The notes beneath the pieces are model-generated. The model was not told the origin of the DNA, searched no databases, and saw only the letters and a list, made by a program, of their open reading frames with translations. A stretch of DNA of 64,000 nucleotides. It comes from a virus. A program made the position numbers and the translations under genes. The stretch lies in IMG/VR virus record IMGVR_UViG_3300046694_000223, positions 62,001 to 126,000 of that record. One strand, written 5' to 3'. How positions within the stretch are numbered: the first letter of the stretch is position 1; each line of letters starts with the position of its first letter. Below are positions 1-64,000 of the stretch, one piece after another.

Positions 1-72
1 ATCATTGGTTCGTTCAGCAATTTGGTTCAATTTATCAGCTACTGCTATAAGAAATTCATTGTCAGCTTTCAT
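1..72 (-). CDS. N-terminus of an unknown protein, cut by the window edge
   Basis: Only the first 24 codons are inside the window. The ATG follows a G-rich SD (GGGGGGATAGTAA). Nothing about function can be said from this fragment. Confidence 0.55.
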   Translation of the reverse strand, partial: MKADNEFLIAVADKLNQIAERTND

Positions 73-74
73 TT

Positions 75-270
75 ACTATCCCCCCTGTTCCTCAATTTCA
101 ATGGCCTTGTATGAACAACCCAATCTTTCAGCATAAAAACTAGCCTCTGACTTGCTAAAATGTTCAGCATTTTTTGGATCATCGATGACACTACATTCTC
201 TGCTGCTTAAGTCAAGACTATCAACATATTAACTCTCATTAAAATACAAAACGTAAACTGTAACTGCCAT
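75..270 (-). pseudogene. Small gene interrupted by an in-frame ochre codon
   Basis: The reading frame starts at the ATG at 270 with a good SD (GGAGGTTAAATA), encodes 13 residues, meets TAA at 231-229, then stays open for about 50 more codons to a TAG at 77-75, right before the SD of the next gene. The downstream part reads like ordinary protein and has no start of its own. I infer one gene disabled by a nonsense change, or a base-call error. Family unknown. Confidence 0.55.
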
Positions 271-312
271 TATTTAACCTCCATTCATGATCAAACTCTT
301 ATTTTACAAAGA

Positions 313-531
313 CTATTCTTCGTACTTCTTCCATGAAATCATATCTCCGCAATCATTTGCAGTTATCTCTATAATGAATTCGCCCTTATATAACATTTTA
401 ATTTGATCTCTAGTTTCCCACACCAAGCCCTCTTCAGCCTCTTCTGTCCAACAATCAGGATCGCTGTCACTGTTTAAAAATAAAGTTCTACCGTCTGTTA
501 TTTTTGTTGCGATACCATAGTAAGTACTCAT
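313..531 (-). CDS. Hypothetical protein, 72 aa
   Basis: ATG with SD GGGAGGAA. Soluble and acidic, with a cluster of Asp and Ser in the N-terminal third. No family recognised. Confidence 0.75.
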   Translation of the reverse strand: MSTYYGIATKITDGRTLFLNSDSDPDCWTEEAEEGLVWETRDQIKMLYKGEFIIEITANDCGDMISWKKYEE

Positions 532-574
532 ATATTATTCCTCCCTTTCGTATTATCTCGAAATTCTAATTTCA

Positions 575-952
575 TTAGCCTGTGATTACCGACTCATCTT
601 CTGTCATATGATAAACTGATGAGACATTAACCTTTTCAGGCTTATCGCTCTTACTAATTGTTATTTTCATATCCTCAACTAGCATTCTTCCAACTTCTCT
701 GGCAATGATTCCGCGCACGTTAGCTTCAAAGTCGCTTCCAAACCCTCTTCCATAAGTTTTACCAACACGATGACTTATGTCTGCTTCAACCAGATGATCA
801 ATATAGTTTGAATTAATAAGCTTTTTAAATTCATCTTGTACTAACTCTTTGATAATTTCTTGAACATATTCTTTTGTAATTCCCAGCTCATTATGTAAGT
901 GATTTTTAACTTCTTGATAATTACTCCGATAAACTCCTGGCTCTTTTTTCAT
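575..952 (-). CDS. Hypothetical protein, 125 aa
   Basis: The start overlaps the end of the upstream gene by 32 nt, and its SD (GGAGGATT) lies inside that gene, which suggests coupled translation. Charged, mainly helical, with a Gly-rich stretch (YGRGFGSDF) near the middle. No family recognised. Confidence 0.75.
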   Translation of the reverse strand: MKKEPGVYRSNYQEVKNHLHNELGITKEYVQEIIKELVQDEFKKLINSNYIDHLVEADISHRVGKTYGRGFGSDFEANVRGIIAREVGRMLVEDMKITISKSDKPEKVNVSSVYHMTEDESVITG

Positions 953-1142
953 TTTTATTTAATCCTCCTTCAAGATATTCCTTAGTCCAATCTACGTATG
1001 TCTCATGGCTTGATACGTGATCCTTGAAAAATATTTTCAGCGCTGAAATAGATTTACCATCACCTTCGATATTATCCAATAGTTTATCCGCTTGTAGAAT
1101 GTGCTCGTATGCTTTTTGAATGTGCGTTGCAATTTCATTCAT
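921..1142 (-). CDS. Hypothetical helical protein, 73 aa
   Basis: SD AAGGAGTAGAAAAGT before the ATG. Mostly helical and charged. Overlaps the next gene by 32 nt. Confidence 0.75.
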   Translation of the reverse strand: MNEIATHIQKAYEHILQADKLLDNIEGDGKSISALKIFFKDHVSSHETYVDWTKEYLEGGLNKNEKRARSLSE

Positions 1143-1188
1143 ACTTTTCTACTCCTTATAAAACACAAATTTCATTAGCTATTTACTC

Positions 1189-1368
1189 TTAAACTGCCTT
1201 GCCATTATCCGATCTAGTTAATGTATCAATTAAGAGTAAACGTTGTTCTTCGCTTAATTTTCTTGATACGAAAGTTTCACCCTTATCGTTAACCATTTCA
1301 ACATGTACGCCATCTTTTGCATTTCCGTAAAAATCAACTCTGCGATTACTGCCCATTGGGATTTGCAT
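1189..1368 (-). CDS. Hypothetical protein, 59 aa
   Basis: The start chosen is the ATG at 1368, with SD AAAGGAGA six bases upstream; the longer frame has no SD. The start lies inside the upstream gene (23 nt overlap). Basic N-terminus. No family recognised. Confidence 0.7.
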   Translation of the reverse strand: MQIPMGSNRRVDFYGNAKDGVHVEMVNDKGETFVSRKLSEEQRLLLIDTLTRSDNGKAV

Positions 1369-1651
1369 TTTTAGTCTCCTTTGGCCCATATTCGACTATA
1401 ATAAATTCGTTTTTCTCTTCTTCAATCGTTCTGTTTCTATACTCACTATCAAGTTCATACCAATAAGGTCTTCCAGGAAACTTTGGCGACATCCAATCAT
1501 AGTTACGTTCTGCCTCACGTTTTGCCTCTTTGGTAATCACTCCATTTGCGGCGCTTATGGATGTATATACGAGCTTTCGTCCATCCCCATCATAAGGAAT
1601 ACCGTTTTTGTAAATCACATAAACCGTTTCATTTTCAATTTTTAGTGACAT
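1346..1651 (-). CDS. Hypothetical protein, 101 aa
   Basis: SD AAAGGAGGCCATAA before the ATG. The first half has a beta-rich pattern (VYVIYKNG) shared with the short protein at 10356-10520, and the middle is helical and charged. No family recognised. Confidence 0.75.
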   Translation of the reverse strand: MSLKIENETVYVIYKNGIPYDGDGRKLVYTSISAANGVITKEAKREAERNYDWMSPKFPGRPYWYELDSEYRNRTIEEEKNEFIIVEYGPKETKNANPNGQ

Positions 1652-1701
1652 TTATGGCCTCCTTTTCTTTACGAACTCCAACTTTTATCAAATCATATGT
1701 A

Positions 1702-2367
1702 TTATGCATTTTTAAGATATGCAACGGTTAATCCTTTTTTCTTTAGTTTGGTAATCGTTCTAATATCATCTGCCCTACTCACAAATTTCTCGTTACTCTT
1801 TCGCTTGCCCTCTTCTTCAAGTGGGAATGTATTGGTTATACCTGAAACAATATCTTTCGCCAACTTGATAACCAAGGATAGCCTCGTATTTTGCAAAACA
1901 AAATGTTCCATAAATCCACCTACGTTTACAACTCCGCAAAGTGAGTAATCACCGACTTCGATCAAATCCTTACCGACACCAGCTCCAGGCTTGAGACTCC
2001 CCTTAATTAATGAAATGTTTCCAACATCCGTAGAACTTCCAAGAGAGGCATCAATGGCTATAACAACCTTATTATTCGGTAGATTATTCATCGTTTCATT
2101 TAGGTTAACTGCGTGTATTGGATTATCGACTGTCCCATATACATTTGTATATCCCAGTCCTTCTAGATAACTACCAACTAACGGTCCCAACGAATCCCCG
2201 GTAGATCTATCCGTTCCGATACAAACGAACACGATGTCGTTAACTTTTAGTGCATTTGGTATCATGGCTCTCATTGCCATTATAAGTTCGTTCTTGTTTG
2301 CGATACCTCTTACCTTAAATCCTCTAAAGGCCGATTCGTTCGTTAATGCCTTGTTGTTCTTTTTCAT
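1702..2367 (-). CDS. YyaC-like spore protease family protein
   Basis: A 221-residue protein whose core matches the YyaC family (DUF1256), related in fold to the germination protease GPR. The hallmark VCIGTDRSTGDSLGPLVG is at residues 48-65, followed by an IAIDASLGS segment near 103-111 and a Gly-rich VNVGGFMEHF block. The last 35 or so residues are a charged tail beyond the usual end. In hosts YyaC is a sporulation-associated protein; its role in a phage is unknown. It may act on host proteins in sporulating cells, but that is inference. Flanked by small unknown genes. Confidence 0.82.
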   Translation of the reverse strand: MKKNNKALTNESAFRGFKVRGIANKNELIMAMRAMIPNALKVNDIVFVCIGTDRSTGDSLGPLVGSYLEGLGYTNVYGTVDNPIHAVNLNETMNNLPNNKVVIAIDASLGSSTDVGNISLIKGSLKPGAGVGKDLIEVGDYSLCGVVNVGGFMEHFVLQNTRLSLVIKLAKDIVSGITNTFPLEEEGKRKSNEKFVSRADDIRTITKLKKKGLTVAYLKNA

Positions 2368-2504
2368 TTCTTACTTCCCTTCATATGTATTTTATTTTTA
2401 CTTGGAGTCACATCATCACAATGTAACTCCGCTTTATTACCAGCATAACAATCCACACTTTCTAGTCCGATCACTGGTGTAATTTATCTATATATATTTA
2501 TGTA

Positions 2505-2747
2505 TTATTCATAGTAGTTCGCATGATACAGCTGAAGTCCGTATAGGTCTTTTCCTTCTTCGTCTATAACGTACATCTCTCCATCATCTCCATATATTTG
2601 TGGACTTCCATATGATCTCTTTATCTCATATATTCCCCCAATTGTTAATTTGCTCCCGAATTTATTACTCAATATTTCAACGTACCTTGCTGCATTTTCA
2701 TCTTCGGTAAGCTTTAAATCAGATGTATTAAGTTGAACAGTTGACAA
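2505..2747 (-). CDS. Hypothetical protein, about 80 aa
   Basis: Preceded by a near-consensus promoter. The ATG at 2756 touches the SD, so the TTG at 2747, placed after GAGGGATGAT, is the more likely start. Mixed alpha/beta sequence; no family recognised. Confidence 0.7.
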   Translation of the reverse strand: MSTVQLNTSDLKLTEDENAARYVEILSNKFGSKLTIGGIYEIKRSYGSPQIYGDDGEMYVIDEEGKDLYGLQLYHANYYE

Positions 2748-2778
2748 GATAATCATCCCTCTCTCATGTCATAATCTT

Positions 2779-2807
2779 ATTATATTTATTTATTAAATGA
2801 ATGTCAA
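2779..2807 (-). promoter_or_regulatory. Sigma-A promoter with the repeat element in its spacer
   Basis: -35 TTGACA (2807-2802), 17 bp spacer, -10 TATAAT (2784-2779). The spacer contains the AT-rich element (2783-2797) instead of having it upstream; a second copy lies at 2823-2837. A repressor bound here would cover the promoter itself. Confidence 0.85.
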
Positions 2808-2822
2808 TGGGTTTTGAATATA

Positions 2823-2837
2823 TATTTATTTATTAAA
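2823..2837 (-). repeat. Second copy of the AT-rich promoter element
   Basis: TTTAATAAATAAATA on the minus strand, 16 bp upstream of the -35 box of the promoter at 2779-2807. This is the only place with two copies in tandem. Confidence 0.75.
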
Positions 2838-2849
2838 TGTTCCCGGTTA

Positions 2850-2996
2850 TTATTCGAACATTGCCTCTAGTTTGTACAGATCTCTTTCATCTATTGCAAT
2901 TATCGATGTTATTTTATCATTGATACGAAAATCAAAAATACATTCGTTGATATACTGGCAAATTGGTGTAAACGACAGTTTGATTTTCAATTCCAT
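2850..2996 (-). CDS. Hypothetical protein, 48 aa
   Basis: ATG at 2996 with SD AGGTGATTTAAACA. Encodes a short alpha/beta protein with two Cys. Function unknown. Confidence 0.65.
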   Translation of the reverse strand: MELKIKLSFTPICQYINECIFDFRINDKITSIIAIDERDLYKLEAMFE

Positions 2997-3049
2997 TGTT
3001 TAAATCACCTACTTTACGTAAAATCTTTATTTTATGAAGAAACGATGTG

Positions 3050-3077
3050 CAAAAAACCCTTATTTATCAAGGGTTTT
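3050..3077 (-). terminator. Terminator overlapping a stop codon
   Basis: Stem AACCCTT/AAGGGTT with a 7 nt loop, followed on the minus strand by TTTTTTG. The stop codon of the gene at 3060-3386 lies in the loop. Confidence 0.8.
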
Positions 3078-3386
3078 GTCTTTCTCTAAAATAATAATCG
3101 CAGACTTAATAACAGAGTATGGAGCCGACTTATATAAAACTAATTGAGATTCTTCTGCTGTCCTCCAATTCCAAAAGTTCACAGCATACCAACCTTCTCC
3201 TGTCATTTCGATTTTAGGCCACCAACCACGACCGACCATTTCGTCTACGACAAGCCTCATACCGTCCCATGTAGTTGAGTACTGAGGAATAGATCCAAAT
3301 GATCCATCCGTATTTAGATGTGTTGTAAGAGAAATGTAGTTGATCAAGTCAGCAAACTTTCTATCCAGCTCTTTTCCTGGTTCCAT
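3060..3386 (-). CDS. Putative phage ABA-sandwich family protein
   Basis: 108 residues with SD AAGGAGGTATAATTA. The order of motifs (MVGRGWWP, then WYAVNFWNW, then a helical C-terminus) resembles the small phage ABA-sandwich proteins common in Bacillus phages, whose role is unknown. Family call is tentative. Its own terminator overlaps the stop. Confidence 0.6.
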   Translation of the reverse strand: MEPGKELDRKFADLINYISLTTHLNTDGSFGSIPQYSTTWDGMRLVVDEMVGRGWWPKIEMTGEGWYAVNFWNWRTAEESQLVLYKSAPYSVIKSAIIILEKDKTLDK

Positions 3387-3506
3387 TAATTATACCTCCT
3401 TAAATAAAATTCACGTAGCAACTGGGCGCCTCTAGCGCAGGTATAACTATTTTATTTCTGAGCAACACTTTATAGTAAGGACATAAAACAAGGAGGTGAA
3501 AAGCAC

Positions 3507-3677
3507 ATGTACCCATTCGAGTATTTTGTTGAAGACGCAAGCAAAGGAAATAATCAAGATAACCAATGGAAGATTTTTCGTAGCAGAGACCTTCATCCCT
3601 CAGTAGAAACATTTGAGACTCAGATTAAAGCTCAGAACGCACGGATACTGGGTGAGTTTACGATTCTGGAATACTAA
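3507..3677 (+). CDS. Plus-strand orphan gene, 56 aa
   Basis: One of only three plus-strand genes seen. Strong SD (AAGGAGGTGA, 3490-3499), ATG at 3507, and a perfect terminator directly after the stop. The protein is soluble, with aromatic residues at its N-terminus. No family recognised. Genes against the main direction in temperate phages are often expressed in the lysogen; that is inference. Confidence 0.75.
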   Translation: MYPFEYFVEDASKGNNQDNQWKIFRSRDLHPSVETFETQIKAQNARILGEFTILEY

Positions 3678-3682
3678 ATATG

Positions 3683-3706
3683 GGAGGCTTATGCCTCCTT
3701 TTTTTC
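3683..3706 (+). terminator. Terminator of the plus-strand orphan gene
   Basis: GGAGGC/GCCTCC stem with a 4 nt loop and a run of seven T. It also forms the end of the convergent minus-strand gene at 3689. Confidence 0.88.
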
Positions 3707-4264
3707 TTTCCATACCAAATGATTTGTTTCCCGGTTGTCTTTCTTTTGTTTCAAACCTAGTTTGTCGATCACATAAGTATAATATGGCTTGTAACCGTAA
3801 TTATCAGTTCTAACGCCCTTCTCCATATAAGCATATTGATCTGCTGGGTGCTTATAGTATGTAGCGCCTAAAAAATATCTTTCTCCATATTTATCCCCAC
3901 CAAGAATATGTATATTTAATTTTACATATTTATTTTCTTTTTGAGGAATCCATGCATAACAGTTAATATTAAATGATCCGTCTTCACTTTTCTTGAGTTT
4001 CTCATAAACGTAAAGCACACCATCTTTGACTTCAAGGTCATATCTTTCTTCTTTATACCAATTAAATGCTGCTGGTAGGTCGAAATTCTCTCCATCAATC
4101 TTCACAATTCTTAGTTTAGAATTAATACGATGCTCTTCATCTTCAATGTTTTTACGAAGCTTTCTTAGCTCTTCAGAAATTCCTGCTCTAGCTGTCTGGG
4201 AATTTACTAGAGAATAATCTGCTTTCGCCTGATCATATTCGATTTTCATTTGTTCAAGATTCAA
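3689..4264 (-). CDS. Hypothetical protein, about 191 aa
   Basis: The start is probably TTG at 4264, seven bases after SD AAGGAGG; the ATG at 4270 is only one base from the SD. The N-terminal 50 residues are a charged helix, probably coiled coil; the rest is beta-rich and aromatic. The last codons overlap the bidirectional hairpin at 3683-3706. Confidence 0.7.
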   Translation of the reverse strand: MNLEQMKIEYDQAKADYSLVNSQTARAGISEELRKLRKNIEDEEHRINSKLRIVKIDGENFDLPAAFNWYKEERYDLEVKDGVLYVYEKLKKSEDGSFNINCYAWIPQKENKYVKLNIHILGGDKYGERYFLGATYYKHPADQYAYMEKGVRTDNYGYKPYYTYVIDKLGLKQKKDNRETNHLVWKEKKEA

Positions 4265-4280
4265 TTTCATGCCTCCTTTT

Positions 4281-5048
4281 TTAATACAATTTATGTTGTT
4301 GTTGTTGTAATGAATATTGATGTAACTCAAAGAAATCAACACAGAATTTTATATAAGTTTCTTTCTCCTTATTCGATACAATAAGTTTTTCTGGATCAAA
4401 TGAATACCTACCGTACCTGGTGTTGATTTCCTTCAACTTATCTTTCTCTTGCTCCATTTTGTTTTTAATTTTATCAACCAAACTCTTGTTGAACAGAAGT
4501 TGTATAGAATCATCAATAAATTGAAAAATAGATTTAGCTCTAAGTTTTTTATTTTTGAGGTAAAAATTGTACACGTATCTGTATGGGTGATCCAATATCG
4601 ACTCCCATTTTTGAATGCGTTCATTTACTAAGGCTATTTCTTTATTTTTCTCATCTGACAGTCTTTGATGTTCCTCAAATATATCATCATCTAAACTTGG
4701 TATGTCTCTGATTCCATACCATTGTTCGAAGATATTAAACTGTGCAATCTCAACATCTTCATGGTAAATTGCAAAAATTGATGTTTGTGATTTTGAACGT
4801 GGTCTGATGGTTAAATTAAATGGACAGTTTTTTGAAAAATATGAATTCATTAAATTAGCCATAAATTCACGAAACTTGCCATTATCATAACCAAGAGCAA
4901 TGAAGAGTGATGCTCTGTCATTCTTGAGTACTTTATCGGTTGATGTAAATAACAGTACTGGAGACTTGGTTGCAGCCTCTATAAAATTAATCTGAGTAGT
5001 TAGTTCATCAATTGAGTTTTGTACTTTTCCCTTAAATTGATTAAATAT
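4281..5048 (-). CDS. Unknown protein downstream of primase; apparent ATA start
   Basis: About 255 residues. The first in-frame ATG upstream (5231) would overlap the primase gene by 143 nt without an SD. The only strong SD (GAGGTGAG) points to ATA at 5048-5046; a GTG at 5057 lies inside that SD. The protein has long charged helices in its second half and a Gln-rich end. Position suggests a replication role, but no family was recognised. Probably co-transcribed with primase and helicase. Confidence 0.6.
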   Translation of the reverse strand: MFNQFKGKVQNSIDELTTQINFIEAATKSPVLLFTSTDKVLKNDRASLFIALGYDNGKFREFMANLMNSYFSKNCPFNLTIRPRSKSQTSIFAIYHEDVEIAQFNIFEQWYGIRDIPSLDDDIFEEHQRLSDEKNKEIALVNERIQKWESILDHPYRYVYNFYLKNKKLRAKSIFQFIDDSIQLLFNKSLVDKIKNKMEQEKDKLKEINTRYGRYSFDPEKLIVSNKEKETYIKFCVDFFELHQYSLQQQQHKLY

Positions 5049-5088
5049 ATTTCTCACCTCTTTCTTTTGATGAAACCTATAATTTATC

Positions 5089-6165
5089 TTAATTATGTAT
5101 CTTAAATTTGCATTCACTGTAATGCTTTTTGAAAACTTCTTCCCCCAAATCTGTAGGGCTTTCTTTGTTCTTAAACAGTCCAACATTATCCCATAAGGCA
5201 TACACATTTCTTGTCTTACCAAATTTAGCACCTTGCTTTTTCACCGCATCAATTGATTTATCTTTATCTAAAGCTATAACCGTACTTATTTCATTGCCAA
5301 GTCCTTTAATCATATTCACTTGCCACTCACTCAAATCATCGCCACTTATAGCTACACAATTCAGAAAACCATATTGACTACTCAGCCAGCATGTTTTTTC
5401 CGCTTCGTATATAATCACCTCCTTGGATTCTAGGATGTAAAATAATGCACGATGCCAATTATATAGTTCAATCATTTTGTTGAAATTGATGAGATATAGG
5501 AACTTATAAATATCTAACTCTTCGTAATTCTCAAATATCGTTCTACCCTTTATAGAAACAATCTCCCCGAAACTATTATGAATCGGGAAGATAATTCTTT
5601 GGCTCTTGATGTCATAACCTATTTGGAATTCTACTTGTGTTTGATATTCGATGCCCTCATCAATATATGACTTGTGTGGTAGCATAATAAATTGATTCAA
5701 TATCTCATCTTCGTAAATTTGATTCTCTACATTTTCAAGATTGCGCTTCTTTTTTCTCTGTTTTTTTACCTCTCTAAGCCATTTAAGATGATCATTGGTG
5801 GGCAATGGGGTATACGATCCATTCAAGAACTCCGTATAAGCCAATTTTTCACATATCCATCGTTTAGCTTTAGGAAGGTCGTTGCGTCTTTCTTCGTCTG
5901 AGTACTTGTCAAATACTATGTATGATACTAATCCATAAATGTCTATATCTGATTCGCCTAGCGTTCTAATACGACTTGATAGAGACTCATTAAGATAAAC
6001 TTGAACAGATCGTTTATTTGGAGACTCAAACTTAGATGGTAATTGCGCTTCATATCGGTTATTCTTCTTATCGACATGTTCACAACCCATTAGTTCAAGA
6101 AGCTCTCCTACTTTACCATCCTCCAGAATCTTATCTTTGATTAATTTTAAATCATTATTACTCAT
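5089..6165 (-). CDS. DnaG-like primase with TOPRIM domain
   Basis: 358 residues. The C-terminal half has TOPRIM features: the acidic motif IIYEAEKTCW near 250 and ALDKDKS near 297, where the Asp pair should bind metal. The N-terminal 80 residues occupy the place of the CHC2 zinc domain but keep only one Cys (residue 28), so zinc binding is probably lost. Primases make RNA primers for replication together with the helicase encoded next to it. Size and place match SPbeta yorJ. Confidence 0.8.
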   Translation of the reverse strand: MSNNDLKLIKDKILEDGKVGELLELMGCEHVDKKNNRYEAQLPSKFESPNKRSVQVYLNESLSSRIRTLGESDIDIYGLVSYIVFDKYSDEERRNDLPKAKRWICEKLAYTEFLNGSYTPLPTNDHLKWLREVKKQRKKKRNLENVENQIYEDEILNQFIMLPHKSYIDEGIEYQTQVEFQIGYDIKSQRIIFPIHNSFGEIVSIKGRTIFENYEELDIYKFLYLINFNKMIELYNWHRALFYILESKEVIIYEAEKTCWLSSQYGFLNCVAISGDDLSEWQVNMIKGLGNEISTVIALDKDKSIDAVKKQGAKFGKTRNVYALWDNVGLFKNKESPTDLGEEVFKKHYSECKFKIHN

Positions 6166-6187
6166 TTAAGCTCCCCCATAGGAGTTA

Positions 6188-7678
6188 TCAACGTCCATTA
6201 TTTGGTACTACGACCAGAGCAACTTCTTTCCAAATATTAAAATCATAATTAACTTCAAATATGATTTGTTCATCCTCGCTGCCTTCGCGATTTTTTGGCA
6301 GAAATAATATTAAGTATTTTTTATCGGGGTTTAACGTGTAATCAGCCTTTTCCCACTCACCATTAAATGAACTTTTAATCCAGTTATATGGTTTAAGGGC
6401 ATTCTTTCCATTTGGAAATTCGTCATCGAAAAGCAGCCTCCCTGCCATAACAACTGCTGCAACTTCAACAATCTCGGCAGATTTCCCGATGCAATCCAAG
6501 TCTATGTATCTGAATTCTTTACCTATTTTCAACTGAACCGTAGCAACAGTAGAGCAGTTATTAACCTCTTCTTTAATACAGTCATATAATTCTTGTGCTG
6601 AGTTAGAGAAAGCTAACCATCTTTCGATATTTTGTGAAAGATCCGGTTTAAAAGTATCAAAAAAAACATGCTTATAGCCAAGCGGACGAAACAATTCAAT
6701 ATTGCTAATTACATCTTCAATGCGATACTTTTTTAGCAGAACAAATTTGATAAGATCAGGTCTATGCTCTTCTAGCCAGTCTGCGGCTTCGTTAAGCGTA
6801 GCTTCGATGCTATCATTAAATCCACCACGATTAACCGTATCTCTCGCTATAGGCTTTTTTAGAATGCGTGACGCTACAGTAACCAGCAAACGAGACCTCC
6901 AACGTTTGATCCCTTCTTCATTTGCGAATATGATACCTTTTTCGTTTGCATCAATAAGCCCCAGAACTGCCTTCTCTGTCAAAATACTTGACTTGCCGAC
7001 TCCCGATGGGAGCACTAGATAAATAAGGTTCCCTAATTTTTGACCATTAATCTTTCTATTTAATCTAGGAGAATCATATAATGGAACTCCCACAGCTTCT
7101 CCTTCTTTTAGGTCTTTAATAGTGTCTCTCAAATTTTCAATCAGATTATAGACAACAACATCCCCACTATTGACATGTGAGAAGGACTCTTTGTTCTTGA
7201 ACTGAAAGAAACTTTGCATTTGTTTCATTGTCATATTTATTAATTTAGATATTAAGTTTGAGTTTGCAACATCAATTAGTCCTTCATTCTGAAGGTTTCT
7301 CAATGACTCATATTTTTGAATTTCGCTGAAGTGATATTCATCGTTTCCTTTTTCGCTATCACATTCAGAAATCACCTCTTCAATTGTTGCATACCCTCCG
7401 TACTGATTATAATAATCAAAATATGATTTCTTCCCTGTCTCTGGAGGTTTTGATGTTAAATATGAATAAGTAGTTACATCGTCAAATACTCTGATTCCGT
7501 TCTCATACATCTCTTTCCCAATATAGTAGTAATACCACCAGATCGGTTCTGTAAATGTATCCTTTGTAACTTTATTGGACTTGTACTTTTCATAAAGTCT
7601 TGGTGTATTCCACAAATAACCTATAAAAATGGACTCATGCACTTTCGAAGGATCAATGAATTCTTTGATGTTGTTAAT
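6188..7678 (-). CDS. DnaB-like replicative helicase; apparent ATT start
   Basis: About 496 residues with a RecA-type ATPase core. Walker A is PSGVGKSS near the middle, followed by IIFANEEG and a glycine-rich GGF segment; the N-terminal 160 residues match the DnaB N-domain layout. The first canonical start is GTG at 7642, without SD. A strong SD (AAGGAGG, 7690-7684) stands seven bases before ATT at 7678-7676, in frame and open, so ATT is the likely start. Size and place match SPbeta yorI. Works with the primase encoded downstream. Confidence 0.82.
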   Translation of the reverse strand: MNNIKEFIDPSKVHESIFIGYLWNTPRLYEKYKSNKVTKDTFTEPIWWYYYYIGKEMYENGIRVFDDVTTYSYLTSKPPETGKKSYFDYYNQYGGYATIEEVISECDSEKGNDEYHFSEIQKYESLRNLQNEGLIDVANSNLISKLINMTMKQMQSFFQFKNKESFSHVNSGDVVVYNLIENLRDTIKDLKEGEAVGVPLYDSPRLNRKINGQKLGNLIYLVLPSGVGKSSILTEKAVLGLIDANEKGIIFANEEGIKRWRSRLLVTVASRILKKPIARDTVNRGGFNDSIEATLNEAADWLEEHRPDLIKFVLLKKYRIEDVISNIELFRPLGYKHVFFDTFKPDLSQNIERWLAFSNSAQELYDCIKEEVNNCSTVATVQLKIGKEFRYIDLDCIGKSAEIVEVAAVVMAGRLLFDDEFPNGKNALKPYNWIKSSFNGEWEKADYTLNPDKKYLILFLPKNREGSEDEQIIFEVNYDFNIWKEVALVVVPNNGR

Positions 7679-7690
7679 AATCGTTCCTCC

Positions 7691-8260
7691 TTATAGAAAA
7701 TCAGAAATATCTAACTCGTCTTCTTTATTACTATATGTATTTTTACTCTTTAAACTCTGGTCTTTATGAGATTCTTGGGTCTCTACTCTTGCAGCAGCTT
7801 GTTTTTGCTTTTGAGCATACTGTCTTCGTGACCATGCATCATTCAAATATCCCACCATTGTCGATATGGTATAGTTGACTTTATTTACATCTGACCAGTC
7901 AGCAGTTTTTCCGGTGATGCTTTGATGGTTTACTGCTTCAGCCAATTTATAAGCCTCTAGCATCAGTAAAAAATCGGGACCTGTACGCCATTTACGCTCT
8001 CGCTTACCATTCTTAGTATCAAACCCTGCCCTCAGATCCTTAAGTCTTGTTATGTTCCCCTTGGGCAGAACGATAATATCGTGCAGTTTGATTATGTATT
8101 GGTATAAGTCATCCCATTGTTGATTTTCAATCCTAGTTGCTTCCTTATCCCGTTTCCATCGATCATGACAATATTCAACGTGGTAATATCGCTTATCTTC
8201 CTGGACCATATTTTCTTTGTGTCCACGCTGCTCACAGATAGGACATTTGACTAGTGCCAA
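7691..8260 (-). CDS. Zinc-finger protein upstream of helicase
   Basis: 189 residues, TTG start seven bases after GGAGGTGAT. Starts with a putative CPIC...H...C metal site (residues 6-31), has a helical middle, and ends in an acidic tail (EDELDISDFL). Place next to the helicase, and between the same neighbours as SPbeta yorH, suggests a replication accessory such as a loader; that is inference from context only. Confidence 0.6.
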   Translation of the reverse strand: MALVKCPICEQRGHKENMVQEDKRYYHVEYCHDRWKRDKEATRIENQQWDDLYQYIIKLHDIIVLPKGNITRLKDLRAGFDTKNGKRERKWRTGPDFLLMLEAYKLAEAVNHQSITGKTADWSDVNKVNYTISTMVGYLNDAWSRRQYAQKQKQAAARVETQESHKDQSLKSKNTYSNKEDELDISDFL

Positions 8261-8272
8261 TTTATCACCTCC

Positions 8273-8569
8273 TTACATCTGACTCTCCACAACTCTTTTC
8301 ATCTTCTTCATAACATTAGTTATTGATTCACTTATCTCCAATCTTTCTGCCTCATTCAATAGAAAGTCAATATGATCATCGAGCACATCAAAAGCAAATT
8401 GATTATCTTCAAGTCTCTCCTCATAATCTTCTTCTGCTCTGATTACTTCGCATAACTCTTCCACAGACTGAGCAATTTCATAACCCATATGCTGTTTGAT
8501 GAGTTTGACTAGATCATGGTTGTCATTAATGATCTCAAGTGAATTGTCAGGTAAATGAACTATCGGCAT
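8273..8569 (-). CDS. Hypothetical acidic helical protein, 98 aa
   Basis: Start at the second ATG (8569), six bases after AGAGGT. Rich in Glu and Asp, predicted helical, with pattern of an all-alpha NTP-pyrophosphatase-like protein, but not enough to name it. Confidence 0.7.
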   Translation of the reverse strand: MPIVHLPDNSLEIINDNHDLVKLIKQHMGYEIAQSVEELCEVIRAEEDYEERLEDNQFAFDVLDDHIDFLLNEAERLEISESITNVMKKMKRVVESQM

Positions 8570-8598
8570 AATCATACCTCTATGTATTTTTATTTTTA

Positions 8599-8781
8599 TT
8601 ATTCAGGCCAATTAAACGTCTGCGTTTTCTGAATCTCAGCAAAACCAACCTCGACTGCAACTTTGTGCTTTTTGTAATGTTCTACCGCATCGTCATAGGC
8701 TTTTTTTACTTCCTCATAGTCACCGTAGTATCCAAACACTTTCGTTCCATCTTCATAGTTATAAAATAGAATGTAATCCAT
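8599..8781 (-). CDS. Hypothetical protein, 60 aa
   Basis: SD AAGGAACAAATAAAA before the ATG. N-terminal beta pattern with Tyr (YILFYNYEDGTKVFGY), then a helix. Two bases separate it from the upstream gene. Confidence 0.7.
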   Translation of the reverse strand: MDYILFYNYEDGTKVFGYYGDYEEVKKAYDDAVEHYKKHKVAVEVGFAEIQKTQTFNWPE

Positions 8782-8783
8782 TT

Positions 8784-8984
8784 TTATTTGTTCCTTTCTT
8801 CGTATGAAATAATTTTCAATAATTCATCAAATGTCTCATTCTCTTGTTCATAAAGCGTAAATTCTCTAATAAATGTCTCTTCGACATGATCAAGAACTTG
8901 TTTGAAAGAATCGGTCATATCTTGAATGTCAAAATTATCATCAACTACTTCAACATCAAGCACCAATACAATCTTTTTATTCAT
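8784..8984 (-). CDS. Hypothetical acidic protein, 66 aa
   Basis: SD AGGAGTGGACAT before the ATG. Beta strand with DVEVVDD followed by acidic helices. No family recognised. Confidence 0.7.
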   Translation of the reverse strand: MNKKIVLVLDVEVVDDNFDIQDMTDSFKQVLDHVEETFIREFTLYEQENETFDELLKIISYEERNK

Positions 8985-9032
8985 ATGTCCACTCCTATAT
9001 CATATTTTGATGAAATACCTCATTCGTTGGAA

Positions 9033-9209
9033 TTACTTTGTAATCATGTAAAAAACGTGGACTTTATCTGATTCAATAACATTATCATCTGTATCTAGAA
9101 CACCGATTAGTGACTCATCTTCTGGAATATGTATGTCCTCGGTCTCTCTTAAGTGTTTAATGATAATCTCCTTTATTTCTTCTATGGTAAAAGTATATCC
9201 AATGGTCAT
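9033..9209 (-). CDS. Hypothetical acidic protein, 58 aa
   Basis: ATG at 9209 with SD GGGAGGTTTAT. Acidic alpha/beta protein. No family recognised. Confidence 0.7.
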   Translation of the reverse strand: MTIGYTFTIEEIKEIIIKHLRETEDIHIPEDESLIGVLDTDDNVIESDKVHVFYMITK

Positions 9210-9257
9210 ATAAACCTCCCATCCCTTTCCTAATAAAATATAATATCTTATACTTGC

Positions 9258-9449
9258 TCAATGCTGGTTATATGCATTTCTTTTAACTAAATGCATAATA
9301 TTGTTTGATTCTGCTGCCTCTTTGGTCATAATGACACGCTTATGTCCTGTGGCTTTTAGAAACAATATGATGTCTTCTGTGGTCTTGATTTTATCCCAGT
9401 CAATCTCATAATTAAAATCTTGATCGCTGCCTTTTGAGGTTTTGAACAC
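9258..9449 (-). CDS. Hypothetical protein, 63 aa
   Basis: ATG preceded by AAGGAGAGAGAATAAGTGTTC region SD. Contains a helix-loop pattern (TTEDIILFLKATGHKRVIM). Function unknown. Confidence 0.65.
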   Translation of the reverse strand: MFKTSKGSDQDFNYEIDWDKIKTTEDIILFLKATGHKRVIMTKEAAESNNIMHLVKRNAYNQH

Positions 9450-9476
9450 TTATTCTCTCTCCTTCTTTAAATCTGA

Positions 9477-9698
9477 TTATGACTCAACTTCATAACCAAC
9501 AATCAGACATCTAGCAAAGTCCAACGGCTGCAATTCATTAAGGACCTTGAATTCATCTTTATAATTAGTATTCATACAAATACCATTTCCAGAAAATCCT
9601 TTACAATGAGATATCGAATTAAATTGCTTATTCCAATTGTCTTTCGGCATCTTATCTAGTACTTCTGCAATTTCTTTAGATACTTTTACTTTGTTCAA
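9477..9698 (-). CDS. DUF1642-like small phage protein
   Basis: 73 residues. The C-terminus (ARCLIVGYEVES) has the GYEVE-type ending of DUF1642-like phage proteins of unknown role. Start overlaps the upstream gene by 23 nt; SD AAGGAGGTAAGTAGC. Confidence 0.6.
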   Translation of the reverse strand: MNKVKVSKEIAEVLDKMPKDNWNKQFNSISHCKGFSGNGICMNTNYKDEFKVLNELQPLDFARCLIVGYEVES

Positions 9699-10320
9699 TG
9701 CTACTTACCTCCTTATTCAATTTCTCCCCCATGCTCAACAGCGAATCTCTAAAATGATTGAAGTCTCCATTATTTGAATACCCACTTGAATATGTATAAG
9801 TTCTTGGATTAGTTAGATTATGTCCTTGATATTTTATGTATCGTTTTGCTTCGTCCAAGATAAAGAAGAATGCGACTGGTTCGTAATTGTCTTGCAGCCA
9901 AGTTGCAGCATACCAGTTGATACCATAGACTTTAAAATAATCTTCATAGTTCGTTACAAATATCTCATCCTCTTCTCCGTCTGCATTCGTGACAACGATA
10001 TCTTTGCAATCCAATTCTTTAAACGGCACAATATTAATTGGTGGTTCTTCTTTGCGATACTTATACCATTCCTCAACAGCCTCAACTTCTGAATCATGCC
10101 ATGTTTCATAGCTTTCATCTGTTGTAAAAATCAAATTTTCTCCATCAAAATAATCCGTCAAATCCTCATGATAAGGGTGATAAATAGGTCGATATGTTTC
10201 TACTGCATGAATCGGATTATTGGTGTATACATTATCATCTGCTCCTGGATATTGTTTCTCTGCAAATAATTTTAGGAATTGTTCTTGTTGTTCGGTTAGT
10301 TCGATTTCAATTTTCTTCAT
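9676..10320 (-). CDS. Hypothetical acidic protein, 214 aa
   Basis: Start at 10320 after SD AAAGGAGTAAAT; the longer frame lacks an SD. Opens with a helix (LTEQQEQFLKLFAEKQYPG) typical of small phage proteins, then a very acidic, aromatic alpha/beta body. No family recognised. Confidence 0.75.
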   Translation of the reverse strand: MKKIEIELTEQQEQFLKLFAEKQYPGADDNVYTNNPIHAVETYRPIYHPYHEDLTDYFDGENLIFTTDESYETWHDSEVEAVEEWYKYRKEEPPINIVPFKELDCKDIVVTNADGEEDEIFVTNYEDYFKVYGINWYAATWLQDNYEPVAFFFILDEAKRYIKYQGHNLTNPRTYTYSSGYSNNGDFNHFRDSLLSMGEKLNKEVSSIEQSKSI

Positions 10321-10355
10321 ATTTACTCCTTTATTCTTATTTATTGAAATTAAAA

Positions 10356-10520
10356 TTAATCCCAAAAAGTAATCTTTGTACGCACTTCAGCTTTCCGATC
10401 TTCTTTAAAAATCTCTGCTGAAATTCTTTCCGCCTCTTCATACAACTCTTTCAGTGTTCCCTTAATTCCCATTCCATTATAGGTAACACCATTTTTATAA
10501 ACAAACATCATATACAACAT
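10356..10520 (-). CDS. Hypothetical protein, 54 aa
   Basis: ATG at 10520 with SD GGAGGGATAAG. The start (MMFVYKNG) resembles the N-terminus of the protein at 1346-1651; the rest is a charged helix. Function unknown. Confidence 0.65.
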   Translation of the reverse strand: MLYMMFVYKNGVTYNGMGIKGTLKELYEEAERISAEIFKEDRKAEVRTKITFWD

Positions 10521-10561
10521 CTTATCCCTCCTCTTTTGATAAAACAGAACTTTTATGCTAT

Positions 10562-10909
10562 TTAAAGATTCCCATATTCTTGTCGAATCCTATCTGCGAA
10601 CTCTTTTACTGCCATGCCAATTGCGGCACCAGAAGAGGATGTTTGCTTACTAATATTGCTCAAAGCTAATTTCATTTTATTTGTTAGAAATTCTGAATAT
10701 TTATCCTCTCTAATCTCATAAATCTCAGGCCGACCACCAAAATAACGACCACCAACCTTGTTCTTTTGTTCAATATCTTTTTCTTCGTAAACTAGCGTAC
10801 AATCTGCAACTGTTACTGATTTATATGTATACCCACCATTTTCACTCAAGTACTTAAGATAATCTGTATATTCTTCTTTCTCAACTCTAATGAAATTTCC
10901 CATCATCAT
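10562..10909 (-). CDS. Hypothetical protein, 115 aa
   Basis: Three ATG codons in a row follow GGGGAGACAT. Beta-rich first half, helical end. Ten bases downstream of the VWA gene, so probably in its operon. Confidence 0.7.
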   Translation of the reverse strand: MMMGNFIRVEKEEYTDYLKYLSENGGYTYKSVTVADCTLVYEEKDIEQKNKVGGRYFGGRPEIYEIREDKYSEFLTNKMKLALSNISKQTSSSGAAIGMAVKEFADRIRQEYGNL

Positions 10910-10918
10910 ATGTCTCCC

Positions 10919-11746
10919 CTACTCGATAATTTTATAAGCATCTAAGATTGTATTCATAACATCATTCTTATCTTTAATTACGGACTTAATGAATTTATTA
11001 TGATGAACACTCCTAAAGCAGCTCATCAATGTACTTGATCTATTATACTGATTTGTTTCAACATATTGAAATTGCGCAACCTTGTTCAAAATGTCATAAA
11101 GATAATTTTCTGTTCTTCTGTTGTCCGAAGTTAGATTATCACCATCAGTTATATGGATTACATAAATATCTTTGTTCTTATAGTCTTTTGAATTAATTAA
11201 TTCAAGACAACGAACATATGCCGAGGATGCAATTGTTCCTCCACTCACCGAATCCTCAAAAAAGGTAGTTTCGTTGACGCTCTTTGCTTCAGTGCTATAT
11301 GCAACATATTCCAATTCAACTTTCACATACTTACTTTCAAGTAGCATCTTGTTCCAAATTGCAATTGCTTTGCCCATATACCTTTCAAAAAAGCCCATTG
11401 ATCCTGAGTTATCCATCATAGCAATAAGTACCGCGTTGGAGTGATTACTTGTGTTAACAGGTGAATAGTGTTGAGATTCAAGGTATTTGTTTAATTTATC
11501 AAATACTTCGTTAATTTTATATTTATTTACCACAACATCCTCAAGTGTAAGTAGTTCAGAAAGTTCCATACTATCTACAATAGAATAAGAATTCATCCGT
11601 TCCAAGATAATCTTTTTAAGACCTTCGTAATCATTTTTTAGTCCGCTATTATCTGGATCAAACTTAAGCTTACCATATGTATCACACAACCCCTGAATAA
11701 ACTCTTCATGTTTTACGCCTTCAATTTTAATCATTAATATATACAT
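10919..11746 (-). CDS. YhbH-like (DUF444) VWA-domain protein
   Basis: 275 residues. The MIDAS motif DNSGSMG is near residue 112, followed by VELEYVAYSTEA, a FFEDSVSGGTIASSAY block and ITDGDN, the motif order of the YhbH/YeaH family. In Bacillus YhbH is linked to sporulation and works with the PrkA kinase; the phage copy is shorter at the N-terminus than host YhbH. Metal-dependent protein binding is expected from the family. Has its own promoter at 11775-11803. The start is uncertain: ATG 11734 also fits. Confidence 0.78.
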   Translation of the reverse strand: MYILMIKIEGVKHEEFIQGLCDTYGKLKFDPDNSGLKNDYEGLKKIILERMNSYSIVDSMELSELLTLEDVVVNKYKINEVFDKLNKYLESQHYSPVNTSNHSNAVLIAMMDNSGSMGFFERYMGKAIAIWNKMLLESKYVKVELEYVAYSTEAKSVNETTFFEDSVSGGTIASSAYVRCLELINSKDYKNKDIYVIHITDGDNLTSDNRRTENYLYDILNKVAQFQYVETNQYNRSSTLMSCFRSVHHNKFIKSVIKDKNDVMNTILDAYKIIE

Positions 11747-11774
11747 CTCCTCATATGTATTATCTCACAAGTTC

Positions 11775-11803
11775 ATCATATCACACTATATTATTATTGT
11801 ACA
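11775..11803 (-). promoter_or_regulatory. Promoter of the VWA gene with adjacent element
   Basis: -35 TGTACA, 17 bp, -10 TATGAT. The AT-rich element (11806-11820) starts two bases upstream of the -35 and overlaps the stop codon of the upstream gene. Confidence 0.7.
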
Positions 11804-11808
11804 TATAT

Positions 11809-12087
11809 TTATTTATTAAATATTTTCTGCCAACATCCACAGTCACAATTCAAGTCATGCTCGATTGGCTTTGCTCCAGGAATAGGCAATCTCGCTGTTG
11901 GAAAGCTATACGGCCTATTGGCATATTGCAATCTGCCTTCTTGATACTCAATTTCGTCAAGGATCTCATTTAACTCTTTCTTTAATTTACGTTTTGGTTT
12001 AATTTCAATCTCATCTCTGAGTTCAAGTGCTCTTGTTTTTAGAGTCTTTGTGCTGACTCGGTATAACATTTCTCCCCACGCGCCCAT
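11809..12087 (-). CDS. Hypothetical protein with Cys-rich end, 92 aa
   Basis: SD AAGGAGGAGTTTT before the ATG. Basic helical middle; C-terminal HDLNCDCGCW may bind metal. Its stop lies inside the promoter element of the next gene. Confidence 0.7.
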   Translation of the reverse strand: MGAWGEMLYRVSTKTLKTRALELRDEIEIKPKRKLKKELNEILDEIEYQEGRLQYANRPYSFPTARLPIPGAKPIEHDLNCDCGCWQKIFNK

Positions 12088-12098
12088 AAAACTCCTCC

Positions 12099-12269
12099 TT
12101 ATCCAAACCTCATTACCAATTCACAATATCTTTGACTTTTCTGAGATATTTCCATTCCAGATGCATAGTCTTCTGATGTTTCGTATATATCAAAACCACC
12201 ATATTTTGTTTTCACGATAATGCAATCTGGAATTTCTACTCCATGTTGATCGACAACCATAAATTTCAT
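12099..12269 (-). CDS. Hypothetical protein, 56 aa
   Basis: ATG at 12269 after SD GAGGAGGAGTTAATCATA. Beta-rich start, helical end. Function unknown. Confidence 0.7.
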   Translation of the reverse strand: MKFMVVDQHGVEIPDCIIVKTKYGGFDIYETSEDYASGMEISQKSQRYCELVMRFG

Positions 12270-12274
12270 TATGA

Positions 12275-12579
12275 TTAACTCCTCCTCTTTTCATGAAATC
12301 GGGCTTTTATGTGCTTTTTAGTGATGAAAAAACCAATGTTTATAAGGGTTTTCAATCCAACCCAACTCATTACATAGCCGCACTTGTCGTATAATTTACT
12401 CGCCATTGTTTCGGCTCTGACTTTACTCTTATATCTTTTGGTTCTGAATGTCACTTCACGATCCCAAAAGGGAATGTTTCATCCCCATGTTTATAAGTCT
12501 TACCTGCCCAATAACCATAATCATTACCTGAGCTTCCTTCCGGAACTGTTGATAGGTTTATGACATACTCCAACATCAT
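12275..12579 (-). pseudogene. Two-frame gene joined by a possible -1 frameshift
   Basis: Frame 1 starts at ATG 12579 or 12576 after AAGGAGGAA, encodes 42 residues with GYWAGKTYKHGDE, and stops at 12451. Frame -1 continues without a gap as WDREVTFRTKRYKSK...ASKLYDKCGYVM, which looks like the second half of the same small phage protein. The switch point is CCCTTTTGGG, a canonical X XXY YYZ slippery heptamer. It is either a one-base deletion or programmed frameshifting. The -1 frame runs to a TAA at 12277-12275. Confidence 0.55.
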
Positions 12580-12617
12580 TTCCTCCTTCACAGTTTGTGT
12601 TCGCATTATATCAACTA

Positions 12618-12830
12618 TTATTGTCCGCGCAAGACTTTGATCAGATTAGAGGCTGCAATTTTATCTTCTTTTGCACGTTCAGAAAGAACTTTAATCGACT
12701 CCTCTATCTCCTTTTTGCGAAACTTCATTCCTCCCACAGTAAACCAGCCGTGTGAATATGATATTTCTGGAGGTTCAATCTTGCCACTTAAACGAAACGC
12801 TTCTTCCCATGATTTCATAACATCTTCCAA
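12618..12830 (-). CDS. Hypothetical protein, 70 aa
   Basis: Start region has AGAGAGGAGTTTTTACGATTGGAAG. Charged helix at the end (ESIKVLSERAKED). Function unknown. Confidence 0.65.
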   Translation of the reverse strand: MEDVMKSWEEAFRLSGKIEPPEISYSHGWFTVGGMKFRKKEIEESIKVLSERAKEDKIAASNLIKVLRGQ

Positions 12831-12888
12831 TCGTAAAAACTCCTCTCTATTATTTTTTCACTATAAAACTTAATCAAATCAAGCTTTA

Positions 12889-13110
12889 TTAAACTTGCAA
12901 AGGATTATCTGTATCTACCCTAATACAATTTGGCTTATAGAAACCCTTCTTCCTGATCAAGAATTCCTCAAGTTCAGCAATACTTGAATTATAATTTGAT
13001 TCTTTAATCATTTCGGCTAATTCTTCCCTGGAGAACACCTTTTCATGAGCCAAAGGTTCTCCTGTTTCTCCCTCATATGCTCCGTACCACCAAAATTGAT
13101 ATAGCTGCAT
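12889..13110 (-). CDS. Hypothetical protein, 73 aa
   Basis: SD AGGAGAAGAGATAAAG before the ATG. The aromatic N-terminus (YQFWWYGAYEGE) then a helix EELAEMIKE is a pattern seen in small phage proteins of unknown role. Confidence 0.7.
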   Translation of the reverse strand: MQLYQFWWYGAYEGETGEPLAHEKVFSREELAEMIKESNYNSSIAELEEFLIRKKGFYKPNCIRVDTDNPLQV

Positions 13111-13159
13111 CTTTATCTCTTCTCCTTTGTCTGTAAAAGTAAACTCTTATCAGGTTTTC

Positions 13160-13369
13160 TCACTCTTCTTTCCTAATTGAGTATTCTTTAATCCAATCAA
13201 ACAGCATTCTCGTATCCTTGAATGTACATGTCTCAAGAAACTGTTCAGCTTCCATCTTAGGTAGCTTACTATCTAAGTAATCCTGGATCTGTTTACGCTC
13301 AACATAAAAATGAAATTCCCCAAATTGGTTATATGTAGTCAGTTGAATCTTGGCTGTCTTATCATTCAT
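13160..13369 (-). CDS. Hypothetical protein, 69 aa
   Basis: ATG at 13369 after GGAGAGATTTATC. Beta strands followed by two helices. About 85 nt of empty AT-rich sequence follow it. Confidence 0.65.
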   Translation of the reverse strand: MNDKTAKIQLTTYNQFGEFHFYVERKQIQDYLDSKLPKMEAEQFLETCTFKDTRMLFDWIKEYSIRKEE

Positions 13370-13469
13370 GATAAATCTCTCCAATCAATTTGGTTTATTT
13401 TACCTCACCATAATACTTTATTTAGTGCAAAGTATCTTGCGGTAAAATATTCCTGATGAAAGAAAGATT

Positions 13470-13772
13470 TCATAAGCTCATCAAAATATCTTGCCCTCTT
13501 TTATTTAACATTTCATGATCAAAAATCAGAAGTTTTCTTTCCAGGTCACTATTATCAGCATCCCAATTTCTTCTTTCGTTGAAATGTATGAATTTTTCTT
13601 GTGGTAATTTAGGTAAATCGGAATCATACACCCTGCTTTTTAATACATAATGAACGTCTCTATTGGGATGTTTAATTAGAATTACATCAGGCGACCACAT
13701 TATTGTTTTACTTGGAAGCGAGTTTTTAATTTCAATCAACTTTTCTCTGTCTTCAATAAATTCAATTTTCAT
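13470..13772 (-). CDS. Hypothetical protein, 100 aa
   Basis: ATG at 13772 after GGGGGTAACGATA. Alpha/beta, with conserved-looking VHYVLKSRVYDSD. Function unknown. Confidence 0.65.
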   Translation of the reverse strand: MKIEFIEDREKLIEIKNSLPSKTIMWSPDVILIKHPNRDVHYVLKSRVYDSDLPKLPQEKFIHFNERRNWDADNSDLERKLLIFDHEMLNKRGQDILMSL

Positions 13773-13818
13773 TATCGTTACCCCCATATCTTAATAAAAG
13801 GAAAATTTGATCAAGAAA

Positions 13819-14160
13819 CTAATCTTCAAACCTTAAAATGTTCAACGGAACAAGATGTAAACCCATCCCTGTATCTTCAACAAGAGCAAGCCCTTCGTTT
13901 TCATAGATGTAATAAACACTCAAGTTAGAATATGAAGACAGTTGCTCATAAGTTTTAGTGTTGACTGCTGTTTTATTAAGTAGTTTATCTGTGGCGTACA
14001 TACTTAATTGTAAGAGTTTGCTGTGCAACATATCCAGTTCATCAATAAATTTCTTGTTAAGAATCTCTGCTTGTTCATTATTGCTAATATCTTCATTCTC
14101 GTATTTAGTAGAGAGTGCGGCAATTTCTTGAGCAATCTTAAAAGTGTTTTTGATATCCAT
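13819..14160 (-). CDS. Hypothetical helical protein, 113 aa
   Basis: ATG at 14160 after AGGAGATTGATAAAA. Two thirds are helical with Leu repeats (possible coiled coil), then a short beta-rich end. Function unknown. Confidence 0.7.
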   Translation of the reverse strand: MDIKNTFKIAQEIAALSTKYENEDISNNEQAEILNKKFIDELDMLHSKLLQLSMYATDKLLNKTAVNTKTYEQLSSYSNLSVYYIYENEGLALVEDTGMGLHLVPLNILRFED

Positions 14161-14199
14161 TTTTATCAATCTCCTATTCATTATGAAATGTATGATTTA

Positions 14200-14496
14200 T
14201 CAAATATGTCTAATGATTCTATTTACATCATTTACTTCTATGAATTCTTTAGATAAGAAATCAACGGTTGCATCTCTACGAACAAGCCAATACCTCTCCA
14301 TTCTGTCTATCACCATATTACAGCCATGAACAACATTAACCCCATTCTCGTTTACATGAGGCAGTTTTACTTTTGTTTCTTTTGCCTTTTTCCACATTTC
14401 ATGGCTATACAAATATTCTTTCTCCATTAATGATAGATGCTCTTTGCAAAAATTGAGCATATTATTAGTCATTTTATCTTTAAATGATATATCCAT
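14200..14496 (-). CDS. Hypothetical protein, 98 aa
   Basis: SD AGAGGAGCGGGTAATTGA before the ATG. Helical, His- and Arg-containing, predicted soluble. Function unknown. Confidence 0.7.
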   Translation of the reverse strand: MDISFKDKMTNNMLNFCKEHLSLMEKEYLYSHEMWKKAKETKVKLPHVNENGVNVVHGCNMVIDRMERYWLVRRDATVDFLSKEFIEVNDVNRIIRHI

Positions 14497-14538
14497 TCAA
14501 TTACCCGCTCCTCTTGAAATATTTGATTCATCAAAATA

Positions 14539-14772
14539 TTACTCATATTCTCCACTTTCAACATCTTTGATGAACTGTTTAACACTTAATAAATCCGGTT
14601 CTTCATATACCACTTCATGTAGTGTCATTTTAATGTTATCAAATTCATTCTTTGATAGTTTGGACCTCTCAAGATACAATCTCACTTCTAAATTAAGTTC
14701 CCTTAATTCTTTACTTAATTTAGCCATTCTTCTCATTTTGGTTTTTATGTCCTTGTCTATCTTCATCAACAA
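14539..14772 (-). CDS. Hypothetical coiled-coil protein, 77 aa
   Basis: Basic helical N-terminal half, acidic end. SD AAGGAGGGGGTTGTTGATGAAG precedes the start region. Confidence 0.7.
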   Translation of the reverse strand: MLMKIDKDIKTKMRRMAKLSKELRELNLEVRLYLERSKLSKNEFDNIKMTLHEVVYEEPDLLSVKQFIKDVESGEYE

Positions 14773-14824
14773 CCCCCTCCTTATGAAATGCCACTTTCAT
14801 CATGATTTATGTATCAAAAAACCC

Positions 14825-15037
14825 TTATTCTATGCGGTTATTTTGATTGTCAATTACTTCAAAAGTTGCTTCTTGCTGATTACAGATGTGAAATTCATCT
14901 CCGTCATCATCAACGACAATTACAACCTCGCATTTGTACCCATCATCAGAAATATCTTTTTCACCAATAACAATGTACTCTTTTCCGACTGTAAAATATT
15001 TAATGTTGTCTGTATTTATGATTCTAATTTTCTTCAT
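14825..15037 (-). CDS. Hypothetical acidic protein, 70 aa
   Basis: ATG at 15037; the SD GAGAGGG is about 13 bases upstream, so the start is not certain. Beta-rich, with VDDDGDEFHI near the middle, similar to small SH3-like phage proteins. Confidence 0.6.
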   Translation of the reverse strand: MKKIRIINTDNIKYFTVGKEYIVIGEKDISDDGYKCEVVIVVDDDGDEFHICNQQEATFEVIDNQNNRIE

Positions 15038-15044
15038 AAATGGA

Positions 15045-15218
15045 TCACAACCCTCTCTTACCATTAGTTCGGCATGGCCCACAGAGAGAGATTATTTTTG
15101 AATCATTAATTATTTGCCCTTTCTCAACCAATTCCTCTTCTGTGTATTCATCTTCCATATCCACTTCTTCTTGTTCTTCACAGGCAGGACATACAACAAT
15201 CCACTTTCTCTTTTTCAT
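15045..15218 (-). CDS. Zinc-ribbon protein, 57 aa
   Basis: ATG at 15218, nine bases after AAGGAG. Two Cys pairs (VCPACEE and LCGPCRT) separated by an acidic loop form a likely zinc ribbon. Role unknown. Confidence 0.72.
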   Translation of the reverse strand: MKKRKWIVVCPACEEQEEVDMEDEYTEEELVEKGQIINDSKIISLCGPCRTNGKRGL

Positions 15219-15249
15219 TATCATTCGCTCCTTAAAATCCTGATAGAAT

Positions 15250-15495
15250 TCACATTTGATCAACTTTTGTCCACTCACCAAAATTATACCCACCAGCGCT
15301 ACTATAAATATTCTTCTTAAAAATGACTCCTGGATTATTCCAGATGACAAGCATATCATCTTTTTGCTCATTTAAAACCACGCCGTAACTGTTAAAAGAA
15401 TAAGGACTTACTTTTAAAATTTGAATGGCTTCTTTCTTAGTTTTGCATACTACTGCTCTTTTAACCTTGCCGTCATGAACACTATAAAGTTTCAA
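15250..15495 (-). CDS. Hypothetical protein, 81 aa
   Basis: TTG start at 15495 after GAGGTG, spacing nine; the GTG at 15507 is part of the SD. Basic alpha/beta protein. Confidence 0.65.
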   Translation of the reverse strand: MKLYSVHDGKVKRAVVCKTKKEAIQILKVSPYSFNSYGVVLNEQKDDMLVIWNNPGVIFKKNIYSSAGGYNFGEWTKVDQM

Positions 15496-15543
15496 TAAAT
15501 TTAACACCTCGTTTTCTTAATAAAAGATTATTTTTATTAAAAC

Positions 15544-15798
15544 TCAATAAATCTTAATGCAAGTACCCTTTGATACAAATCGTTCTTTATAATCTCCATC
15601 AACATACATATCTTCTAAATAGTTTTCATCCAGGTCTTCTGTTTGTCTTGAAATAATACTGTTGTGATCACTATTTGTCATTATGTATTTCTGCACAATC
15701 ACATCCATTAAATCATGATCGTAACCATCCACAACTTCTAAATTTCCGTATTCACCCTTCAGCTTCTGTAACGTATTGATTAATTGCTCTATTCTCAT
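15544..15798 (-). CDS. Hypothetical acidic protein, 84 aa
   Basis: ATG at 15798 after AAGGAGGAGTATTA. N-terminal helix (RIEQLINTLQKLKGEYGNLE) followed by a D/Y-rich segment VVDGYDHDL, a pattern seen in small phage proteins of unknown role. Confidence 0.7.
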   Translation of the reverse strand: MRIEQLINTLQKLKGEYGNLEVVDGYDHDLMDVIVQKYIMTNSDHNSIISRQTEDLDENYLEDMYVDGDYKERFVSKGTCIKIY

Positions 15799-15847
15799 TA
15801 ATACTCCTCCTTGTTGTGGAACATCATAAAAGGCTAATTTAATCATC

Positions 15848-16423
15848 TTAATTAATCATATTCTCGAATCGTCTTATTGCTTCTTCAGGATTAAAGTTTT
15901 GTTGTACACAATCAATATATGTATCTCTGAAACCATCGTCCTCTGAGGCTCCTATTTTATCAAACCAACCTTCAATAATATCCTCATAGGTAGAAGCTTT
16001 TGCTCGATATTCTGCCGCCTTTCGAATCGCATCCTTTATTTCATTTGGAACTTTTCTTACTTCGTCCGAATTATTAATAATCCCTCGTATTTCACTGATT
16101 GCTTCATCAAAAGTAATACTACCTGCCTTATTGCTTGGCCTCTTCCTCTTGTTTGAGTTTAATAAGTAGTCAACATCGCAATACATTTCAGTATTTACGA
16201 TGTGCGGCTTATTGCTGAATCTTGAAATATATTCGCTAATTGAAAAATCACCTTCACCATACCAAAACTTTCTTCTGCCATCCCATTTTATAACATGAGC
16301 TATTTTGTCTAGATCAAATTCTGAAACAGTTCGCGCTTCATCTTCATCATTAGCTACGACAAGCAACTGTCTTTCTGAATTCCTTGGACGTTTTTCTTCA
16401 ACGACTAGCCATCCACTCAGCAA
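15848..16423 (-). CDS. Hypothetical protein, 191 aa
   Basis: TTG start at 16423 after AAAGGTGTG. N-terminal 80 residues are beta-rich, followed by a basic linker (NSNKRKRPSNKAG) and a helical C-terminal domain. Probably two domains; no family recognised. Confidence 0.65.
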   Translation of the reverse strand: MLSGWLVVEEKRPRNSERQLLVVANDEDEARTVSEFDLDKIAHVIKWDGRRKFWYGEGDFSISEYISRFSNKPHIVNTEMYCDVDYLLNSNKRKRPSNKAGSITFDEAISEIRGIINNSDEVRKVPNEIKDAIRKAAEYRAKASTYEDIIEGWFDKIGASEDDGFRDTYIDCVQQNFNPEEAIRRFENMIN

Positions 16424-16458
16424 ACAAATTCACACCTTTCTGTGTAAAAGACTAAGAC

Positions 16459-16665
16459 TCATTTCGTTTGGTTTATGTTCTTATCTTGTTCCTTTTTCTT
16501 TAGACGTTTAGGGTCAAAATATATCCATACGGCGACAGCTACTAAGCCCAATAGAAAATATAAAAACATATCATAGTCCCACGCTATCTTTCCTACAAAT
16601 AATAGGAAGCCGATAATGGCGGTTACTACTACTGTGCCAACTAATCTAACGACAAAAGGTTTCAT
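16459..16665 (-). CDS. Small membrane protein, two TM helices
   Basis: 68 residues. Hydrophobic segments at about 6-25 and 33-50, then a basic tail (DPKRLKKKEQDK) that should stay in the cytoplasm. SD AAAGGAGCAAACAA. Role unknown. Confidence 0.72.
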   Translation of the reverse strand: MKPFVVRLVGTVVVTAIIGFLLFVGKIAWDYDMFLYFLLGLVAVAVWIYFDPKRLKKKEQDKNINQTK

Positions 16666-16708
16666 TTGTTTGCTCCTTTATTTATAATGAAAGAATTGTT
16701 TTACTTAA

Positions 16709-16897
16709 TTACTCGCCCACAACAACTAGTCTTCCATCTGTATAAACCACAATCACCTTCATCACACCATTACTCCAATATTGATACACATATCCATCAG
16801 CCATTACACCTTCACGACCAAAGAATTTTAATTCTCCTGACTTCTCTAGATTTTGAATGGCTTCATCGAAACTGGAATACTTTTTTGATTTTAACAA
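16709..16897 (-). CDS. Hypothetical protein, 62 aa
   Basis: TTG start at 16897, four bases after the end of the upstream gene. Beta-rich and aromatic C-terminus. Function unknown. Confidence 0.65.
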   Translation of the reverse strand: MLKSKKYSSFDEAIQNLEKSGELKFFGREGVMADGYVYQYWSNGVMKVIVVYTDGRLVVVGE

Positions 16898-16900
16898 CCC

Positions 16901-17098
16901 TTATTCACCGACTCTTTTCAAACAATTTGCCGTAACGCACAGAATTTTATCCCATCCTTCAGGTTGCACATCAAAATCAATATAGATATCGTCCTCATAA
17001 ATCCGATCGTATGAGAATACGGTTCCTTTGCCGTGACTACTGTGAATGACATCTTCACCAATTTTAAAATCTCTGGCTTTCTTCCATGTTGTTGTCAT
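16901..17098 (-). CDS. Tudor/SH3-like small protein, 65 aa
   Basis: ATG at 17098, nine bases after GGAGGAG. The sequence (FKIGEDVIHSSHGKGTVFSY...IYIDFD) has the pattern of the small beta-barrel at the end of UvrD/PcrA helicases and of CarD-like domains. Nucleic-acid or RNA-polymerase binding is possible; inference. Confidence 0.6.
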   Translation of the reverse strand: MTTTWKKARDFKIGEDVIHSSHGKGTVFSYDRIYEDDIYIDFDVQPEGWDKILCVTANCLKRVGE

Positions 17099-17197
17099 TG
17101 TTATCATCTCCTCCACCATTATAATATTCCACAAACCATATGTATTTTCCTGCTGATTACCGCCAATCACATCTTCTTTACACTTATTATTTTAATA

Positions 17198-17212
17198 TAT
17201 TTATTCATTAAA
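17198..17212 (-). repeat. AT-rich element copy upstream of the 16.9 kb genes
   Basis: TTTAATGAATAAATA on the minus strand. No convincing -35/-10 pair was found at the usual distance, so this copy may mark a weak or different promoter. Confidence 0.6.
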
Positions 17213-17289
17213 TGCAAGCACTTTATATTTATTACTCAAAATGACCGCCTATAATTAGACGGTCTAAGTTGATCTTGATGTTTATGTAT

Positions 17290-17592
17290 CTATTCTGTTT
17301 TGTCATACGTAAATGCGTCACGAGTTGCAGTAAGTAATTTATTTTTGCCTTGATATTCTTCGTCAAGATAGAACTCAAACTCTTGACCCTCATAAGGAAT
17401 TAGTAAATTATGTGAGGGAATATCCCCATAATTACGTACATGCTGTTCTCCGTTTGGCAACTCAAAACATACGACAATTTTATTACCCTGAGTGTTTGTT
17501 TTCATATGTATACGGAATATTGAGTCTGTTTTGGGCGGTAAGTTGTAAACATTATCCTGCGATTGTTTCTTTGATTTACTTATCTTTTTCAT
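17290..17592 (-). CDS. Hypothetical basic protein, 100 aa
   Basis: SD AAAGGAGTAAATATA before the ATG. Lys-rich N-terminus, beta-rich body. Function unknown. Confidence 0.7.
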   Translation of the reverse strand: MKKISKSKKQSQDNVYNLPPKTDSIFRIHMKTNTQGNKIVVCFELPNGEQHVRNYGDIPSHNLLIPYEGQEFEFYLDEEYQGKNKLLTATRDAFTYDKTE

Positions 17593-17628
17593 TATATTTA
17601 CTCCTTTTAATATTTTTGATTTTTATCA

Positions 17629-17922
17629 CTATTTATTTTCATCAACGCCCTTTATGAATCCTCCATATGAAGTAAACAACGTTTCAACCGATATTTGTAA
17701 ATCATATGCCTTATTTTTTGAAACCTTAAATGAATCACTCGGATCTAAGATATAACCGTATTTAAACCCATCTTCGTTTTTGAAGATCATAATGTCTCCT
17801 TTTTGCGTACTAACCGTTTCTATGTATGTTTGATTATAAACAGTTTTAACATCATTTTTACATCCACTTAATGTTAGTGCGCTAACCACAATAAATCCGA
17901 TTGCCAATAGTCTATTAGTCAT
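17629..17922 (-). CDS. Phage-encoded lipoprotein
   Basis: 97 residues with a classic lipoprotein signal: short positive N-terminus, hydrophobic stretch, and lipobox LSGC with Cys 21 as the lipid-modified residue. The mature part is about 76 residues, beta-rich. Lipoproteins made by prophages often block infection by related phages; that role is only inferred here. Start overlaps the HD gene by 8 nt. Confidence 0.8.
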   Translation of the reverse strand: MTNRLLAIGFIVVSALTLSGCKNDVKTVYNQTYIETVSTQKGDIMIFKNEDGFKYGYILDPSDSFKVSKNKAYDLQISVETLFTSYGGFIKGVDENK

Positions 17923-18376
17923 TTTTATTTAATTCCCTCCATGCTTTCTCGTATTTTTTTACTCGCTTGTAATCTGCCTCTGTTGGGCTTTGAATCCGAC
18001 TCAAATCCATATTGTCCTCAATATCTGCAATTTTAACTTTGAGGGCCAGTTTATTTTGTTTACAGCGTCTAATGAAGTCCATATAGGACTCATCCTTCTT
18101 CCTTGAAATGGCTTTCAGTGCCTCAATAACCATCTTACTAAACTCACTTTCTTCAGCATCGTGTACAGAAAATGGTGTATCTTCAAGCACATCATGCAGC
18201 ACAGCAACAATTCTAGAGGTATTGTCGTTCATTTTTAACATGACTCTAAGTGGGTGTAGAATATAAGGATTACTTCCTTTGTCTAATTGACCAGAATGTA
18301 ACTCGGCGGCGACTTTGATTGCTTTAGATAATTCATTACTGTGTTCTGCTTTTTGGATATAATCGCCTAATTCCAT
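17915..18376 (-). CDS. SpoT/MESH1-like HD hydrolase
   Basis: 153 residues. The motifs (HSGQLDKGSNPYILHPLRV, then VLHDVLEDT, then KIADIEDNMD) match the metal-binding HD domain of RelA/SpoT-type hydrolases, which remove pyrophosphate from (p)ppGpp or act on related nucleotides. There is no synthetase domain. A phage enzyme of this type could counter the stringent response; that is inference. It lies directly after an exonuclease gene. Confidence 0.8.
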   Translation of the reverse strand: MELGDYIQKAEHSNELSKAIKVAAELHSGQLDKGSNPYILHPLRVMLKMNDNTSRIVAVLHDVLEDTPFSVHDAEESEFSKMVIEALKAISRKKDESYMDFIRRCKQNKLALKVKIADIEDNMDLSRIQSPTEADYKRVKKYEKAWRELNKND

Positions 18377-18378
18377 TT

Positions 18379-19140
18379 TTACCCCATCCTATCAATAAAA
18401 TTCTTACTAGGCTTAATTAATTCTGTGCTTAACAACTGATAAAACTCTTTTTCAATTACAACTGTTTCTTTCTTTTTTATGTTTAATAACTTATATGCCA
18501 ACAAATATTCTTTTGATACTTTATATCCGCTCCAAGTAGGCAGTTCTCCATATTCCAATTCTTTTGTTATATACCTCATTGCTATTTTTCTCATGTTTTT
18601 ATAAAATATTTTTTCTTTGTCTACCGAATCTGAAGGTAAGTTCTTTAGATGGTTAAAGTATTTAATAAATATTTGCGCTGTGTTTTCGGCATCATAAAAG
18701 GCATTATGACTTTTACCATAGCGAGCAATACCTTCTTTTGATAACGTATTTTTTAAAGATCCAGTATAAAAAAATGTCAGGTCAACAAAATTTGTTATCC
18801 ACTTAGTATTTACCTTATTTAACCTACAATCAAAAAACAGCCTTGTCTGTTCTTCTTTTCCCCAAGTATAGAATCTATACTCTTTGCCAATGAATTTTTT
18901 GAATTTTACTATTACATCAACAAACGGTTCTCCTATTCTGTAAATATCTTCTGGATTAATATCACAAAAATCTATTACAAACTTTGTTAATGAGTTGTTT
19001 ATTCTTATATAGTGGTTAAATCTTTCTACTATTTCCCCTTGATCATTTACCTTTATGGCTCCAATTTGGAAAGTTTCCATTGGATTAACTGAAAAATATT
19101 TTCTACCATTAAATTCTGTATCTAGAACAATATGATTCAT
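18379..19140 (-). CDS. DEDDh 3'-5' exonuclease
   Basis: 253 residues. Exo I motif LDTEFNG (D7, E9), Exo II region around WGKEEQTRLFFD, and Exo III SHNAFYDAENT (His and Asp) define the DEDDh family of DnaQ/KapD-like exonucleases acting on DNA or RNA ends. The last 80 residues are a helical extension. Ends two bases before the HD gene starts, so the two are co-transcribed. Confidence 0.83.
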   Translation of the reverse strand: MNHIVLDTEFNGRKYFSVNPMETFQIGAIKVNDQGEIVERFNHYIRINNSLTKFVIDFCDINPEDIYRIGEPFVDVIVKFKKFIGKEYRFYTWGKEEQTRLFFDCRLNKVNTKWITNFVDLTFFYTGSLKNTLSKEGIARYGKSHNAFYDAENTAQIFIKYFNHLKNLPSDSVDKEKIFYKNMRKIAMRYITKELEYGELPTWSGYKVSKEYLLAYKLLNIKKKETVVIEKEFYQLLSTELIKPSKNFIDRMG

Positions 19141-19157
19141 AAACCTCCCTCCCTTAA

Positions 19158-19598
19158 TTATTTATAATATTTTTTTATTTCTGATGATGCTCTAAATATT
19201 CCAAATACTTTTATAGAAATAATATTGTTTTTCAAATCCTCAAGAGAGATCTCGTCTATGATTGTCAAGCTCCCAAAGACAACCAGTTTAATTTTCAGGT
19301 CTTCTTTGTTCTCAATTTTTGCCACTGTCCCACTAAACTCGACCAACTCAAAAAATTCTTCTTTGTCAATTACATGCGGTCCAACCCAAAGAGCAAACTT
19401 TTTACTTCTCGTTTTTTCTTCTTCAAATCCCTTCATTGCACTTTCGATAATATAACTATGCTTATCTGCTTGATTTCGGATAGCAGTTCTAAAAAAATCT
19501 GTTCTGTCCTTGTATAATGTCTTTTCAACTAATAAATCAATATTGGCTAAATCCATTGCACTCACATTGATTGACACCTTTTCTGTATCGTCTGCCAT
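19158..19598 (-). CDS. Ribbon-helix-helix regulator
   Basis: 146 residues from the ATG at 19598 (SD AAGGAG, spacing 10). Residues 7-45 (VSINVSAMDLANIDLLVE...DRTDFFRTAI) match a CopG/Arc-type RHH DNA-binding fold; the rest may bind a partner or ligand. It is the first gene after a strong promoter with a dyad inside the spacer, so it probably represses itself and the downstream exonuclease, HD and lipoprotein genes. Confidence 0.75.
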   Translation of the reverse strand: MADDTEKVSINVSAMDLANIDLLVEKTLYKDRTDFFRTAIRNQADKHSYIIESAMKGFEEEKTRSKKFALWVGPHVIDKEEFFELVEFSGTVAKIENKEDLKIKLVVFGSLTIIDEISLEDLKNNIISIKVFGIFRASSEIKKYYK

Positions 19599-19630
19599 AT
19601 CATATCCACTCCTTAGTGTTATATGATCCA

Positions 19631-19659
19631 AATATACTCCACATGGAGCATAAAGTCAA
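19631..19659 (-). promoter_or_regulatory. Strong promoter of the RHH operon with operator dyad
   Basis: -35 TTGACT, 17 bp spacer, -10 TATATT. Between them is CTCCACATGGAG (19637-19648), a dyad of 5 bp arms, a plausible RHH operator. Confidence 0.8.
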
Positions 19660-19708
19660 ACGAATATGGATATGAATATTAATAAAAGCCCAATTTTATC
19701 ATCTTTTT

Positions 19709-19888
19709 CTAATTAGAAAAGTCAAATGATTCAGCGCAACTCCCACATAATTCATGTGCTAATGCGTCTGGATTTTGGCAATTATGCTCAATATCTAATT
19801 CATCACTATATGAACTCCCATTGATGTCATAATAGCAAACTTCATCAAGGATACTACTTTCGAAACTACAGACTTTACATTTAAGCAT
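19709..19888 (-). CDS. Zinc-binding protein, 59 aa
   Basis: Five or more Cys in pairs (CKVC near the start, LCGSC near the end) suggest a zinc knuckle. ATG at 19888; a TTG at 19894 is also possible. Confidence 0.65.
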   Translation of the reverse strand: MLKCKVCSFESSILDEVCYYDINGSSYSDELDIEHNCQNPDALAHELCGSCAESFDFSN

Positions 19889-19915
19889 ATTCAAAACACC
19901 CCTTATTTTTTCGTT

Positions 19916-20338
19916 TTATTTTACTTTAAACAAATCCATTAATTCTTGATACTCATCGACCAGAGATTGTCTTCCTTGCTTTATGTATTGTCTTACTACG
20001 TCAGCCTGACAGTTCAAACTTTTACCTTTAAAAATATCATTGAAATCATCAAATCCTTTAGCATACTCAACCAGATCAGGATTATTATCCAGATAATTGA
20101 CCCACAACATTTGATACCATTGGGACAAGAATCTCAACTCGTATTGTCTGCCGTTCAACTCAATATGAGTAGGCTGCTTACCTTTAGCATCTTTCCATGA
20201 TGCTGGGTTAAAATCACCAAACCGCTTTGCAAGTTGATAATGGTTTTCTATGCTGTCGTATTTACCCCATGCTCTAACTTTTGCGTAAAATGCCGAGAAA
20301 CGCTTATCTCCTTTTGATGAACACTCAAGAATTTTCAA
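19916..20338 (-). CDS. Conserved phage protein, 140 aa
   Basis: The opening ECSSKGDKRFSAFYAKV and the later YAKGFDDFNDIFKGKS and NCQADVVRQY blocks look like a conserved phage/bacterial family that I have seen without assigned function. Soluble alpha/beta protein. SD AGGAGGATTAAAACTTG is somewhat far from the start. Confidence 0.7.
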   Translation of the reverse strand: MKILECSSKGDKRFSAFYAKVRAWGKYDSIENHYQLAKRFGDFNPASWKDAKGKQPTHIELNGRQYELRFLSQWYQMLWVNYLDNNPDLVEYAKGFDDFNDIFKGKSLNCQADVVRQYIKQGRQSLVDEYQELMDLFKVK

Positions 20339-20355
20339 GTTTTAATCCTCCTTAT

Positions 20356-20589
20356 TTAGCGCATGTCATCTCGCTGCTCAATATATCCTTTGAAATACTC
20401 CCAGTTTCGATCAAGTACACCAATGTTCCTAGTGATATATCCTTCGGCAACTTCTTCGTCAATCATTCCTTGCTCTGATAACTGAAACATGAATTCAATT
20501 TTATTAATGGTTTCTAAAAAACCTTGTGCGCATCCCTTAGCATAGTTTAATCGGTATTGACTAAGACCATGTTTATATTCCATTTTCAT
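20356..20589 (-). CDS. Hypothetical helical protein, 77 aa
   Basis: SD AGAGGAGATGAAA before the ATG. Three predicted helices. Function unknown. Confidence 0.7.
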   Translation of the reverse strand: MKMEYKHGLSQYRLNYAKGCAQGFLETINKIEFMFQLSEQGMIDEEVAEGYITRNIGVLDRNWEYFKGYIEQRDDMR

Positions 20590-20618
20590 CTCCTCTTTCC
20601 AATGAAATGTTCATTCTA

Positions 20619-20807
20619 TCAGATATTATCTCTAACTATTTTTACCAGCCATTGCCCTGAACTGCGATCACAGAAAGCATCGTCTTGGGCCAAATATTCT
20701 TTAGATTCTGATTCTGTTTCGCCAACAGTACGAAACCTGTCATCCTTTTTGATGTTTTGACACTGAACAGTTACCCATTTATCATCTTTTAACACTTCTA
20801 ATTTCAT
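20619..20807 (-). CDS. Hypothetical protein, 62 aa
   Basis: SD AGGAAGGAAA before the ATG. Short beta-rich start (KLEVLKDDKWVTVQCQNIKKDD), a pattern common in small phage proteins. Confidence 0.65.
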   Translation of the reverse strand: MKLEVLKDDKWVTVQCQNIKKDDRFRTVGETESESKEYLAQDDAFCDRSSGQWLVKIVRDNI

Positions 20808-20843
20808 TTTCCTTCCTCATTTCTTTGTAAAATATGTATTTAC

Positions 20844-21032
20844 TTAAACTTCTAAATGCTCCAAATGATCTTCCACACCATGTATCGCTACGTCAAAATA
20901 GTCAGCAGCCATACTGATTGTCTCTTCATCGACTTTCCATGATTTTAAATATCCGATCATTTGTTTCTTTTGAAACTCTATTTCTCCCACGACTGCATCA
21001 ACCGCAACAAAATTCCCTGTTGGTTGTGTCAC
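20844..21032 (-). CDS. Hypothetical helical protein, 62 aa
   Basis: SD AGAGGTGGATAATAGT before the ATG. Acidic, three helices, His-rich end. Function unknown. Confidence 0.65.
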   Translation of the reverse strand: MTQPTGNFVAVDAVVGEIEFQKKQMIGYLKSWKVDEETISMAADYFDVAIHGVEDHLEHLEV

Positions 21033-21144
21033 TATTATCCACCTCTATTTTTTTATTTTCTTAAAGAAACACGCATTTCATCATGACTACTGCCACTAAA
21101 GCCCCTTATCTATCTAGCCGAAATGGCAGTTGTTTTTGTGATTA

Positions 21145-22377
21145 TTAAACCTTAAATTTGCAATCCCTATGATAACTCATGTACTTCTGATGCTCATATG
21201 ACAAAGCAACATATATGTCCTCATTAATATCCATAATATCTATTGTTTTTGCATCTAGAAGTTTAGAAATCATAATTTTCCCTTGTATGTCAAAGCTAAT
21301 ATATCCCTTGTCAAATAGTAAATCTAAGTTTGGAATTAGTAACAAGCCATTATAAACATCTAAGCGCTCGTAATCATTACTATCAGTCCAAGGCTTAATA
21401 TGAGATGCACGAAGCAGGTCGATCTTTTTACAACCTGTTACCGAGCACTCTCCCCACTTAGAGATTAGCGACGATCTAAATTTAATTTGTCCTATTCTTG
21501 TGTTAACGTTTCTTTCTTTTTCTGTTGGTGTTTGAGTTTCCATGTCAGATTGTTCAAAAGACTTATAATCCGATGCATCCATATCTATGTAGCAGTATTC
21601 TCTTTTCATGGTATGTTTAAAGTTCTTTTCTTTATTTTTCAGATAAATAAAAATCTGTTCGTCCAGGAAATTGTTTCCTTTAAACTTTTGGTTAAGTATT
21701 CCAGAAATAATATTCTCCGATTCCTCATGATCTAACTCTAAGTACATGAAGTTATTGCCTTGATAACCAGTAAAAGCAACGTATAAGGCGGGTGCAAAAA
21801 AGTATAAGTCATTTACCCTCAAAGCTACAATTTTTTCTGCTTTAAAAATTATATTTCTATAATAATCTGTCATTTTTGAGTCAAGGCCATTGTGTACCAT
21901 AGTAATGTTTTTTATGATGTCTGAAAATTTAGTGATTGCCTTAATATTCGAGGGATAGAAAAAATCCAATATATCATTAATATATCTGTTGTTCTCAACT
22001 ATCATGGGCCAATATTTACGTTTTTTATTGTTTGGTGTAATATCATATTTTTCACAATAGCGTAAATACTCCTCTTCAAGAAGTACATCTTCTCTATCTT
22101 TCCCTATCAATTTTGATATTTTTTGATTAGTGTCCCTTCCATCTATTTCAATTTCGTTTTCTATAATCTGCATATGCTTCTCAATTGAATTATCTGCATA
22201 CCCAACAAATCTACTTGGAGCAAATATAAGCTCATCATTAACTTGAACAACAATGAAAGTTGCTCCTCTACTGATTAAATTCTCATAAAACTCTCGATAT
22301 GCACCATTGCGATAACCATGTAATCTTTTAGTGTTCTCTACCAACTGACTTTCCTTGTTAACAATTTCTAATTCCAA
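21145..22377 (-). CDS. HNH endonuclease with duplicated N-terminal module
   Basis: 410 residues from a TTG at 22377 (SD AAGGAGGT). The C-terminal 110 residues form an HNH domain of the HNH_2 type: CSVTGCKK, LRASHIKPW, NGLLLIPNLDLLFDKG. The N-terminal part has two related blocks, VVQVNDELIFAPSRFVGY and ALRVNDLYFFAPALYVAF, suggesting a duplicated recognition domain. This looks like a stand-alone restriction-type nuclease rather than a homing enzyme; inference. It stands alone after its own promoter and a structured region. Confidence 0.78.
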   Translation of the reverse strand: MELEIVNKESQLVENTKRLHGYRNGAYREFYENLISRGATFIVVQVNDELIFAPSRFVGYADNSIEKHMQIIENEIEIDGRDTNQKISKLIGKDREDVLLEEEYLRYCEKYDITPNNKKRKYWPMIVENNRYINDILDFFYPSNIKAITKFSDIIKNITMVHNGLDSKMTDYYRNIIFKAEKIVALRVNDLYFFAPALYVAFTGYQGNNFMYLELDHEESENIISGILNQKFKGNNFLDEQIFIYLKNKEKNFKHTMKREYCYIDMDASDYKSFEQSDMETQTPTEKERNVNTRIGQIKFRSSLISKWGECSVTGCKKIDLLRASHIKPWTDSNDYERLDVYNGLLLIPNLDLLFDKGYISFDIQGKIMISKLLDAKTIDIMDINEDIYVALSYEHQKYMSYHRDCKFKV

Positions 22378-22534
22378 AATGAATACCTCCTTGCCAATAT
22401 ATGTATTCATACTAGCACATGCGATATCAAACAAAAACCTAATAAAACGTGCCGTTTATGTGGTTTTACCCCTCTATAGTTTCTATATATTTCTCCTCCT
22501 CATAAAAAAGTGGCATAGCGACTTATCTAATGCC

Positions 22535-22563
22535 ATCATACCAGTTTAATTATGTAATGTATA
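22535..22563 (-). promoter_or_regulatory. Promoter of the HNH gene with adjacent element
   Basis: -35 TATACA, 17 bp, -10 TATGAT. The element (22566-22580) is two bases upstream of the -35. Confidence 0.7.
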
Positions 22564-22604
22564 TATATTTATTTATTAAATGTTATGAAAACAACACATC
22601 TTTG

Positions 22605-22790
22605 GTAAAAGCAGATAGACCGCCCTCCCAGCAAAGGTTTGCGGTCTATCCGTCATGTCCTGATTTTTGAGGCCAACCGCCCTTAAAAGCGGCTATTACA
22701 TCGGGAGTCGTGTTAGCGCACGATTCTCTTCATATCGGAGACAATCAAGCACTGTCTCTGATGTTCATGTTCGGTAATGATATTATATCG
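22605..22790. ncRNA. Candidate structured RNA
   Basis: The 383 nt gap between the Gp157 and HNH genes has no gene but holds a GC-richer stretch with at least four stems: AGACCGC/GCGGTCT, CCGC/GCGG, a 7-8 bp stem with AATCGTG/CACGACT, and GAGACA/TGTCTC. No long T run ends it on either strand, so strand and ends are open. It could be a small RNA, a leader or a structured 3' end. Confidence 0.5.
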
Positions 22791-22817
22791 TACTATTAAG
22801 TCAATTTCCAATCGTAT

Positions 22818-23339
22818 TTATGAAATCTGAATATGCTTCTTATCACTTACAAGCACAGCGCCCTCAATTGTTTCGCCCTCTTTTAGTTTTTTCAACGCTG
22901 CAAGTAGCGCTCTAGAATCCAGTTTTGCCTCTTGTGGAATCTTATATGCATCAGGGATCTGTTTCTCATCAATAATGCCAACTGATGGATTAGTCTTACG
23001 AATACTTACTTTGAATGTTCCAGCATTTACGACCTCAATCTTATTAACCTCTAGAACGCTTTGCATATATGACTTAAGTCCTTTATATTTATTCTCTAGA
23101 TATTTACGTTTCTTTGCAAGTCGAGCTTCTTCAGACTTAAACGATTCAATATCTCCTTCGATGTTCTTCATAAATTTAGTAATATTCTCAACCTTGCCAT
23201 TAATCTCATCTTCAATTGCTTCAAGTGTGTCAATATAAGATTGCAAATCATCTTCTGTTAAATCTTCACTATCCCAAGCTGCGTCTACATATTGATTAAA
23301 AACTCGATATTGTTCACCTAAAGTATATAATGCTGGCAT
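22818..23339 (-). CDS. Gp157-family protein
   Basis: 173 residues. The opening LYTLGEQYRVF, a long charged coiled coil, and the C-terminal VSIRKTNPSVGI...AVLVSDKKHIQI block match the siphovirus Gp157 family. Family members occur in phage replication/recombination modules and one was linked to phage resistance in Streptococcus. SD GGGAGAAATGAATTT before the ATG. Confidence 0.82.
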   Translation of the reverse strand: MPALYTLGEQYRVFNQYVDAAWDSEDLTEDDLQSYIDTLEAIEDEINGKVENITKFMKNIEGDIESFKSEEARLAKKRKYLENKYKGLKSYMQSVLEVNKIEVVNAGTFKVSIRKTNPSVGIIDEKQIPDAYKIPQEAKLDSRALLAALKKLKEGETIEGAVLVSDKKHIQIS

Positions 23340-23400
23340 AAATTCATTTCTCCCTTAATATGTATTTTTTGCTCCGATGAAACCCATCATTTATCAAGAC

Positions 23401-24474
23401 TTAATAATCTGAATCAACATGCTCTTTTACAATTTCATAATCTTTATATAACTGCGGGTCATTATCAGCAGCAATTCCATAGATAACGCTATAATTATAT
23501 TTACAATCTCTAAATACTCGACCGTCTCCATCCCAATTTTCGTACATATGAGATGTAATATCATTTTCAATTTCTTGATCAAGTTCACTCTCGACTGTAA
23601 AGGTGCTTAAGCCACCTTCCGCATAATCAAACCCATCGTTCCAGTCATTTCGATTCTCTTCAAGATAATGAGCCAATCTCAGGTATTTGTTCTTACTAAC
23701 AATCGCATCAAGCAACTCACTCCATGTATCTTCTAGTTCCATATCGTATTTAGCCAAAAGTAACGCCAATTTTTTGTTATATTCTTTTTCTTTCTGTTCC
23801 CTTTCCTTTTTAGTCCGTTCTTCTTTAAGTTTGCCCACTTCTTTTTTCCAAAGATTGCTTAGTTCTTTAAGTTTGTTTTCTTTGAGTGTTAGTAGTTCAT
23901 TCTGGCTATAGTTTGTTGGAATCTGACCTCTAATTTCTGAAGAGAAGGCATAATAAATTTCACTTTGTTTTTGCGATCTCCCCTTATATCCATAGTGTGA
24001 TTTCTTTAAACCAATTTGATCAAACAGATTAAATAATGAAGTTTCAACCTGCATATTATGATTTTTTATAGTGATGTTTTCGGCGTGTGTAATTTCGTCT
24101 AGTTCTGCAATATTATTTAGCAGATTAACAACTTTTTGATACGCTTCTTCATTATCTTCTCGTATGTATAATTTGTACCTCTTCGTACCATAACTGGCAT
24201 CTTCAAAACTAACAAGAGATATTCCTTTTAGTACTTCAACACATTTTTCAGGAACCTCAATTTGGATGTATTCCCTATTACTATAGAACTGGTATTCAGA
24301 TCTTTTATCAATCTTGATTAATTTCATCCATAGTGTTTTTAGTTGTAGTATTTTCCCAACAGTAGAAGCCTCTTCATGTTTCTTAATTTGATTTAATGTA
24401 TGAGATTTCAGCTTATCTAGTTCTTTACTCATTTCATCAAAATTTCTTTCCACACTATAACTATCTAAAATCAT
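23401..24474 (-). CDS. Hypothetical coiled-coil protein, 357 aa
   Basis: A long Lys/Glu-rich coiled coil covers about residues 195-250, between an alpha/beta N-terminal part and an acidic C-terminal domain. It is next to the Gp157 gene, itself coiled-coil. No enzyme motif seen. Confidence 0.72.
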   Translation of the reverse strand: MILDSYSVERNFDEMSKELDKLKSHTLNQIKKHEEASTVGKILQLKTLWMKLIKIDKRSEYQFYSNREYIQIEVPEKCVEVLKGISLVSFEDASYGTKRYKLYIREDNEEAYQKVVNLLNNIAELDEITHAENITIKNHNMQVETSLFNLFDQIGLKKSHYGYKGRSQKQSEIYYAFSSEIRGQIPTNYSQNELLTLKENKLKELSNLWKKEVGKLKEERTKKEREQKEKEYNKKLALLLAKYDMELEDTWSELLDAIVSKNKYLRLAHYLEENRNDWNDGFDYAEGGLSTFTVESELDQEIENDITSHMYENWDGDGRVFRDCKYNYSVIYGIAADNDPQLYKDYEIVKEHVDSDY

Positions 24475-24503
24475 TATTTGCCTCCTCTATAATATAATTT
24501 TGT

Positions 24504-24788
24504 TTAAAACAATATTTCAATTTTCTCTTGAGCAATAACTTCTACCACTGTTCCAATTTCATCAATATACACTCCTCTTTTTACAGGCAATGAGCTTGGG
24601 AAAGTTCGTACATATGAAATACCACTCTTAAGTTCTGTAAATACAACTCCGTCAGCACCCTTTTCATCAGGCTGATTGTCATTCTCAGAAAAGAAATAAT
24701 ATTCTGGTTCGTAAGATTTTTCTGATTCGATAATTAGTAAGTCTCCAGCCGTAGCTTCAACATCTGTTTGAGTGCGTTTGAATTTCAT
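24504..24788 (-). CDS. Hypothetical protein, 94 aa
   Basis: Beta-rich with several acidic turns; no family recognised. The SD is weak (AAGAGTGATTATAAGAAA). Confidence 0.65.
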   Translation of the reverse strand: MKFKRTQTDVEATAGDLLIIESEKSYEPEYYFFSENDNQPDEKGADGVVFTELKSGISYVRTFPSSLPVKRGVYIDEIGTVVEVIAQEKIEILF

Positions 24789-24843
24789 TTTCTTATAATC
24801 ACTCTTTCTTAATAAATTTTAGATTTTGTTTAAATTAAATATA

Positions 24844-24872
24844 TTTACTTTCCTCTCATTTCCATATATAAT
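24844..24872 (+). promoter_or_regulatory. Plus-strand sigma-A promoter
   Basis: -35 TTTACT (24844-24849), 17 bp spacer, -10 TATAAT (24867-24872). Drives the lone plus-strand gene that starts 33 bases further on. Confidence 0.8.
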
Positions 24873-24904
24873 CTATTTACCAAAAAATGAAAGAGGGTAT
24901 TCTT

Positions 24905-25249
24905 GTGAATCAAGGCAATCTTCCTCCAAGTCAGCAAGTCAGAGATATGATCTCTCTGCCAACTCCATGCGGTAACACCGTATACTATCCTGCCAATCTT
25001 GCTATACTTGGCACACAGGGTAAGTATTCATTATTTATGACTCTGGCTCACGAAAGTGGTAAGTCTTACTTGTGTATCACCCAACCAGACAGAGTAAGAT
25101 TCCGTAAGGAAGGTGATCCATTGGCAATTGCAATGATGTATGAAAGTGCTCCATGGAAAGAAGTACAAATGGCAGATGGTAATGGAATATTCTTTTATAA
25201 GGTCGCTCCTTCTCTCCAGGAACTAGAAGACTTCGTTAATACCCTATAA
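24905..25249 (+). CDS. Plus-strand orphan gene, 114 aa
   Basis: GTG start at 24905, seven bases after AAAGAGGG; the ATG at 24887 has no SD. Complete unit with its own promoter and terminator, opposite to all neighbours. Soluble alpha/beta protein with VRDMISLPTPCGNTVYY near the start. Function unknown; such isolated units in prophages are often lysogenic-conversion genes (inference). Confidence 0.8.
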   Translation: MNQGNLPPSQQVRDMISLPTPCGNTVYYPANLAILGTQGKYSLFMTLAHESGKSYLCITQPDRVRFRKEGDPLAIAMMYESAPWKEVQMADGNGIFFYKVAPSLQELEDFVNTL

Positions 25250-25258
25250 TTGGTTGTC

Positions 25259-25284
25259 TGAGACCTCTACGTGAGGTCTTTTTC
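25259..25284 (+). terminator. Terminator of the 24.9 kb orphan gene
   Basis: AGACCTC/GAGGTCT stem with 5 nt loop followed by TTTTTC. Confidence 0.88.
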
Positions 25285-25306
25285 TTGATATGAATATAAT
25301 TTATAA

Positions 25307-25684
25307 TCACTTTTTATTGTGCCACTTCTCAACATCTTTTTCAGTTATACACCCAGTTTTTAGATACATCTGCCAAACACCGTTCTGTTCACCATCAGCA
25401 TAATAATACGGGAATGGGCGGTATCCCAAAATTCTTGCTTTAACTACACTCTTTTTATCAATCAGAGTATGTGCTGGAGATGTGTGGCTTTTCCACTTAC
25501 CAAAGCCGTTCTCCCATTCAACTATTTTCCCTGCTTCTCCATGGCTACAACAACAACCTAGAGTAATAATGCCTAAATTGTTTAACATCTGTATTTCTGG
25601 AGCGATACATGCGTCTACTTTTACCGTTTGTTTGTTCTGTTTATTGATTACGTCAACATCACAATATGTACCATGTTTGCACAT
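25307..25684 (-). CDS. Cys-rich conserved protein, 125 aa
   Basis: A CIAPEIQMLNNLGI segment is followed by GCCCSHG, which with other Cys/His could bind metal. SD AGAGGGGAACTATATAA. Function unknown. Confidence 0.7.
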   Translation of the reverse strand: MCKHGTYCDVDVINKQNKQTVKVDACIAPEIQMLNNLGIITLGCCCSHGEAGKIVEWENGFGKWKSHTSPAHTLIDKKSVVKARILGYRPFPYYYADGEQNGVWQMYLKTGCITEKDVEKWHNKK

Positions 25685-25722
25685 TTATATAGTTCCCCTC
25701 TCTAATATATAAAATCACAATT

Positions 25723-25842
25723 CTATGCATTATTCTTCAGTTTCTTTTCCAATGCAATACAGTTTTCGATTGACCTGATTAAAATTTCCAGATAACGTTT
25801 TGAGGTTCTTGATGATGCATCACCATTAATCCTTATATCCAT
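25723..25842 (-). CDS. Very small basic protein, 39 aa
   Basis: ATG at 25842 with SD GGGGTTGGAGAT. A single amphipathic helix. Function unknown; short length keeps the call moderate. Confidence 0.55.
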   Translation of the reverse strand: MDIRINGDASSRTSKRYLEILIRSIENCIALEKKLKNNA

Positions 25843-25876
25843 ATCTCCAACCCCATTTCTTAATAAATTTCTCCTT

Positions 25877-26497
25877 TTAAAAGGTTTTATAAACAACATT
25901 TATCTGTTCATCGCTACTTCGTACTTGAAAGCATGAGCACTCGTAACACTCAGACGAAGGGTTTAACCCGTCTGATCCAACTTCATCCCCGAATGCTCCA
26001 TATGGGCAATTAGAACCTCTGCTACCATCTTTGTATTCTGTTATATATGTATATTTGCAAACTGGAAATCTTTCCTTGTATGCTTTTATTTGTCTAGGAG
26101 AATACATACCGTAATCTTCATATACTTCATCAGGAAGAATCCCTAGTTGCATATCTATCCAATCTTGGCTTTCTATTGTATGTGCACAAGCTCCATATGC
26201 ACATCTATTCCAGAATAATTCCTGCCCCTCGACTGGAAATGTGTCAACAAATTCAATAATACAATCTTCATATTTATAATCTTCGCACCATCCATCAATT
26301 AACTCGGGTTCTTCATCAAACCATTTCTTAATATCTTTAGGTTTGCATTCATCGCATAATTGCATATATGTATAATTATTATCAAAACTGCTGCCGTAAT
26401 TGCTTCTGTATAGAGAGTATGTTGTTGTTATCTTCTTTACTAGACATTTAAAGCAGATATCTTTAAAGTCTTCAATTGCTTTATGATTATTACTCAA
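25877..26497 (-). CDS. Cys-rich hypothetical protein, 206 aa
   Basis: Several CxxC-type pairs (CFKC near 15, CDEC near 48, and a CYECSC cluster near 185) suggest two metal sites. Acidic and aromatic. SD AGGGGATGATTAATTG. Function unknown. Confidence 0.72.
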   Translation of the reverse strand: MSNNHKAIEDFKDICFKCLVKKITTTYSLYRSNYGSSFDNNYTYMQLCDECKPKDIKKWFDEEPELIDGWCEDYKYEDCIIEFVDTFPVEGQELFWNRCAYGACAHTIESQDWIDMQLGILPDEVYEDYGMYSPRQIKAYKERFPVCKYTYITEYKDGSRGSNCPYGAFGDEVGSDGLNPSSECYECSCFQVRSSDEQINVVYKTF

Positions 26498-26517
26498 TTA
26501 ATCATCCCCTTTTCTAT

Positions 26518-26886
26518 TTAACAAAATGTCCCGATGTTCCGTCTCACTGTGAAATTATTATTGTTCAACTCTTCAATCAATTGTTCCACACTTACATTAC
26601 CATTATATTTATTCTTAATACCCTCAATCAAAACATTCAACGCTTTATCTGGTTTGTTCTTCTTCGTTTCAGGCTCTTTTACCAATACATAATTAGTCAA
26701 ACCGCCAGCCAATTCTTCAACATTGATTTCGTACCCAGCAACATACATCTCCTGGATTCTTGCGCTGTATCGCAGAGCGACCTTGACCAAATCCACATTG
26801 GTTACACCGTTATTCCCGGCAGACCGCAGCAGATTAAGGATCTGAAGTCGTTGTGATTCAGTTCTGACTTTAGTCTCAGTATCCAT
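26518..26886 (-). CDS. Winged-helix DNA-binding protein, 122 aa
   Basis: Residues 12-50 (RLQILNLLRSAGNNGVTNVD...RIQEMYVAGYEI) fit the HTH_39-like winged helix of phage proteins; the second half is helical and charged. A regulator or replication accessory. One base separates it from the gene upstream. Confidence 0.68.
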   Translation of the reverse strand: MDTETKVRTESQRLQILNLLRSAGNNGVTNVDLVKVALRYSARIQEMYVAGYEINVEELAGGLTNYVLVKEPETKKNKPDKALNVLIEGIKNKYNGNVSVEQLIEELNNNNFTVRRNIGTFC

Positions 26887-26887
26887 A

Positions 26888-27175
26888 TTAAGCCTCCTCT
26901 AATTTCTTCTTCTTATTTGCTCTGCCTTTAGCCAAATTAGCAGCCAATTCAGCTCTGCGTTCATCACTCATTGTTCGTTTCGAATCACTCTTTTTTCGGA
27001 ATGAAACTTGCTCATAATCAACCAGATATGTTTTATTTCCTTCTGCATCAATTTTCACTGCTTCAAACCCTGCTTTTTCAAGCCGAGTCTGCATCTTTCC
27101 CGAAGAACTAAATATCTCCCACTGATTTGTTTCATCGTTGCAAAGACAGATCGTCTCACGTTCAATTGCCAACAT
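26888..27175 (-). CDS. Hypothetical protein with basic tail, 95 aa
   Basis: Beta-rich N-terminus (YLVDYEQVSFRKKSDS) then a Lys/Arg-rich helix to the end, suited to nucleic-acid binding. Co-transcribed with the winged-helix gene. Confidence 0.7.
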   Translation of the reverse strand: MLAIERETICLCNDETNQWEIFSSSGKMQTRLEKAGFEAVKIDAEGNKTYLVDYEQVSFRKKSDSKRTMSDERRAELAANLAKGRANKKKKLEEA

Positions 27176-27224
27176 ATTTATTTCCTCGCCTTCATTATGT
27201 ATTTTTCTTCATAAAAGTTTTATT

Positions 27225-27461
27225 TTATGCTTCTATATATTGTTTTGCTTCCTCATATGTATTAAACATGCAACCCGAATCCTGAACTATCTCTTCGCCC
27301 TCAGCATCTAAATACTCAAAATCCACATCCCAAACTTGATGCTTCTTCATTAAACTCACCAAATTTAGTCGTCTAATTTTATGCCCTTCTTCGATCAGTT
27401 TCCCTTTGTAATATAATCCCTCCCAATCATCCAAACTTACAACAATGAATTTATTTTCCAT
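27225..27461 (-). CDS. Hypothetical protein, 78 aa
   Basis: ATG at 27461, inside the end of the upstream gene. Contains WEGLYYKGKLIEEGHKI, as in several small phage proteins of unknown role. Confidence 0.68.
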   Translation of the reverse strand: MENKFIVVSLDDWEGLYYKGKLIEEGHKIRRLNLVSLMKKHQVWDVDFEYLDAEGEEIVQDSGCMFNTYEEAKQYIEA

Positions 27462-27717
27462 ATGTTTCAATCCGTTTCTGAAGTTTATTTTTTGTGCGCT
27501 GCTTCTTAGTTTGTGATTGAATTTTCTGTAAACGTTGAATCTCGTGTTGTTTTTCCACTGTTTCTCCCACAGCTTTTAGTGCGATCCCAATAGTTTTTCC
27601 AGAAACCGCAAATATGTTTGATATATTATTAAGACTCTCAACTAATTCATCCATATTTTTATCATTAATAGTGCTTTTTTCTTTCTTGCCAAATAAATTC
27701 AGAATATCAATCCTCAA
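27451..27717 (-). CDS. Hypothetical protein with basic end, 88 aa
   Basis: TTG start at 27717 after GGAGAT; the ATG at 27732 has no SD. Amphipathic middle helix (IGIALKAVGETVEKQ) and very basic C-terminus. Confidence 0.6.
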   Translation of the reverse strand: MRIDILNLFGKKEKSTINDKNMDELVESLNNISNIFAVSGKTIGIALKAVGETVEKQHEIQRLQKIQSQTKKQRTKNKLQKRIETYGK

Positions 27718-27889
27718 TATTATCATCTCCATGATTATGTTTATTTTTAAAATATTCCTTACCGCTCATTTCTCTTGGAGTTGATTTTCCACATCTCAAA
27801 CACCTACTCAATGTTTCTGAGTTGTAAATTTCTTCTCCACATTTGGAACATACTTCATTACCGAATCCAAAATCCTTATTGTTGTTCAT
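27707..27889 (-). CDS. Zinc-ribbon protein, 60 aa
   Basis: CSKCGEE at 14-20 and CLRCGKS at 30-36 form a four-Cys zinc ribbon. ATG overlaps the stop of the upstream gene. Confidence 0.75.
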   Translation of the reverse strand: MNNNKDFGFGNEVCSKCGEEIYNSETLSRCLRCGKSTPREMSGKEYFKNKHNHGDDNIED

Positions 27890-28062
27890 GATTTACCAGC
27901 ATCCCCCAATTCATGAATTTTGCTGATGACCTGATAATACAAACTGGGCATTTCTTCATCTATAATTAACATATCTAAGTTTTTACAATACCCAATGTAC
28001 CTATCGAGTTTCACTTCTGTATCCTCTATGTACTTCTTTATTTGCTCTAAAAAATCAACCAT
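27886..28062 (-). CDS. Hypothetical helical protein, 58 aa
   Basis: ATG at 28062 with SD AAAGGGGGATTAATA. Ends with TGA sharing bases with the next ATG. Helical, acidic. Confidence 0.68.
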   Translation of the reverse strand: MVDFLEQIKKYIEDTEVKLDRYIGYCKNLDMLIIDEEMPSLYYQVISKIHELGDAGKS

Positions 28063-28095
28063 TATTAATCCCCCTTTCTGTTTAAAATGCGGATT

Positions 28096-28395
28096 TCATA
28101 AAAACATTGAGCGTTCCTCTAACCTCTTCAATAATTCGGGAACAATTACATTTTTGAGCGACCAATCATAGGTTGATTCGTGTTCTCTCCTACAATTTTT
28201 CAGATTGTTTTCTACGCTATACATAAGTGCCTCAAGACAAAGTTTGCTAGTCAACGCTCTGAATCCATCGGAATTGGCTCGAACAGATTTATATTCTTCC
28301 AATGATACAGAACTATCACTTAACTTGTTTACATCAACTTCAACACCGTCAATCGTGACATGTGGATCAAATTCTCTGCCATAAATCTTAATCAT
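28096..28395 (-). CDS. Hypothetical protein, 99 aa
   Basis: Starts with a short beta motif (IKIYGREFDPHVTIDGVEVD) then helices. SD GGGGAGAATAAATA. Confidence 0.7.
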   Translation of the reverse strand: MIKIYGREFDPHVTIDGVEVDVNKLSDSSVSLEEYKSVRANSDGFRALTSKLCLEALMYSVENNLKNCRREHESTYDWSLKNVIVPELLKRLEERSMFL

Positions 28396-28398
28396 TAT

Positions 28399-28758
28399 TT
28401 ATTCTCCCCTCATTCCAACCACGTTAAAGTGTTTATGAATTGTCTCTACATTTGTTCCGACAGCTCCGTCAATTACAAAATGTCCATTTTGCTTCTTATT
28501 GGTTATTTCTAGTCTCTGTCCTTTACGGAAATTATTCATGCAGTCATCTTTAGCCTCAATGATCAATCCAACCTCTAATTTTGGCAAAAGTTTGCTTAAC
28601 TCATCTACGAATTGTTGCACTTTTATTCCATATTCTTTTCTGCTTTCAAGACTTGAGGCAATGACATGATTAACGTCCATATTTTTATTCTTGATATCGT
28701 TAATCATGTCCTCAACGGATGTTTCATATATGTATTTGATGGTTTTAAGTCTATTCAT
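28399..28758 (-). CDS. Hypothetical protein, 119 aa
   Basis: Helical first half; the second half (KKGQRLEIT-like, with HFVIDGAVGTNVETIHKHF) may be a small beta barrel. Start overlaps the upstream gene by 4 nt. Confidence 0.7.
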   Translation of the reverse strand: MNRLKTIKYIYETSVEDMINDIKNKNMDVNHVIASSLESRKEYGIKVQQFVDELSKLLPKLEVGLIIEAKDDCMNNFRKGQRLEITNKKQNGHFVIDGAVGTNVETIHKHFNVVGMRGE

Positions 28759-28937
28759 TGTTTAACTTCTTCTACAAATTCAATCGAATCTCGATCAAAT
28801 GCATAATCATTTCCAACATTAAATCTAGCTGCAAGCAGAATGTTCATTGCTTCTCGAAATGTTTCGTAACTTCCCACACACAATTCTTTTGTGAGTCCCG
28901 ATTTAAAATAAACCTTTACTTTAATGTCTCGCTTCAT
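28755..28937 (-). CDS. Hypothetical protein, 60 aa
   Basis: Beta strand (DIKVKVYFKSGLTKEL) then helix and strand, like many small phage proteins. Function unknown. Confidence 0.7.
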   Translation of the reverse strand: MKRDIKVKVYFKSGLTKELCVGSYETFREAMNILLAARFNVGNDYAFDRDSIEFVEEVKQ

Positions 28938-28978
28938 TTACTATTTTCTCCTCTATATTTTGATGTTTTAAGTCTATT

Positions 28979-29170
28979 TTAATCTTTTGGAATAGTTTCG
29001 AATGTATTTACTGATTCATCAATTATGACTGGCACACCATCATAGAATCCAATATAACCTTCGTTTGCATTTTCATCATTGATCAAAATGCTTTGATCTT
29101 TTAACTTATTCCAAAAACGACTACTCATTTTAATTTCTTTTAGCAACACTGATATCTTCTCCTTTTCCAT
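28979..29170 (-). CDS. Hypothetical protein, 63 aa
   Basis: Helical start, beta-rich end with GYIGFYDGVPVII. No family recognised. Confidence 0.68.
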   Translation of the reverse strand: MEKEKISVLLKEIKMSSRFWNKLKDQSILINDENANEGYIGFYDGVPVIIDESVNTFETIPKD

Positions 29171-29199
29171 TCTTAATCAAATAACAGTTTTATGAGCAT

Positions 29200-29343
29200 T
29201 TACTCTTCATCTAACAACCGTTCTACATAGTCAAGAATGTCTTTTGTCTTATCTCTAAGTTCCAACAAGTCACTATATGTATAATCTCCACTTGCAACAT
29301 CATCCAGGACTTCTTTATAGATTTCTAAATTAATCGGGAACAT
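29200..29343 (-). CDS. Hypothetical acidic protein, 47 aa
   Basis: ATG at 29343 with SD AAAGGAAGTGATGTT. Acidic helical protein. Confidence 0.65.
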   Translation of the reverse strand: MFPINLEIYKEVLDDVASGDYTYSDLLELRDKTKDILDYVERLLDEE

Positions 29344-29357
29344 AACATCACTTCCTT

Positions 29358-29903
29358 TTAATTTAATGGTTGTTCGTTTTCCACCTCAATAATATTCTTG
29401 ATAATTTTTACCGCCTTATCGAATTCATAGTTGATAACCTGATAGTCGTACCGCTTCTTAGCAAACTTGATTCCGTCAGTAGTCACACGACTAAGAATCT
29501 TATCAACTGTGTCACCACGTTCATGCATACGTCTCATGCGTGTCTTCTTATCTACTTTGATATAAATTGTGATAAACTCAATGTCTGTAATTTTTTCCTT
29601 TAAATCTCTGATTCCGTCTGGATCACAAACATATAAAAGGCGGTTATTACTATTGCGAATTTGATCAACGGTGCTGAAGTAATGATTGCCCTCAATCAAG
29701 CTGTAGGCAGCCACTTCGCCGTTTTTCTCAAACTGCTTATATTCCTCTACAGAGCAGAACATATGCCCGTATTCGTCTTCGTAGCGCGGCTGTCTCGTTG
29801 TATAAGACTGCAAAACATCGTAACCGTGTTTTTCTAATTCTTTAGCAATCTCTGTCTTCCCTGAACCGCTATAACCCATTAAGACGTAAACTTTAGGCTT
29901 CAT
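29358..29903 (-). CDS. Guanylate-kinase-like P-loop kinase
   Basis: 181 residues. P-loop GYSGSGKT at 9-16; the SYTTRQPRYEDEYGHMF block is the GMP-binding region of guanylate kinases; RMRRMHERGD is the lid arginine motif. Expected to phosphorylate (d)GMP, feeding the nucleotide pool for phage DNA synthesis. Shares one base with the stop of the 3D-domain gene upstream. Confidence 0.8.
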   Translation of the reverse strand: MKPKVYVLMGYSGSGKTEIAKELEKHGYDVLQSYTTRQPRYEDEYGHMFCSVEEYKQFEKNGEVAAYSLIEGNHYFSTVDQIRNSNNRLLYVCDPDGIRDLKEKITDIEFITIYIKVDKKTRMRRMHERGDTVDKILSRVTTDGIKFAKKRYDYQVINYEFDKAVKIIKNIIEVENEQPLN

Positions 29904-30448
29904 TAATCCAACTCTCCCATTTTAATAATTTTGACTTTTAACTTCTGCCGCCCAAATTCCATACAATCATCATATGATTCCATAAACACATCAATGTGTT
30001 TATTTTTTACCTTAGACCCTGAATCATAGATTGTTCTATATCCCAGAGTTTCGATATATACAATTGTTCCAAGTGGTAGTTTGCTTAAGTCTCCAGCCGC
30101 TGTAACGCCTTGCACGGTCTTTTTTCCTGATCTGGTAATCGAGTACCCCTTGTCTCCTGGGCGCTTGCCTGTAGAACTTACACCGTTCTCATAGGCGGTA
30201 ATAACATATGTATCCCATGTATCATCTGGAGTTAATTCTTGTTCAAATTCTCTATACTCTTCCGCAATTGTCGAAATTGTTTTTGGTTCAACCTTTGCAA
30301 CTTCTTTCTGTTTCTCTACCTTAACCGTCTGGACAACTTTCTTTTCAAATGGCATGGTCTTATTTGATTCTCTAGCTTCACTTGCGTTCTGAATATTTGA
30401 ATGACTCAACGCAATCGTGAATATCAGAGACAGAATTATCTCTAGCAT
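29903..30448 (-). CDS. 3D-domain protein with N-terminal anchor
   Basis: 181 residues from the ATG at 30448 (SD GGAGGTAACG). Hydrophobic N-terminus (about 3-16) for export or anchoring, a charged linker, then a 3D domain: YVITAYENG, GVTAAG, TIVYIETLGYRTIYDSGSKV, HIDVF. The three conserved Asp of the name are in place for the second and third. 3D domains belong to lytic transglycosylase-like cell-wall enzymes; SPbeta YorM has one too. Confidence 0.8.
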   Translation of the reverse strand: MLEIILSLIFTIALSHSNIQNASEARESNKTMPFEKKVVQTVKVEKQKEVAKVEPKTISTIAEEYREFEQELTPDDTWDTYVITAYENGVSSTGKRPGDKGYSITRSGKKTVQGVTAAGDLSKLPLGTIVYIETLGYRTIYDSGSKVKNKHIDVFMESYDDCMEFGRQKLKVKIIKMGELD

Positions 30449-30461
30449 CGTTACCTCCACA

Positions 30462-30496
30462 TTTTAGATATAGCCCCACATTTTACTGTGAGGCTA
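30462..30496. other. Intergenic hairpin before the 3D gene
   Basis: 9 bp stem (AGCCTCACA/TGTGGGGCT, one G-U pair) with 6 nt loop. On the minus strand no T run follows, so it may only slow transcription or protect RNA ends. Confidence 0.6.
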
Positions 30497-30507
30497 TTTA
30501 TTTTCAT

Positions 30508-30897
30508 TTATTTAATATTATTCTTAACTCTCATAATGCTTGATTGAACATATTGAATAGCTGCATCTAATTTGTTTTTTGCTTCTGTGATTTTTTCAAA
30601 GGAAAGCAGCACTTCTCTGTAATTTCTAACATCTTTTTTATTAATAAATTCATTCATTTGTTTTTTAAGTTCTTTTAATTCTACTTCCAAAAATGGATTA
30701 GTTGTTTCTGAAAAAACAATATGTCTATCAATCTCTTGATAACTTTTATGTACCTCTTTAGAGTACATATTATTCAGAATGTATAACGAGTCTGCCGTTG
30801 TTCTATAGTCTTTTATGCTTCCCGACAATCTAAATTCTTCAAGCAAGCCTATAATATTTCTGATTGACATCTGCAATTCAAGTGTTTTTGTTTCCAT
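30508..30897 (-). CDS. Hypothetical coiled-coil protein, 129 aa
   Basis: Almost entirely helical, with several heptad-like stretches. First gene after a large inverted repeat. Function unknown. Confidence 0.7.
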   Translation of the reverse strand: METKTLELQMSIRNIIGLLEEFRLSGSIKDYRTTADSLYILNNMYSKEVHKSYQEIDRHIVFSETTNPFLEVELKELKKQMNEFINKKDVRNYREVLLSFEKITEAKNKLDAAIQYVQSSIMRVKNNIK

Positions 30898-30938
30898 AAA
30901 CTATCTTCCTCCTGATGTTCGGTCATTACCCTTAAATT

Positions 30939-30987
30939 TTGTCTATATGTAGTTCTATGTTTAAAATTAGATACCACATATAGACAA
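30939..30987. repeat. Perfect 12 bp inverted repeat
   Basis: TTGTCTATATGT (30939-30950) and ACATATAGACAA (30976-30987) with a 25 nt spacer, between the ATPase gene and the coiled-coil gene. Could be an operator pair or an AT-rich terminator. Confidence 0.75.
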
Positions 30988-31030
30988 TAGATCTTCATGA
31001 AAACTGTCTTTTATCAGATGTTATTATGTA

Positions 31031-32206
31031 TTAGTTTGGCAGTTCATAGTTTGTAATAAATTCAACTGCTTTGGTCAGTGCTTCAATGTCTGTAGCATTA
31101 TTGTAGTTCGCCATTCCAAGCAACTTCTTAAATTCGGGAACAATATGTTCAGCTAATTGATTATTAGTGAATCGGGCTTTTTGTATATTGATCTTTTCAA
31201 TCAATTCTTCAGAAGTTGCTTTGGTTTCTTCTGCTTCTGCAAATTCTTTAGCCTCATCGTTTCGCTCTTGTTCTTGCTCTTGTTTAAGTTCCGCAATACT
31301 TTTATTGGTCTTTTTCAATTGTCCTTTGACGGCATCTTCAAATACCTTTAAGAAATTCTTTGCACTATATTCCACTGGTTCTTCAGGAAGATCGGTATAA
31401 CGACCACCAGCAATCGAAATATATTCAGTAGGACGGAATACCATAACAGTACGGGTTTCGTGGAAGTTACTTCCTTTTTCTCTACCCTTCTTGTCTTTGA
31501 TATTGTCAGACATTTCATCACCATCTTTATTTACGACCACAACCTCATTAAACAAGCAGCAAATCAGACTGGCTTGAGATTCAAAGATTTTACGCGCTGT
31601 TGCATGCATCATTAATTCAATGGAGTTAAATTTCATACCGTTATAAAGAGTAGTTTCCTTTTCCTTGGTCCATGCCAGTCCAGCAATTCCATAACCAGCG
31701 TTTCGCAAAGCATCAAAAGGTTTCTTCATCTCTTCATAAAGAGCCGTATAACCATTTTCGGCATTTCCAGATGCGGTGTTCAAGTCTTGCAGAGAGATAA
31801 TTGACTGTTTACCATAACGCTTTGCACGATCCTTTAGGAGCCAAGATGTAGCAGCATCAACACATCTATCTGCCGTATCTACACCAATGAGTTTAACAAT
31901 ACGCCCTTCCTTTGCTTCTTTCACTAGTCCTGGAACTACATCCTTTTTAAAGAATTCCCATTGTTTCCATGCATCTTCATCCGAACCTTCTTTATGGATC
32001 GGAATGATATTCTCAAGTTCCCAAGTTTCATATCCCGGCTCGAAAGCTAACAACAGAGCCTCTTCTGGGTTGGTATAATGCAACTCAGTAACTTCTTTCC
32101 AAAGTCGAGTTTTGCCCGTCTTGTATGTTCCGACAATCAGACTCATGATAGAATGAAGCTCAACCTTTGGTGTGTTTTTTTGTACCTTATCTCGAAATCC
32201 TGCCAT
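31031..32206 (-). CDS. Sak4/AAA_24-like recombination ATPase
   Basis: 391 residues. Walker A GTYKTGKTRLW near 27-37, Walker B-like VKLIGVDTADR near 100-110, and a helical C-terminal extension. Matches the AAA_24/Sak4 RecA-like family of phage annealing ATPases that work with an SSB. It follows the SSB-like and nuclease genes. Size and place match SPbeta yorG. Confidence 0.78.
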   Translation of the reverse strand: MAGFRDKVQKNTPKVELHSIMSLIVGTYKTGKTRLWKEVTELHYTNPEEALLLAFEPGYETWELENIIPIHKEGSDEDAWKQWEFFKKDVVPGLVKEAKEGRIVKLIGVDTADRCVDAATSWLLKDRAKRYGKQSIISLQDLNTASGNAENGYTALYEEMKKPFDALRNAGYGIAGLAWTKEKETTLYNGMKFNSIELMMHATARKIFESQASLICCLFNEVVVVNKDGDEMSDNIKDKKGREKGSNFHETRTVMVFRPTEYISIAGGRYTDLPEEPVEYSAKNFLKVFEDAVKGQLKKTNKSIAELKQEQEQERNDEAKEFAEAEETKATSEELIEKINIQKARFTNNQLAEHIVPEFKKLLGMANYNNATDIEALTKAVEFITNYELPN

Positions 32207-32231
32207 TAATTAAATCTCTCCCTTAATATAT

Positions 32232-32813
32232 TTATTTTATTGATTTATAAAAAGAACAATATGTATCAATGTAGTCCCATCTATCTAAAAACTCATGATA
32301 CTTTTTACCTCTTGAATTTACTTCTATGGTCTTGACCTTTGCCAACACACTTGGAACTATGTATGATTTTTCTATCTCGTCCAGTTCATTTAGCGCAAAT
32401 AAGATATATAAATCACATGTAGCATTCTGCTTATTTGTTGCAAAAGTATGCACAAGTGTTTTGTGGAGGTATGACCTTGGGCTTGCATCCTTGATATCGA
32501 TCTTTACACAACCATTGATCAGTAAGTCATAAGGATGTCTCACTGTCATTTTTTCTACTTCAAAACCAATCTTTCGTATGATATCAATTGCCTTTTCTTC
32601 ATGATCGTTTCCTAGTTTTGAACATGAATCCTTTATATCAAGCTCTAGTAATTTAGCCCAATCCCTAAATCCAATACTTTTACACACCTTATTGGCAAAA
32701 GAATAGTTATTATCTAACTCAACTATTTCATTAAAAGTTGGCATCCTATCTAGATTTAGTTTATTTTTTCTATCAATTATTCCAGTCCTCAGTTCTTCAT
32801 GCAAGTCTTTGAT
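32232..32813 (-). CDS. Putative PD-(D/E)xK nuclease; apparent ATC start
   Basis: About 193 residues. The core PYDLLINGCVKIDIKDA carries the Asp and DxK residues expected of the PD-(D/E)xK fold; an upstream Glu and a later DLYILFAL strand fit too. Relatives include resolvases and restriction enzymes. The first canonical start (TTG 32804) is 16 bases from the SD, while ATC at 32813 is seven bases after GGAGGTG. SD and start are buried in a strong hairpin. Confidence 0.65.
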   Translation of the reverse strand: MKDLHEELRTGIIDRKNKLNLDRMPTFNEIVELDNNYSFANKVCKSIGFRDWAKLLELDIKDSCSKLGNDHEEKAIDIIRKIGFEVEKMTVRHPYDLLINGCVKIDIKDASPRSYLHKTLVHTFATNKQNATCDLYILFALNELDEIEKSYIVPSVLAKVKTIEVNSRGKKYHEFLDRWDYIDTYCSFYKSIK

Positions 32814-32852
32814 AACTTCTCACCTCCCCGTAAAGGAAGAGGCGAGAAGTTA
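32813..32852 (-). promoter_or_regulatory. Hairpin hiding the SD and start of the nuclease gene
   Basis: TAACTTCTC plus CCTC pair with GAGG plus GAGAAGTTA (one internal mismatch, 12 nt loop). The 3' arm on the RNA contains GAGGTGAGAAGTTA, that is the SD, and reaches the start codon. No T run follows, so translation control is more likely than termination. Confidence 0.75.
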
Positions 32853-32864
32853 AAACTATTCTGT

Positions 32865-34010
32865 TTACACGCTGAACGGGTCATCATTTTTACTAAATGG
32901 GTCATCGGACACATCGTTTGCCTTTGGAAAAGGATCAGATGTAGTATCAAAAGGAGAGTTATTAGTCACTGCCGCAGTTTTCTTAAACTCTTCTTCTGTC
33001 AATAGTTCGCGCATCAGGCTACCCTTAACAAATCCAGTAACCTCAAGACCTTTTTTGTCTCCATTAGTAACTCGCTCAGTTCGAATAACCTGTTGATCAG
33101 AACTCACATCAGAGAATGGGTCATCTGAAGCCATATGATCTTCAATCTCAACATAAGCAAATGTTGCACGATTATTGTCCTGACCAGTCACTTCGATAAA
33201 GTCATATGTATTCAATGTTGCGAATGCATCAGCCATCGGCTTGCTGCCGTCTTCTGGTTGTGAATAATAAACAATCAGTTCAACATCTTTCGGCTCAGAA
33301 CGTTCTTTCCCGTAATCCAGGAATGTTCCATTTACCTTTGTTTCTTTAGTAGCTTCATCTTGATATGTACTACGAATACCAGTCTGCATACTAAAGTAAT
33401 TCACTTCGCGGAACAAAGGATCTTTAAAGTCTGTTACATAATCAAATTCTGCTCCAGCATGTTTTACTGTTTGGAAAGTTCCATCTTCTTGTAGAATTTG
33501 ACCATTAACAATCGGTTTAACAGAGTTAATATTACGCTTCACAAACAATGTTGTGCTTCCATCTTCTTTTGTAAACTCCTCAAAACTGTATTGTCCGCGA
33601 ACTTCATACCATTCGTCGGCCTTAATCAATTTCCCCAGACGTTCGCATTTATCCCAATCAACTTCGATTGGATGATATGAATTATCAGGAAACTTTTCTT
33701 TGTTGTTTCGGTCTGCCCATTCTACTGTTGCCGACTTCTTGTGTGTCTGACTATAAGGATAAGCAAATTTCTGTTCCATACCAGACAATTCAACACGTAG
33801 ACGGTTACTCAGTGCAGTCTCAATTTCAAATTGAATAAGTCTGCGTTGTTTTCCTGACTGAGTTGTATATTGTTTTGCAATCGGCTGTTTAATCCAACTG
33901 TCAGACTCATCTTTTTTACTAACTTGACTAACTTTCCCGATGAAACGGAATGAGTTTTTAAATTCTTTTCCGCCGTGTTTTTTGTTTGTTTTGATTTTAT
34001 ACTCTGCCAT
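32865..34010 (-). CDS. Putative single-stranded DNA-binding protein
   Basis: 381 residues. The N-terminal 290 residues are beta-rich and basic-aromatic, compatible with OB folds. The last 50 residues are acidic and carry repeated SSB-like tips: SPFD, SDPFP, SDDPFSK and the terminal DDPFSV, like the DIPF tail by which bacterial SSB recruits partners. Place and size agree with a replication/recombination SSB; equivalent in position to SPbeta yorF. Confidence 0.7.
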   Translation of the reverse strand: MAEYKIKTNKKHGGKEFKNSFRFIGKVSQVSKKDESDSWIKQPIAKQYTTQSGKQRRLIQFEIETALSNRLRVELSGMEQKFAYPYSQTHKKSATVEWADRNNKEKFPDNSYHPIEVDWDKCERLGKLIKADEWYEVRGQYSFEEFTKEDGSTTLFVKRNINSVKPIVNGQILQEDGTFQTVKHAGAEFDYVTDFKDPLFREVNYFSMQTGIRSTYQDEATKETKVNGTFLDYGKERSEPKDVELIVYYSQPEDGSKPMADAFATLNTYDFIEVTGQDNNRATFAYVEIEDHMASDDPFSDVSSDQQVIRTERVTNGDKKGLEVTGFVKGSLMRELLTEEEFKKTAAVTNNSPFDTTSDPFPKANDVSDDPFSKNDDPFSV

Positions 34011-34200
34011 ATGTATTTTTATCTCCCTTTTATATGTTTATTTTTTAATATGTTATCGTTCATCGTTCTTATGAGATAACCATATTAAAGGGAGGACTTC
34101 TTGGTTCATTCTTGATCCAAACCACCACCTTTCAGTATTTAGAATATCTATAACCTCACTTACGTAAAGCTATATATTCAACATGCTTTCGCATGGCGTT
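34011..34200. other. Gap with a small GNRA-type hairpin
   Basis: 190 nt without a convincing gene. It holds CATGC-GAAA-GCATG (34176-34193 region on the minus strand) and a few 18-codon frames with poor SDs that I do not call. Confidence 0.4.
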
Positions 34201-34353
34201 TTAAAGTATCAATGAAGCGATATAGAATATGAATACTATCGCTAATCCAATTAATGAATTATAAAATACCTTACGTCCCTTATCGGTTCTTTCGTACTTG
34301 GCTGTGAAGTAGACAATTACTAATGCAAGCAGGATTATCAGAACGTCATTCAC
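34201..34353 (-). CDS. Small membrane protein, 50 aa
   Basis: GTG start at 34353 with SD GGAGGGCACAAA. Two hydrophobic helices (about 4-16 and 33-49) with a charged loop between them (KYERTDKGRK). Own promoter. Role unknown. Confidence 0.72.
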   Translation of the reverse strand: MNDVLIILLALVIVYFTAKYERTDKGRKVFYNSLIGLAIVFIFYIASLIL

Positions 34354-34428
34354 TTTGTGCCCTCCACACTCTTGATAAAATTATTATTTCGTCTGATCTT
34401 ATTCCTTCTTGTTTCTCTCTTCTTCTTT

Positions 34429-34457
34429 AATATACATCGCACATTCGTTTTAGTCAA
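34429..34457 (-). promoter_or_regulatory. Promoter of the small membrane protein
   Basis: -35 TTGACT, 17 bp, -10 TATATT. The element (34471-34485) is 13 bases upstream of the -35. Confidence 0.8.
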
Positions 34458-34492
34458 CACATTTTTATTATATTTATTTATTAAATTGTTTA

Positions 34493-34517
34493 ACCGGGAT
34501 TTTACACCCGGCTTACA
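34493..34517 (-). terminator. Probable terminator after the 161-codon gene
   Basis: Stem of CCGGG/CCCGG with flanking pairs, followed on the minus strand by TTAAACAATTTAAT; the T run is weak. Confidence 0.5.
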
Positions 34518-34546
34518 ATAACGTGCATTATTTCACAAACACTATA

Positions 34547-35020
34547 CTACAAATAGATTACAAAACTCATGAACCACACCGCAAGTGGTAGGCTGCTATG
34601 TATAGTGAATATGCGGGTTGGGTCACTGGTAGTTAATTTGGATAGTTTTGAAATATCAATTGGCTCCTGAAACATCCTTTCGAGAGCAGTGATCTTATCA
34701 GCATTAAAGCTACTTACGAAATCATTCAAAGACAGAAAGCGATGTTTCTTTATTTTTTCATTCCTTACTTTAGTAATATACTTATCTACTTCTCTTCTAG
34801 ATTTCCCGGTACACTCATGCAATAATGACCTGACCTCATCATCTGTTTTAAATAGATAACGTACGTTATTCCAGAACCCAGCAGCATCGGAATCAATGTT
34901 TAGTGCCATCGAGAGTTCTCTGATCATTGATAATTGCATGTGCGTATCCCCTCTTTTTTTGAAATACTCCCCAGTACTCTTCATTCTGCTACTACCATTT
35001 CTTTGTTGAAAAATAGACAT
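34547..35020 (-). CDS. Unknown protein behind a LexA-box promoter
   Basis: 157 residues from the ATG at 35020 (SD GAGGGAG, close); ATG 34939 after GAGGGGATACGCAC is an alternative. Basic, helical, with a hydrophobic end (LPLAVWFMSFVIYL). No family recognised. It lies between the agr operon and the replication genes and has two promoters, one with a LexA box, so it is a candidate for an SOS-induced anti-repressor or switch protein (inference). Confidence 0.65.
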   Translation of the reverse strand: MSIFQQRNGSSRMKSTGEYFKKRGDTHMQLSMIRELSMALNIDSDAAGFWNNVRYLFKTDDEVRSLLHECTGKSRREVDKYITKVRNEKIKKHRFLSLNDFVSSFNADKITALERMFQEPIDISKLSKLTTSDPTRIFTIHSSLPLAVWFMSFVIYL

Positions 35021-35049
35021 CGGCTCCCTCACTCATAAGTGGTAAATAT

Positions 35050-35078
35050 ATCATATATCTAATGTGATACTATTTCAA
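35050..35078 (-). promoter_or_regulatory. Proximal promoter of the 161-codon gene
   Basis: -35 TTGAAA (35078-35073), 17 bp, -10 TATGAT (35055-35050), about 30 bases before the start codon. Confidence 0.7.
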
Positions 35079-35171
35079 TACGATAATTGTGCAACAACTT
35101 TAGTGTTGACAATTCCCATATTTTTCTTCGGAGGTTATAATTTGTCGGTTCGTGTCGGATGTTGAAAATAG

Positions 35172-35222
35172 GAACGTCTGTTCTTATTTATAGATTATAC
35201 ATTCATTGACCGCTTATTGCAA
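35172..35222 (-). promoter_or_regulatory. Distal promoter with LexA box
   Basis: -35 TTGCAA (35222-35217), 17 bp, -10 TATAAT (35199-35194). GAACAGACGTTC (35183-35172, minus strand) fits the Gram-positive LexA/DinR consensus and covers the start site. Confidence 0.75.
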
Positions 35223-35269
35223 TGATTGCATATAATTTTATTTTAATTATATTTATTATTTAATGAGTA

Positions 35270-35659
35270 CTACTTTTTTAGTACCCATTTTTTTATTAGT
35301 TTCTTTATGTCAGGAAGCCTAGTTCCTCCAACTGGAGCTACAGTGTTAGGGTAATCTTCAAATACAATGACTCTCTTATCAAGGTCGAGCGAAAGTTCAT
35401 TATCTAAATTTACGATTACTCCTCTATCTGCTATTTCGAATCCACTTAGTTCAGACATTAATAAAGTAAAGTTATCAGCCATTATATTATAGAAAAACAA
35501 ACCATCCTTTGAATCAATTATAATTCTATCTCGGCCTTTTATTCTTTCTACTCTTGTATTAAGTATTTTTTTTACCTCTAACCATTGAGCATCACCTTGT
35601 ATGTATTCTTTCTTTTTTGGTTCAAACTCTACTTTGACAACCATTATTCTATCGCCCAA
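35270..35659 (-). CDS. LytTR-type DNA-binding regulator of the agr module
   Basis: 129 residues from a TTG at 35659 (SD GGAGG, spacing 8); the upstream ATG codons lack a spaced SD. The segment LLMSELSGFEIADRGVIVNLDNE and the following LDKRVIVFED strand match the second half of LytTR domains, the DNA-binding domain of AgrA-like regulators. There is no receiver domain. As the last gene of the operon it is the likely output protein of the peptide signal. Confidence 0.65.
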   Translation of the reverse strand: MGDRIMVVKVEFEPKKKEYIQGDAQWLEVKKILNTRVERIKGRDRIIIDSKDGLFFYNIMADNFTLLMSELSGFEIADRGVIVNLDNELSLDLDKRVIVFEDYPNTVAPVGGTRLPDIKKLIKKWVLKK

Positions 35660-35689
35660 AATAATAGCCTCCATTTGTGGGCAATTCAT

Positions 35690-35713
35690 CCTCTCACTGT
35701 TTTCTGTGAGAGG
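35690..35713. other. Hairpin between agrD and the LytTR gene
   Basis: Perfect CCTCTCAC/GTGAGAGG arms with an 8 nt loop, no T run. It separates the peptide gene from the regulator and could set their ratio by partial termination or RNA processing. Confidence 0.7.
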
Positions 35714-35732
35714 AGACGATTTGCCCTAAAAT

Positions 35733-35867
35733 TTACTTTCTCAAGCTTTTTGGTGCTGGCTCATAGCCCAACCACAAGATACTAGCTGTACTAGCAGTGG
35801 TCAGAACTGCTACGGTTGATAGCATAACTCCCATAATTGGAGCAGCTTTATTCATGATTTTATTCAT
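35733..35867 (-). CDS. agrD: AgrD-like cyclic peptide precursor
   Basis: 44 residues. Amphipathic N-terminal helix, hydrophobic middle, then ASTASILWLGYEPAPKSLRK, with the EPxP-type leader end of AgrD. There is no Cys; Ser 29 is the likely ring residue, giving a lactone instead of a thiolactone. The peptide probably ends at Leu 33 or Gly 34. The start overlaps the end of agrB by 8 nt and uses an SD inside it (GGAGGTGAGATGG). Processed by AgrB at the membrane and exported. Confidence 0.85.
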   Translation of the reverse strand: MNKIMNKAAPIMGVMLSTVAVLTTASTASILWLGYEPAPKSLRK

Positions 35868-36387
35868 CCATCTCACCTCCTCTCAAGTGGATTAGAGTCA
35901 GACTCTGCACGAAAGTTGAGGTTTGTATTACATCATTTTTTGTAAGATAAGCCACAATAACAATAATGACAGATAGTATTTTAAATATGATATAATATTT
36001 TTCTTTTAAAATTGAATGATGCTTTATTTTTGCGGGAGAAAACAATAACACCAACAATAATGTAATAACAAACAATAATGTATTATACTCAGACATTGTA
36101 TAGGCATAGTTTGATATCAACACAATAATTAAGGTAGATATAATGATGCACATTTCTGAGCTTTTTATATGATATCCTCCAGAAAAACTTCTTAACAAAG
36201 AAAATGATATGGCTGCTGCGAAAACATCCTCCAGGTTTCCAAAAGTTAATCCACAAGCAACCATAAGCAAGAGCGTAAATCCATTTGTAAAAATAATCTT
36301 AATTGAATACTTCATTACATCAATTTCTGGCATTCTGTCATATGTGGCAAGACTCTTGGCGGCTTTTAAAGAAAATTTATCAATCAA
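35860..36387 (-). CDS. agrB: AgrB-like membrane protease
   Basis: 175 residues, TTG start at 36387 after AGGAG. Multi-pass membrane protein with the AgrB signature RSFSGGYHIKSSEMC: catalytic His 73 and Cys 80 keep the seven-residue spacing of staphylococcal AgrB (H77/C84). It removes the C-terminal part of AgrD and closes the ring. Overlaps both neighbours by 8 nt, so the three genes are translationally coupled. Confidence 0.88.
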   Translation of the reverse strand: MIDKFSLKAAKSLATYDRMPEIDVMKYSIKIIFTNGFTLLLMVACGLTFGNLEDVFAAAISFSLLRSFSGGYHIKSSEMCIIISTLIIVLISNYAYTMSEYNTLLFVITLLLVLLFSPAKIKHHSILKEKYYIIFKILSVIIVIVAYLTKNDVIQTSTFVQSLTLIHLRGGEMDE

Positions 36388-37036
36388 ACTTTATATCTCC
36401 TCTTTCTCTTCTTAGCCCCATAAACAAGGCAAAGTTGAATAATACTATCAATAAGAATATTCCTATATACATTTTCCCGATTTCAAGAATTGATCCGGTT
36501 ATAATTAAAGTTGCTCCTAAAAGGTAGAGGATATTTAAGTTGTTCTTTGTTAATTTGAATTTTAGAGAAGGCGCATATGGTACGAATACAAATCCGATGT
36601 TTTTTCTCTTTAGCTGTAAACCAATTAAGAAAATTGTTATTGCTGAGATAGTTTGAAATGTATATCTGGTAATGTCGTTACCTTTAATTTCTTTAAAAGT
36701 AACACTAGACAATACAATTGGAGTATAAAGAATAATTCCTTGAATGATTAGTGCTATTATGTATCCAATAACTACGACAATCATGGAGTGCTTTAAGGAT
36801 ATTTTAAATACAAAGACAAGGATTAATAAAATTAATATTAGATTTAACATAGGAGTAATATTATTTAGAACCTCTACTTCTTTGAACAGATATGAACTCA
36901 CAGAAATCACAATAATTCCAAAAATCATTTCTTTTAAATAATCCTTTATTTGCAATCTAGCAATGGCTAAAATAATGTATAAAACGCAAAATGTTTCAAA
37001 TGCTGAAAACCCCACATAAACTATCGCATCTAACAT
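36380..37036 (-). CDS. AgrC-like sensor without kinase domain
   Basis: 218 residues with six or seven membrane helices and only short loops, the layout of the AgrC sensor half. It ends ten residues after the last helix (MGLRRERGDIKFD); no DHp or ATPase domain follows, because agrB starts there. SD AGGAGACAAGAGGAAG. It may pass the peptide signal by binding the LytTR protein, as the membrane inhibitors of streptococcal LytTR systems do (inference). Confidence 0.72.
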   Translation of the reverse strand: MLDAIVYVGFSAFETFCVLYIILAIARLQIKDYLKEMIFGIIVISVSSYLFKEVEVLNNITPMLNLILILLILVFVFKISLKHSMIVVVIGYIIALIIQGIILYTPIVLSSVTFKEIKGNDITRYTFQTISAITIFLIGLQLKRKNIGFVFVPYAPSLKFKLTKNNLNILYLLGATLIITGSILEIGKMYIGIFLLIVLFNFALFMGLRRERGDIKFD

Positions 37037-37065
37037 CTTCCTCTTGTCTCCTTTTATGATGTTGT

Positions 37066-37080
37066 TTTAATTAATAAATA
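37066..37080 (+). repeat. Inverted AT-rich element in the agr leader
   Basis: TTTAATTAATAAATA on the plus strand, so reversed relative to the other copies, between the agr start site and the first gene. Confidence 0.7.
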
Positions 37081-37100
37081 TATGCATTTCTTATGTACTC

Positions 37101-37129
37101 AATATATCATGCGTAAAATCCAAAGTCAA
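37101..37129 (-). promoter_or_regulatory. Promoter of the agr operon
   Basis: -35 TTGACT (37129-37124), 17 bp, -10 TATATT (37106-37101). The 5' leader is about 60 nt and contains the inverted element at 37066-37080. Confidence 0.85.
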
Positions 37130-37140
37130 CACTTTTAAAC

Positions 37141-37174
37141 AAAAAAAGAAGAACAAGTTTTTAGGCTTGTTCTT
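37141..37174 (-). terminator. Terminator of the MrpR-like gene
   Basis: AAGAACAAG/CTTGTTCTT stem, 8 nt loop, then CTTTTTTT on the minus strand. Insulates the agr operon from the repressor operon. Confidence 0.88.
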
Positions 37175-38156
37175 AATCTATTTCTGGATAAAGCGACCTG
37201 ATTGTATCTACATTTAAAAAGTCTTTCGTTAGTCTTGTTGTAGCAATTTCATTGGCCCCAAAACGCCTACAAATCTTAACTATATCATCTCGGGTTAAAG
37301 TCTTATTTACCACATAAAGATCTCTAGCCATCTTAAGCATACCAGAGTTTTTTATACCCGTTGCTGTTAGATGTGGGTATCCATACCATTCCCTAATGCT
37401 CTTTATTCTTCTTAGAACCAAATGATTACTGGCTCTTTCATAATTAACAACTCTGAGCTTAACCGATCTAAATACATACTCATTTTCGATTAATTCAATT
37501 CTCTGAGCTTTGGAATTGCTCATCCCATTAAACTTCAGGTACTCTTTCTCATTTGCTGCGCTATATAATAAATTTATTAGTTTTGGACTCACTTCTGCCA
37601 CTCTTCTCTCCATTGGTCCAGATGATGGAGAATTTCTCACCTCTAATTTAGTGCTGTCTCTATCTATATCATCTTTAAGTATGTTTAAAATTTCCGAATA
37701 CTCATGCCCCATTATCCCTTCAAATAAACATTGTATAATTGCAGCATCTTGAAAACTTTGTAATCCACCAATAATATTGTTTATTTCTTCTTCGGTAAAC
37801 AATTTCTTGTTTGTTGTGTCAATAAACTTGTTTATAAACTCATCGCTAATTACTGAATCTAATGGATTAATATTATCAACTCTTAAGTCTTGTTGTATCG
37901 CCCATCGAATATAATATCTAATTACATTGATGTTGCCGCTGCTTACCGAATAAGACCCAGGAGCCATAAATTTAAGTAGTTGTTCTATCTCAGACACATT
38001 AAAGTTATATAGGTCTTTACCTAATTGTTCTTCTACATATCGTGCTCTTTTTAAAACTCTGGCATAGGACGTGTAAGTTTTTTCACTTAGATCTTTAAGA
38101 TACATTTCTTTGTGAGATTCATTAAAAAATCCATCTTCATATATTTTATTGGACAT
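37173..38156 (-). CDS. mrpR: MrpR/YopR-like tyrosine-recombinase-fold repressor
   Basis: 327 residues. N-terminal SAM-like domain (about 1-100) and C-terminal recombinase-like domain. The usual catalytic boxes are changed: LFEGIMGHEYSEIL has His/Glu where the first Arg belongs, and PHLTATGIKNSGML has Lys/Asn for the second. So it should bind DNA but not cut it, like SPbeta MrpR (YopR, 325 aa), the master repressor. Start overlaps the DGQHR gene by 11 nt. A strong terminator follows. Confidence 0.75.
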   Translation of the reverse strand: MSNKIYEDGFFNESHKEMYLKDLSEKTYTSYARVLKRARYVEEQLGKDLYNFNVSEIEQLLKFMAPGSYSVSSGNINVIRYYIRWAIQQDLRVDNINPLDSVISDEFINKFIDTTNKKLFTEEEINNIIGGLQSFQDAAIIQCLFEGIMGHEYSEILNILKDDIDRDSTKLEVRNSPSSGPMERRVAEVSPKLINLLYSAANEKEYLKFNGMSNSKAQRIELIENEYVFRSVKLRVVNYERASNHLVLRRIKSIREWYGYPHLTATGIKNSGMLKMARDLYVVNKTLTRDDIVKICRRFGANEIATTRLTKDFLNVDTIRSLYPEID

Positions 38157-39477
38157 CTTGATCCACTCCTATTCCTATCAGCCGCTCAAAGTATTTAATT
38201 ACATCGTTTCTTACTTTTGTGTTATTGATTCCACGCTTATTATTCAAAAGCTCGATTAACTTCTTATCTTGAAAATTTATTTTGCTTTCGATGAAACTCT
38301 TTATTTCTTTATACGGAATTTGGTTGTCTTCAAAGTGTTTAGCAATTACAACATATCCCACGAACATAAGAGAATGATTAATGTTCTCATCCCTATATTT
38401 GTTAGGATTTGTAATAAACTCATCAACATAACTTCCTGCTAGATAATTAAAAAACTTAGTGAGTGTTTCAGACATTTCCATTGCATCGAGTCTGCTTTTG
38501 GGTTTATAGACATTATCAATAGCATAGGATAGGATGTCAAAGGTGGTCAATTGTCCAGCCAATTCACTGATTCTTGATGCAGAAGCAATTTTGCCCTTAA
38601 GGTCTGTTTTTTGCTGAAGATCTTTAACGACCAGATCAGAGAACTCTTGTGATTTCAATTCTTTAAGCCGTTCCTTTTTAACAACATTGATTGTATTGAT
38701 TTGTCCAAAGTATTTCTTTGCCGTATCTGTATCGTAAGACCGTATTGATAGTATCATCATCTGCTCTAATTCTGGATTGATAGCGCAAGCTCTCACACCG
38801 CCCTGAAGACGGTGAAAGCCATCAAGTATTGATATGGCTGCCTGCTCGTTGATTGTCAATAGTCGTGACTTAGAGTTGTAATCAACCGCTTCAGCTTCAT
38901 CAGAGTAGATGTTTAGCGTAATCATATCTTCCAGGTATGTACCGTTTAGCATGTTTTCTGCAATGTCTTTAACACTTTTTAGATTGATGTCTGGAACTGG
39001 TACAACTCCATTCTTACCAGTTTTAAATTTTGCGCTTCTTTGAGTATCAAAGTCATAAATAATAAGTTGGGAGTGAAACCACTGAACTAAATCAGACATT
39101 TTAATTTTTGTAATATAGTTATCAATATTTACCATTTCAACATTTTCTAATGCTATGGGTAACATTATTCTATTGGTTTCTGTATTGTTCATTAATTCTT
39201 TTTTTGCATAGTTTATTTCTTTAGTGGTAAACCATTGGTCAGGTTTAAGATTACCATTGCCAGTTAATTCATACAGAGCGTCGGATAAAACACATAACAT
39301 TGATGATTCAAGTGTTGATAATTGTTTATCTCCCTTTGATATCTCATCAAATGTTCCTAATGATACTCCTGATTCAGAGAGGAAATTATTAACTTTCAAC
39401 ACTTTTTTCCGATCAACTTTAACTTCTGCAATTGTGTCCGCAATTAATGTTTCAAGCTGATCTCTGTCTTTTTTCAA
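38146..39477 (-). CDS. DGQHR/DndB-like protein (YopQ-like)
   Basis: 443 residues. The core AISILDGFHRLQGGVRA is a DGQHR-type motif of the ParB/DndB-like superfamily, followed by KKYFGQINTINVVKKERL. SPbeta has a protein of similar size, YopQ, right before MrpR. Role unknown; coupling with the repressor gene suggests a shared regulatory function. Confidence 0.75.
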   Translation of the reverse strand: MKKDRDQLETLIADTIAEVKVDRKKVLKVNNFLSESGVSLGTFDEISKGDKQLSTLESSMLCVLSDALYELTGNGNLKPDQWFTTKEINYAKKELMNNTETNRIMLPIALENVEMVNIDNYITKIKMSDLVQWFHSQLIIYDFDTQRSAKFKTGKNGVVPVPDINLKSVKDIAENMLNGTYLEDMITLNIYSDEAEAVDYNSKSRLLTINEQAAISILDGFHRLQGGVRACAINPELEQMMILSIRSYDTDTAKKYFGQINTINVVKKERLKELKSQEFSDLVVKDLQQKTDLKGKIASASRISELAGQLTTFDILSYAIDNVYKPKSRLDAMEMSETLTKFFNYLAGSYVDEFITNPNKYRDENINHSLMFVGYVVIAKHFEDNQIPYKEIKSFIESKINFQDKKLIELLNNKRGINNTKVRNDVIKYFERLIGIGVDQDVQ

Positions 39478-39552
39478 TTGAGTTCATCTCCTTATTTAAA
39501 TTATATCATAAAATATAAATATAATAAATTCTCATTAATTATTTCGTTTAAT

Positions 39553-40326
39553 TTACATATTGTTAAAAATGTCTAATATTGTCTTTTGTTTGTTTCCTGC
39601 ATATATTAACTTCTGACAAACATCTTTTAATCGCTGCTGACTCATGTTCCCAATTTCCTTAATAAGCCTTGATCTCAAGTCTTTATAACATTGATCACAA
39701 TATATTTCATCTTCTAAAGGTGTAAACTGTCTAAAGCAGTCTTTACCTATGCAAACTTTATCTTTAACTTTTACTGGTTTATTATATGTTCGATAACCAC
39801 ATTTTCGCATTGCTTCTACAAAGGTATGTCCATGTTTTCGTAATATTTCTTGCGAAGGTTTTAATCTTAATGATTCGTATTCTTTACTTGTAGGTATATA
39901 TCCAATAGATTTTATTACTAATTTCAATTCTTTTAGTACATCATCGCTTGAGATGTATTGAGAATTAGCCAATTTAACATTTGCCTCTTTTGCTAATTCA
40001 TCCCATCCATATTTTTTAGTAATATATTCACTACTGGGCAATAATTTTGCTTTATCGTACAATGTTTTTGATATCTCTCCATGTTCTAGGTGCAATAACT
40101 TCATGTTACTTATAGAGATAGGTCTATTCTTATCTATAGTGTAATCTTCTTTGTTCTTAATTTTTAGGCTCTTTAATATTTCAACCAAAGATAGCTTGTA
40201 TATTTTCTTTATGGATTCGCTAGACGGGTAATCTTTTCCTTTATGTTTATCATATAATTCAACATTTAGATAACCGTGGTTTCTTTCTAATTCCCTAAAT
40301 CTTTCCTCTAACTTTTTATCAATCAA
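39553..40326 (-). CDS. Repeat DNA-binding protein with zinc finger
   Basis: 257 residues. At least three copies of a homing-endonuclease-associated repeat (for example YIPTSKEYESLRLKPSQEIL) occur between about 20 and 175. A Cys4 finger (CIGKDC...CDQC) and a helical end follow. No nuclease motif, so a DNA-binding regulator is likely. Two bases after the zinc-ribbon gene. Confidence 0.7.
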   Translation of the reverse strand: MIDKKLEERFRELERNHGYLNVELYDKHKGKDYPSSESIKKIYKLSLVEILKSLKIKNKEDYTIDKNRPISISNMKLLHLEHGEISKTLYDKAKLLPSSEYITKKYGWDELAKEANVKLANSQYISSDDVLKELKLVIKSIGYIPTSKEYESLRLKPSQEILRKHGHTFVEAMRKCGYRTYNKPVKVKDKVCIGKDCFRQFTPLEDEIYCDQCYKDLRSRLIKEIGNMSQQRLKDVCQKLIYAGNKQKTILDIFNNM

Positions 40327-40328
40327 GT

Positions 40329-40652
40329 TTAGTTTCCTTTCTCAATTTTGATTTTTAACATCTCTAATTTATTCGACATTAGAAATGCCTTTCCTTTATT
40401 TGTATTATGTAGAGTATCGCCAATAATATATACTTCTTCTTTGCACTTACTACATAACCACATTTTTCTTTTAGTTGACTCTACAACGTAAGTTGTTCCA
40501 CATTTACAATCAACCTTTATTAATACTTCTGCTCTTTCATAGGCATTCTTTAATTCATTAGGAATTACATCTTTAACAATACATTCGATTTGTTTTCTGT
40601 GTTCTGAATATTTATTATGTACTCTCCAATCCGCCACTAAAGACGGATTCAA
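40329..40652 (-). CDS. Zinc-ribbon protein, start uncertain
   Basis: 107 residues from TTG 40652, which lacks an SD. The frame stays open upstream to about 40732 (IEEWKECYQNNKKFIVNVG...), also without a start, so the gene may be a 5'-truncated remnant. Cys pairs CKC and CSKC near 50-72 form a zinc ribbon. Confidence 0.55.
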   Translation of the reverse strand: MNPSLVADWRVHNKYSEHRKQIECIVKDVIPNELKNAYERAEVLIKVDCKCGTTYVVESTKRKMWLCSKCKEEVYIIGDTLHNTNKGKAFLMSNKLEMLKIKIEKGN

Positions 40653-40987
40653 GCCAAATGTTTCTGTTCCAACATTTACTATAAACTTTTTATTGTTTTG
40701 ATAACATTCTTTCCATTCTTCAATCTGTATGGCCGATTAAAGGCATTGTTGATTTTATTCCACTGTTTAGAGTGTATGTCATAATACTTAGAGTATTATT
40801 CTTATCTTCATTATTATAACCCAATTAAACACCCCCAAACCTAATTTACCATTGTGATTAAAAATTGCAATACTATTTTAATAAATAACAATAAAAAGTC
40901 CTATTCTACACAAATAAACAACTTTAAAGTCATTTATTTGCATATGTATAGAACTTTTTATGGTACACTATTTAGTTTTACCATTGG
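40653..40987. other. 335 nt gap: palindrome and long hairpin
   Basis: Contains the open 5' extension of the zinc-ribbon gene (to 40732), the perfect dyad TAATACT-TAG-AGTATTA (40782-40798), and an imperfect hairpin at 40893-40959 with outer arms AAAAAGT/ACTTTTT, probably the terminator of the operon at 40988-41900. No other gene seen. Confidence 0.5.
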
Positions 40988-41251
40988 TTAGATATAGGAT
41001 GTTATCACTACATCAATTAGTGCAATCCCTCTTCCTCCAAACAACTTTTTCCCTTTGATTGCATGTATTTTATAGTAAGTTCCCTCAATTAAGTCTGCCT
41101 TAGTTGGATTGTTGATCTGCCACACATACCGCTCTCTATTGGTTTCAAAGGTGTAAGTACTAACGTCTTTTGGTCTCAAGTATCTATCATAAAAATCGTT
41201 CCCATGATCCACCTGTACCAATTTGACAATCAATTCAACTTGGTCGTCCAT
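40988..41251 (-). CDS. Hypothetical protein, 87 aa
   Basis: Last gene of a three-gene operon facing the XRE gene. Beta-rich; SD AAAGGATATAAGTAG. Function unknown. Confidence 0.7.
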   Translation of the reverse strand: MDDQVELIVKLVQVDHGNDFYDRYLRPKDVSTYTFETNRERYVWQINNPTKADLIEGTYYKIHAIKGKKLFGGRGIALIDVVITSYI

Positions 41252-41554
41252 CTACTTATATCCTTTCAATAAGTCTGGTTTGATATAGTAAGCATTAATT
41301 AGTTCAACCGACAATAGTCTAAATATCCTATAATAGTCTTGTTTAAAATTTTTATTAAATATTGCTAAAGTTTCTTTAGTCAGATCTTCGCTGTTCAACA
41401 TTTCCTTTTTAAGAATATTGATTCCCTCAACAATTCTTTCCCCTTGATCAACTTCAATTTCATATCTTACTTCATAACAATATCTATTCGCTCCACCATT
41501 CATTTGAACTAAAAACTTTTTATGTTTGGGAAGATGCTTGTATGTAATATTCAT
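41252..41554 (-). CDS. Hypothetical basic protein, 100 aa
   Basis: Middle gene of the operon, directly followed by the next start. Beta-rich start, helical end. SD AAGGGTGGGATATAA. Confidence 0.7.
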   Translation of the reverse strand: MNITYKHLPKHKKFLVQMNGGANRYCYEVRYEIEVDQGERIVEGINILKKEMLNSEDLTKETLAIFNKNFKQDYYRIFRLLSVELINAYYIKPDLLKGYK

Positions 41555-41627
41555 TTATATCCCACCCTTCTTATATGGTATATATTTATTTAACATCACA
41601 TATTTATTCTTTATAAAAAAATAACTA

Positions 41628-41900
41628 TTATTCTAAGTTGTTTTTAATTTCTATAAATGGAATAACTTTGTTTTCTAATGTATCAAATATTCTGTACAAT
41701 TCGGTATTGAAATTACTAAAAGCATGAACGCTATCGCTTTTTAAATTTGTTATCTTCCAGGTTTCAAGTCTACTTTCAGGATCAAAATAAACCAAACGTT
41801 GTAAACAGTATCTTCCTGTTTTAGGCATAATTGCGACTGCACCTCGATGTAATATTTTGCCTATGAATTCATATCTAACTCTGTTATGATTGCCTAACAA
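41628..41900 (-). CDS. Hypothetical protein, about 90 aa
   Basis: First gene of the operon. TTG at 41900 follows GGAGAG; the ATG at 41912 lies before that SD. The SD sits in a hairpin (TCTCC/GGAGA). Basic, beta-rich. Under control of the shared XRE promoter region. Confidence 0.6.
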   Translation of the reverse strand: MLGNHNRVRYEFIGKILHRGAVAIMPKTGRYCLQRLVYFDPESRLETWKITNLKSDSVHAFSNFNTELYRIFDTLENKVIPFIEIKNNLE

Positions 41901-41943
41901 GTGTCTCTCCATTTATATGGGGAGATTTTTCTATGCTTAAATT

Positions 41944-41972
41944 TTGAGACGATTATCGTTCCACCCTTAATA
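41944..41972 (+). promoter_or_regulatory. Promoter of the XRE gene
   Basis: -35 TTGAGA, 17 bp, -10 TTAATA. The palindrome ACGATTATCGT (41949-41959) overlaps the -35 and spacer, the usual place for an autorepressor. Confidence 0.6.
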
Positions 41973-41997
41973 TACTAGATTACCATTAATAAGTCAA
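41969..41997 (-). promoter_or_regulatory. Promoter of the 41 kb operon
   Basis: -35 TTGACT, 17 bp, -10 TATATT. Its -10 overlaps that of the plus-strand promoter, and the palindrome at 41949-41959 covers its start site. Confidence 0.85.
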
Positions 41998-42025
41998 TAC
42001 TCAATTATTCTCAGGAGGATGCATC

Positions 42026-42256
42026 ATGTCATGGGTTGAGATAAAATTACAATACATACTCGATAGCAAAGGCTTAACCAGAAGAGATCTTTCTAGACGT
42101 ACTAAAATTAGGCCAGGAACAATTAATGAGATGTGTAATAATACCGCCAAGCAAATACCGCTGAATAATATTGTCTTAGTTTGTGACGAATTAGATATTG
42201 ATATCATTGATTTATTTAAATATCATAAAGATGACTCTAAAAAAGAAGAGGAATAA
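42026..42256 (+). CDS. XRE-family Cro/CI-type regulator
   Basis: 76 residues, ATG seven bases after AGGAGG. HTH_3-like fold: LDSKGLTRRDLSRRTKIRPGTINEM is the helix-turn-helix, ending with DIIDLF. Single-domain repressor, opposed to the operon at 40988-41900, with which it shares a promoter region and probably a Cro-like switch. Confidence 0.85.
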   Translation: MSWVEIKLQYILDSKGLTRRDLSRRTKIRPGTINEMCNNTAKQIPLNNIVLVCDELDIDIIDLFKYHKDDSKKEEE

Positions 42257-42276
42257 AACCCTCTTCTTTTATTTTT
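42241..42276. terminator. Bidirectional terminator
   Basis: Perfect 11 bp stem (AAAAGAAGAGG/CCTCTTCTTTT), 8 nt loop, T-rich on both sides. Serves the convergent XRE and MazF-like genes. Confidence 0.88.
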
Positions 42277-42277
42277 A

Positions 42278-42673
42278 TTAGTAAACTTTAATTTCTGCAA
42301 ATGCAACTCTAATTGCTTCAGCAATTTTGCTTTGATACTCAAACGGGAGATCGATTAATTTTTTAATGAGTCTATGTTTATTAATAGATGTAGTTTGTTC
42401 GCAAAGCAATACACTATCCTTTACAAATCCAATCTCTGATGCAATCAATTCTACATGTGTTGGAAGAGGTCTTTTTGTTTTACTTCCGGTTGTTGGAGCT
42501 ACCATTACTGTTGGAGAGAATTTGTTTTGAAGATTATTAGACAGAATAACAACTGGTCTTCTACCACCCTGTACTGATCCATCTGCTTGTAGATCTGCCA
42601 ACCAAACTTCATATTGAGTTGTATAAACATTAATATTTTTATTCATTTCCACTCGTTCCATAACCATGTTCAT
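42278..42673 (-). CDS. PemK/MazF-like protein under a LexA box
   Basis: 131 residues from the ATG at 42673 (SD CAGGAG, spacing about 10). The core matches PemK/MazF: YEVWLADL, GGRRPVVILSN, TVMVAPTTGS, LPTHVEL, and SVLLCEQTTSINKHRL. Such proteins are mRNA interferases. No MazE-like antitoxin lies next to it, so it is either an orphan toxin, a non-toxic regulator, or has a distant partner. Own SOS-type promoter. Confidence 0.8.
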   Translation of the reverse strand: MNMVMERVEMNKNINVYTTQYEVWLADLQADGSVQGGRRPVVILSNNLQNKFSPTVMVAPTTGSKTKRPLPTHVELIASEIGFVKDSVLLCEQTTSINKHRLIKKLIDLPFEYQSKIAEAIRVAFAEIKVY

Positions 42674-42764
42674 ATGTAGCACGCTCCTGATTATTATTAT
42701 TATTCTTGCTTCACTCTATTTTTTCTATCACTATGTACTTTTATTATTAACTATTTATATATTT

Positions 42765-42808
42765 ATTATACCTAGTGATAGTAATTTTCACAAGCGAACG
42801 TTTGTTCT
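42765..42808 (-). promoter_or_regulatory. Promoter of the MazF-like gene with LexA box
   Basis: -35 TTGTGA (42793-42788), 17 bp, -10 TATAAT (42770-42765). AGAACAAACGTTCG (42808-42795) matches the LexA/DinR consensus and touches the -35. Confidence 0.82.
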
Positions 42809-43054
42809 AAACGTCAATAAATTCAAATGTTTTTGTTTTTGTCAATACAAATGTTGTTGCACAAAATTTCCTTACATAAATTAGGATAATAGCGTGTTTT
42901 GGTGTTGACATTCTCTGAAAATTGAAAAGTACTGCATTGCTACCAGGAATACGAATATATGTGACAAATATCCCTCTTATTTTGTATTAACCACATATCT
43001 TTACTGTTAAACATAAAAACACTTCGAATACTCAAAAATTACAAAAAGACATAA
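42809..43054. other. AT-rich gap upstream of the MazF-like gene
   Basis: No gene seen. Contains TTGTTGCACAA (42854-42864), the inverted copy of an 11-mer at 35087-35097 upstream of the other LexA-box gene. Confidence 0.45.
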
Positions 43055-43085
43055 TAAAAAACCCTTTGTTTATAAGGGTTTTTTA
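43055..43085 (-). terminator. Terminator after the 43.1 kb gene
   Basis: AAAAACCCTT/AAGGGTTTTT stem with a T run on both strands. Confidence 0.85.
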
Positions 43086-43112
43086 TTCGCACTTCTTGAT
43101 GAAATTCGTATT

Positions 43113-43268
43113 TTATGAAACTACAACAACTGTCAGCGGTATTGCATTTAACAAAAGAACTGCTGCGGCCATCCCGAGATTCATCTTTGTTGTTTTATAC
43201 TTTCCAATTAACCCGGGTACTGCCAAGCTTAATGACACAACGAAAACGATAATCGCAAGTGTATGCAT
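43113..43268 (-). CDS. Small membrane protein, 51 aa
   Basis: ATG at 43268 with SD GGAGGAATAGCA. Two membrane helices (about 3-22 and 31-50) joined by a basic loop KYKTTK. Role unknown. Confidence 0.7.
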   Translation of the reverse strand: MHTLAIIVFVVSLSLAVPGLIGKYKTTKMNLGMAAAVLLLNAIPLTVVVVS

Positions 43269-43334
43269 TGCTATTCCTCCTTGTTCATTTATGAATTTAT
43301 TTTACCTCAATTCATTGATGAACACAAAGAGGAA

Positions 43335-43553
43335 TCAATTTCTTTTAAGAATATTGCCAACAACCTTAAAACTCTCATCTTGTTCAAGATAGTCCTCAAG
43401 TCCACACCATTCTCTCTGTTGTCCAATTTCAACCCCATATGCTCTATTAACATCATCCCATAAGACAACGGCCTTAATCATGCTATCGCCCATTAAAACG
43501 TCTCCTATCCTAACATAATCACCATTAAGCACTGATCCAGTGTTATGATTCAT
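43335..43553 (-). CDS. Hypothetical protein, 72 aa
   Basis: Beta-rich N-terminus, C-terminal WCGLEDYLEQDESFKVVG. SD AAAGGAGAACGAACA. Function unknown. Confidence 0.7.
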   Translation of the reverse strand: MNHNTGSVLNGDYVRIGDVLMGDSMIKAVVLWDDVNRAYGVEIGQQREWCGLEDYLEQDESFKVVGNILKRN

Positions 43554-43624
43554 TGTTCGTTCTCCTTTGGTTTTGATAAAAGATGCCTTTCATTCTCCTA
43601 ACCCTCGAATTGTGTAACAAACAT

Positions 43625-43810
43625 TTATTTTGATCCTTGGTAAACTGGCAATTCTAATCCCATTAGTTCCATCTTGCTCCAATAAGATTCCGTAACTGTC
43701 GCACGTAATAATTCCTCTATACTAACGCTTCCACCAGATGCTTCAATATCATGTTTAAGTGCCTTCCATACAGACTCATGCAAAGATAGGTCGATGGGCA
43801 TAGTAATCAT
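43625..43810 (-). CDS. Hypothetical protein, 61 aa
   Basis: SD AAGGAGTGATGTATAA. Residues 8-40 (LHESVWKALKHDIEASGG...EELLRATV) resemble a ribbon-helix-helix or antitoxin-like helix pair. Tentative. Confidence 0.65.
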   Translation of the reverse strand: MITMPIDLSLHESVWKALKHDIEASGGSVSIEELLRATVTESYWSKMELMGLELPVYQGSK

Positions 43811-43881
43811 TTATACATCACTCCTTATTTTAATACTTCGCAATATACACCTATCATTTAACTTTATAAAACATTCCATTA

Positions 43882-44115
43882 TCAGAAGTTAAAACATAAC
43901 GCCGTAATTTCTGATAACCATAATATTAAAACTAGACATCCAGCGGTTAAACAAAATCCAATTAACGAAAATACGATTTTCAAGTATTTCCGCTCACTCA
44001 TTTCTTTAAACGTTAAGATAAACTCACTTTCACTATGATATGACATTATCCCTCTATATAAATATTTACAGAGCATTACAGTCGCATAAGAGTAAATTAG
44101 AAAAAATACAAGCAT
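43882..44115 (-). CDS. Membrane protein, 77 aa
   Basis: Two hydrophobic helices (about 1-20 and 45-68) flank a charged cytoplasmic loop. SD AAAGGAGAGTACGAACA. Role unknown. Confidence 0.7.
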   Translation of the reverse strand: MLVFFLIYSYATVMLCKYLYRGIMSYHSESEFILTFKEMSERKYLKIVFSLIGFCLTAGCLVLILWLSEITALCFNF

Positions 44116-44148
44116 TGTTCGTACTCTCCTTTTAAATTAGCCAATTGA

Positions 44149-44658
44149 TTAAGATTCAACAGCCAATAGACCGCGAACACGTTCAATTTCATCATCGCTG
44201 TGAACTGTCCCACCAGTATTAAAGTCAATATACCATTGAAGAACTTCTTTGCGGCTTTTTAAATCATTAATATTGATTTTAACACCTTGGGTCATTCTTG
44301 GGCTGTCTTCATATTCTCTAAAGTAACTACCAAATACCCTTATTTCATTATGTATAAATCTCTTGATTGCTGTTGCTCTTTGTAGTCCATCTACACAGAC
44401 AAAATCATTTAAATAATCACCCGATGTCCATCCAGCACAATTCAAATAAATTACCCTTGCTGTCTTGCCGCCCTTAAGAAGATATTCAATATATGCAATT
44501 TGCTGTTCCTCACTCCAAACATGTCCACGTTGGAAATCTGGATTCATTTGTAATCCTTCTTTTTCAAACTCCTCGATTGCCTTAACGAAGCGTTCTAAAT
44601 CATAATCACACTCCCAATTTCCAACACGGGTGAATTGAGGAATATCTCTAAATTTCAT
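44149..44658 (-). CDS. Short DUF262-family protein
   Basis: About 169 residues from the ATG at 44658. MNPDFQRGHVWSEEQQIAYI and DFVCVDGLQRATAI are the two hallmark blocks of DUF262 (GmrSD N-terminal type, ParB-like fold), which bind or hydrolyse nucleotides. Only this domain is present. Role in the phage unknown. Confidence 0.8.
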   Translation of the reverse strand: MKFRDIPQFTRVGNWECDYDLERFVKAIEEFEKEGLQMNPDFQRGHVWSEEQQIAYIEYLLKGGKTARVIYLNCAGWTSGDYLNDFVCVDGLQRATAIKRFIHNEIRVFGSYFREYEDSPRMTQGVKININDLKSRKEVLQWYIDFNTGGTVHSDDEIERVRGLLAVES

Positions 44659-44696
44659 ACTATTCACTTCCTTTATTTTTTGATGAAACAGTCATT

Positions 44697-44858
44697 TCAA
44701 GATATTTTTGGGTCAACTTTACAAACATCTGAAGGCAACGATTCCTTCCCCGCTAACGCACGAGCAAAAGATCCATCCTTAAATCCTGCTCGAATCGCCT
44801 CTCTAAAGCCTTTTTCATATTCTTCTTTGGCTTCCTGTTTCTGCTCATTATTGTTCAT
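44697..44858 (-). CDS. Hypothetical small protein, 53 aa
   Basis: ATG at 44858 after AAAGGAGAGATCAAG. The FREAIRAGFKDGSFARALAG segment is helical. Start lies inside the upstream gene. Confidence 0.68.
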   Translation of the reverse strand: MNNNEQKQEAKEEYEKGFREAIRAGFKDGSFARALAGKESLPSDVCKVDPKIS

Positions 44859-45096
44859 CTTGATCTCTCCTTTTTCTGATAAGTTTAGCCATTTTATTGT
44901 GAGAGGAGAAATTAATTGTTTTAAACGTCTCAAAATCTCCGCTTAAGCCCCGAACTTGCACTGACTTGTCTTCAGGGTGAACCTCATATCCCATACCCTC
45001 AACTTCTTTGTCGAAATCGAAGATAATCTTAAACCCTTGTGACTCATATACTAACAATCTCTCTTGAATATCTAAATGAAAATTTTTATTTTCCAT
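44848..45096 (-). CDS. Hypothetical protein, 82 aa
   Basis: SD GGGGAGGATTATC. Beta-rich with acidic loops and a basic end. Function unknown. Confidence 0.7.
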   Translation of the reverse strand: MENKNFHLDIQERLLVYESQGFKIIFDFDKEVEGMGYEVHPEDKSVQVRGLSGDFETFKTINFSSHNKMAKLIRKRRDQDEQ

Positions 45097-45137
45097 GATA
45101 ATCCTCCCCTTTTTATTATTATAAAATAGTTATATTA

Positions 45138-45476
45138 TTAAGATTCAAAATGTCTTTTCCAGCCCATAACAGATACATTAAAAATATTATCAACACCTTC
45201 TAGCCTAACAGTTCTTTCGCTCTTGTCTTTTTCTGCAACTTTGTTTAAATTAACTGCAACTCCCAGATCAACATTAACAAGATTACTGTTGCTAGAAGCC
45301 AAAACCAGACATACTTCTTCAAAAGTTTGAGGATAATTCAAATCTCCATAAACAGTAGTAATTACAACTTCTTTCCGATTGACCACTCTAACACTTCTTA
45401 CTGCCAAAATCTCATCATCATTAACCCATACGACTTCATTAGCATTATTTTCGTTCTTTTTAATTAGTCCAATCAT
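45138..45476 (-). CDS. Second LytTR-like regulator
   Basis: 112 residues, SD GGAGGTCTTGAG. The pattern VVITTVYGDLNYPQTFEEVCLVL...VNVDLGVAVNLNKV...ERTVRLEG...FNVSVMGWKRHF follows the LytTR DNA-binding domain, including VNL and a final basic helix. There is no receiver domain. It shares the D-x-G-V-x-VNL segment with the LytTR protein of the agr module. Call by pattern only. Confidence 0.55.
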   Translation of the reverse strand: MIGLIKKNENNANEVVWVNDDEILAVRSVRVVNRKEVVITTVYGDLNYPQTFEEVCLVLASSNSNLVNVDLGVAVNLNKVAEKDKSERTVRLEGVDNIFNVSVMGWKRHFES

Positions 45477-45507
45477 CTCAAGACCTCCGTAGTCATTTTA
45501 TCTAAAA

Positions 45508-45714
45508 TTAAGCTATATTGACAATTCTAACAAACTGCTGTTTGCTCACATACCATCCTTTTGGGTTATCAATATTGTACCGTTCACTCTCTTGATCTGT
45601 AACCCAGAAACTCGCTCCACCATAATTATTATTAGTGACATATAATTGACCATGTTTTTCAAACTCAACAAGATCACCTTTGCCAACTTTAGCAATTTTA
45701 GCACCAAAATCCAT
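45508..45714 (-). CDS. Hypothetical protein, 68 aa
   Basis: SH3-like beta pattern (KVGKGDLVEFEKHGQLYVT). SD AAGAGGAGATGATCAAAA. Confidence 0.7.
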   Translation of the reverse strand: MDFGAKIAKVGKGDLVEFEKHGQLYVTNNNYGGASFWVTDQESERYNIDNPKGWYVSKQQFVRIVNIA

Positions 45715-45823
45715 TTTTGATCATCTCCTCTTATTTTAAAACCCTTATAAATATTGACTTTTTTCGACCCAATATCCTCATGAAATCAACCTTTTATAAA
45801 TACAATCTACAAACTTTGTGGTT

Positions 45824-46060
45824 TCATTCTGGTTTTAACATACTCAGATCCGCTTCCACATCACGTCCAAAAGTTACGCGCAACTTATGCATAATCTCTG
45901 ATTCACGACACGATAATTTAAGTTTCACTCTTTCATCATCATCTAGTTCAAACTCATGTGTGTATGGTAAACTCCTAACCAAAATCCACTTCATGGCTTC
46001 ATCCTCCGTCCTCGATGCACTATATGTGTATGCCATACACTTTAATTGATCATTTTTCAT
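45824..46060 (-). CDS. Hypothetical protein, 78 aa
   Basis: Helical, with an acidic middle (FELDDDERVKL). No clear SD in the T-rich leader. Function unknown. Confidence 0.65.
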   Translation of the reverse strand: MKNDQLKCMAYTYSASRTEDEAMKWILVRSLPYTHEFELDDDERVKLKLSCRESEIMHKLRVTFGRDVEADLSMLKPE

Positions 46061-46071
46061 AAATATTTTAC

Positions 46072-46233
46072 TTAAGCATACTTCGCCATCCTAACATGCA
46101 ATCCCTTAATCTCAGCCTCAACCATCATTAACCGTTGTGGCGATGACTTAGAAACCGCAGAATCCTTCAGTGCTTCCAGATCGCGAATTTGTACAGCAAT
46201 GATTGATCTCATTTTAGCATTATCACTATTCAA
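46072..46233 (-). CDS. Hypothetical helical protein, 53 aa
   Basis: TTG at 46233, nine bases after AAGGAG. Two helices, basic. Own promoter with element. Confidence 0.62.
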   Translation of the reverse strand: MNSDNAKMRSIIAVQIRDLEALKDSAVSKSSPQRLMMVEAEIKGLHVRMAKYA

Positions 46234-46278
46234 TTTACCATTCTCCTTCATATGTATAATATCCTTCTTGACTCCTTT

Positions 46279-46307
46279 ATTTTACCACACACTTAATTAT
46301 TGTTCAA
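46279..46307 (-). promoter_or_regulatory. Promoter with element, 46.3 kb
   Basis: -35 TTGAAC, 17 bp, -10 TAAAAT; element at 46312-46326, four bases upstream of the -35. Drives the 53-residue gene. Confidence 0.75.
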
Positions 46308-46328
46308 CATATATTTATTTATTAAACG

Positions 46329-46360
46329 AAAATGGCGAACACATATTTATGTCCGCCACA
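46329..46360 (-). terminator. Terminator before the 46.3 kb promoter
   Basis: TGGCG...CGCCA stem with inner pairs; ATTTTC follows. Ends the two-gene unit at 46365-46641. Confidence 0.65.
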
Positions 46361-46364
46361 TCAG

Positions 46365-46475
46365 TTATTTATGATTTTGACTATATTTCTTAGCAGCATC
46401 AAGTAATCCAATTTCTACCCCTTCTACAGACACTACAACGCATTTTCCGCCCTTAACTCGTCCATTCTTATACAT
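46365..46475 (-). CDS. Very small protein, 36 aa
   Basis: ATG at 46475 after AAAGGAATACAGTT; overlaps the upstream gene by 8 nt. Begins MYKNGRVKGG, a pattern of small phage proteins. Confidence 0.55.
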   Translation of the reverse strand: MYKNGRVKGGKCVVVSVEGVEIGLLDAAKKYSQNHK

Positions 46476-46641
46476 AACTGTATTCCTTTCCAGAACGGTT
46501 GTAGACGGCTACAGAAGACCCGTAGCGCTGTGTAAGTGAATAAACTTTGTCCAATACAATCCAGTAAAATGATTCTTTATTTTGCTGCTGATCAATAGTT
46601 TCAACTACTTGATTATTAACAATAAAGTCCCATGTTTTCAT
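46468..46641 (-). CDS. Hypothetical protein, 57 aa
   Basis: ATG at 46641 with SD AAAGGATGAT. Alpha/beta; function unknown. Confidence 0.62.
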   Translation of the reverse strand: MKTWDFIVNNQVVETIDQQQNKESFYWIVLDKVYSLTQRYGSSVAVYNRSGKEYSYV

Positions 46642-46694
46642 ATATATATCATCCTTTGTATATTTATTTTTATAATTTTAATAAAATTTCTCTT

Positions 46695-46856
46695 TCACAA
46701 CCTTCTAAATTCCAGTTCCATAATTTCATCTGAATACCTGAACGATTTATTCAAGAATCCAATGTTATGAATTCCTTTACTCACTCCGGCATCATATTTA
46801 TACAGGTTGTATCTGAGCAATATTCGTTTCCATTCTATTTTAAGATATAAAATCAC
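46695..46856 (-). CDS. Hypothetical basic protein, 53 aa
   Basis: GTG at 46856 after GGGAGGTTGAAA. The frame continues upstream into the next gene without an SD, so the short form is preferred. Confidence 0.55.
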   Translation of the reverse strand: MILYLKIEWKRILLRYNLYKYDAGVSKGIHNIGFLNKSFRYSDEIMELEFRRL

Positions 46857-46891
46857 TTTCAACCTCCCATTTATATATTTACGTGAAAGAC

Positions 46892-47266
46892 TTATTTCAT
46901 CTGCTCGTAAAAGAATATCCAATATGGATAGCCATTTGAAACATTGCAGCCCTCCATAATTGCAGTAAGCTTGATTGTCCTGCCAAGGTATAGACCAAGA
47001 AATTTTTCAGTATCTTGCGGTTCTCTATTATTAAAGTATTGTCCTTGATTCGACCATATCTCCAAACAATATTTATTATATTTATCATAATCCCATTGTA
47101 AAAGTCTATCTGAGTAAACACAGGCATTATTCTCTGAATAATCTTGCTTCCAAATGACATATGGGTCATAGCTATATGGATGCGTTTCTCTTGTTCGTTT
47201 AACTTCTTCACCCTTTAAGTCGCGATACATTGAGTGAGCTTTCCATTTCAAATAATCATCATTCAT
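46892..47266 (-). CDS. Hypothetical aromatic protein, 124 aa
   Basis: Tyr- and Trp-rich, with many charged residues; ends YPYWIFFYEQMK. SD GGGGAAAATTAAGA. Function unknown. Confidence 0.7.
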   Translation of the reverse strand: MNDDYLKWKAHSMYRDLKGEEVKRTRETHPYSYDPYVIWKQDYSENNACVYSDRLLQWDYDKYNKYCLEIWSNQGQYFNNREPQDTEKFLGLYLGRTIKLTAIMEGCNVSNGYPYWIFFYEQMK

Positions 47267-47306
47267 TCTTAATTTTCCCCTTCATTGCTGTGAAATACTT
47301 CTTTTA

Positions 47307-47522
47307 TCATCTTAGATCGGATCTTTGAATAACAGTTTCTCCTTCATTTACAAGCTTTGCTACAAGTTCAATATATGGGCTGTCATATTTCTTTCTGGAT
47401 ATAACCGTTCTGTAACCGCCAATTCTCAAAATTTCACCAGTTGCAATTATCCCATCATAATGAAAATAAAAATCTGAATTGCTATTCAAAATAGTTAAAT
47501 GATAATTTGTTCTATTGCTCAT
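47307..47522 (-). CDS. Hypothetical protein, 71 aa
   Basis: ATG at 47522 after AAGGGGTTGGG. Beta-rich with a Tyr-rich middle. Function unknown. Confidence 0.6.
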   Translation of the reverse strand: MSNRTNYHLTILNSNSDFYFHYDGIIATGEILRIGGYRTVISRKKYDSPYIELVAKLVNEGETVIQRSDLR

Positions 47523-47560
47523 ACATGCCCAACCCCTTGTAAAAGAATCCATTTATCGGC

Positions 47561-47809
47561 TTATTGGTTTGCTGCATACTTCCATGCCTTTGTATATCCT
47601 GAATCATTCCCATCTCGTTTGACTAACTCGTCATAACAAACATCTACTTGCCAATGATAATCAGATCTTGGATTGTTATTGGCGTAAGCCGAAAGCCAAA
47701 TTTTTTGTTTAGTTTCATCCATCAACTTTTCATAATCCATCTCAGTAATTTTATCAACATATTCAATCTTTGGTACTCCATAATTATCTTTACCTGTATA
47801 CTTTTCCAT
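47561..47809 (-). CDS. Hypothetical protein, 82 aa
   Basis: SD GGAGGCAAAATCGAA. Helical with LWLSAYANNNPR-like segment. Function unknown. Confidence 0.7.
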   Translation of the reverse strand: MEKYTGKDNYGVPKIEYVDKITEMDYEKLMDETKQKIWLSAYANNNPRSDYHWQVDVCYDELVKRDGNDSGYTKAWKYAANQ

Positions 47810-47845
47810 TTCGATTTTGCCTCCTATGGTTTCTTGATAAATTAA

Positions 47846-48046
47846 TCATTTGCTCATAACTTTAAATTCATCTCTTTCAAATACCGGAGTAATCTCACCA
47901 TATTTGCCAGATATAGAGCCGCCGCCGATATGAAACCATCTTCCATCCCATTGTTTTATAAACCCCCAATGCCCTATGTATTGAGATTCTTTGTTGATGA
48001 TTGATACTTTTTTACCAATCATGTTCTCAGGTTTCAATTTTCCCAA
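47846..48046 (-). CDS. SH3-like small protein, 66 aa
   Basis: MIGKKVSIINKESQYIGHWG is typical of small beta-barrel phage proteins. SD AGAAGGAGTTGGGAAA overlaps the start region. Confidence 0.68.
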   Translation of the reverse strand: MGKLKPENMIGKKVSIINKESQYIGHWGFIKQWDGRWFHIGGGSISGKYGEITPVFERDEFKVMSK

Positions 48047-48066
48047 CTCCTTCTGAAAGGATCATA

Positions 48067-48255
48067 TTACTGCAATTCAATCTCATATACGTCTTCAATC
48101 CATTGTCTAATTGTATCAGACCATTGGCTATAACCTAGATTCCATGCAACCAAATTATCAAACACATCTTCTTTGGACATTTTATCAACTTCTTCTGGTG
48201 TCACTTCCAATCTTTCACTCATCGTCTTGTATATGTATGACGGATACTTTTTCAT
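48067..48255 (-). CDS. Hypothetical protein, 62 aa
   Basis: SD AAAAGGAGAATTAAC. Helical; contains WNLGYSQWSDTIRQWIEDVY. Function unknown. Confidence 0.7.
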   Translation of the reverse strand: MKKYPSYIYKTMSERLEVTPEEVDKMSKEDVFDNLVAWNLGYSQWSDTIRQWIEDVYEIELQ

Positions 48256-48291
48256 GTTAATTCTCCTTTTTGATAAAAATATATAACTTCA

Positions 48292-48540
48292 TTACAACTG
48301 TTCTAGTACTTCATCATAGAACTTTTCTGGCAACATCCTTGATGTTTCTCTTCCAGCAACAAATGGATATGACCACTCTTCAAAGTTTAATCGGATTCTG
48401 AATTCTCCATTAATTCCTGATTTCTCTGCACCAGCATATTGATATGTATTTGGTATTAGTTCATCTTTTCTCATTTCTCCAAGGATTTTAAGCAGTGACT
48501 GTCTGTTAATTTCAATTGTGTTTGTGCTCACTATGATCAT
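48292..48540 (-). CDS. Hypothetical protein, 82 aa
   Basis: SD GAGGAG is adjacent to the ATG region (ATGAGGAGATGATC). Alpha/beta; function unknown. Confidence 0.65.
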   Translation of the reverse strand: MIIVSTNTIEINRQSLLKILGEMRKDELIPNTYQYAGAEKSGINGEFRIRLNFEEWSYPFVAGRETSRMLPEKFYDEVLEQL

Positions 48541-48560
48541 CTCCTCATGAAAATCTAGAG

Positions 48561-48725
48561 TTACTCTTTCAGTGCTTCATCCATCATTTTTTGAATACGT
48601 TTTACATCATCAATTCTTTCATCGTCCCTATTGCCTCTAGCCCATTTCCATAAGATATTATCAATCAGTTCAAGATCGTCTTTATCAATTTCTAGATTAA
48701 ATAATTCCTTTTTTATGATTTTCAC
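48561..48725 (-). CDS. Hypothetical acidic protein, 54 aa
   Basis: GTG at 48725 after GGGTGGTAGTGTTTA. Two charged helices. Function unknown. Confidence 0.58.
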   Translation of the reverse strand: MKIIKKELFNLEIDKDDLELIDNILWKWARGNRDDERIDDVKRIQKMMDEALKE

Positions 48726-48746
48726 TAAACACTACCACCCTTCTTA

Positions 48747-48896
48747 TTATGCGGCCTTCACTTTATGGATCAAGATAATCCCTTTATCATCCTTACACAT
48801 TTCTACAAACTGTTTCATTTCTCCTTCATCATCAAAACTGTACACATTCACTGCTAACTTGTCACAAATCTTTTCAATGATTTTTACTTGATGCAT
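48747..48896 (-). CDS. Hypothetical protein, 49 aa
   Basis: ATG at 48896 with SD GAGGTGAAACGG. Alpha/beta, two Cys. First gene after the promoter at 48940-48968. Confidence 0.62.
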   Translation of the reverse strand: MHQVKIIEKICDKLAVNVYSFDDEGEMKQFVEMCKDDKGIILIHKVKAA

Positions 48897-48939
48897 TAAT
48901 CCGTTTCACCTCATGTATGTATGTTTCTTATCTGTAATT

Positions 48940-48968
48940 ATCTTATCACATAATTATTATATAATCAA
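48940..48968 (-). promoter_or_regulatory. Promoter with element, 48.9 kb
   Basis: -35 TTGATT, 17 bp, -10 TAAGAT; element at 48973-48987 (with AATTAA core). Confidence 0.72.
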
Positions 48969-48998
48969 TATATATTTATTAATTAAAATTAATATTCC

Positions 48999-49181
48999 CT
49001 AAATTTCTATATGTACTCTCCCCTGGTTAGTGCACTTCATCAACCTAACATTGCTAACCCATGGATCACTCTGCCAACATTTATACACCTTGTTAGCCAC
49101 CGCAAAAGACGATATAAAACCAGTTTCAAATGGATGAGATGAATGTTCTGCTTCAATTAGATAACGGTCATATGATGACAT
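48999..49181 (-). CDS. Hypothetical protein, 60 aa
   Basis: SD AAAGGAGCTGAAGG upstream. Alpha/beta; function unknown. Confidence 0.62.
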   Translation of the reverse strand: MSSYDRYLIEAEHSSHPFETGFISSFAVANKVYKCWQSDPWVSNVRLMKCTNQGRVHIEI

Positions 49182-49230
49182 ATGGGGCCTTCAGCTCCTT
49201 TTAATTTTGTATTAGTACAACGAATAACAA

Positions 49231-49268
49231 AAAATACACACCGATTATATTCTAGATGTGTATTTTCA
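49231..49268 (-). terminator. Terminator after the 49.3 kb gene
   Basis: AAAATACACA/TGTGTATTTT stem with a TTTTTTG tail on the minus strand. Confidence 0.82.
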
Positions 49269-49296
49269 TAATTGTGATATGTATTTGTATATTTAT

Positions 49297-49464
49297 TTAT
49301 AACAACGCTGCTACAGCAACTACAACAACTATGAAGACTACACTGACAATGATTATTGCTTTCTCAATATCTGCTACTACATCGGGAAACGTTTTAATTT
49401 TTTCTTCGCGCATACTCATGATAATATTACCCTGATCGTCACGACAGCGGATTGCTGTTTGCAT
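49297..49464 (-). CDS. Tail-anchored small membrane protein, 55 aa
   Basis: ATG at 49464 with SD GGAGGAATTTTCA. Charged N-terminal half and one C-terminal membrane helix (about 36-55) rich in Val and Ala. Role unknown. Confidence 0.7.
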   Translation of the reverse strand: MQTAIRCRDDQGNIIMSMREEKIKTFPDVVADIEKAIIIVSVVFIVVVVAVAALL

Positions 49465-49491
49465 TGAAAATTCCTCCTTTTATTTAATCTA

Positions 49492-49596
49492 TCAACCAAC
49501 AACTTTTACAATCCAAAATCCCCATACCACAATAGCAGCAACTAACATCCAATTGTCAAACCAAAAATCCTTAACTTTCACCCTCAACATATTCAT
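49492..49596 (-). CDS. Mini membrane protein, 34 aa
   Basis: ATG at 49596 after GGAGGAATATGA. One helix (VAAIVVWGFWIV) preceded by basic residues. Overlaps the zinc protein upstream by 5 nt. Confidence 0.55.
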   Translation of the reverse strand: MNMLRVKVKDFWFDNWMLVAAIVVWGFWIVKVVG

Positions 49597-49802
49597 TCAT
49601 ATTCCTCCTCATCGTTAATATTCATCGTCACAGCCTCCTCATTGCCTTTCTGCCGCATTCTCTGGTGAATACTATATATACTTATTCCTTTAACATATTG
49701 ACACTTGTAGCAAGTCACAGGAAGCCCGTTAGATATACAGTAATAGTACGCTGCTTGTGTAACGGGCTTGTTGCAGTAAGTGCAAGTGTGATTATCGCTC
49801 AT
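49593..49802 (-). CDS. Zinc-finger protein, 69 aa
   Basis: Cys pairs CTYC (7-10) and CYKC (31-34) form a Cys4 site; acidic tail DEEEYE. Start overlaps the end of the DUF262 gene, so the two are coupled. Confidence 0.75.
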   Translation of the reverse strand: MSDNHTCTYCNKPVTQAAYYYCISNGLPVTCYKCQYVKGISIYSIHQRMRQKGNEEAVTMNINDEEEYE

Positions 49803-50809
49803 AGTGAAGAAATATATTTGTCATACAGTTCTTGCAGTCCCTTTGTGCGTCCTTCGATTGCACTCTTCTTTGTTCCTCCAGCTCCACAATGTTTACGATA
49901 TGCATCTGATTTGTTCCATGTTTTTGAATAGTCATGTAAGAATGGAATTAGATTATGATTAAATTCATTGTTTACAATTAGATTCACAAACGACACAAGA
50001 TTAATTTTAGTAACAAATTTATTGTATTCGGGAAAAGCCTGATTGATCATGTTAAATGCTTGAGTAACTTTATCAACAACATCTTCCGTAATTTCATTTT
50101 CGCTCACTGCTTTTTCAACATCTTTATTACCGAACGCTTCCCATTCATAACCACCAACCAACACCAAAGATTGAAGAACAGATATTTGACGTTCAGACTT
50201 CTTTACTGAGCCATCAGGAAAGTGCGCAGTAGTTGTGTATAAAGTGTTATTAGTCACTGTATCATGAACATACTGCTGAACTTTAGATGAGGCTGAAACA
50301 AGCGCCAGATGTTCCTTGGACATTGGAACAGAGGAATTAAGGCGATAGAAAATTTGAGAAACTACTGTTTCTTCGTCATCGTCATCTTCAAGTTCAATTA
50401 CGCGAATGGTTAGTGAATATCCGTTTAAAGCATTTTGCACTTCTTCGTCCAGTTCTGAATATTTCTTTCCTGCTATCTCATGCATTTCACCTGTTGATTC
50501 AATATATACGGGTGGCAGGTCATCAGTAAGCGCAAATTTGTCGTTTCTGTAATCATAGATAGTGTTTAATCTTTGAAGCCCATCCAAAACATCATACACA
50601 TTTACCATCTTCCCATTAACTTCTCTTTGATGTTTGATTGCATACACATCTGGAATAAATAAACGTAAAGCTGAATCAATCAAGAGTGATCTATTTACTG
50701 GCTTCCACTGGCCTCCAGGACGTTGCAGAGGATTATCAAAGACAATAGTTCCACGATTAATGCCCGTTACAATCTCATTAATATTTCTTTGCCATGCTGA
50801 TCTTTTCAT
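49799..50809 (-). CDS. DUF262-family protein
   Basis: 336 residues. IVFDNPLQRPGGQW and YDVLDGLQRLNTIYDY are the DUF262 blocks, followed by FYRLNSSVPMSKEHL; the C-terminal third is helical. No HNH or DUF1524 nuclease part, unlike GmrSD defence enzymes. Possibly a ParB-like regulatory or anti-defence protein. Downstream of an HTH gene in one unit. Confidence 0.8.
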   Translation of the reverse strand: MKRSAWQRNINEIVTGINRGTIVFDNPLQRPGGQWKPVNRSLLIDSALRLFIPDVYAIKHQREVNGKMVNVYDVLDGLQRLNTIYDYRNDKFALTDDLPPVYIESTGEMHEIAGKKYSELDEEVQNALNGYSLTIRVIELEDDDDEETVVSQIFYRLNSSVPMSKEHLALVSASSKVQQYVHDTVTNNTLYTTTAHFPDGSVKKSERQISVLQSLVLVGGYEWEAFGNKDVEKAVSENEITEDVVDKVTQAFNMINQAFPEYNKFVTKINLVSFVNLIVNNEFNHNLIPFLHDYSKTWNKSDAYRKHCGAGGTKKSAIEGRTKGLQELYDKYISSL

Positions 50810-50823
50810 TTATAAAACCTCCG

Positions 50824-51048
50824 TCAATTGTTATTGTATTTTTCTTTCAATTCATTTAGATCAATGTTTAAAATTATAGATAAATTCATTAGTTCATCTG
50901 CGGATAAGTTATTGCGGATCAACTTGCCACTAAAGGTTTTTTCATTCATTCCCATTCGTTCAGCAACCATAAATATTTTTAATTTTCTATCGTACTTTAT
51001 TATCTTCTTGATGTAGTCTCCCATGTTGAAATCAGTTATTGTAATCAC
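50824..51048 (-). CDS. HTH regulator, 74 aa
   Basis: Residues 20-50 (LKIFMVAERMGMNEKTFSGKLIRN) form a helix-turn-helix of XRE type, ending with the typical LDELKE-like segment (NIDLNELKEKY). GTG start as given; ATG 51024 is possible. Preceded by a 16 bp inverted repeat, its likely operator. Probably controls itself and the DUF262 gene. Confidence 0.72.
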   Translation of the reverse strand: MITITDFNMGDYIKKIIKYDRKLKIFMVAERMGMNEKTFSGKLIRNNLSADELMNLSIILNIDLNELKEKYNNN

Positions 51049-51082
51049 CTTCTTACTTCATTTCTCCTGCTTTCTTAATTCA

Positions 51083-51111
51083 ATCTTACCATAATAATTC
51101 TTCAATATAAA
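51083..51111 (-). promoter_or_regulatory. Promoter of the HTH gene
   Basis: -35 TTTATA, 17 bp, -10 TAAGAT. The left arm of the inverted repeat fills the spacer. Confidence 0.62.
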
Positions 51112-51138
51112 GTCTTTTCTTCATATTGAAGAATTATT
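51093..51138. repeat. 16 bp perfect inverted repeat (operator)
   Basis: AATAATTCTTCAATAT (51093-51108) and ATATTGAAGAATTATT (51123-51138), 14 nt apart, across the HTH promoter. Confidence 0.85.
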
Positions 51139-51169
51139 ACCAGATAAAATTGACATTTCATTTGGTCTA

Positions 51170-51385
51170 TCACTTAGTTAAAGTACCGTTCACCATTTCC
51201 AAACTATCCACCAAAGCATTCAACAACCTAATTTCAGAAATAGGATAATCAGAAATCTTGCCCACTCTATTACCTTCAGAATCTTTATGCATTACTTTTA
51301 TGTATCTTACTCCAGCTTCGTTATATTCTGTCACCCATATCTGAAGACCATTTTCTGTATCACCTGTATACAACCATGATTCCAT
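51170..51385 (-). CDS. Hypothetical protein, 71 aa
   Basis: SD AAAGGAGCAAATAAA. Beta-rich with a helical end. Function unknown. Confidence 0.7.
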   Translation of the reverse strand: MESWLYTGDTENGLQIWVTEYNEAGVRYIKVMHKDSEGNRVGKISDYPISEIRLLNALVDSLEMVNGTLTK

Positions 51386-51425
51386 TTTATTTGCTCCTTT
51401 TATATAAAATTAAAAGTTCATCAAA

Positions 51426-51683
51426 TTATTTCTCGTCCAAGACAATGCTCCAGAAGTTTTCATTCTGTTGTGCAATCATCAAATCCGTTAAGATGTTCTC
51501 ATTTTCGTAACCTGTAAGATTTACAAATACCAGTTGTCTAAATTCGGTATCTGGAGCATGATATTTAGATCCGTCAATAACTTTATCTCTCCAAACAATT
51601 TTACATCCATTTGGTTTTACAGCTTTCATATTACCATTCTTTGCGAGTATTTGAACAGCTTCGAATAGATTTAGATTCTCCAT
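51426..51683 (-). CDS. Hypothetical protein, 85 aa
   Basis: SD GGAGGCGGTAATTA. NLFEAVQILAKNGNMKAVK followed by strands; a layout shared by small phage proteins (DUF2829-like) but not firm. Confidence 0.68.
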   Translation of the reverse strand: MENLNLFEAVQILAKNGNMKAVKPNGCKIVWRDKVIDGSKYHAPDTEFRQLVFVNLTGYENENILTDLMIAQQNENFWSIVLDEK

Positions 51684-51730
51684 TAATTACCGCCTCCACA
51701 CTATTGTATTTGTTTCTCTTCTTATCTATA

Positions 51731-51759
51731 AGAATACACTATACACAATTTATTGTCAA
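51731..51759 (-). promoter_or_regulatory. Promoter with element, 51.7 kb
   Basis: -35 TTGACA, 17 bp, -10 TATTCT; element at 51765-51779. Confidence 0.8.
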
Positions 51760-51819
51760 CTATATATTTATTCATTAAATGAAAAATGCCTAGTGATTAA
51801 TTCACCAAGCACTCACTTT

Positions 51820-52074
51820 TTATTTAAAATTAACCAACTCATACTTTCCTCTTTCCAATCTCCTGTAATCATTAAACACTTCAACGTGATTTTGTTTAGC
51901 ATTAATGCAGCACTTAGATACGATATGTGTTCTAATCGTTCTTGTATTATAATTTGAACCGTTCTGTACCATCAATGTTATGGCTTCAATAGGTGTAAAT
52001 TCATTTTTACCCTTATCCTTTACTAACGTTCTGACCGTCTTCAACAACTCATCTCTACACGTTGTATAAGCCAT
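51820..52074 (-). CDS. Winged-helix-like protein, 84 aa
   Basis: ATG at 52074 after GGGAGGCGTTAAA. The pattern FTPIEAITLMVQNGSNYNT, TIRTHIVSKCC, then RLERGKYELV resembles the small winged-helix DUF7669-type proteins found with nucleases and in phages. DNA binding expected. Confidence 0.65.
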   Translation of the reverse strand: MAYTTCRDELLKTVRTLVKDKGKNEFTPIEAITLMVQNGSNYNTRTIRTHIVSKCCINAKQNHVEVFNDYRRLERGKYELVNFK

Positions 52075-52187
52075 TTTAACGCCTCCCATAGCTCTTTCTG
52101 CCATAGTAACACATCTAAATAAATCGCGTAAGTAATGACCTGTTGTGACTCTGTGTTGTGATTATAGGCGATGAAAGACGGGTTTTA

Positions 52188-52370
52188 TCAAATGACAGTT
52201 ACGAATTTTTCAACATCGCTCACATTCATTGTCATAATTTCTTTTGAATCTTCATGTCTCAATACTAATTCAAATCTGCTCCCTGCAACAATCATAAAAA
52301 CTTCCCCGTTTTGACTGATTGCGTTGTAACCACTTCTAATTACATCATTTGCTGTTTTCAAGGTTATCAC
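52188..52370 (-). CDS. Hypothetical protein, 60 aa
   Basis: SD AAGGAGTGATAACC is next to the ATG. Beta-rich. Function unknown. Confidence 0.68.
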   Translation of the reverse strand: MITLKTANDVIRSGYNAISQNGEVFMIVAGSRFELVLRHEDSKEIMTMNVSDVEKFVTVI

Positions 52371-52413
52371 TCCTTATATTTTAATAAATTCACTCTTTTA
52401 TCTGCTTGTGTAA

Positions 52414-52776
52414 TTATTGAACATATCGGTATGATTCAAAGTCGTTAAGACATTCTTCACATACTCTGCCATTAAAAAGAACTTTTTTTTCTTTAATGAA
52501 ATCGAATCTTCTTCCAATTACTTTTGAAACTGATACGTGTCTTCCGCAGCAACGGCAATATTCTTTGTATGCACACACCTCTTCAAGCTTGGCATTGGTT
52601 ACGCCCTGCTCCATTACCTCGTAGGCATATTCAATGCTTTCAAAAGTATTATCAATAACCTGCTCCCATCCATTATCAATTAAAGAAAAAAGTTTCTTGT
52701 TACTGGTCTTTTCTGCATCCAGCACTAGAGCTACAGCACCACTTTCAGATTCTTTAATAAAACCATAGATGTGCAT
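52414..52776 (-). CDS. Zinc-binding protein, 120 aa
   Basis: C-terminal CRCCGRH and CEECLND form a zinc site around a beta hairpin; N-terminal half is acidic. SD GGAGGAATAACA. Confidence 0.72.
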   Translation of the reverse strand: MHIYGFIKESESGAVALVLDAEKTSNKKLFSLIDNGWEQVIDNTFESIEYAYEVMEQGVTNAKLEEVCAYKEYCRCCGRHVSVSKVIGRRFDFIKEKKVLFNGRVCEECLNDFESYRYVQ

Positions 52777-52850
52777 TGTTATTCCTCCAAAAAAGATATT
52801 TGATCTTAGTATAACATGAAGTTATTAGAGCTTATGAAATGAGTAATTTA

Positions 52851-53042
52851 TTAAATGTCTGCCAATTCTTCAATAGTAACGTGTCCATCTTTGATGAACG
52901 TATCACTTACACCAAATTCACCGTTTCTGTCAAAAAATATATTCACTCCAGCATTTGAACAAAGATAAGTTCCCACTTTGGATTTATTTAAGTTCTTGTA
53001 CGTTATTTCGTATGGTACTCCACGTTCGAATTTCATGTTCAT
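52851..53042 (-). CDS. Hypothetical protein, 63 aa
   Basis: SD AGGAGGTAATGAAC. Beta-rich, possibly a small barrel. Function unknown. Confidence 0.7.
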   Translation of the reverse strand: MNMKFERGVPYEITYKNLNKSKVGTYLCSNAGVNIFFDRNGEFGVSDTFIKDGHVTIEELADI

Positions 53043-53057
53043 TACCTCCTATAGATA

Positions 53058-53435
53058 TTAAACAGTCATTAATTCCTTTAATTCCTCATTTATCATTTCA
53101 ACTTCTTTTCTGAATTTTTCTTCTGACATTTCCCAAATAACATCACGAGGTTTATCAAATAATGAGATAACATCCTCTGCCGCTTCTCCATTGCAATCCA
53201 GTATCACTCTGATTCTCTTCTTAATCTCTGTACGTTGCTCATGTGCTGTCTGCATAACTTTCTCGTCTCTATCTTTAACCCACTGAGGGATCAACTTGAA
53301 TTTATTGCGGCTGCTATATAATGTATGTCCGTCCGAAACCTCGCCTTTACCATTACATTCGTAACAAGTACCGCCATCAATTGCAATATAGTTGAGTATT
53401 ACTTTTCTGCCGTGATATTTCGGGCATTTCTTCAT
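53058..53435 (-). CDS. DnaJ-zinc-finger-like protein, 125 aa
   Basis: GGTCYECNGKGEV at 21-33 is a CxxCxGxG repeat as in DnaJ, present once and paired with a CPKYHG site at the start; the rest is charged helices. SD GGAGGCGGCCAAC. Confidence 0.7.
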   Translation of the reverse strand: MKKCPKYHGRKVILNYIAIDGGTCYECNGKGEVSDGHTLYSSRNKFKLIPQWVKDRDEKVMQTAHEQRTEIKKRIRVILDCNGEAAEDVISLFDKPRDVIWEMSEEKFRKEVEMINEELKELMTV

Positions 53436-53470
53436 GTTGGCCGCCTCCTATGTATTAATCTTATGAATAC

Positions 53471-53499
53471 ATCATATCACACTTTTATGTGTTTGTATA
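53471..53499 (-). promoter_or_regulatory. Promoter with element, 53.5 kb
   Basis: -35 TATACA, 17 bp, -10 TATGAT; element at 53500-53514 directly abuts the -35. Confidence 0.72.
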
Positions 53500-53696
53500 T
53501 ATTTATTTATTAAATTATTCTCACTAATATTTATACAATATTGTGTATTTTCTCATGAAAAATACGACACTCATAAACTAAGTATCGTATGAATATTCAT
53601 ATAAAATTTGATGAAATCTTGTTTTTATCAGGTTTATTTACTTTGATAATTTAAATTGATCGCGAGACATAAAATTAATATTTCTTCTTATATAAA

Positions 53697-53726
53697 AATA
53701 AGAGGGGAAGAAATCCCCCCCTGCTA
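53697..53726 (-). terminator. Terminator after the 53.7 kb gene
   Basis: G-rich/CCCC stem followed by CTCTTATTTTTAT on the minus strand. Confidence 0.7.
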
Positions 53727-53972
53727 TCTTGTCATTTCCCAAAGTTTTAAATTTTCTTTCATGATGATGTTCATTTCATCTACATATTGTTTTTGCTCAC
53801 TTTTCGATAATCCTGCTTGATTGAACGTTTCCAACAATTGATTTGCGTAGTTATTCTTTTGAATTCTACCTTCGCTTGCATCCCATTTTGCCATTAGAAC
53901 ATTAGCTTTTCTAAGAAATCCCGTTGCCGCTTCTACGCCCATTTTCTTATCAAGTATTCCGCTAATTGTCAT
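53724..53972 (-). CDS. Hypothetical protein, 82 aa
   Basis: SD AAAGGAGCGAATTAGA. Helical, basic middle. Function unknown. Confidence 0.7.
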   Translation of the reverse strand: MTISGILDKKMGVEAATGFLRKANVLMAKWDASEGRIQKNNYANQLLETFNQAGLSKSEQKQYVDEMNIIMKENLKLWEMTR

Positions 53973-54017
53973 TCTAATTCGCTCCTTTAGAATATGTATT
54001 ATCTTCTTCTTGTTTTA

Positions 54018-54045
54018 ATTATACTCACTTCAGAAATAATTGCAA
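54018..54045 (-). promoter_or_regulatory. Promoter with diverged element, 54.0 kb
   Basis: -35 TTGCAA, 16 bp, -10 TATAAT; a diverged element (54057-54072) lies upstream. Confidence 0.68.
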
Positions 54046-54095
54046 TACTTTTATTATATTTATTTTTATAAACATATCATGAAATATGGTATTTA

Positions 54096-54680
54096 TCAAG
54101 ATACTTTGTCTAATTCAACTGCAATTTCTTGCTTCCAGTTAATAAGTGCAACAATATTACGTTGCAATTCTTTATTGCTGAGATAAGTCTCACTATTATT
54201 CATGCTGTCGCTCATCGATTCAATCTCATTGCTCACTGCTTCCTTAATATCATGAAGATATCTACTTGCATAATTTAATGGGAAATTACCATTCCAATCT
54301 CGAAGAGAATAAAAACAGGTTCCATCCGAGTAACTTTGTTTATGTAAAGAAAGCACTTCGCCATTTTTAGAGTTTGATTTAAATAAAATTTCATTGTTTA
54401 CAATCTTCTTCTGCCCCTTTATTTCTTCCCCGGCCATATAACAGGCTCCGCAAGATTCACTATCAAAATCTGAATTTAATTTAATTAATGTATTATCAAT
54501 TAAACAATATATATTTGAATCTACAATATAATAGGACTTTCCGCTGTTAAATCGTTTATCTTCTACCCACTCTTCGTTAATATTTTTGTTGTATACAATA
54601 ACTTCAAATTCATATTTAAGATTGCCGAATTTATCTTCAAATTGATTTTTATCAAAATTCATTCTTTTCAAGAAAACCAC
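54096..54680 (-). CDS. Hypothetical protein, 194 aa
   Basis: Beta-rich first 120 residues with a CGACY motif near 77, then a helical tail. SD AGGGGAGTGG is close to the start. Function unknown. Confidence 0.7.
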   Translation of the reverse strand: MVFLKRMNFDKNQFEDKFGNLKYEFEVIVYNKNINEEWVEDKRFNSGKSYYIVDSNIYCLIDNTLIKLNSDFDSESCGACYMAGEEIKGQKKIVNNEILFKSNSKNGEVLSLHKQSYSDGTCFYSLRDWNGNFPLNYASRYLHDIKEAVSNEIESMSDSMNNSETYLSNKELQRNIVALINWKQEIAVELDKVS

Positions 54681-54684
54681 TCCC

Positions 54685-54930
54685 CTATAATTTTTTCTTG
54701 TTAAAGTTTCTTATTCGGGCTGGATACCTATTTAAAAAATCTGCTATTTCATTCATCTTTTCTATAACCCGATGTTCGTTTCCCCCAATAATGTAATAGT
54801 TTTTTTCAATTTCCTTTGATTCTTCAAGTAACGCTTGAGCTTCTATTCCTCTATTAATAACATCGCCTAGAAGTTTTTTGTGCTTATCAAGTTCTTTTAG
54901 TGCATCCATTTTCTGTGTCTCCATTATCAC
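54685..54930 (-). CDS. Hypothetical helical protein, 81 aa
   Basis: SD AAGGAGATAGTGATA. Probably coiled coil. Four bases before the next gene. Confidence 0.7.
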   Translation of the reverse strand: MIMETQKMDALKELDKHKKLLGDVINRGIEAQALLEESKEIEKNYYIIGGNEHRVIEKMNEIADFLNRYPARIRNFNKKKL

Positions 54931-54948
54931 TATCTCCTTATAAAATTA

Positions 54949-55131
54949 TCATTTCGTGAGTATATTTTCTAATTGAACCTTTGTTAATTCACTCATTTTA
55001 ATATTGTTATTCTTGGCAAGCTCTAATGTGTCACGAATGAACTCTTTCTTTGCTCCTTCGGGCCAGCATCTCCGACAGCTAATGACTCTAATCATATATT
55101 TATATTTTTCTTCCGCCTCAGTATTTACCAT
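54949..55131 (-). CDS. Hypothetical protein, 60 aa
   Basis: Starts inside the end of the upstream gene (7 nt overlap). Basic, with SCRRC near the middle. Function unknown. Confidence 0.65.
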   Translation of the reverse strand: MVNTEAEEKYKYMIRVISCRRCWPEGAKKEFIRDTLELAKNNNIKMSELTKVQLENILTK

Positions 55132-55388
55132 GCTTCAGTATCTCCGTATTGACTTTTGCCTGTAGCATATTCATAAGCTTTAAGGAAGATTTCCATTGTG
55201 TTTTCATCGATCATTTTTGATGTCCAATTGTCTTCAACATCACCATCAACATAAAAGTCATCAGATCCAAACCGCGAATTCGTATTAATAAGAGCAAAGG
55301 AGTTAGGGGCAATTACTGTATCTGTATCAAAGTTAGTAACTACGATAGTTGTAAAGTTTTCACGGTTAATTACTTTTAGTTGGTTCAT
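55125..55388 (-). CDS. Hypothetical protein, 87 aa
   Basis: ATG at 55388 after GGAGCGTGATACAT. Beta-rich N-terminal part, acidic loop DVEDNW, helical end. Confidence 0.65.
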   Translation of the reverse strand: MNQLKVINRENFTTIVVTNFDTDTVIAPNSFALINTNSRFGSDDFYVDGDVEDNWTSKMIDENTMEIFLKAYEYATGKSQYGDTEAW

Positions 55389-55420
55389 ATGTATCACGCT
55401 CCGCTTCATTTGATATTTAC

Positions 55421-55449
55421 ATCATAACACATTTATTTATTTCTGTCTA
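55421..55449 (-). promoter_or_regulatory. Promoter with element, 55.4 kb
   Basis: -35 TAGACA, 17 bp, -10 TATGAT; element at 55454-55468. Confidence 0.75.
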
Positions 55450-55469
55450 CATATATTTATTAATTAAAG

Positions 55470-55754
55470 CTATTCGCATTCATATTCCCGTATCAACTTC
55501 TTTGCAATCCATCGGTCAGACATTTCAGCTATGTGCATTTCGTTAAAGTCATCTTCAAACATTCCATTACCTTTATATGCTGCCCATGCTCCATCTTCAG
55601 CAAGTTCCAGGAACACTCTGCGAAGCTCTGGAACCGTGTATTCATTACACTTGATATCTCCACCAGTTGCAGCGGAAACGGCCTTAGACACTCTCTTGAT
55701 CAGCGTTTCAATCGGAGTTACCTTTTTGACTTGTGCTAATGTTGTTGTTGTCAT
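55470..55754 (-). CDS. Hypothetical protein, 94 aa
   Basis: ATG at 55754 after GAGGTGATATAT. Helical, with VSAATGGDIKCNEYTVPELR. Function unknown. Confidence 0.7.
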   Translation of the reverse strand: MTTTTLAQVKKVTPIETLIKRVSKAVSAATGGDIKCNEYTVPELRRVFLELAEDGAWAAYKGNGMFEDDFNEMHIAEMSDRWIAKKLIREYECE

Positions 55755-55784
55755 ATATATCACCTCTTCATTAGGAATAACTAA

Positions 55785-55813
55785 ATTATAGCATGTATAA
55801 ATTCATAGTTCAA
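55785..55813 (-). promoter_or_regulatory. Promoter with element, 55.8 kb
   Basis: -35 TTGAAC, 17 bp, -10 TATAAT; element at 55818-55832. Confidence 0.82.
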
Positions 55814-55865
55814 CATATATTTATTAATTAAAAAAGACCCGTTAAGGTCTGTTTTAAAAAGCCGT

Positions 55866-56303
55866 TTACACACTTATTTCACATTCTAAAACTAAATCGA
55901 TTAATTTTATAGTTGGCTCCCATGGTCTTTTTTCAATAGATCCGGTTAATACCGTTGTAGTCATATTATTAATAAAAAAATTATCAGTAGAACAAATCCC
56001 ATGTGACTTTAAAGCTTCTAAATAATCCTTTTCTTTTTTCAAGCCTTTAGAGTGACAGTACCATCTTGTGAGCATGCCTACTAGTAAATCATCTACACAA
56101 AAGCAAAAATCTGGATTCGCAAGAGCCATTTTAAATCTAATTGTTGGTGTTTCGTAATAAGTAATCTCCGCTAAGACTTTTTGACCCTTGGAGAATTCAA
56201 CATTCCCAGTGAAATTAATCCCCCATATTTTATTAGCAAAAAAATTAGCTTTTCGTTTTAGTTCTGCACCGTACTGTTCATAATTTATGGGGGATTTTTT
56301 CAT
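55866..56303 (-). CDS. Hypothetical protein, 145 aa
   Basis: Alpha/beta, several Cys in the middle (DFCFCVDDLL). SD AGAGGAGCGAATTTCTA. Function unknown. Confidence 0.7.
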   Translation of the reverse strand: MKKSPINYEQYGAELKRKANFFANKIWGINFTGNVEFSKGQKVLAEITYYETPTIRFKMALANPDFCFCVDDLLVGMLTRWYCHSKGLKKEKDYLEALKSHGICSTDNFFINNMTTTVLTGSIEKRPWEPTIKLIDLVLECEISV

Positions 56304-56318
56304 TAGAAATTCGCTCCT

Positions 56319-56684
56319 CTATTCTTCTTCAATAAAATTCCCTTCGTTGTCGAACTGTTCACTATCTTTACTGTCAATAAAAACTTCTTTAAAGAATTTA
56401 ATATCATTCTGATCATCAACAACCATTAAGGCTTCATCACGAGTATTAACATAAATTTTTGCATTTTTAGGTGAGAAGTCATATCCCGCAATACCCTCTA
56501 GATAACTCATTGTTTCGGTTGGAGCAAACAGGATTACCTCTTCCTCAGAAAATACATACGTAAACAGTTCAAGGCTGTCTACTGTTAGTTCGTAATATTC
56601 TGCTATGTATCCCATTTGTTTTGGAGTTAACTGCGCACCTTCGTTAGCAATCTTGTTGTACTTTTCCGAAATAATATTAATCAT
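56319..56684 (-). CDS. Hypothetical acidic protein, 121 aa
   Basis: SD AAAAGGAGAATGATTAG. Acidic, ending in SEQFDNEGNFIEEE. Probably co-transcribed with the gene downstream. Confidence 0.7.
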   Translation of the reverse strand: MINIISEKYNKIANEGAQLTPKQMGYIAEYYELTVDSLELFTYVFSEEEVILFAPTETMSYLEGIAGYDFSPKNAKIYVNTRDEALMVVDDQNDIKFFKEVFIDSKDSEQFDNEGNFIEEE

Positions 56685-56737
56685 CTAATCATTCTCCTTT
56701 TAATATAATATATTATGCGGTACTTGACCACGTAATT

Positions 56738-56766
56738 ATTGTAACATGTTGTTTATAATTAGTCAA
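56738..56766 (-). promoter_or_regulatory. Promoter with element, 56.7 kb
   Basis: -35 TTGACT, 17 bp, -10 TACAAT; element variant at 56778-56792. Confidence 0.8.
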
Positions 56767-56853
56767 CTATTTATTTATTTTTATTTATTAAACTATTTGA
56801 AATAAGTGTTTTATCATGACTTGGTTCAATGAGGGCCAACATCTGATTGACCA

Positions 56854-59800
56854 CTATACAATTTCTTGTTGACCCCAGTTCAACCTAGTGTATCCGTCTT
56901 GATCCTTTTCTTTCGTCATCAGCATGTTTAGAATATCGAAATCAACCCCGAAACGCTCAAATAATTCTTCATCATCTATGTTGTCATCTTTCATGAATAA
57001 ATTAAGCTTTTCTTTGCTCAATATCAATTTAAGCAAATTACTTTCGATACTATTTTCATATGTTACGTAATGAATTTCTTTATTATCGGCCTCAGAATCA
57101 AAACGAATAAATCTCGCTGTAAACTGGTGTAAGCTGGCCCCGTTCCAGGATAATTCCGTTACAATGATTTTATTTACATAATTTATGCTTACACTACTAG
57201 ACAATGATTGCTGAGTGCAAACCATAATAGGGTTGGTATGTTTTTTCATTTCTAAAATCATTTCTTTACGCTGCTTAAGGCTCATATCTTCACCTGTAAC
57301 AATAAATAATTTGCGTTCTGGGAAAAGCTCTCTAATATATCTCGCATAACTATAAACTGTCTTCTTAAAACGACACCCGATAACTACAGGTTCATTATTC
57401 CATTCCTTTATCATAGCAAATACTTTTTTAAATTTAGATGAGTATCCTTTACCGCTATATTCATTAAATAAGTGTGCAGCGCTGCAACTTCTAATTAACA
57501 TATTGAGTTGCTGAATGATTTCTAACATCCTATCTTTTCGACTGTTTCCAGTTCTCTGTACGTTTCTAGCCATTTCATAAAATTCATCAACAATCTTTTT
57601 ATATAGTACATATTCATGGTTATTAAATGTGCAAGTATCTTGAAATCTACTTGCAATGGATCTTCCCGTAATTTCTTCAAACGTTCTAGTAATAATTGTA
57701 GAGTCAATAATATTTTTAAGAATATCTGAATTATAAATATGTTGCGTAGACTGCGACACGCCGAATACAGTTATTTTTTCTGGGATGTGGCTTTCCTGGA
57801 ATAACTTTTGCCCTTTATGATATTGCGGATAAGGCTTTAAATAGTGTGAATTTCGTTCTGTTTTCAGCTCTTTAGTTTTTTTATCTTGTACATAAATTTC
57901 TTCACAGCGATTAATAAAATTCACCGATGAATTAAAGAGCAATTGAAATTGCGGAAATGCTTCCCCTATTGAATTTCTAACACTTGTACCCGTAGTCAAA
58001 AGTTTATGTTTTGCATTCCTAAATACATTCAAAGTCGCTTTTGTTCTTTTGCTTGTCATTGTTGCTATACTGTCGGATTCATCCAGTACTAGGCCAATTT
58101 TATGCTCGTTTAAGCGTATGAATTTCTTAATATGTCTTTGGTACTTGGTTAACATATTAAACGTCACTAGAACGATGTCAGAAGGCTTAATTCTTGCAAT
58201 ACTTTTTAATGAATCAATCTTAACAAATGGGATTCCGTAACTATCTAAAGCAGATTCAAAAGTGCCAGTAATTGCAATCGCTGGAGCAATAATAAACACG
58301 TTTTTAACATTGCTGTGTTGTAAATGATATTGAGCATAAGCAATTGCTGCCAATGATTTACCGCCTCCACAATCCCACTGTAACAGGCCGTAACGCTTCT
58401 GTAGCATCTTTCCTATATCTTCCTTTTGAATTCTGTTCAACTCAATTACACGGTCATTTAGAGAGTCATTAAGCCTATATGAATTTAACCATTCAGAAAT
58501 ATAACCGTTCTGCTGCATTTCTTTAAATGGCTTACTTTGCTGTTTGTATGCTTTCATTTTTCTATTCAATAATTTTCTATAGGTTTGATCTTCAAATGGA
58601 TATTCTCCCTTTATAATCATGTCAATAAAACTAATCTCTTTGACTCCCGTAAACTTAGACAGATATACTTTATTCTTATGAGAGTATCCCTTTAATTTTA
58701 ATCCGCTATTGGTCTTAATCAGTTTAATACAATCTTGCTCATTTTTATGTTGATTCTTTAAGACTCGCTTAAGATATGACAATACTTTATTAGGCGTTAA
58801 ACGGACTTTTTCCCATTCTTCGAACTTCATTCCTTCGGGTTTTTCTTGATCGTAATATTTATTGACTTGTTCCATACATGCGGCATATTTGTTGTTAATA
58901 TTTTTTGATCGTTTGATATCAAATAGGTATTTTTTAACTTTTGACTGAAATTCTAAATTATTTTTACTTTCCTTTTGGTTATTCTGTACTTGCTCAAAGA
59001 ATAATTTATGCTTTATTTTTTCCTTTTGTTCAATTACTGGTGCAATATATGTATTATAAATTGATTCGCTGTTTAAGTCTGAAATTTCGCTTAACATTGA
59101 TAGTCTTGTAATATACAAATTATCATTTGTTACATGTTCACTCTTTTTAGAAAAGAACATAATTTTTGTACGGAATTTATCGACTCCGCTAGAATTAAAA
59201 GAATCAGACGGTAACTCCGCTTGATGGATAAAATTGTACATATCATTCATTTGTTTGATCATTCCACCGTCTGAGAAATCATCTGATAAAAAGGAAACCG
59301 GAACAATTAAGGCAAGTATCCCGCACGGTTTCAAAAGTTCATAGGCTTTAATGCAATAGTATAGTTGACTCAGATATTCCGTTCTATTTATATAAAGTTT
59401 TAAATTAAAAGGTGGATTACCTAAAACATAATCGAAGGTTGTCCTTGGGCTATATTCGCGTACATCTCCGCATGTTGCGTCAATATCAGGATAGAGATAT
59501 TTCATAACTTTATAATTATTTATATTTAGTTCATTTGCATATACGTTTTGATGGTTCGGCAACCAATTAATAAAGTTTCCACTACCCGCCGTTAAATCTG
59601 CAACTAACTGGAATTGATCAATTTTTAAGCAATTAATAAGAAATTTAGATAATGAATGAGGTGTAAAGAATTCTCCTACTTCACGCAATTTTTTAGCCTC
59701 AGTGAATGAGTAAAAGGAATCGAAGTCTTTAAATTCTAAACCATGCAAACCACCCGAACCGCTGTACATGTCGTATATATTCTGCTTAGTAATCCCATGT

Positions 59801-59895
59801 TTTGAACATGAATCATTCTGAATCATAAATTGAATTTTTTCGTTTATTTCTTTGCGCTTGTTTTGTGGAACTACTATATTTGAAATTTGATACAC
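56854..59895 (-). CDS. Methylase-helicase fusion (DarB-like)
   Basis: 1013 residues from a GTG at 59895 (SD GGAGG, spacing eight). N-terminal N6-adenine methylase: EFFTPHSL, motif I DLTAGSGNF, motif IV LGNPPFN. From about residue 500 a superfamily 2 helicase: Walker A WDCGGGKS, Walker B VLDESD, TTGTS, and C-terminal LHQFTARFIRF (motif VI). No nuclease motif. The fusion resembles phage P1 DarB and related polyvalent proteins that protect phage DNA from restriction. Encoded right after a polyvalent-type protein. Confidence 0.8.
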   Translation of the reverse strand: MYQISNIVVPQNKRKEINEKIQFMIQNDSCSKHGITKQNIYDMYSGSGGLHGLEFKDFDSFYSFTEAKKLREVGEFFTPHSLSKFLINCLKIDQFQLVADLTAGSGNFINWLPNHQNVYANELNINNYKVMKYLYPDIDATCGDVREYSPRTTFDYVLGNPPFNLKLYINRTEYLSQLYYCIKAYELLKPCGILALIVPVSFLSDDFSDGGMIKQMNDMYNFIHQAELPSDSFNSSGVDKFRTKIMFFSKKSEHVTNDNLYITRLSMLSEISDLNSESIYNTYIAPVIEQKEKIKHKLFFEQVQNNQKESKNNLEFQSKVKKYLFDIKRSKNINNKYAACMEQVNKYYDQEKPEGMKFEEWEKVRLTPNKVLSYLKRVLKNQHKNEQDCIKLIKTNSGLKLKGYSHKNKVYLSKFTGVKEISFIDMIIKGEYPFEDQTYRKLLNRKMKAYKQQSKPFKEMQQNGYISEWLNSYRLNDSLNDRVIELNRIQKEDIGKMLQKRYGLLQWDCGGGKSLAAIAYAQYHLQHSNVKNVFIIAPAIAITGTFESALDSYGIPFVKIDSLKSIARIKPSDIVLVTFNMLTKYQRHIKKFIRLNEHKIGLVLDESDSIATMTSKRTKATLNVFRNAKHKLLTTGTSVRNSIGEAFPQFQLLFNSSVNFINRCEEIYVQDKKTKELKTERNSHYLKPYPQYHKGQKLFQESHIPEKITVFGVSQSTQHIYNSDILKNIIDSTIITRTFEEITGRSIASRFQDTCTFNNHEYVLYKKIVDEFYEMARNVQRTGNSRKDRMLEIIQQLNMLIRSCSAAHLFNEYSGKGYSSKFKKVFAMIKEWNNEPVVIGCRFKKTVYSYARYIRELFPERKLFIVTGEDMSLKQRKEMILEMKKHTNPIMVCTQQSLSSSVSINYVNKIIVTELSWNGASLHQFTARFIRFDSEADNKEIHYVTYENSIESNLLKLILSKEKLNLFMKDDNIDDEELFERFGVDFDILNMLMTKEKDQDGYTRLNWGQQEIV

Positions 59896-59916
59896 TTGTT
59901 TATCCTCCATCAAAAG

Positions 59917-59945
59917 AGAATCAGCACTTTATATAACTGATTCCC
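59917..59945 (-). terminator. Weak hairpin between the two large genes
   Basis: GAATCAG/CTGATTC stem followed by TCTTTTG. May only reduce read-through. Confidence 0.55.
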
Positions 59946-59962
59946 CGTATATTATTTTATTC

Positions 59963-62302
59963 TTATGCGGTTTGTTGGTTGTGACCACAATATTCATTTG
60001 CAAACTTGGCTGCAATTGTATGAGAGATAAACTCAATTTCCACTTTACCGTTTTTCAATATTTTTATTGATTTAACTTTGGAGAAGTTCAATTCATGTAC
60101 TCCGAAAACTTCTTCATTTTTTCCATTCATGATCTTCCGTGACATAGTATCTAGTTCATTATTAAGTACCGTAAAGCCTGTTTCAAAGTGGTATATAGCG
60201 TTAAATATCATTTCAACTTTATTATTGCTATTATAGTGTATTTTCTCGGTTCCCCATTTGGACCACGATGTATCGATATATAGATAATCCTTTATCGAAA
60301 TTTTATTTCCTTTTGGAGTTATATCTTTGTGACTTACTGAATCGCGTAACTTTTGTTTAATTTCCGCTTCTGCTTTTTCAGTAAAATTGTACCCGTCTAA
60401 TTGAATCGTTATCTCATCTATAATATTATTATACGTTACATTTGAATCAAACTTCTTTTGAATTTTATCTTCGTTGATTGTAACATTATATTTATTTTTA
60501 AAATAATAACAAACAATTGAAATGAATCTATCTTTAATTTTGACAATGTTTTTTTCTAAGTCATATGAAGCAAATCCAGCGTCAAAACTTGTGCTTTTAG
60601 GGTATTTTGTTCCAAGCACTCCTACTTCTGAGTATTTAATTCCGTGTGCGGTGACTTGCGGTTTAATTGCCTGCAATTGTTCATTTAGATTGTTATAGGC
60701 CGCTATTGTCTGTTTGTAGATTGATTCTTGATCTTTGCAGAAATCCAAATCTTCACTGGAAACTTTTTGATCTGCTGTGATTTCAATATTGTCAAATTTA
60801 TTAAAGATATCATCAAAAGAGTCAAAAGAAATAGGTTCATCTGAGTTGTAATCTGTATTTTCATTAATATATGTATTATCCATTGTATCACCTTCCTGTT
60901 TCGTTTCTGCTGTTTCATTTTGGTTAAACTCATAATAGATTATGTTATCGTTATGACTGTCTGTAACTGTTTTAGAGGCCGTTTCTTGCGTGTTCTGTGT
61001 TTCTGTGTCGCTATCTCTGTTAACAGTGTTAGAGGGCATTACAAGAGCCTGAGCAAATTCCAAGCGCTCCGGTGTTTGTTTGGCGTACCACTTCCCGCCA
61101 CGCCGAGACCACTTAAAGCCGTTTGCGTACAAGGTGGATAATTCTTTTTCTGTTAGGGTTTTGGTGAACTTCAATTCAATACCGTTCAATTCTTCATTGA
61201 TTGTCATTGTAACGCTTTTAGAAGCCTCTACAATTTCGCCTTTTGCTGTTTCTTCATTAACTGTTACAACTTCTTCAGCATCAACAGTAACAGCCTCTTT
61301 ACTTGCTCTAGGGGCCTTGCCAACCTTAACCCATTTTTCAACTTCTGTTACTTCATCAAAAGTAGTCATTTGATGAACGATTGTTTTTCCTTCTTGAATA
61401 GATTTCATCATTCTTTCTTCCAGGTCGTAGTATCTAGTGCAGTTTTTCAATTGTTGATATCCTCTTTTTTCACTGCCCACATTTTCATAGGAAATACGAG
61501 TTTTGCCGTTCACTTCATAGATGTTTGTTACCAACCAGAATCCGCCACGATGAGCAAATTTGAAATAATCTCCAACTTCAATATTTTTCTTATCAAATGG
61601 TACAGGCCTAGTAACCTTTTTAGTTACCTGTTCAGTCACTAACTGCATTGTTTCAAAATCGGCAGATCCAACTTCTGAACCATCTGTAACAGTAATTGTA
61701 TTAACAATTTTTTCAATTCTGGAGATGAATTTATTAAAAGCGTTGATTGCTTTTTGTTTGTCTTCGTCTTCGTGATTTGTTGCGCCGTCCCAATTATATG
61801 GAAGATCGGAAAATTTACCGATACCTGTACCTTTATCAACTAAAACGCCATCTTTTTCAATGTGCCATTTTGAAGTGGAGGGATTAACATTTTTAAATTC
61901 TGGATAGATTGCAACAACCTCTTCAGTCCAGCCTTCGCTCTGTTTTTCAAGCAGTTTTTCGATTGCTGATTTTGCAGATTCCTCTTCTTGTTGGCTTGCA
62001 CCTTTTTCAGTAGTCATGTTTTGAAGTTTTGCAATTTTGTTTTGGATATCTTTAGTTGTACTATTGAATGATCTTTTTGTAACTGTGCGGCCACTATCAC
62101 TAAGAGAAGAAACATCAACCAGCAACACATAACCATTTTTAGAAGCAATACCACGACTCCAGGAAGCTGGGCAGTAATAATCTGTCATGCTGTCAGATTG
62201 ATCAGGAGAATAACCAAAAACTTCCCATCCTTTAGCCATAAGAGCATGAGCGATGTTTACCCTTGCTTCTCTGAAATCGTAATAGTTATATGTTCTAGCC
62301 AT
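59963..62302 (-). CDS. Polyvalent-type large protein
   Basis: 779 residues from the ATG at 62302 (SD GGAGG). N-terminal 60 residues are a compact alpha/beta domain; about 230-300 a small barrel; near 400 the LKFTKTLTEKELSTLYANGFKWSRRGGKWYA pattern found in large polyvalent proteins; then a low-complexity acidic linker and a 250-residue C-terminal domain. No catalytic motif found. Likely a partner of the methylase-helicase in protecting entering DNA; inference. Confidence 0.7.
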   Translation of the reverse strand: MARTYNYYDFREARVNIAHALMAKGWEVFGYSPDQSDSMTDYYCPASWSRGIASKNGYVLLVDVSSLSDSGRTVTKRSFNSTTKDIQNKIAKLQNMTTEKGASQQEEESAKSAIEKLLEKQSEGWTEEVVAIYPEFKNVNPSTSKWHIEKDGVLVDKGTGIGKFSDLPYNWDGATNHEDEDKQKAINAFNKFISRIEKIVNTITVTDGSEVGSADFETMQLVTEQVTKKVTRPVPFDKKNIEVGDYFKFAHRGGFWLVTNIYEVNGKTRISYENVGSEKRGYQQLKNCTRYYDLEERMMKSIQEGKTIVHQMTTFDEVTEVEKWVKVGKAPRASKEAVTVDAEEVVTVNEETAKGEIVEASKSVTMTINEELNGIELKFTKTLTEKELSTLYANGFKWSRRGGKWYAKQTPERLEFAQALVMPSNTVNRDSDTETQNTQETASKTVTDSHNDNIIYYEFNQNETAETKQEGDTMDNTYINENTDYNSDEPISFDSFDDIFNKFDNIEITADQKVSSEDLDFCKDQESIYKQTIAAYNNLNEQLQAIKPQVTAHGIKYSEVGVLGTKYPKSTSFDAGFASYDLEKNIVKIKDRFISIVCYYFKNKYNVTINEDKIQKKFDSNVTYNNIIDEITIQLDGYNFTEKAEAEIKQKLRDSVSHKDITPKGNKISIKDYLYIDTSWSKWGTEKIHYNSNNKVEMIFNAIYHFETGFTVLNNELDTMSRKIMNGKNEEVFGVHELNFSKVKSIKILKNGKVEIEFISHTIAAKFANEYCGHNQQTA

Positions 62303-62347
62303 TTGTAAAACCTCCATGTGAATAATATGTATTAACTTCTTATCTAT

Positions 62348-62376
62348 ATATTAAACCATTGTTAGCTTAAAGTCAA
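62348..62376 (-). promoter_or_regulatory. Promoter of the large-protein genes
   Basis: -35 TTGACT, 17 bp, -10 TAATAT; element at 62381-62395. Confidence 0.82.
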
Positions 62377-62395
62377 CATATATTTATTCTTTAAA

Positions 62396-62420
62396 CAAAA
62401 AAGAAGCCTTTTGGCCTCTT
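62396..62420 (-). terminator. Terminator after the 62.4 kb gene
   Basis: GAGGCC/GGCTTC stem, AAAA loop, TTTTTTG tail. Confidence 0.85.
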
Positions 62421-62712
62421 AGTTTTTCATCATCCAAGACAAGGCCTTAGATGGATATCCTTTTGTGAAAACAACTTTCCATTGTCCGTTATCTTCAAGT
62501 ACGCTCAATGTCCCTGCTCCATATTTACCCTGTTCTGATATACCATATTGAATACCTTCAAACATAACTTTTTTACCTGATTTAGCGTAACCCGTTTTTG
62601 TCATGTTTGATCCAGTAAGAGATACTTCTGTAAATTTGGCGCATTTTGCTTGCTCTTTGTGTTCTTGCATTGCCGCTTTGATTCGTGCCGCTCTATCATA
62701 GTCCCATTCCAT
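62419..62712 (-). CDS. Hypothetical basic protein, 97 aa
   Basis: SD GGAGGCGATTTCT. Helical start, beta-rich end. Single-gene unit with promoter and terminator. Function unknown. Confidence 0.75.
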   Translation of the reverse strand: MEWDYDRAARIKAAMQEHKEQAKCAKFTEVSLTGSNMTKTGYAKSGKKVMFEGIQYGISEQGKYGAGTLSVLEDNGQWKVVFTKGYPSKALSWMMKN

Positions 62713-62749
62713 AGAAATCGCCTCCGATATGTATTACTTCTTATCTATA

Positions 62750-62778
62750 ATAATAAACCATTCGTTTGTTGTTGTCAA
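62750..62778 (-). promoter_or_regulatory. Promoter with element, 62.7 kb
   Basis: -35 TTGACA, 17 bp, -10 TATTAT; element at 62784-62798. Confidence 0.82.
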
Positions 62779-62796
62779 TCATATATTTATTCATAA

Positions 62797-62823
62797 AATA
62801 AAAAGAGAGAATTCGCATTCTCC
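62797..62823 (-). terminator. Terminator before the 62.7 kb promoter
   Basis: GAGAAT-GCGA-ATTCTC stem followed by TCTTTTTATTTT. Ends the unit of the gene at 62944. Confidence 0.85.
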
Positions 62824-62943
62824 CCTTAATGAAATCAACTGTATTATATTTATACATTATTATGTATATTATTCATCAATTATACACCTTTATAGATCTT
62901 ATAATGAATACTTATGCATTAAAAACTTCATAAAACAAGTATT

Positions 62944-63189
62944 TCATGAGAAGTTGAGTAGGTTACAACACATCTGAGCATCTTTTTCATTTTTAAATGA
63001 AACATAGTCATTATCACCAATAAATCCACTACTTTCTGCATATCCACCACATTCTTTTACAATTTTGATTTGATTTTTGTTTAGTAGGCTAAATTTCAAT
63101 TCAAAATCAAAATCATTCTTATCATAAACGAAAAATGTATCTGTGTTATCAATAGTTTTATTGACATTCAATTCCCGAACTTTTTCCAT
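62944..63189 (-). CDS. Hypothetical protein, 81 aa
   Basis: SD AGGAGATGAATTCAT. Alpha/beta, ends in CCNLLNFS. Single-gene unit. Confidence 0.72.
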   Translation of the reverse strand: MEKVRELNVNKTIDNTDTFFVYDKNDFDFELKFSLLNKNQIKIVKECGGYAESSGFIGDNDYVSFKNEKDAQMCCNLLNFS

Positions 63190-63228
63190 ATGAATTCATC
63201 TCCTAATATATATCATTAACTTAAGTAC

Positions 63229-63257
63229 ATCTTATCACAATATTATGTAAATTGCAA
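63229..63257 (-). promoter_or_regulatory. Promoter with element, 63.2 kb
   Basis: -35 TTGCAA, 17 bp, -10 TAAGAT; element variant at 63260-63274. Confidence 0.75.
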
Positions 63258-63302
63258 TATTTTTATTCATTAAGTCCATTCAATTCATAAGCATTATGTA
63301 CC

Positions 63303-63542
63303 TTATTCCTCTTCTCCGCTCATCAACCCAATCAAATTAAAAGCATACTCATTCATAAACACTTTAACCTGTTCCCGCATTTCCTCTTCCGTCATTACTC
63401 CATGCTTATAAGCTTCAGCAACTCCGGTCAAATCTTCATGAGATAGATTATAGAAGTGTTTGAATTGATCCAGTCTATTATTGTTTTCAAATGTATTTAG
63501 AATCATATCGGTTATGTACTGGTTATTGGTCATTGTAGACAC
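63303..63542 (-). CDS. Hypothetical helical protein, 79 aa
   Basis: SD AGGAGTGTCTACA. All helical; the HEDLTGVAEAYKHGVMTEEE part is a common small-phage-protein motif of unknown role. Confidence 0.72.
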   Translation of the reverse strand: MSTMTNNQYITDMILNTFENNNRLDQFKHFYNLSHEDLTGVAEAYKHGVMTEEEMREQVKVFMNEYAFNLIGLMSGEEE

Positions 63543-63586
63543 TCCTATGTAAATTATATTGGTAACTATGTATTAGAATCAATTAT

Positions 63587-63620
63587 AACGCTCTGTGAGG
63601 CTCCAGGAAAGGCCAGAGCA
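63587..63620 (-). terminator. Terminator-like hairpin after the DUF4258 gene
   Basis: GCTCTG/CAGAGC stem with inner GC pairs; weak T run (GTTATAATTG). Confidence 0.6.
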
Positions 63621-63631
63621 TAGTAAGAGGA

Positions 63632-63955
63632 TTAATAGACGGTGATAATAACCATTGCTGTGTTAGCAGCGTTCAGAGTGACTACAACATGACGTTTATT
63701 GAAACCTTTCACACAATAACGATACTCATTATATTTACTATCATAGACAGGCTCAGAGACCGCTTTAGGAAACTTGAGTATAAATAGCATACGCTCCTCA
63801 GTAAAGCATCTGTTAGGCTGATTAAGGCGTTCTAGAGCGTGTGAGGAGTAAGTGAAGGCTGATTGTTTGGTGAGTGATGGAATGATAGATAGTGCTTCCT
63901 GCTGAGTTAATGGGATTGGTTGTGATTGGCTGTATACTGCTGCTAAGTTTGGCAA
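63632..63955 (-). CDS. DUF4258-like (RelE-fold) protein
   Basis: 107 residues from a TTG at 63955 (SD AGGAGGTGA, spacing five to six); the GTG at 63964 lies inside the SD. FTYSSHALERLNQPNRCFTEERMLFIL, then YRYCVKGFNKRHVVVTL and MVIITVY match DUF4258, related in fold to RelE-type toxins. No antitoxin in the window; the gene upstream lies outside. Confidence 0.68.
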   Translation of the reverse strand: MPNLAAVYSQSQPIPLTQQEALSIIPSLTKQSAFTYSSHALERLNQPNRCFTEERMLFILKFPKAVSEPVYDSKYNEYRYCVKGFNKRHVVVTLNAANTAMVIITVY

Positions 63956-64000
63956 TGGATTCACCTCCTATTGATAGTTATAATTTTATCATGGATTAAT

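What the first reader, a model, noticed from the sequence alone, without database searches (positions are those of the whole stretch)
5046..32813. Three replication-related genes with strong SDs but ATT, ATC or ATA starts
Helicase (ATT 7678), nuclease (ATC 32813) and the gene after primase (ATA 5048) each have a strong SD 6-7 bases before a near-cognate codon, while the canonical in-frame starts are too far or lie inside the SD. Such starts are rare and IF3-sensitive, as in infC. Repeated use in one module suggests deliberate low or regulated translation.
Basis: partly seen in the sequence, partly recalled or inferred. Interest (0 to 1): 0.6.

Follow-up and report, generated by a model that had tools for sequence, protein, structure and literature searches.

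The report
Phage genes starting at AUU/AUC/AUA
The three odd start codons are real and part of a wider habit: SPbeta-like phages, above all those of Paenibacillus, start roughly one gene in twenty at AUU, AUC or AUA behind a strong ribosome-binding site, probably to keep those proteins scarce, and gene-finding software misses or shortens such genes.

Summary
Confirmed and extended. All three genes have a strong Shine-Dalgarno (SD) site at good spacing before ATT 7678, ATC 32813 or ATA 5048, with no competitive ATG/GTG/TTG. For the DnaB-like helicase comparison comes close to proof: 17 of 20 distinct helicases in the two clades around it (Paenibacillus where the host is named) start at ATA, ATT or ATC, with at least six third-base changes; Bacillaceae counterparts use ATG (16/18) or TTG. 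The rival GTG 7642 is not conserved, and the protein is conserved upstream of it. ATA 5048 is kept in two homologs. The nuclease has no close homolog; ATC rests on SD geometry.

A blind test of 61 codons in seven related phages found ATT, ATA, ATC and CTG the four most enriched at SD spacing in genes lacking a canonical start: AUH 73 observed vs 12.7 expected, about 5% of genes. Four Bacillus SPbeta-like phages: 18 vs 4.0. Hosts about 1%; four other phages no excess.

'Replication module' is too narrow: early and late genes are alike. Low translation is likely (about 10% of AUG in published S. aureus reporters); IF3 sensitivity is untested.

The parts
6188..7678 (-). DnaB-like replicative helicase, 496 codons, start ATT at 7678
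   Evidence: PHROG 19 E 3.7e-30; AUH start conserved in homologs
7686..7692 (-). SD AAGGAGG of the helicase, overlapping the TAA stop (7691-7693) of the upstream gene
7691..8260 (-). upstream gene of unknown function (PHROG 6344); its stop codon lies in the helicase SD
5089..6165 (-). DNA primase, ordinary ATG start; lies between two AUH genes
   Evidence: PHROG 47 E 4.3e-26
4281..5048 (-). 255-codon gene after primase, function unknown, start ATA at 5048
   Evidence: ATA kept in L215 and L216 (89 and 86% identity); no family hit
5054..5061 (-). SD AGAGGTGA of the post-primase gene; contains the rival GTG 5057
32232..32813 (-). 193-codon putative nuclease, start ATC at 32813
   Evidence: PHROG 28936 E 2.8e-40, unknown function; only a 36% homolog found
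32820..32827 (-). SD GGAGGTGA of the putative nuclease, with an in-frame TGA inside
50824..51039 (-). possible fourth case: small gene with SD AGAAGGTGA and ATA 51039; GTG 51048 inside the SD is the alternative
   Evidence: ambiguous, not counted in the tallies

Best explanation
ATT 7678, ATA 5048 and ATC 32813 are the true initiation codons. SPbeta-like phages, especially those of Paenibacillus, use AUU/AUA/AUC (and sometimes CUG) as starts in about 3-7% of genes, each with a strong, optimally spaced SD that recruits the ribosome despite the mismatched third base. The most likely function is a translational throttle: fMet-tRNA pairs poorly with AUH and IF3 destabilises such complexes, so proteins needed in few copies (replicative helicase, DNA polymerase, RecJ-like exonuclease, nucleotide kinases, methyltransferases, homing endonucleases) are made at a small fraction of the AUG rate. 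Shown by sequence: codon identity, SD geometry, conservation of the AUH class with drift of its third base, exchange with AUG/UUG/GUG in orthologs, enrichment over controls. Inferred: the low rate, IF3 dependence, and selection for scarcity.
For: Helicase: of 20 distinct sequences in the two clades that include the window, 17 start AUH, 2 TTG, 1 ATG; of 18 Bacillaceae-type, 16 start ATG, 2 TTG, none AUH. Fitch parsimony gives 8 start-codon changes in the AUH clades, at least six of them within AUH. Blind scan: among 61 codons at SD spacing 6-8 in genes without a canonical start, ATT 35 vs 6.9, ATA 27 vs 3.1, ATC 11 vs 2.7, CTG 8 vs 1.1 are the top four; in Bacillus SPbeta-like phages the same four are in the top five. 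AUH totals 73 vs 12.7 (binomial p 1.6e-37), 18 vs 4.0 (p 2.9e-8), hosts 10 vs 5.3, other phages 1 vs 1.6. Orthologs carry AUH or ATG/TTG/GTG with SD at the aligned position: RecJ-like ATA, ATA, ATA, ATC vs ATG, ATG; a 306-codon family ATC, ATA, ATT; a Dit-like tail protein ATT, ATG, GTG, ATA. Functions. The pipeline recovers host infC at ATT. Published: conserved AUU/AUA starts with extended SD give about 10% of AUG expression in S. aureus (PMC13009471); IF3 represses noncanonical starts (PMC5472188).
Against: No expression or N-terminal data; IF3 dependence not testable here. Third-base drift in the helicase alone does not prove selection against AUG: with about 16 semi-independent tips and one ATG a neutral third base is not rejected on that gene; the argument rests on the contrast with genome-wide use in the same phages (865 ATG vs 70 AUH). 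The dG threshold makes the strong-SD trend partly circular; for helicases, where starts were placed by homology, AUH SDs are modestly stronger than ATG ones (p 0.013, not corrected for relatedness). One helicase AUH call (L025) has a weak SD. The nuclease lacks a close ortholog. One of seven AUH calls in this record (28695) is probably false, since an ATG-led ORF covers it.
Confidence: 0.78

Rival explanations
1. Initiation fidelity is relaxed in these host-phage pairs, so AUH works nearly as well as AUG and the AUH starts are drift in AT-rich genomes, not a throttle.
For: Third base wanders among A, T and C; AUH is spread over functions and over early and late strands; Paenibacillus-genus genomes carry a second IF3-like protein that lacks arginines conserved in infC, Bacillaceae do not.
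Against: ATG still outnumbers AUH 865 to 70 in the same phages; host chromosomes show about 1% AUH calls, near background; Bacillus SPbeta-like phages with single-IF3 hosts also show an excess.
Confidence: 0.2
2. The AUH genes form a regulated class, switched on when IF3 activity falls relative to ribosomes, for instance after induction.
For: Same codon class and SD architecture as infC, whose starts in five hosts are ATT or ATC; IF3 repression of such starts is established (PMC5472188).
Against: Functions are mixed and early and late genes are equally affected; no IF3 homolog in the SPbeta-like records searched.
Confidence: 0.15
3. The proteins start at downstream canonical codons (GTG 7642, TTG 32804, or GTG 5057) and the SDs are incidental.
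For: Standard gene callers would choose these.
Against: Helicase residues 2-12 are conserved as protein and GTG 7642 is absent in most homologs; rival starts have no usable SD; enrichment is specific to near-cognate codons.
Confidence: 0.05
4. Initiation at AUH is mainly by translational coupling: ribosomes ending the upstream gene re-initiate at AUH.
For: The upstream stop overlaps the helicase SD here and in many homologs.
Against: AUH genes are no closer to an upstream gene end than ATG genes (38% vs 40%); the strong SDs suggest independent initiation.
Confidence: 0.1

Closest known systems
infC (IF3 gene), AUU/AUC/AUA start
   Same: AUH codon, strong GGAGGTG-type SD, class conserved with third-base changes (ATT or ATC in the hosts read here)
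   Different: infC is a single autoregulated host gene; here dozens of unrelated phage genes
ccpN and cvfC1 of Firmicutes (PMC13009471); E. coli pcnB (cited there)
   Same: conserved AUU/AUA start with strong SD that lowers output
   Different: isolated chromosomal genes; not viral, not genome-wide
SPbeta youA, yorY and yotK, annotated from ATT in NC_001884
   Same: AUU starts in the type phage of the group, recognised by its annotators
   Different: three genes of unknown function; the present pattern includes core replication genes and a whole clade
Streptomyces sigR, GTC start repressed by IF3 (PMC5472188)
   Same: noncanonical start used to limit protein amount
   Different: different codon, one gene, experimentally shown

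Membership tests
infC-type AUH start | AUU/AUC/AUA initiation codon with strong SD at optimal spacing and no competing canonical start | tested here: met
infC-type AUH start | start class conserved in orthologs | tested here: met
   helicase and ATA 5048 gene; not testable for the nuclease
infC-type AUH start | translation repressed by IF3 | not testable with these tools
   needs changed IF3 levels in cells
infC-type AUH start | autoregulation by the gene's own product | not tested
   not expected: no IF3_C domain in any of ten SPbeta-like records
SPbeta-like phages | homologs of yorI helicase, yorJ primase and yorK RecJ | tested here: met
   helicase 56% identical to Goe12 and helicase-primase order; RecJ-like gene at G57678-58970, apart from the primase
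SPbeta-like phages | genome-wide similarity sufficient for genus assignment | not tested
   DNA match to Goe11/12/14 covers only 28% of a 4-kb query at 64% identity

The most novel reading that the evidence does not exclude
A lineage-wide translational class in viruses: SPbeta-like phages of Paenibacillus set the dose of many proteins, the replisome included, through AUH starts whose output depends on host initiation fidelity, perhaps shaped by the second IF3-like protein found in every Paenibacillus-genus genome sampled and in none of the Bacillaceae sampled.
Probability: 0.12. Interest if true: 0.8.

Novelty: new variant of a known kind. Interest (0 to 1): 0.58.

Why it matters
AUH starts in bacteria are known from a handful of genes. 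Here a phage group uses them for about one gene in twenty, including helicase, DNA polymerase and RecJ, and keeps the class over deep divergence. It gives a natural test set for how initiation codon, SD strength and IF3 set protein dose. It also means that standard gene callers, which accept only ATG/GTG/TTG, drop or truncate real genes: in Goe12 a 60-codon and a 70-codon AUH gene are unannotated and another lacks its first 34 codons.

Tried and rejected
Phage tRNA with an altered initiator anticodon: no tRNA or tmRNA in the 166,580-base record. Phage-encoded IF3: no IF3_C domain in ten SPbeta-like records, while hosts gave the expected hits. Replication-specific use: rejected, AUH fraction 5.4% on the helicase strand vs 4.6% on the other. 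Coupling as the general cause: no enrichment for a close upstream gene end. A general property of large AT-rich Firmicute phages: rejected, Sundance 0, 2S-4 1, SPO1 (100 kb) 0, phiL47 (50 kb) 2 weak calls. Sequencing error: rejected, many independent genomes agree. Nuclease homologs: none among close relatives; one distant homolog in a gut phage begins at ATG behind a similar SD. In-frame TAG reported in RecJ-like genes of G000 and G020 was only the stop just before the ATG start. Literature: no paper in the held library describes systematic AUH starts in phages; the library is incomplete.

Full report
What was checked. The three starts are as described. Predicted SD:16S duplexes are strong (-11.1, -16.7, -15.1 kcal/mol) at aligned spacing 6, 8 and 7, where ATG genes of the same record peak.

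What the window is. It is bases 62,001-126,000 of a 166,580-base virus record, related to SPbeta-like phages: the helicase is 56% identical to that of Bacillus phage Goe12, and 71-80% identical to those of other records including a prophage in Paenibacillus sp. XY044. There are no tRNA genes.

Helicase. Fifty-five further loci were collected and starts were placed by homology and SD. The tree (40 distinct rows) has two well-supported clades with 17 AUH, 2 TTG and 1 ATG, and one Bacillaceae clade with 16 ATG and 2 TTG. Within the AUH clades the codon changed at least six times among ATA, ATT and ATC. The first residues (xYIKEFVDPS) are conserved up to the AUH codon, and align with the ATG-led N-terminus of the Bacillaceae proteins. 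One member (L025) has a weak SD and is uncertain.

The ATA 5048 gene. Two close homologs (89 and 86%) keep ATA behind the same SD; a 54% homolog uses TTG one codon upstream, and a 28% homolog GTG two codons upstream, both with SD. The ATC 32813 gene has only one distant homolog (36%), which starts at ATG behind a similar SD, so its start rests on SD geometry and on the general pattern.

Genome-wide test. I called genes by codon usage alone, without assuming a start codon, then asked which codon stands at SD spacing 6-8 in genes that have no SD-led ATG/GTG/TTG (scripts). In seven Paenibacillus-type records the four most enriched of 61 codons are ATT (35 vs 6.9), ATA (27 vs 3.1), ATC (11 vs 2.7) and CTG (8 vs 1.1), that is, the remaining near-cognates of AUG by first or third base. 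AUH total 73 vs 12.7; 67 genes, 5.0% of 1336. Four Bacillus SPbeta-like records: 18 vs 4.0, 2.8%. Three host chromosomes (1.2 Mb): 10 vs 5.3, including infC itself. Four unrelated or distant phages: 1 vs 1.6. Expected values come from codon frequencies in the same genomes; a few AUH calls are false (for example 28695 in this window).

Orthology test. Aligning AUH genes with orthologs shows exchange with ATG, TTG and GTG at the same position, each with an SD, as start codons do and internal isoleucines do not. Families include DNA polymerase, RecJ-like exonuclease, thymidylate kinase, thymidine kinase, C5 methylase, HNH and GIY-YIG endonucleases, Dit and a minor tail protein, an antirepressor-like protein, a macro-domain protein and many of unknown function.

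Interpretation. The use is not confined to replication: AUH is 5.4% on the helicase strand and 4.6% on the other. Helicase is special in being AUH nearly throughout its clades while the same phages use ATG twelve times more often than AUH overall; that is the best evidence for gene-specific selection, and fits a protein needed in few copies. Published reporters give AUU/AUA with extended SD about 10% of AUG in S. aureus (PMC13009471), and IF3 represses noncanonical starts (PMC5472188). Whether the rate is constant or regulated cannot be told from sequence.

Prior knowledge. AUH starts are known in infC, pcnB, ccpN and cvfC1. In the SPbeta type record three genes (youA, yorY, yotK) are annotated from ATT (coordinates; codons), so single cases in this group were recognised. 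Newer automatic annotation of Goe12 omits or truncates the equivalents. I found no description of the clade-wide pattern or of its use for replisome genes in the held library.

Host correlate. All 41 genomes sampled from the genus of XY044 have a second, divergent IF3_C protein; all 41 Bacillaceae genomes sampled have one IF3 only. The paralog read here (L193) keeps both IF3 domains but lacks the RFxGR and GR arginines conserved in infC. A link to AUH use is speculation; the host chromosomes do not show a clear AUH excess.

Noticed in passing
host genomes G008, G029-G068 vs G028, G069-G108; locus L193: A second, divergent IF3-like gene (PF00707) in 41/41 Paenibacillus-genus genomes, one IF3 only in 41/41 Bacillaceae genomes. 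The copy read lacks arginines conserved in canonical IF3.
   Followed up: partly
hosts L186-L190: infC itself starts at ATT in four hosts and at ATC in Paenibacillus sp. XY044, behind GGAGGTG; a useful internal control.
   Followed up: yes
Goe12 (MT601273) 104591-104770, 107017-107229, 35521: Two AUH-led genes are missing from the deposited annotation and one is truncated by 34 codons.
   Followed up: yes
SPbeta NC_001884 128118-128327: Unannotated 69-codon ORF with strong SD and ATT start.
   Followed up: no
window 50824-51048: Small gene with GTG 51048 inside the SD and ATA 51039 at SD spacing; its start is ambiguous.
   Followed up: no
G10681 (+ strand, outside the window): 748-codon gene led by CTG with a strong SD; CTG is the fourth enriched near-cognate start in these phages.
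   Followed up: partly
G017 RecJ-like gene, L084/L098: The gene is split between two frames (residues 2-80 and 76-430), a frameshift or assembly error.
   Followed up: no
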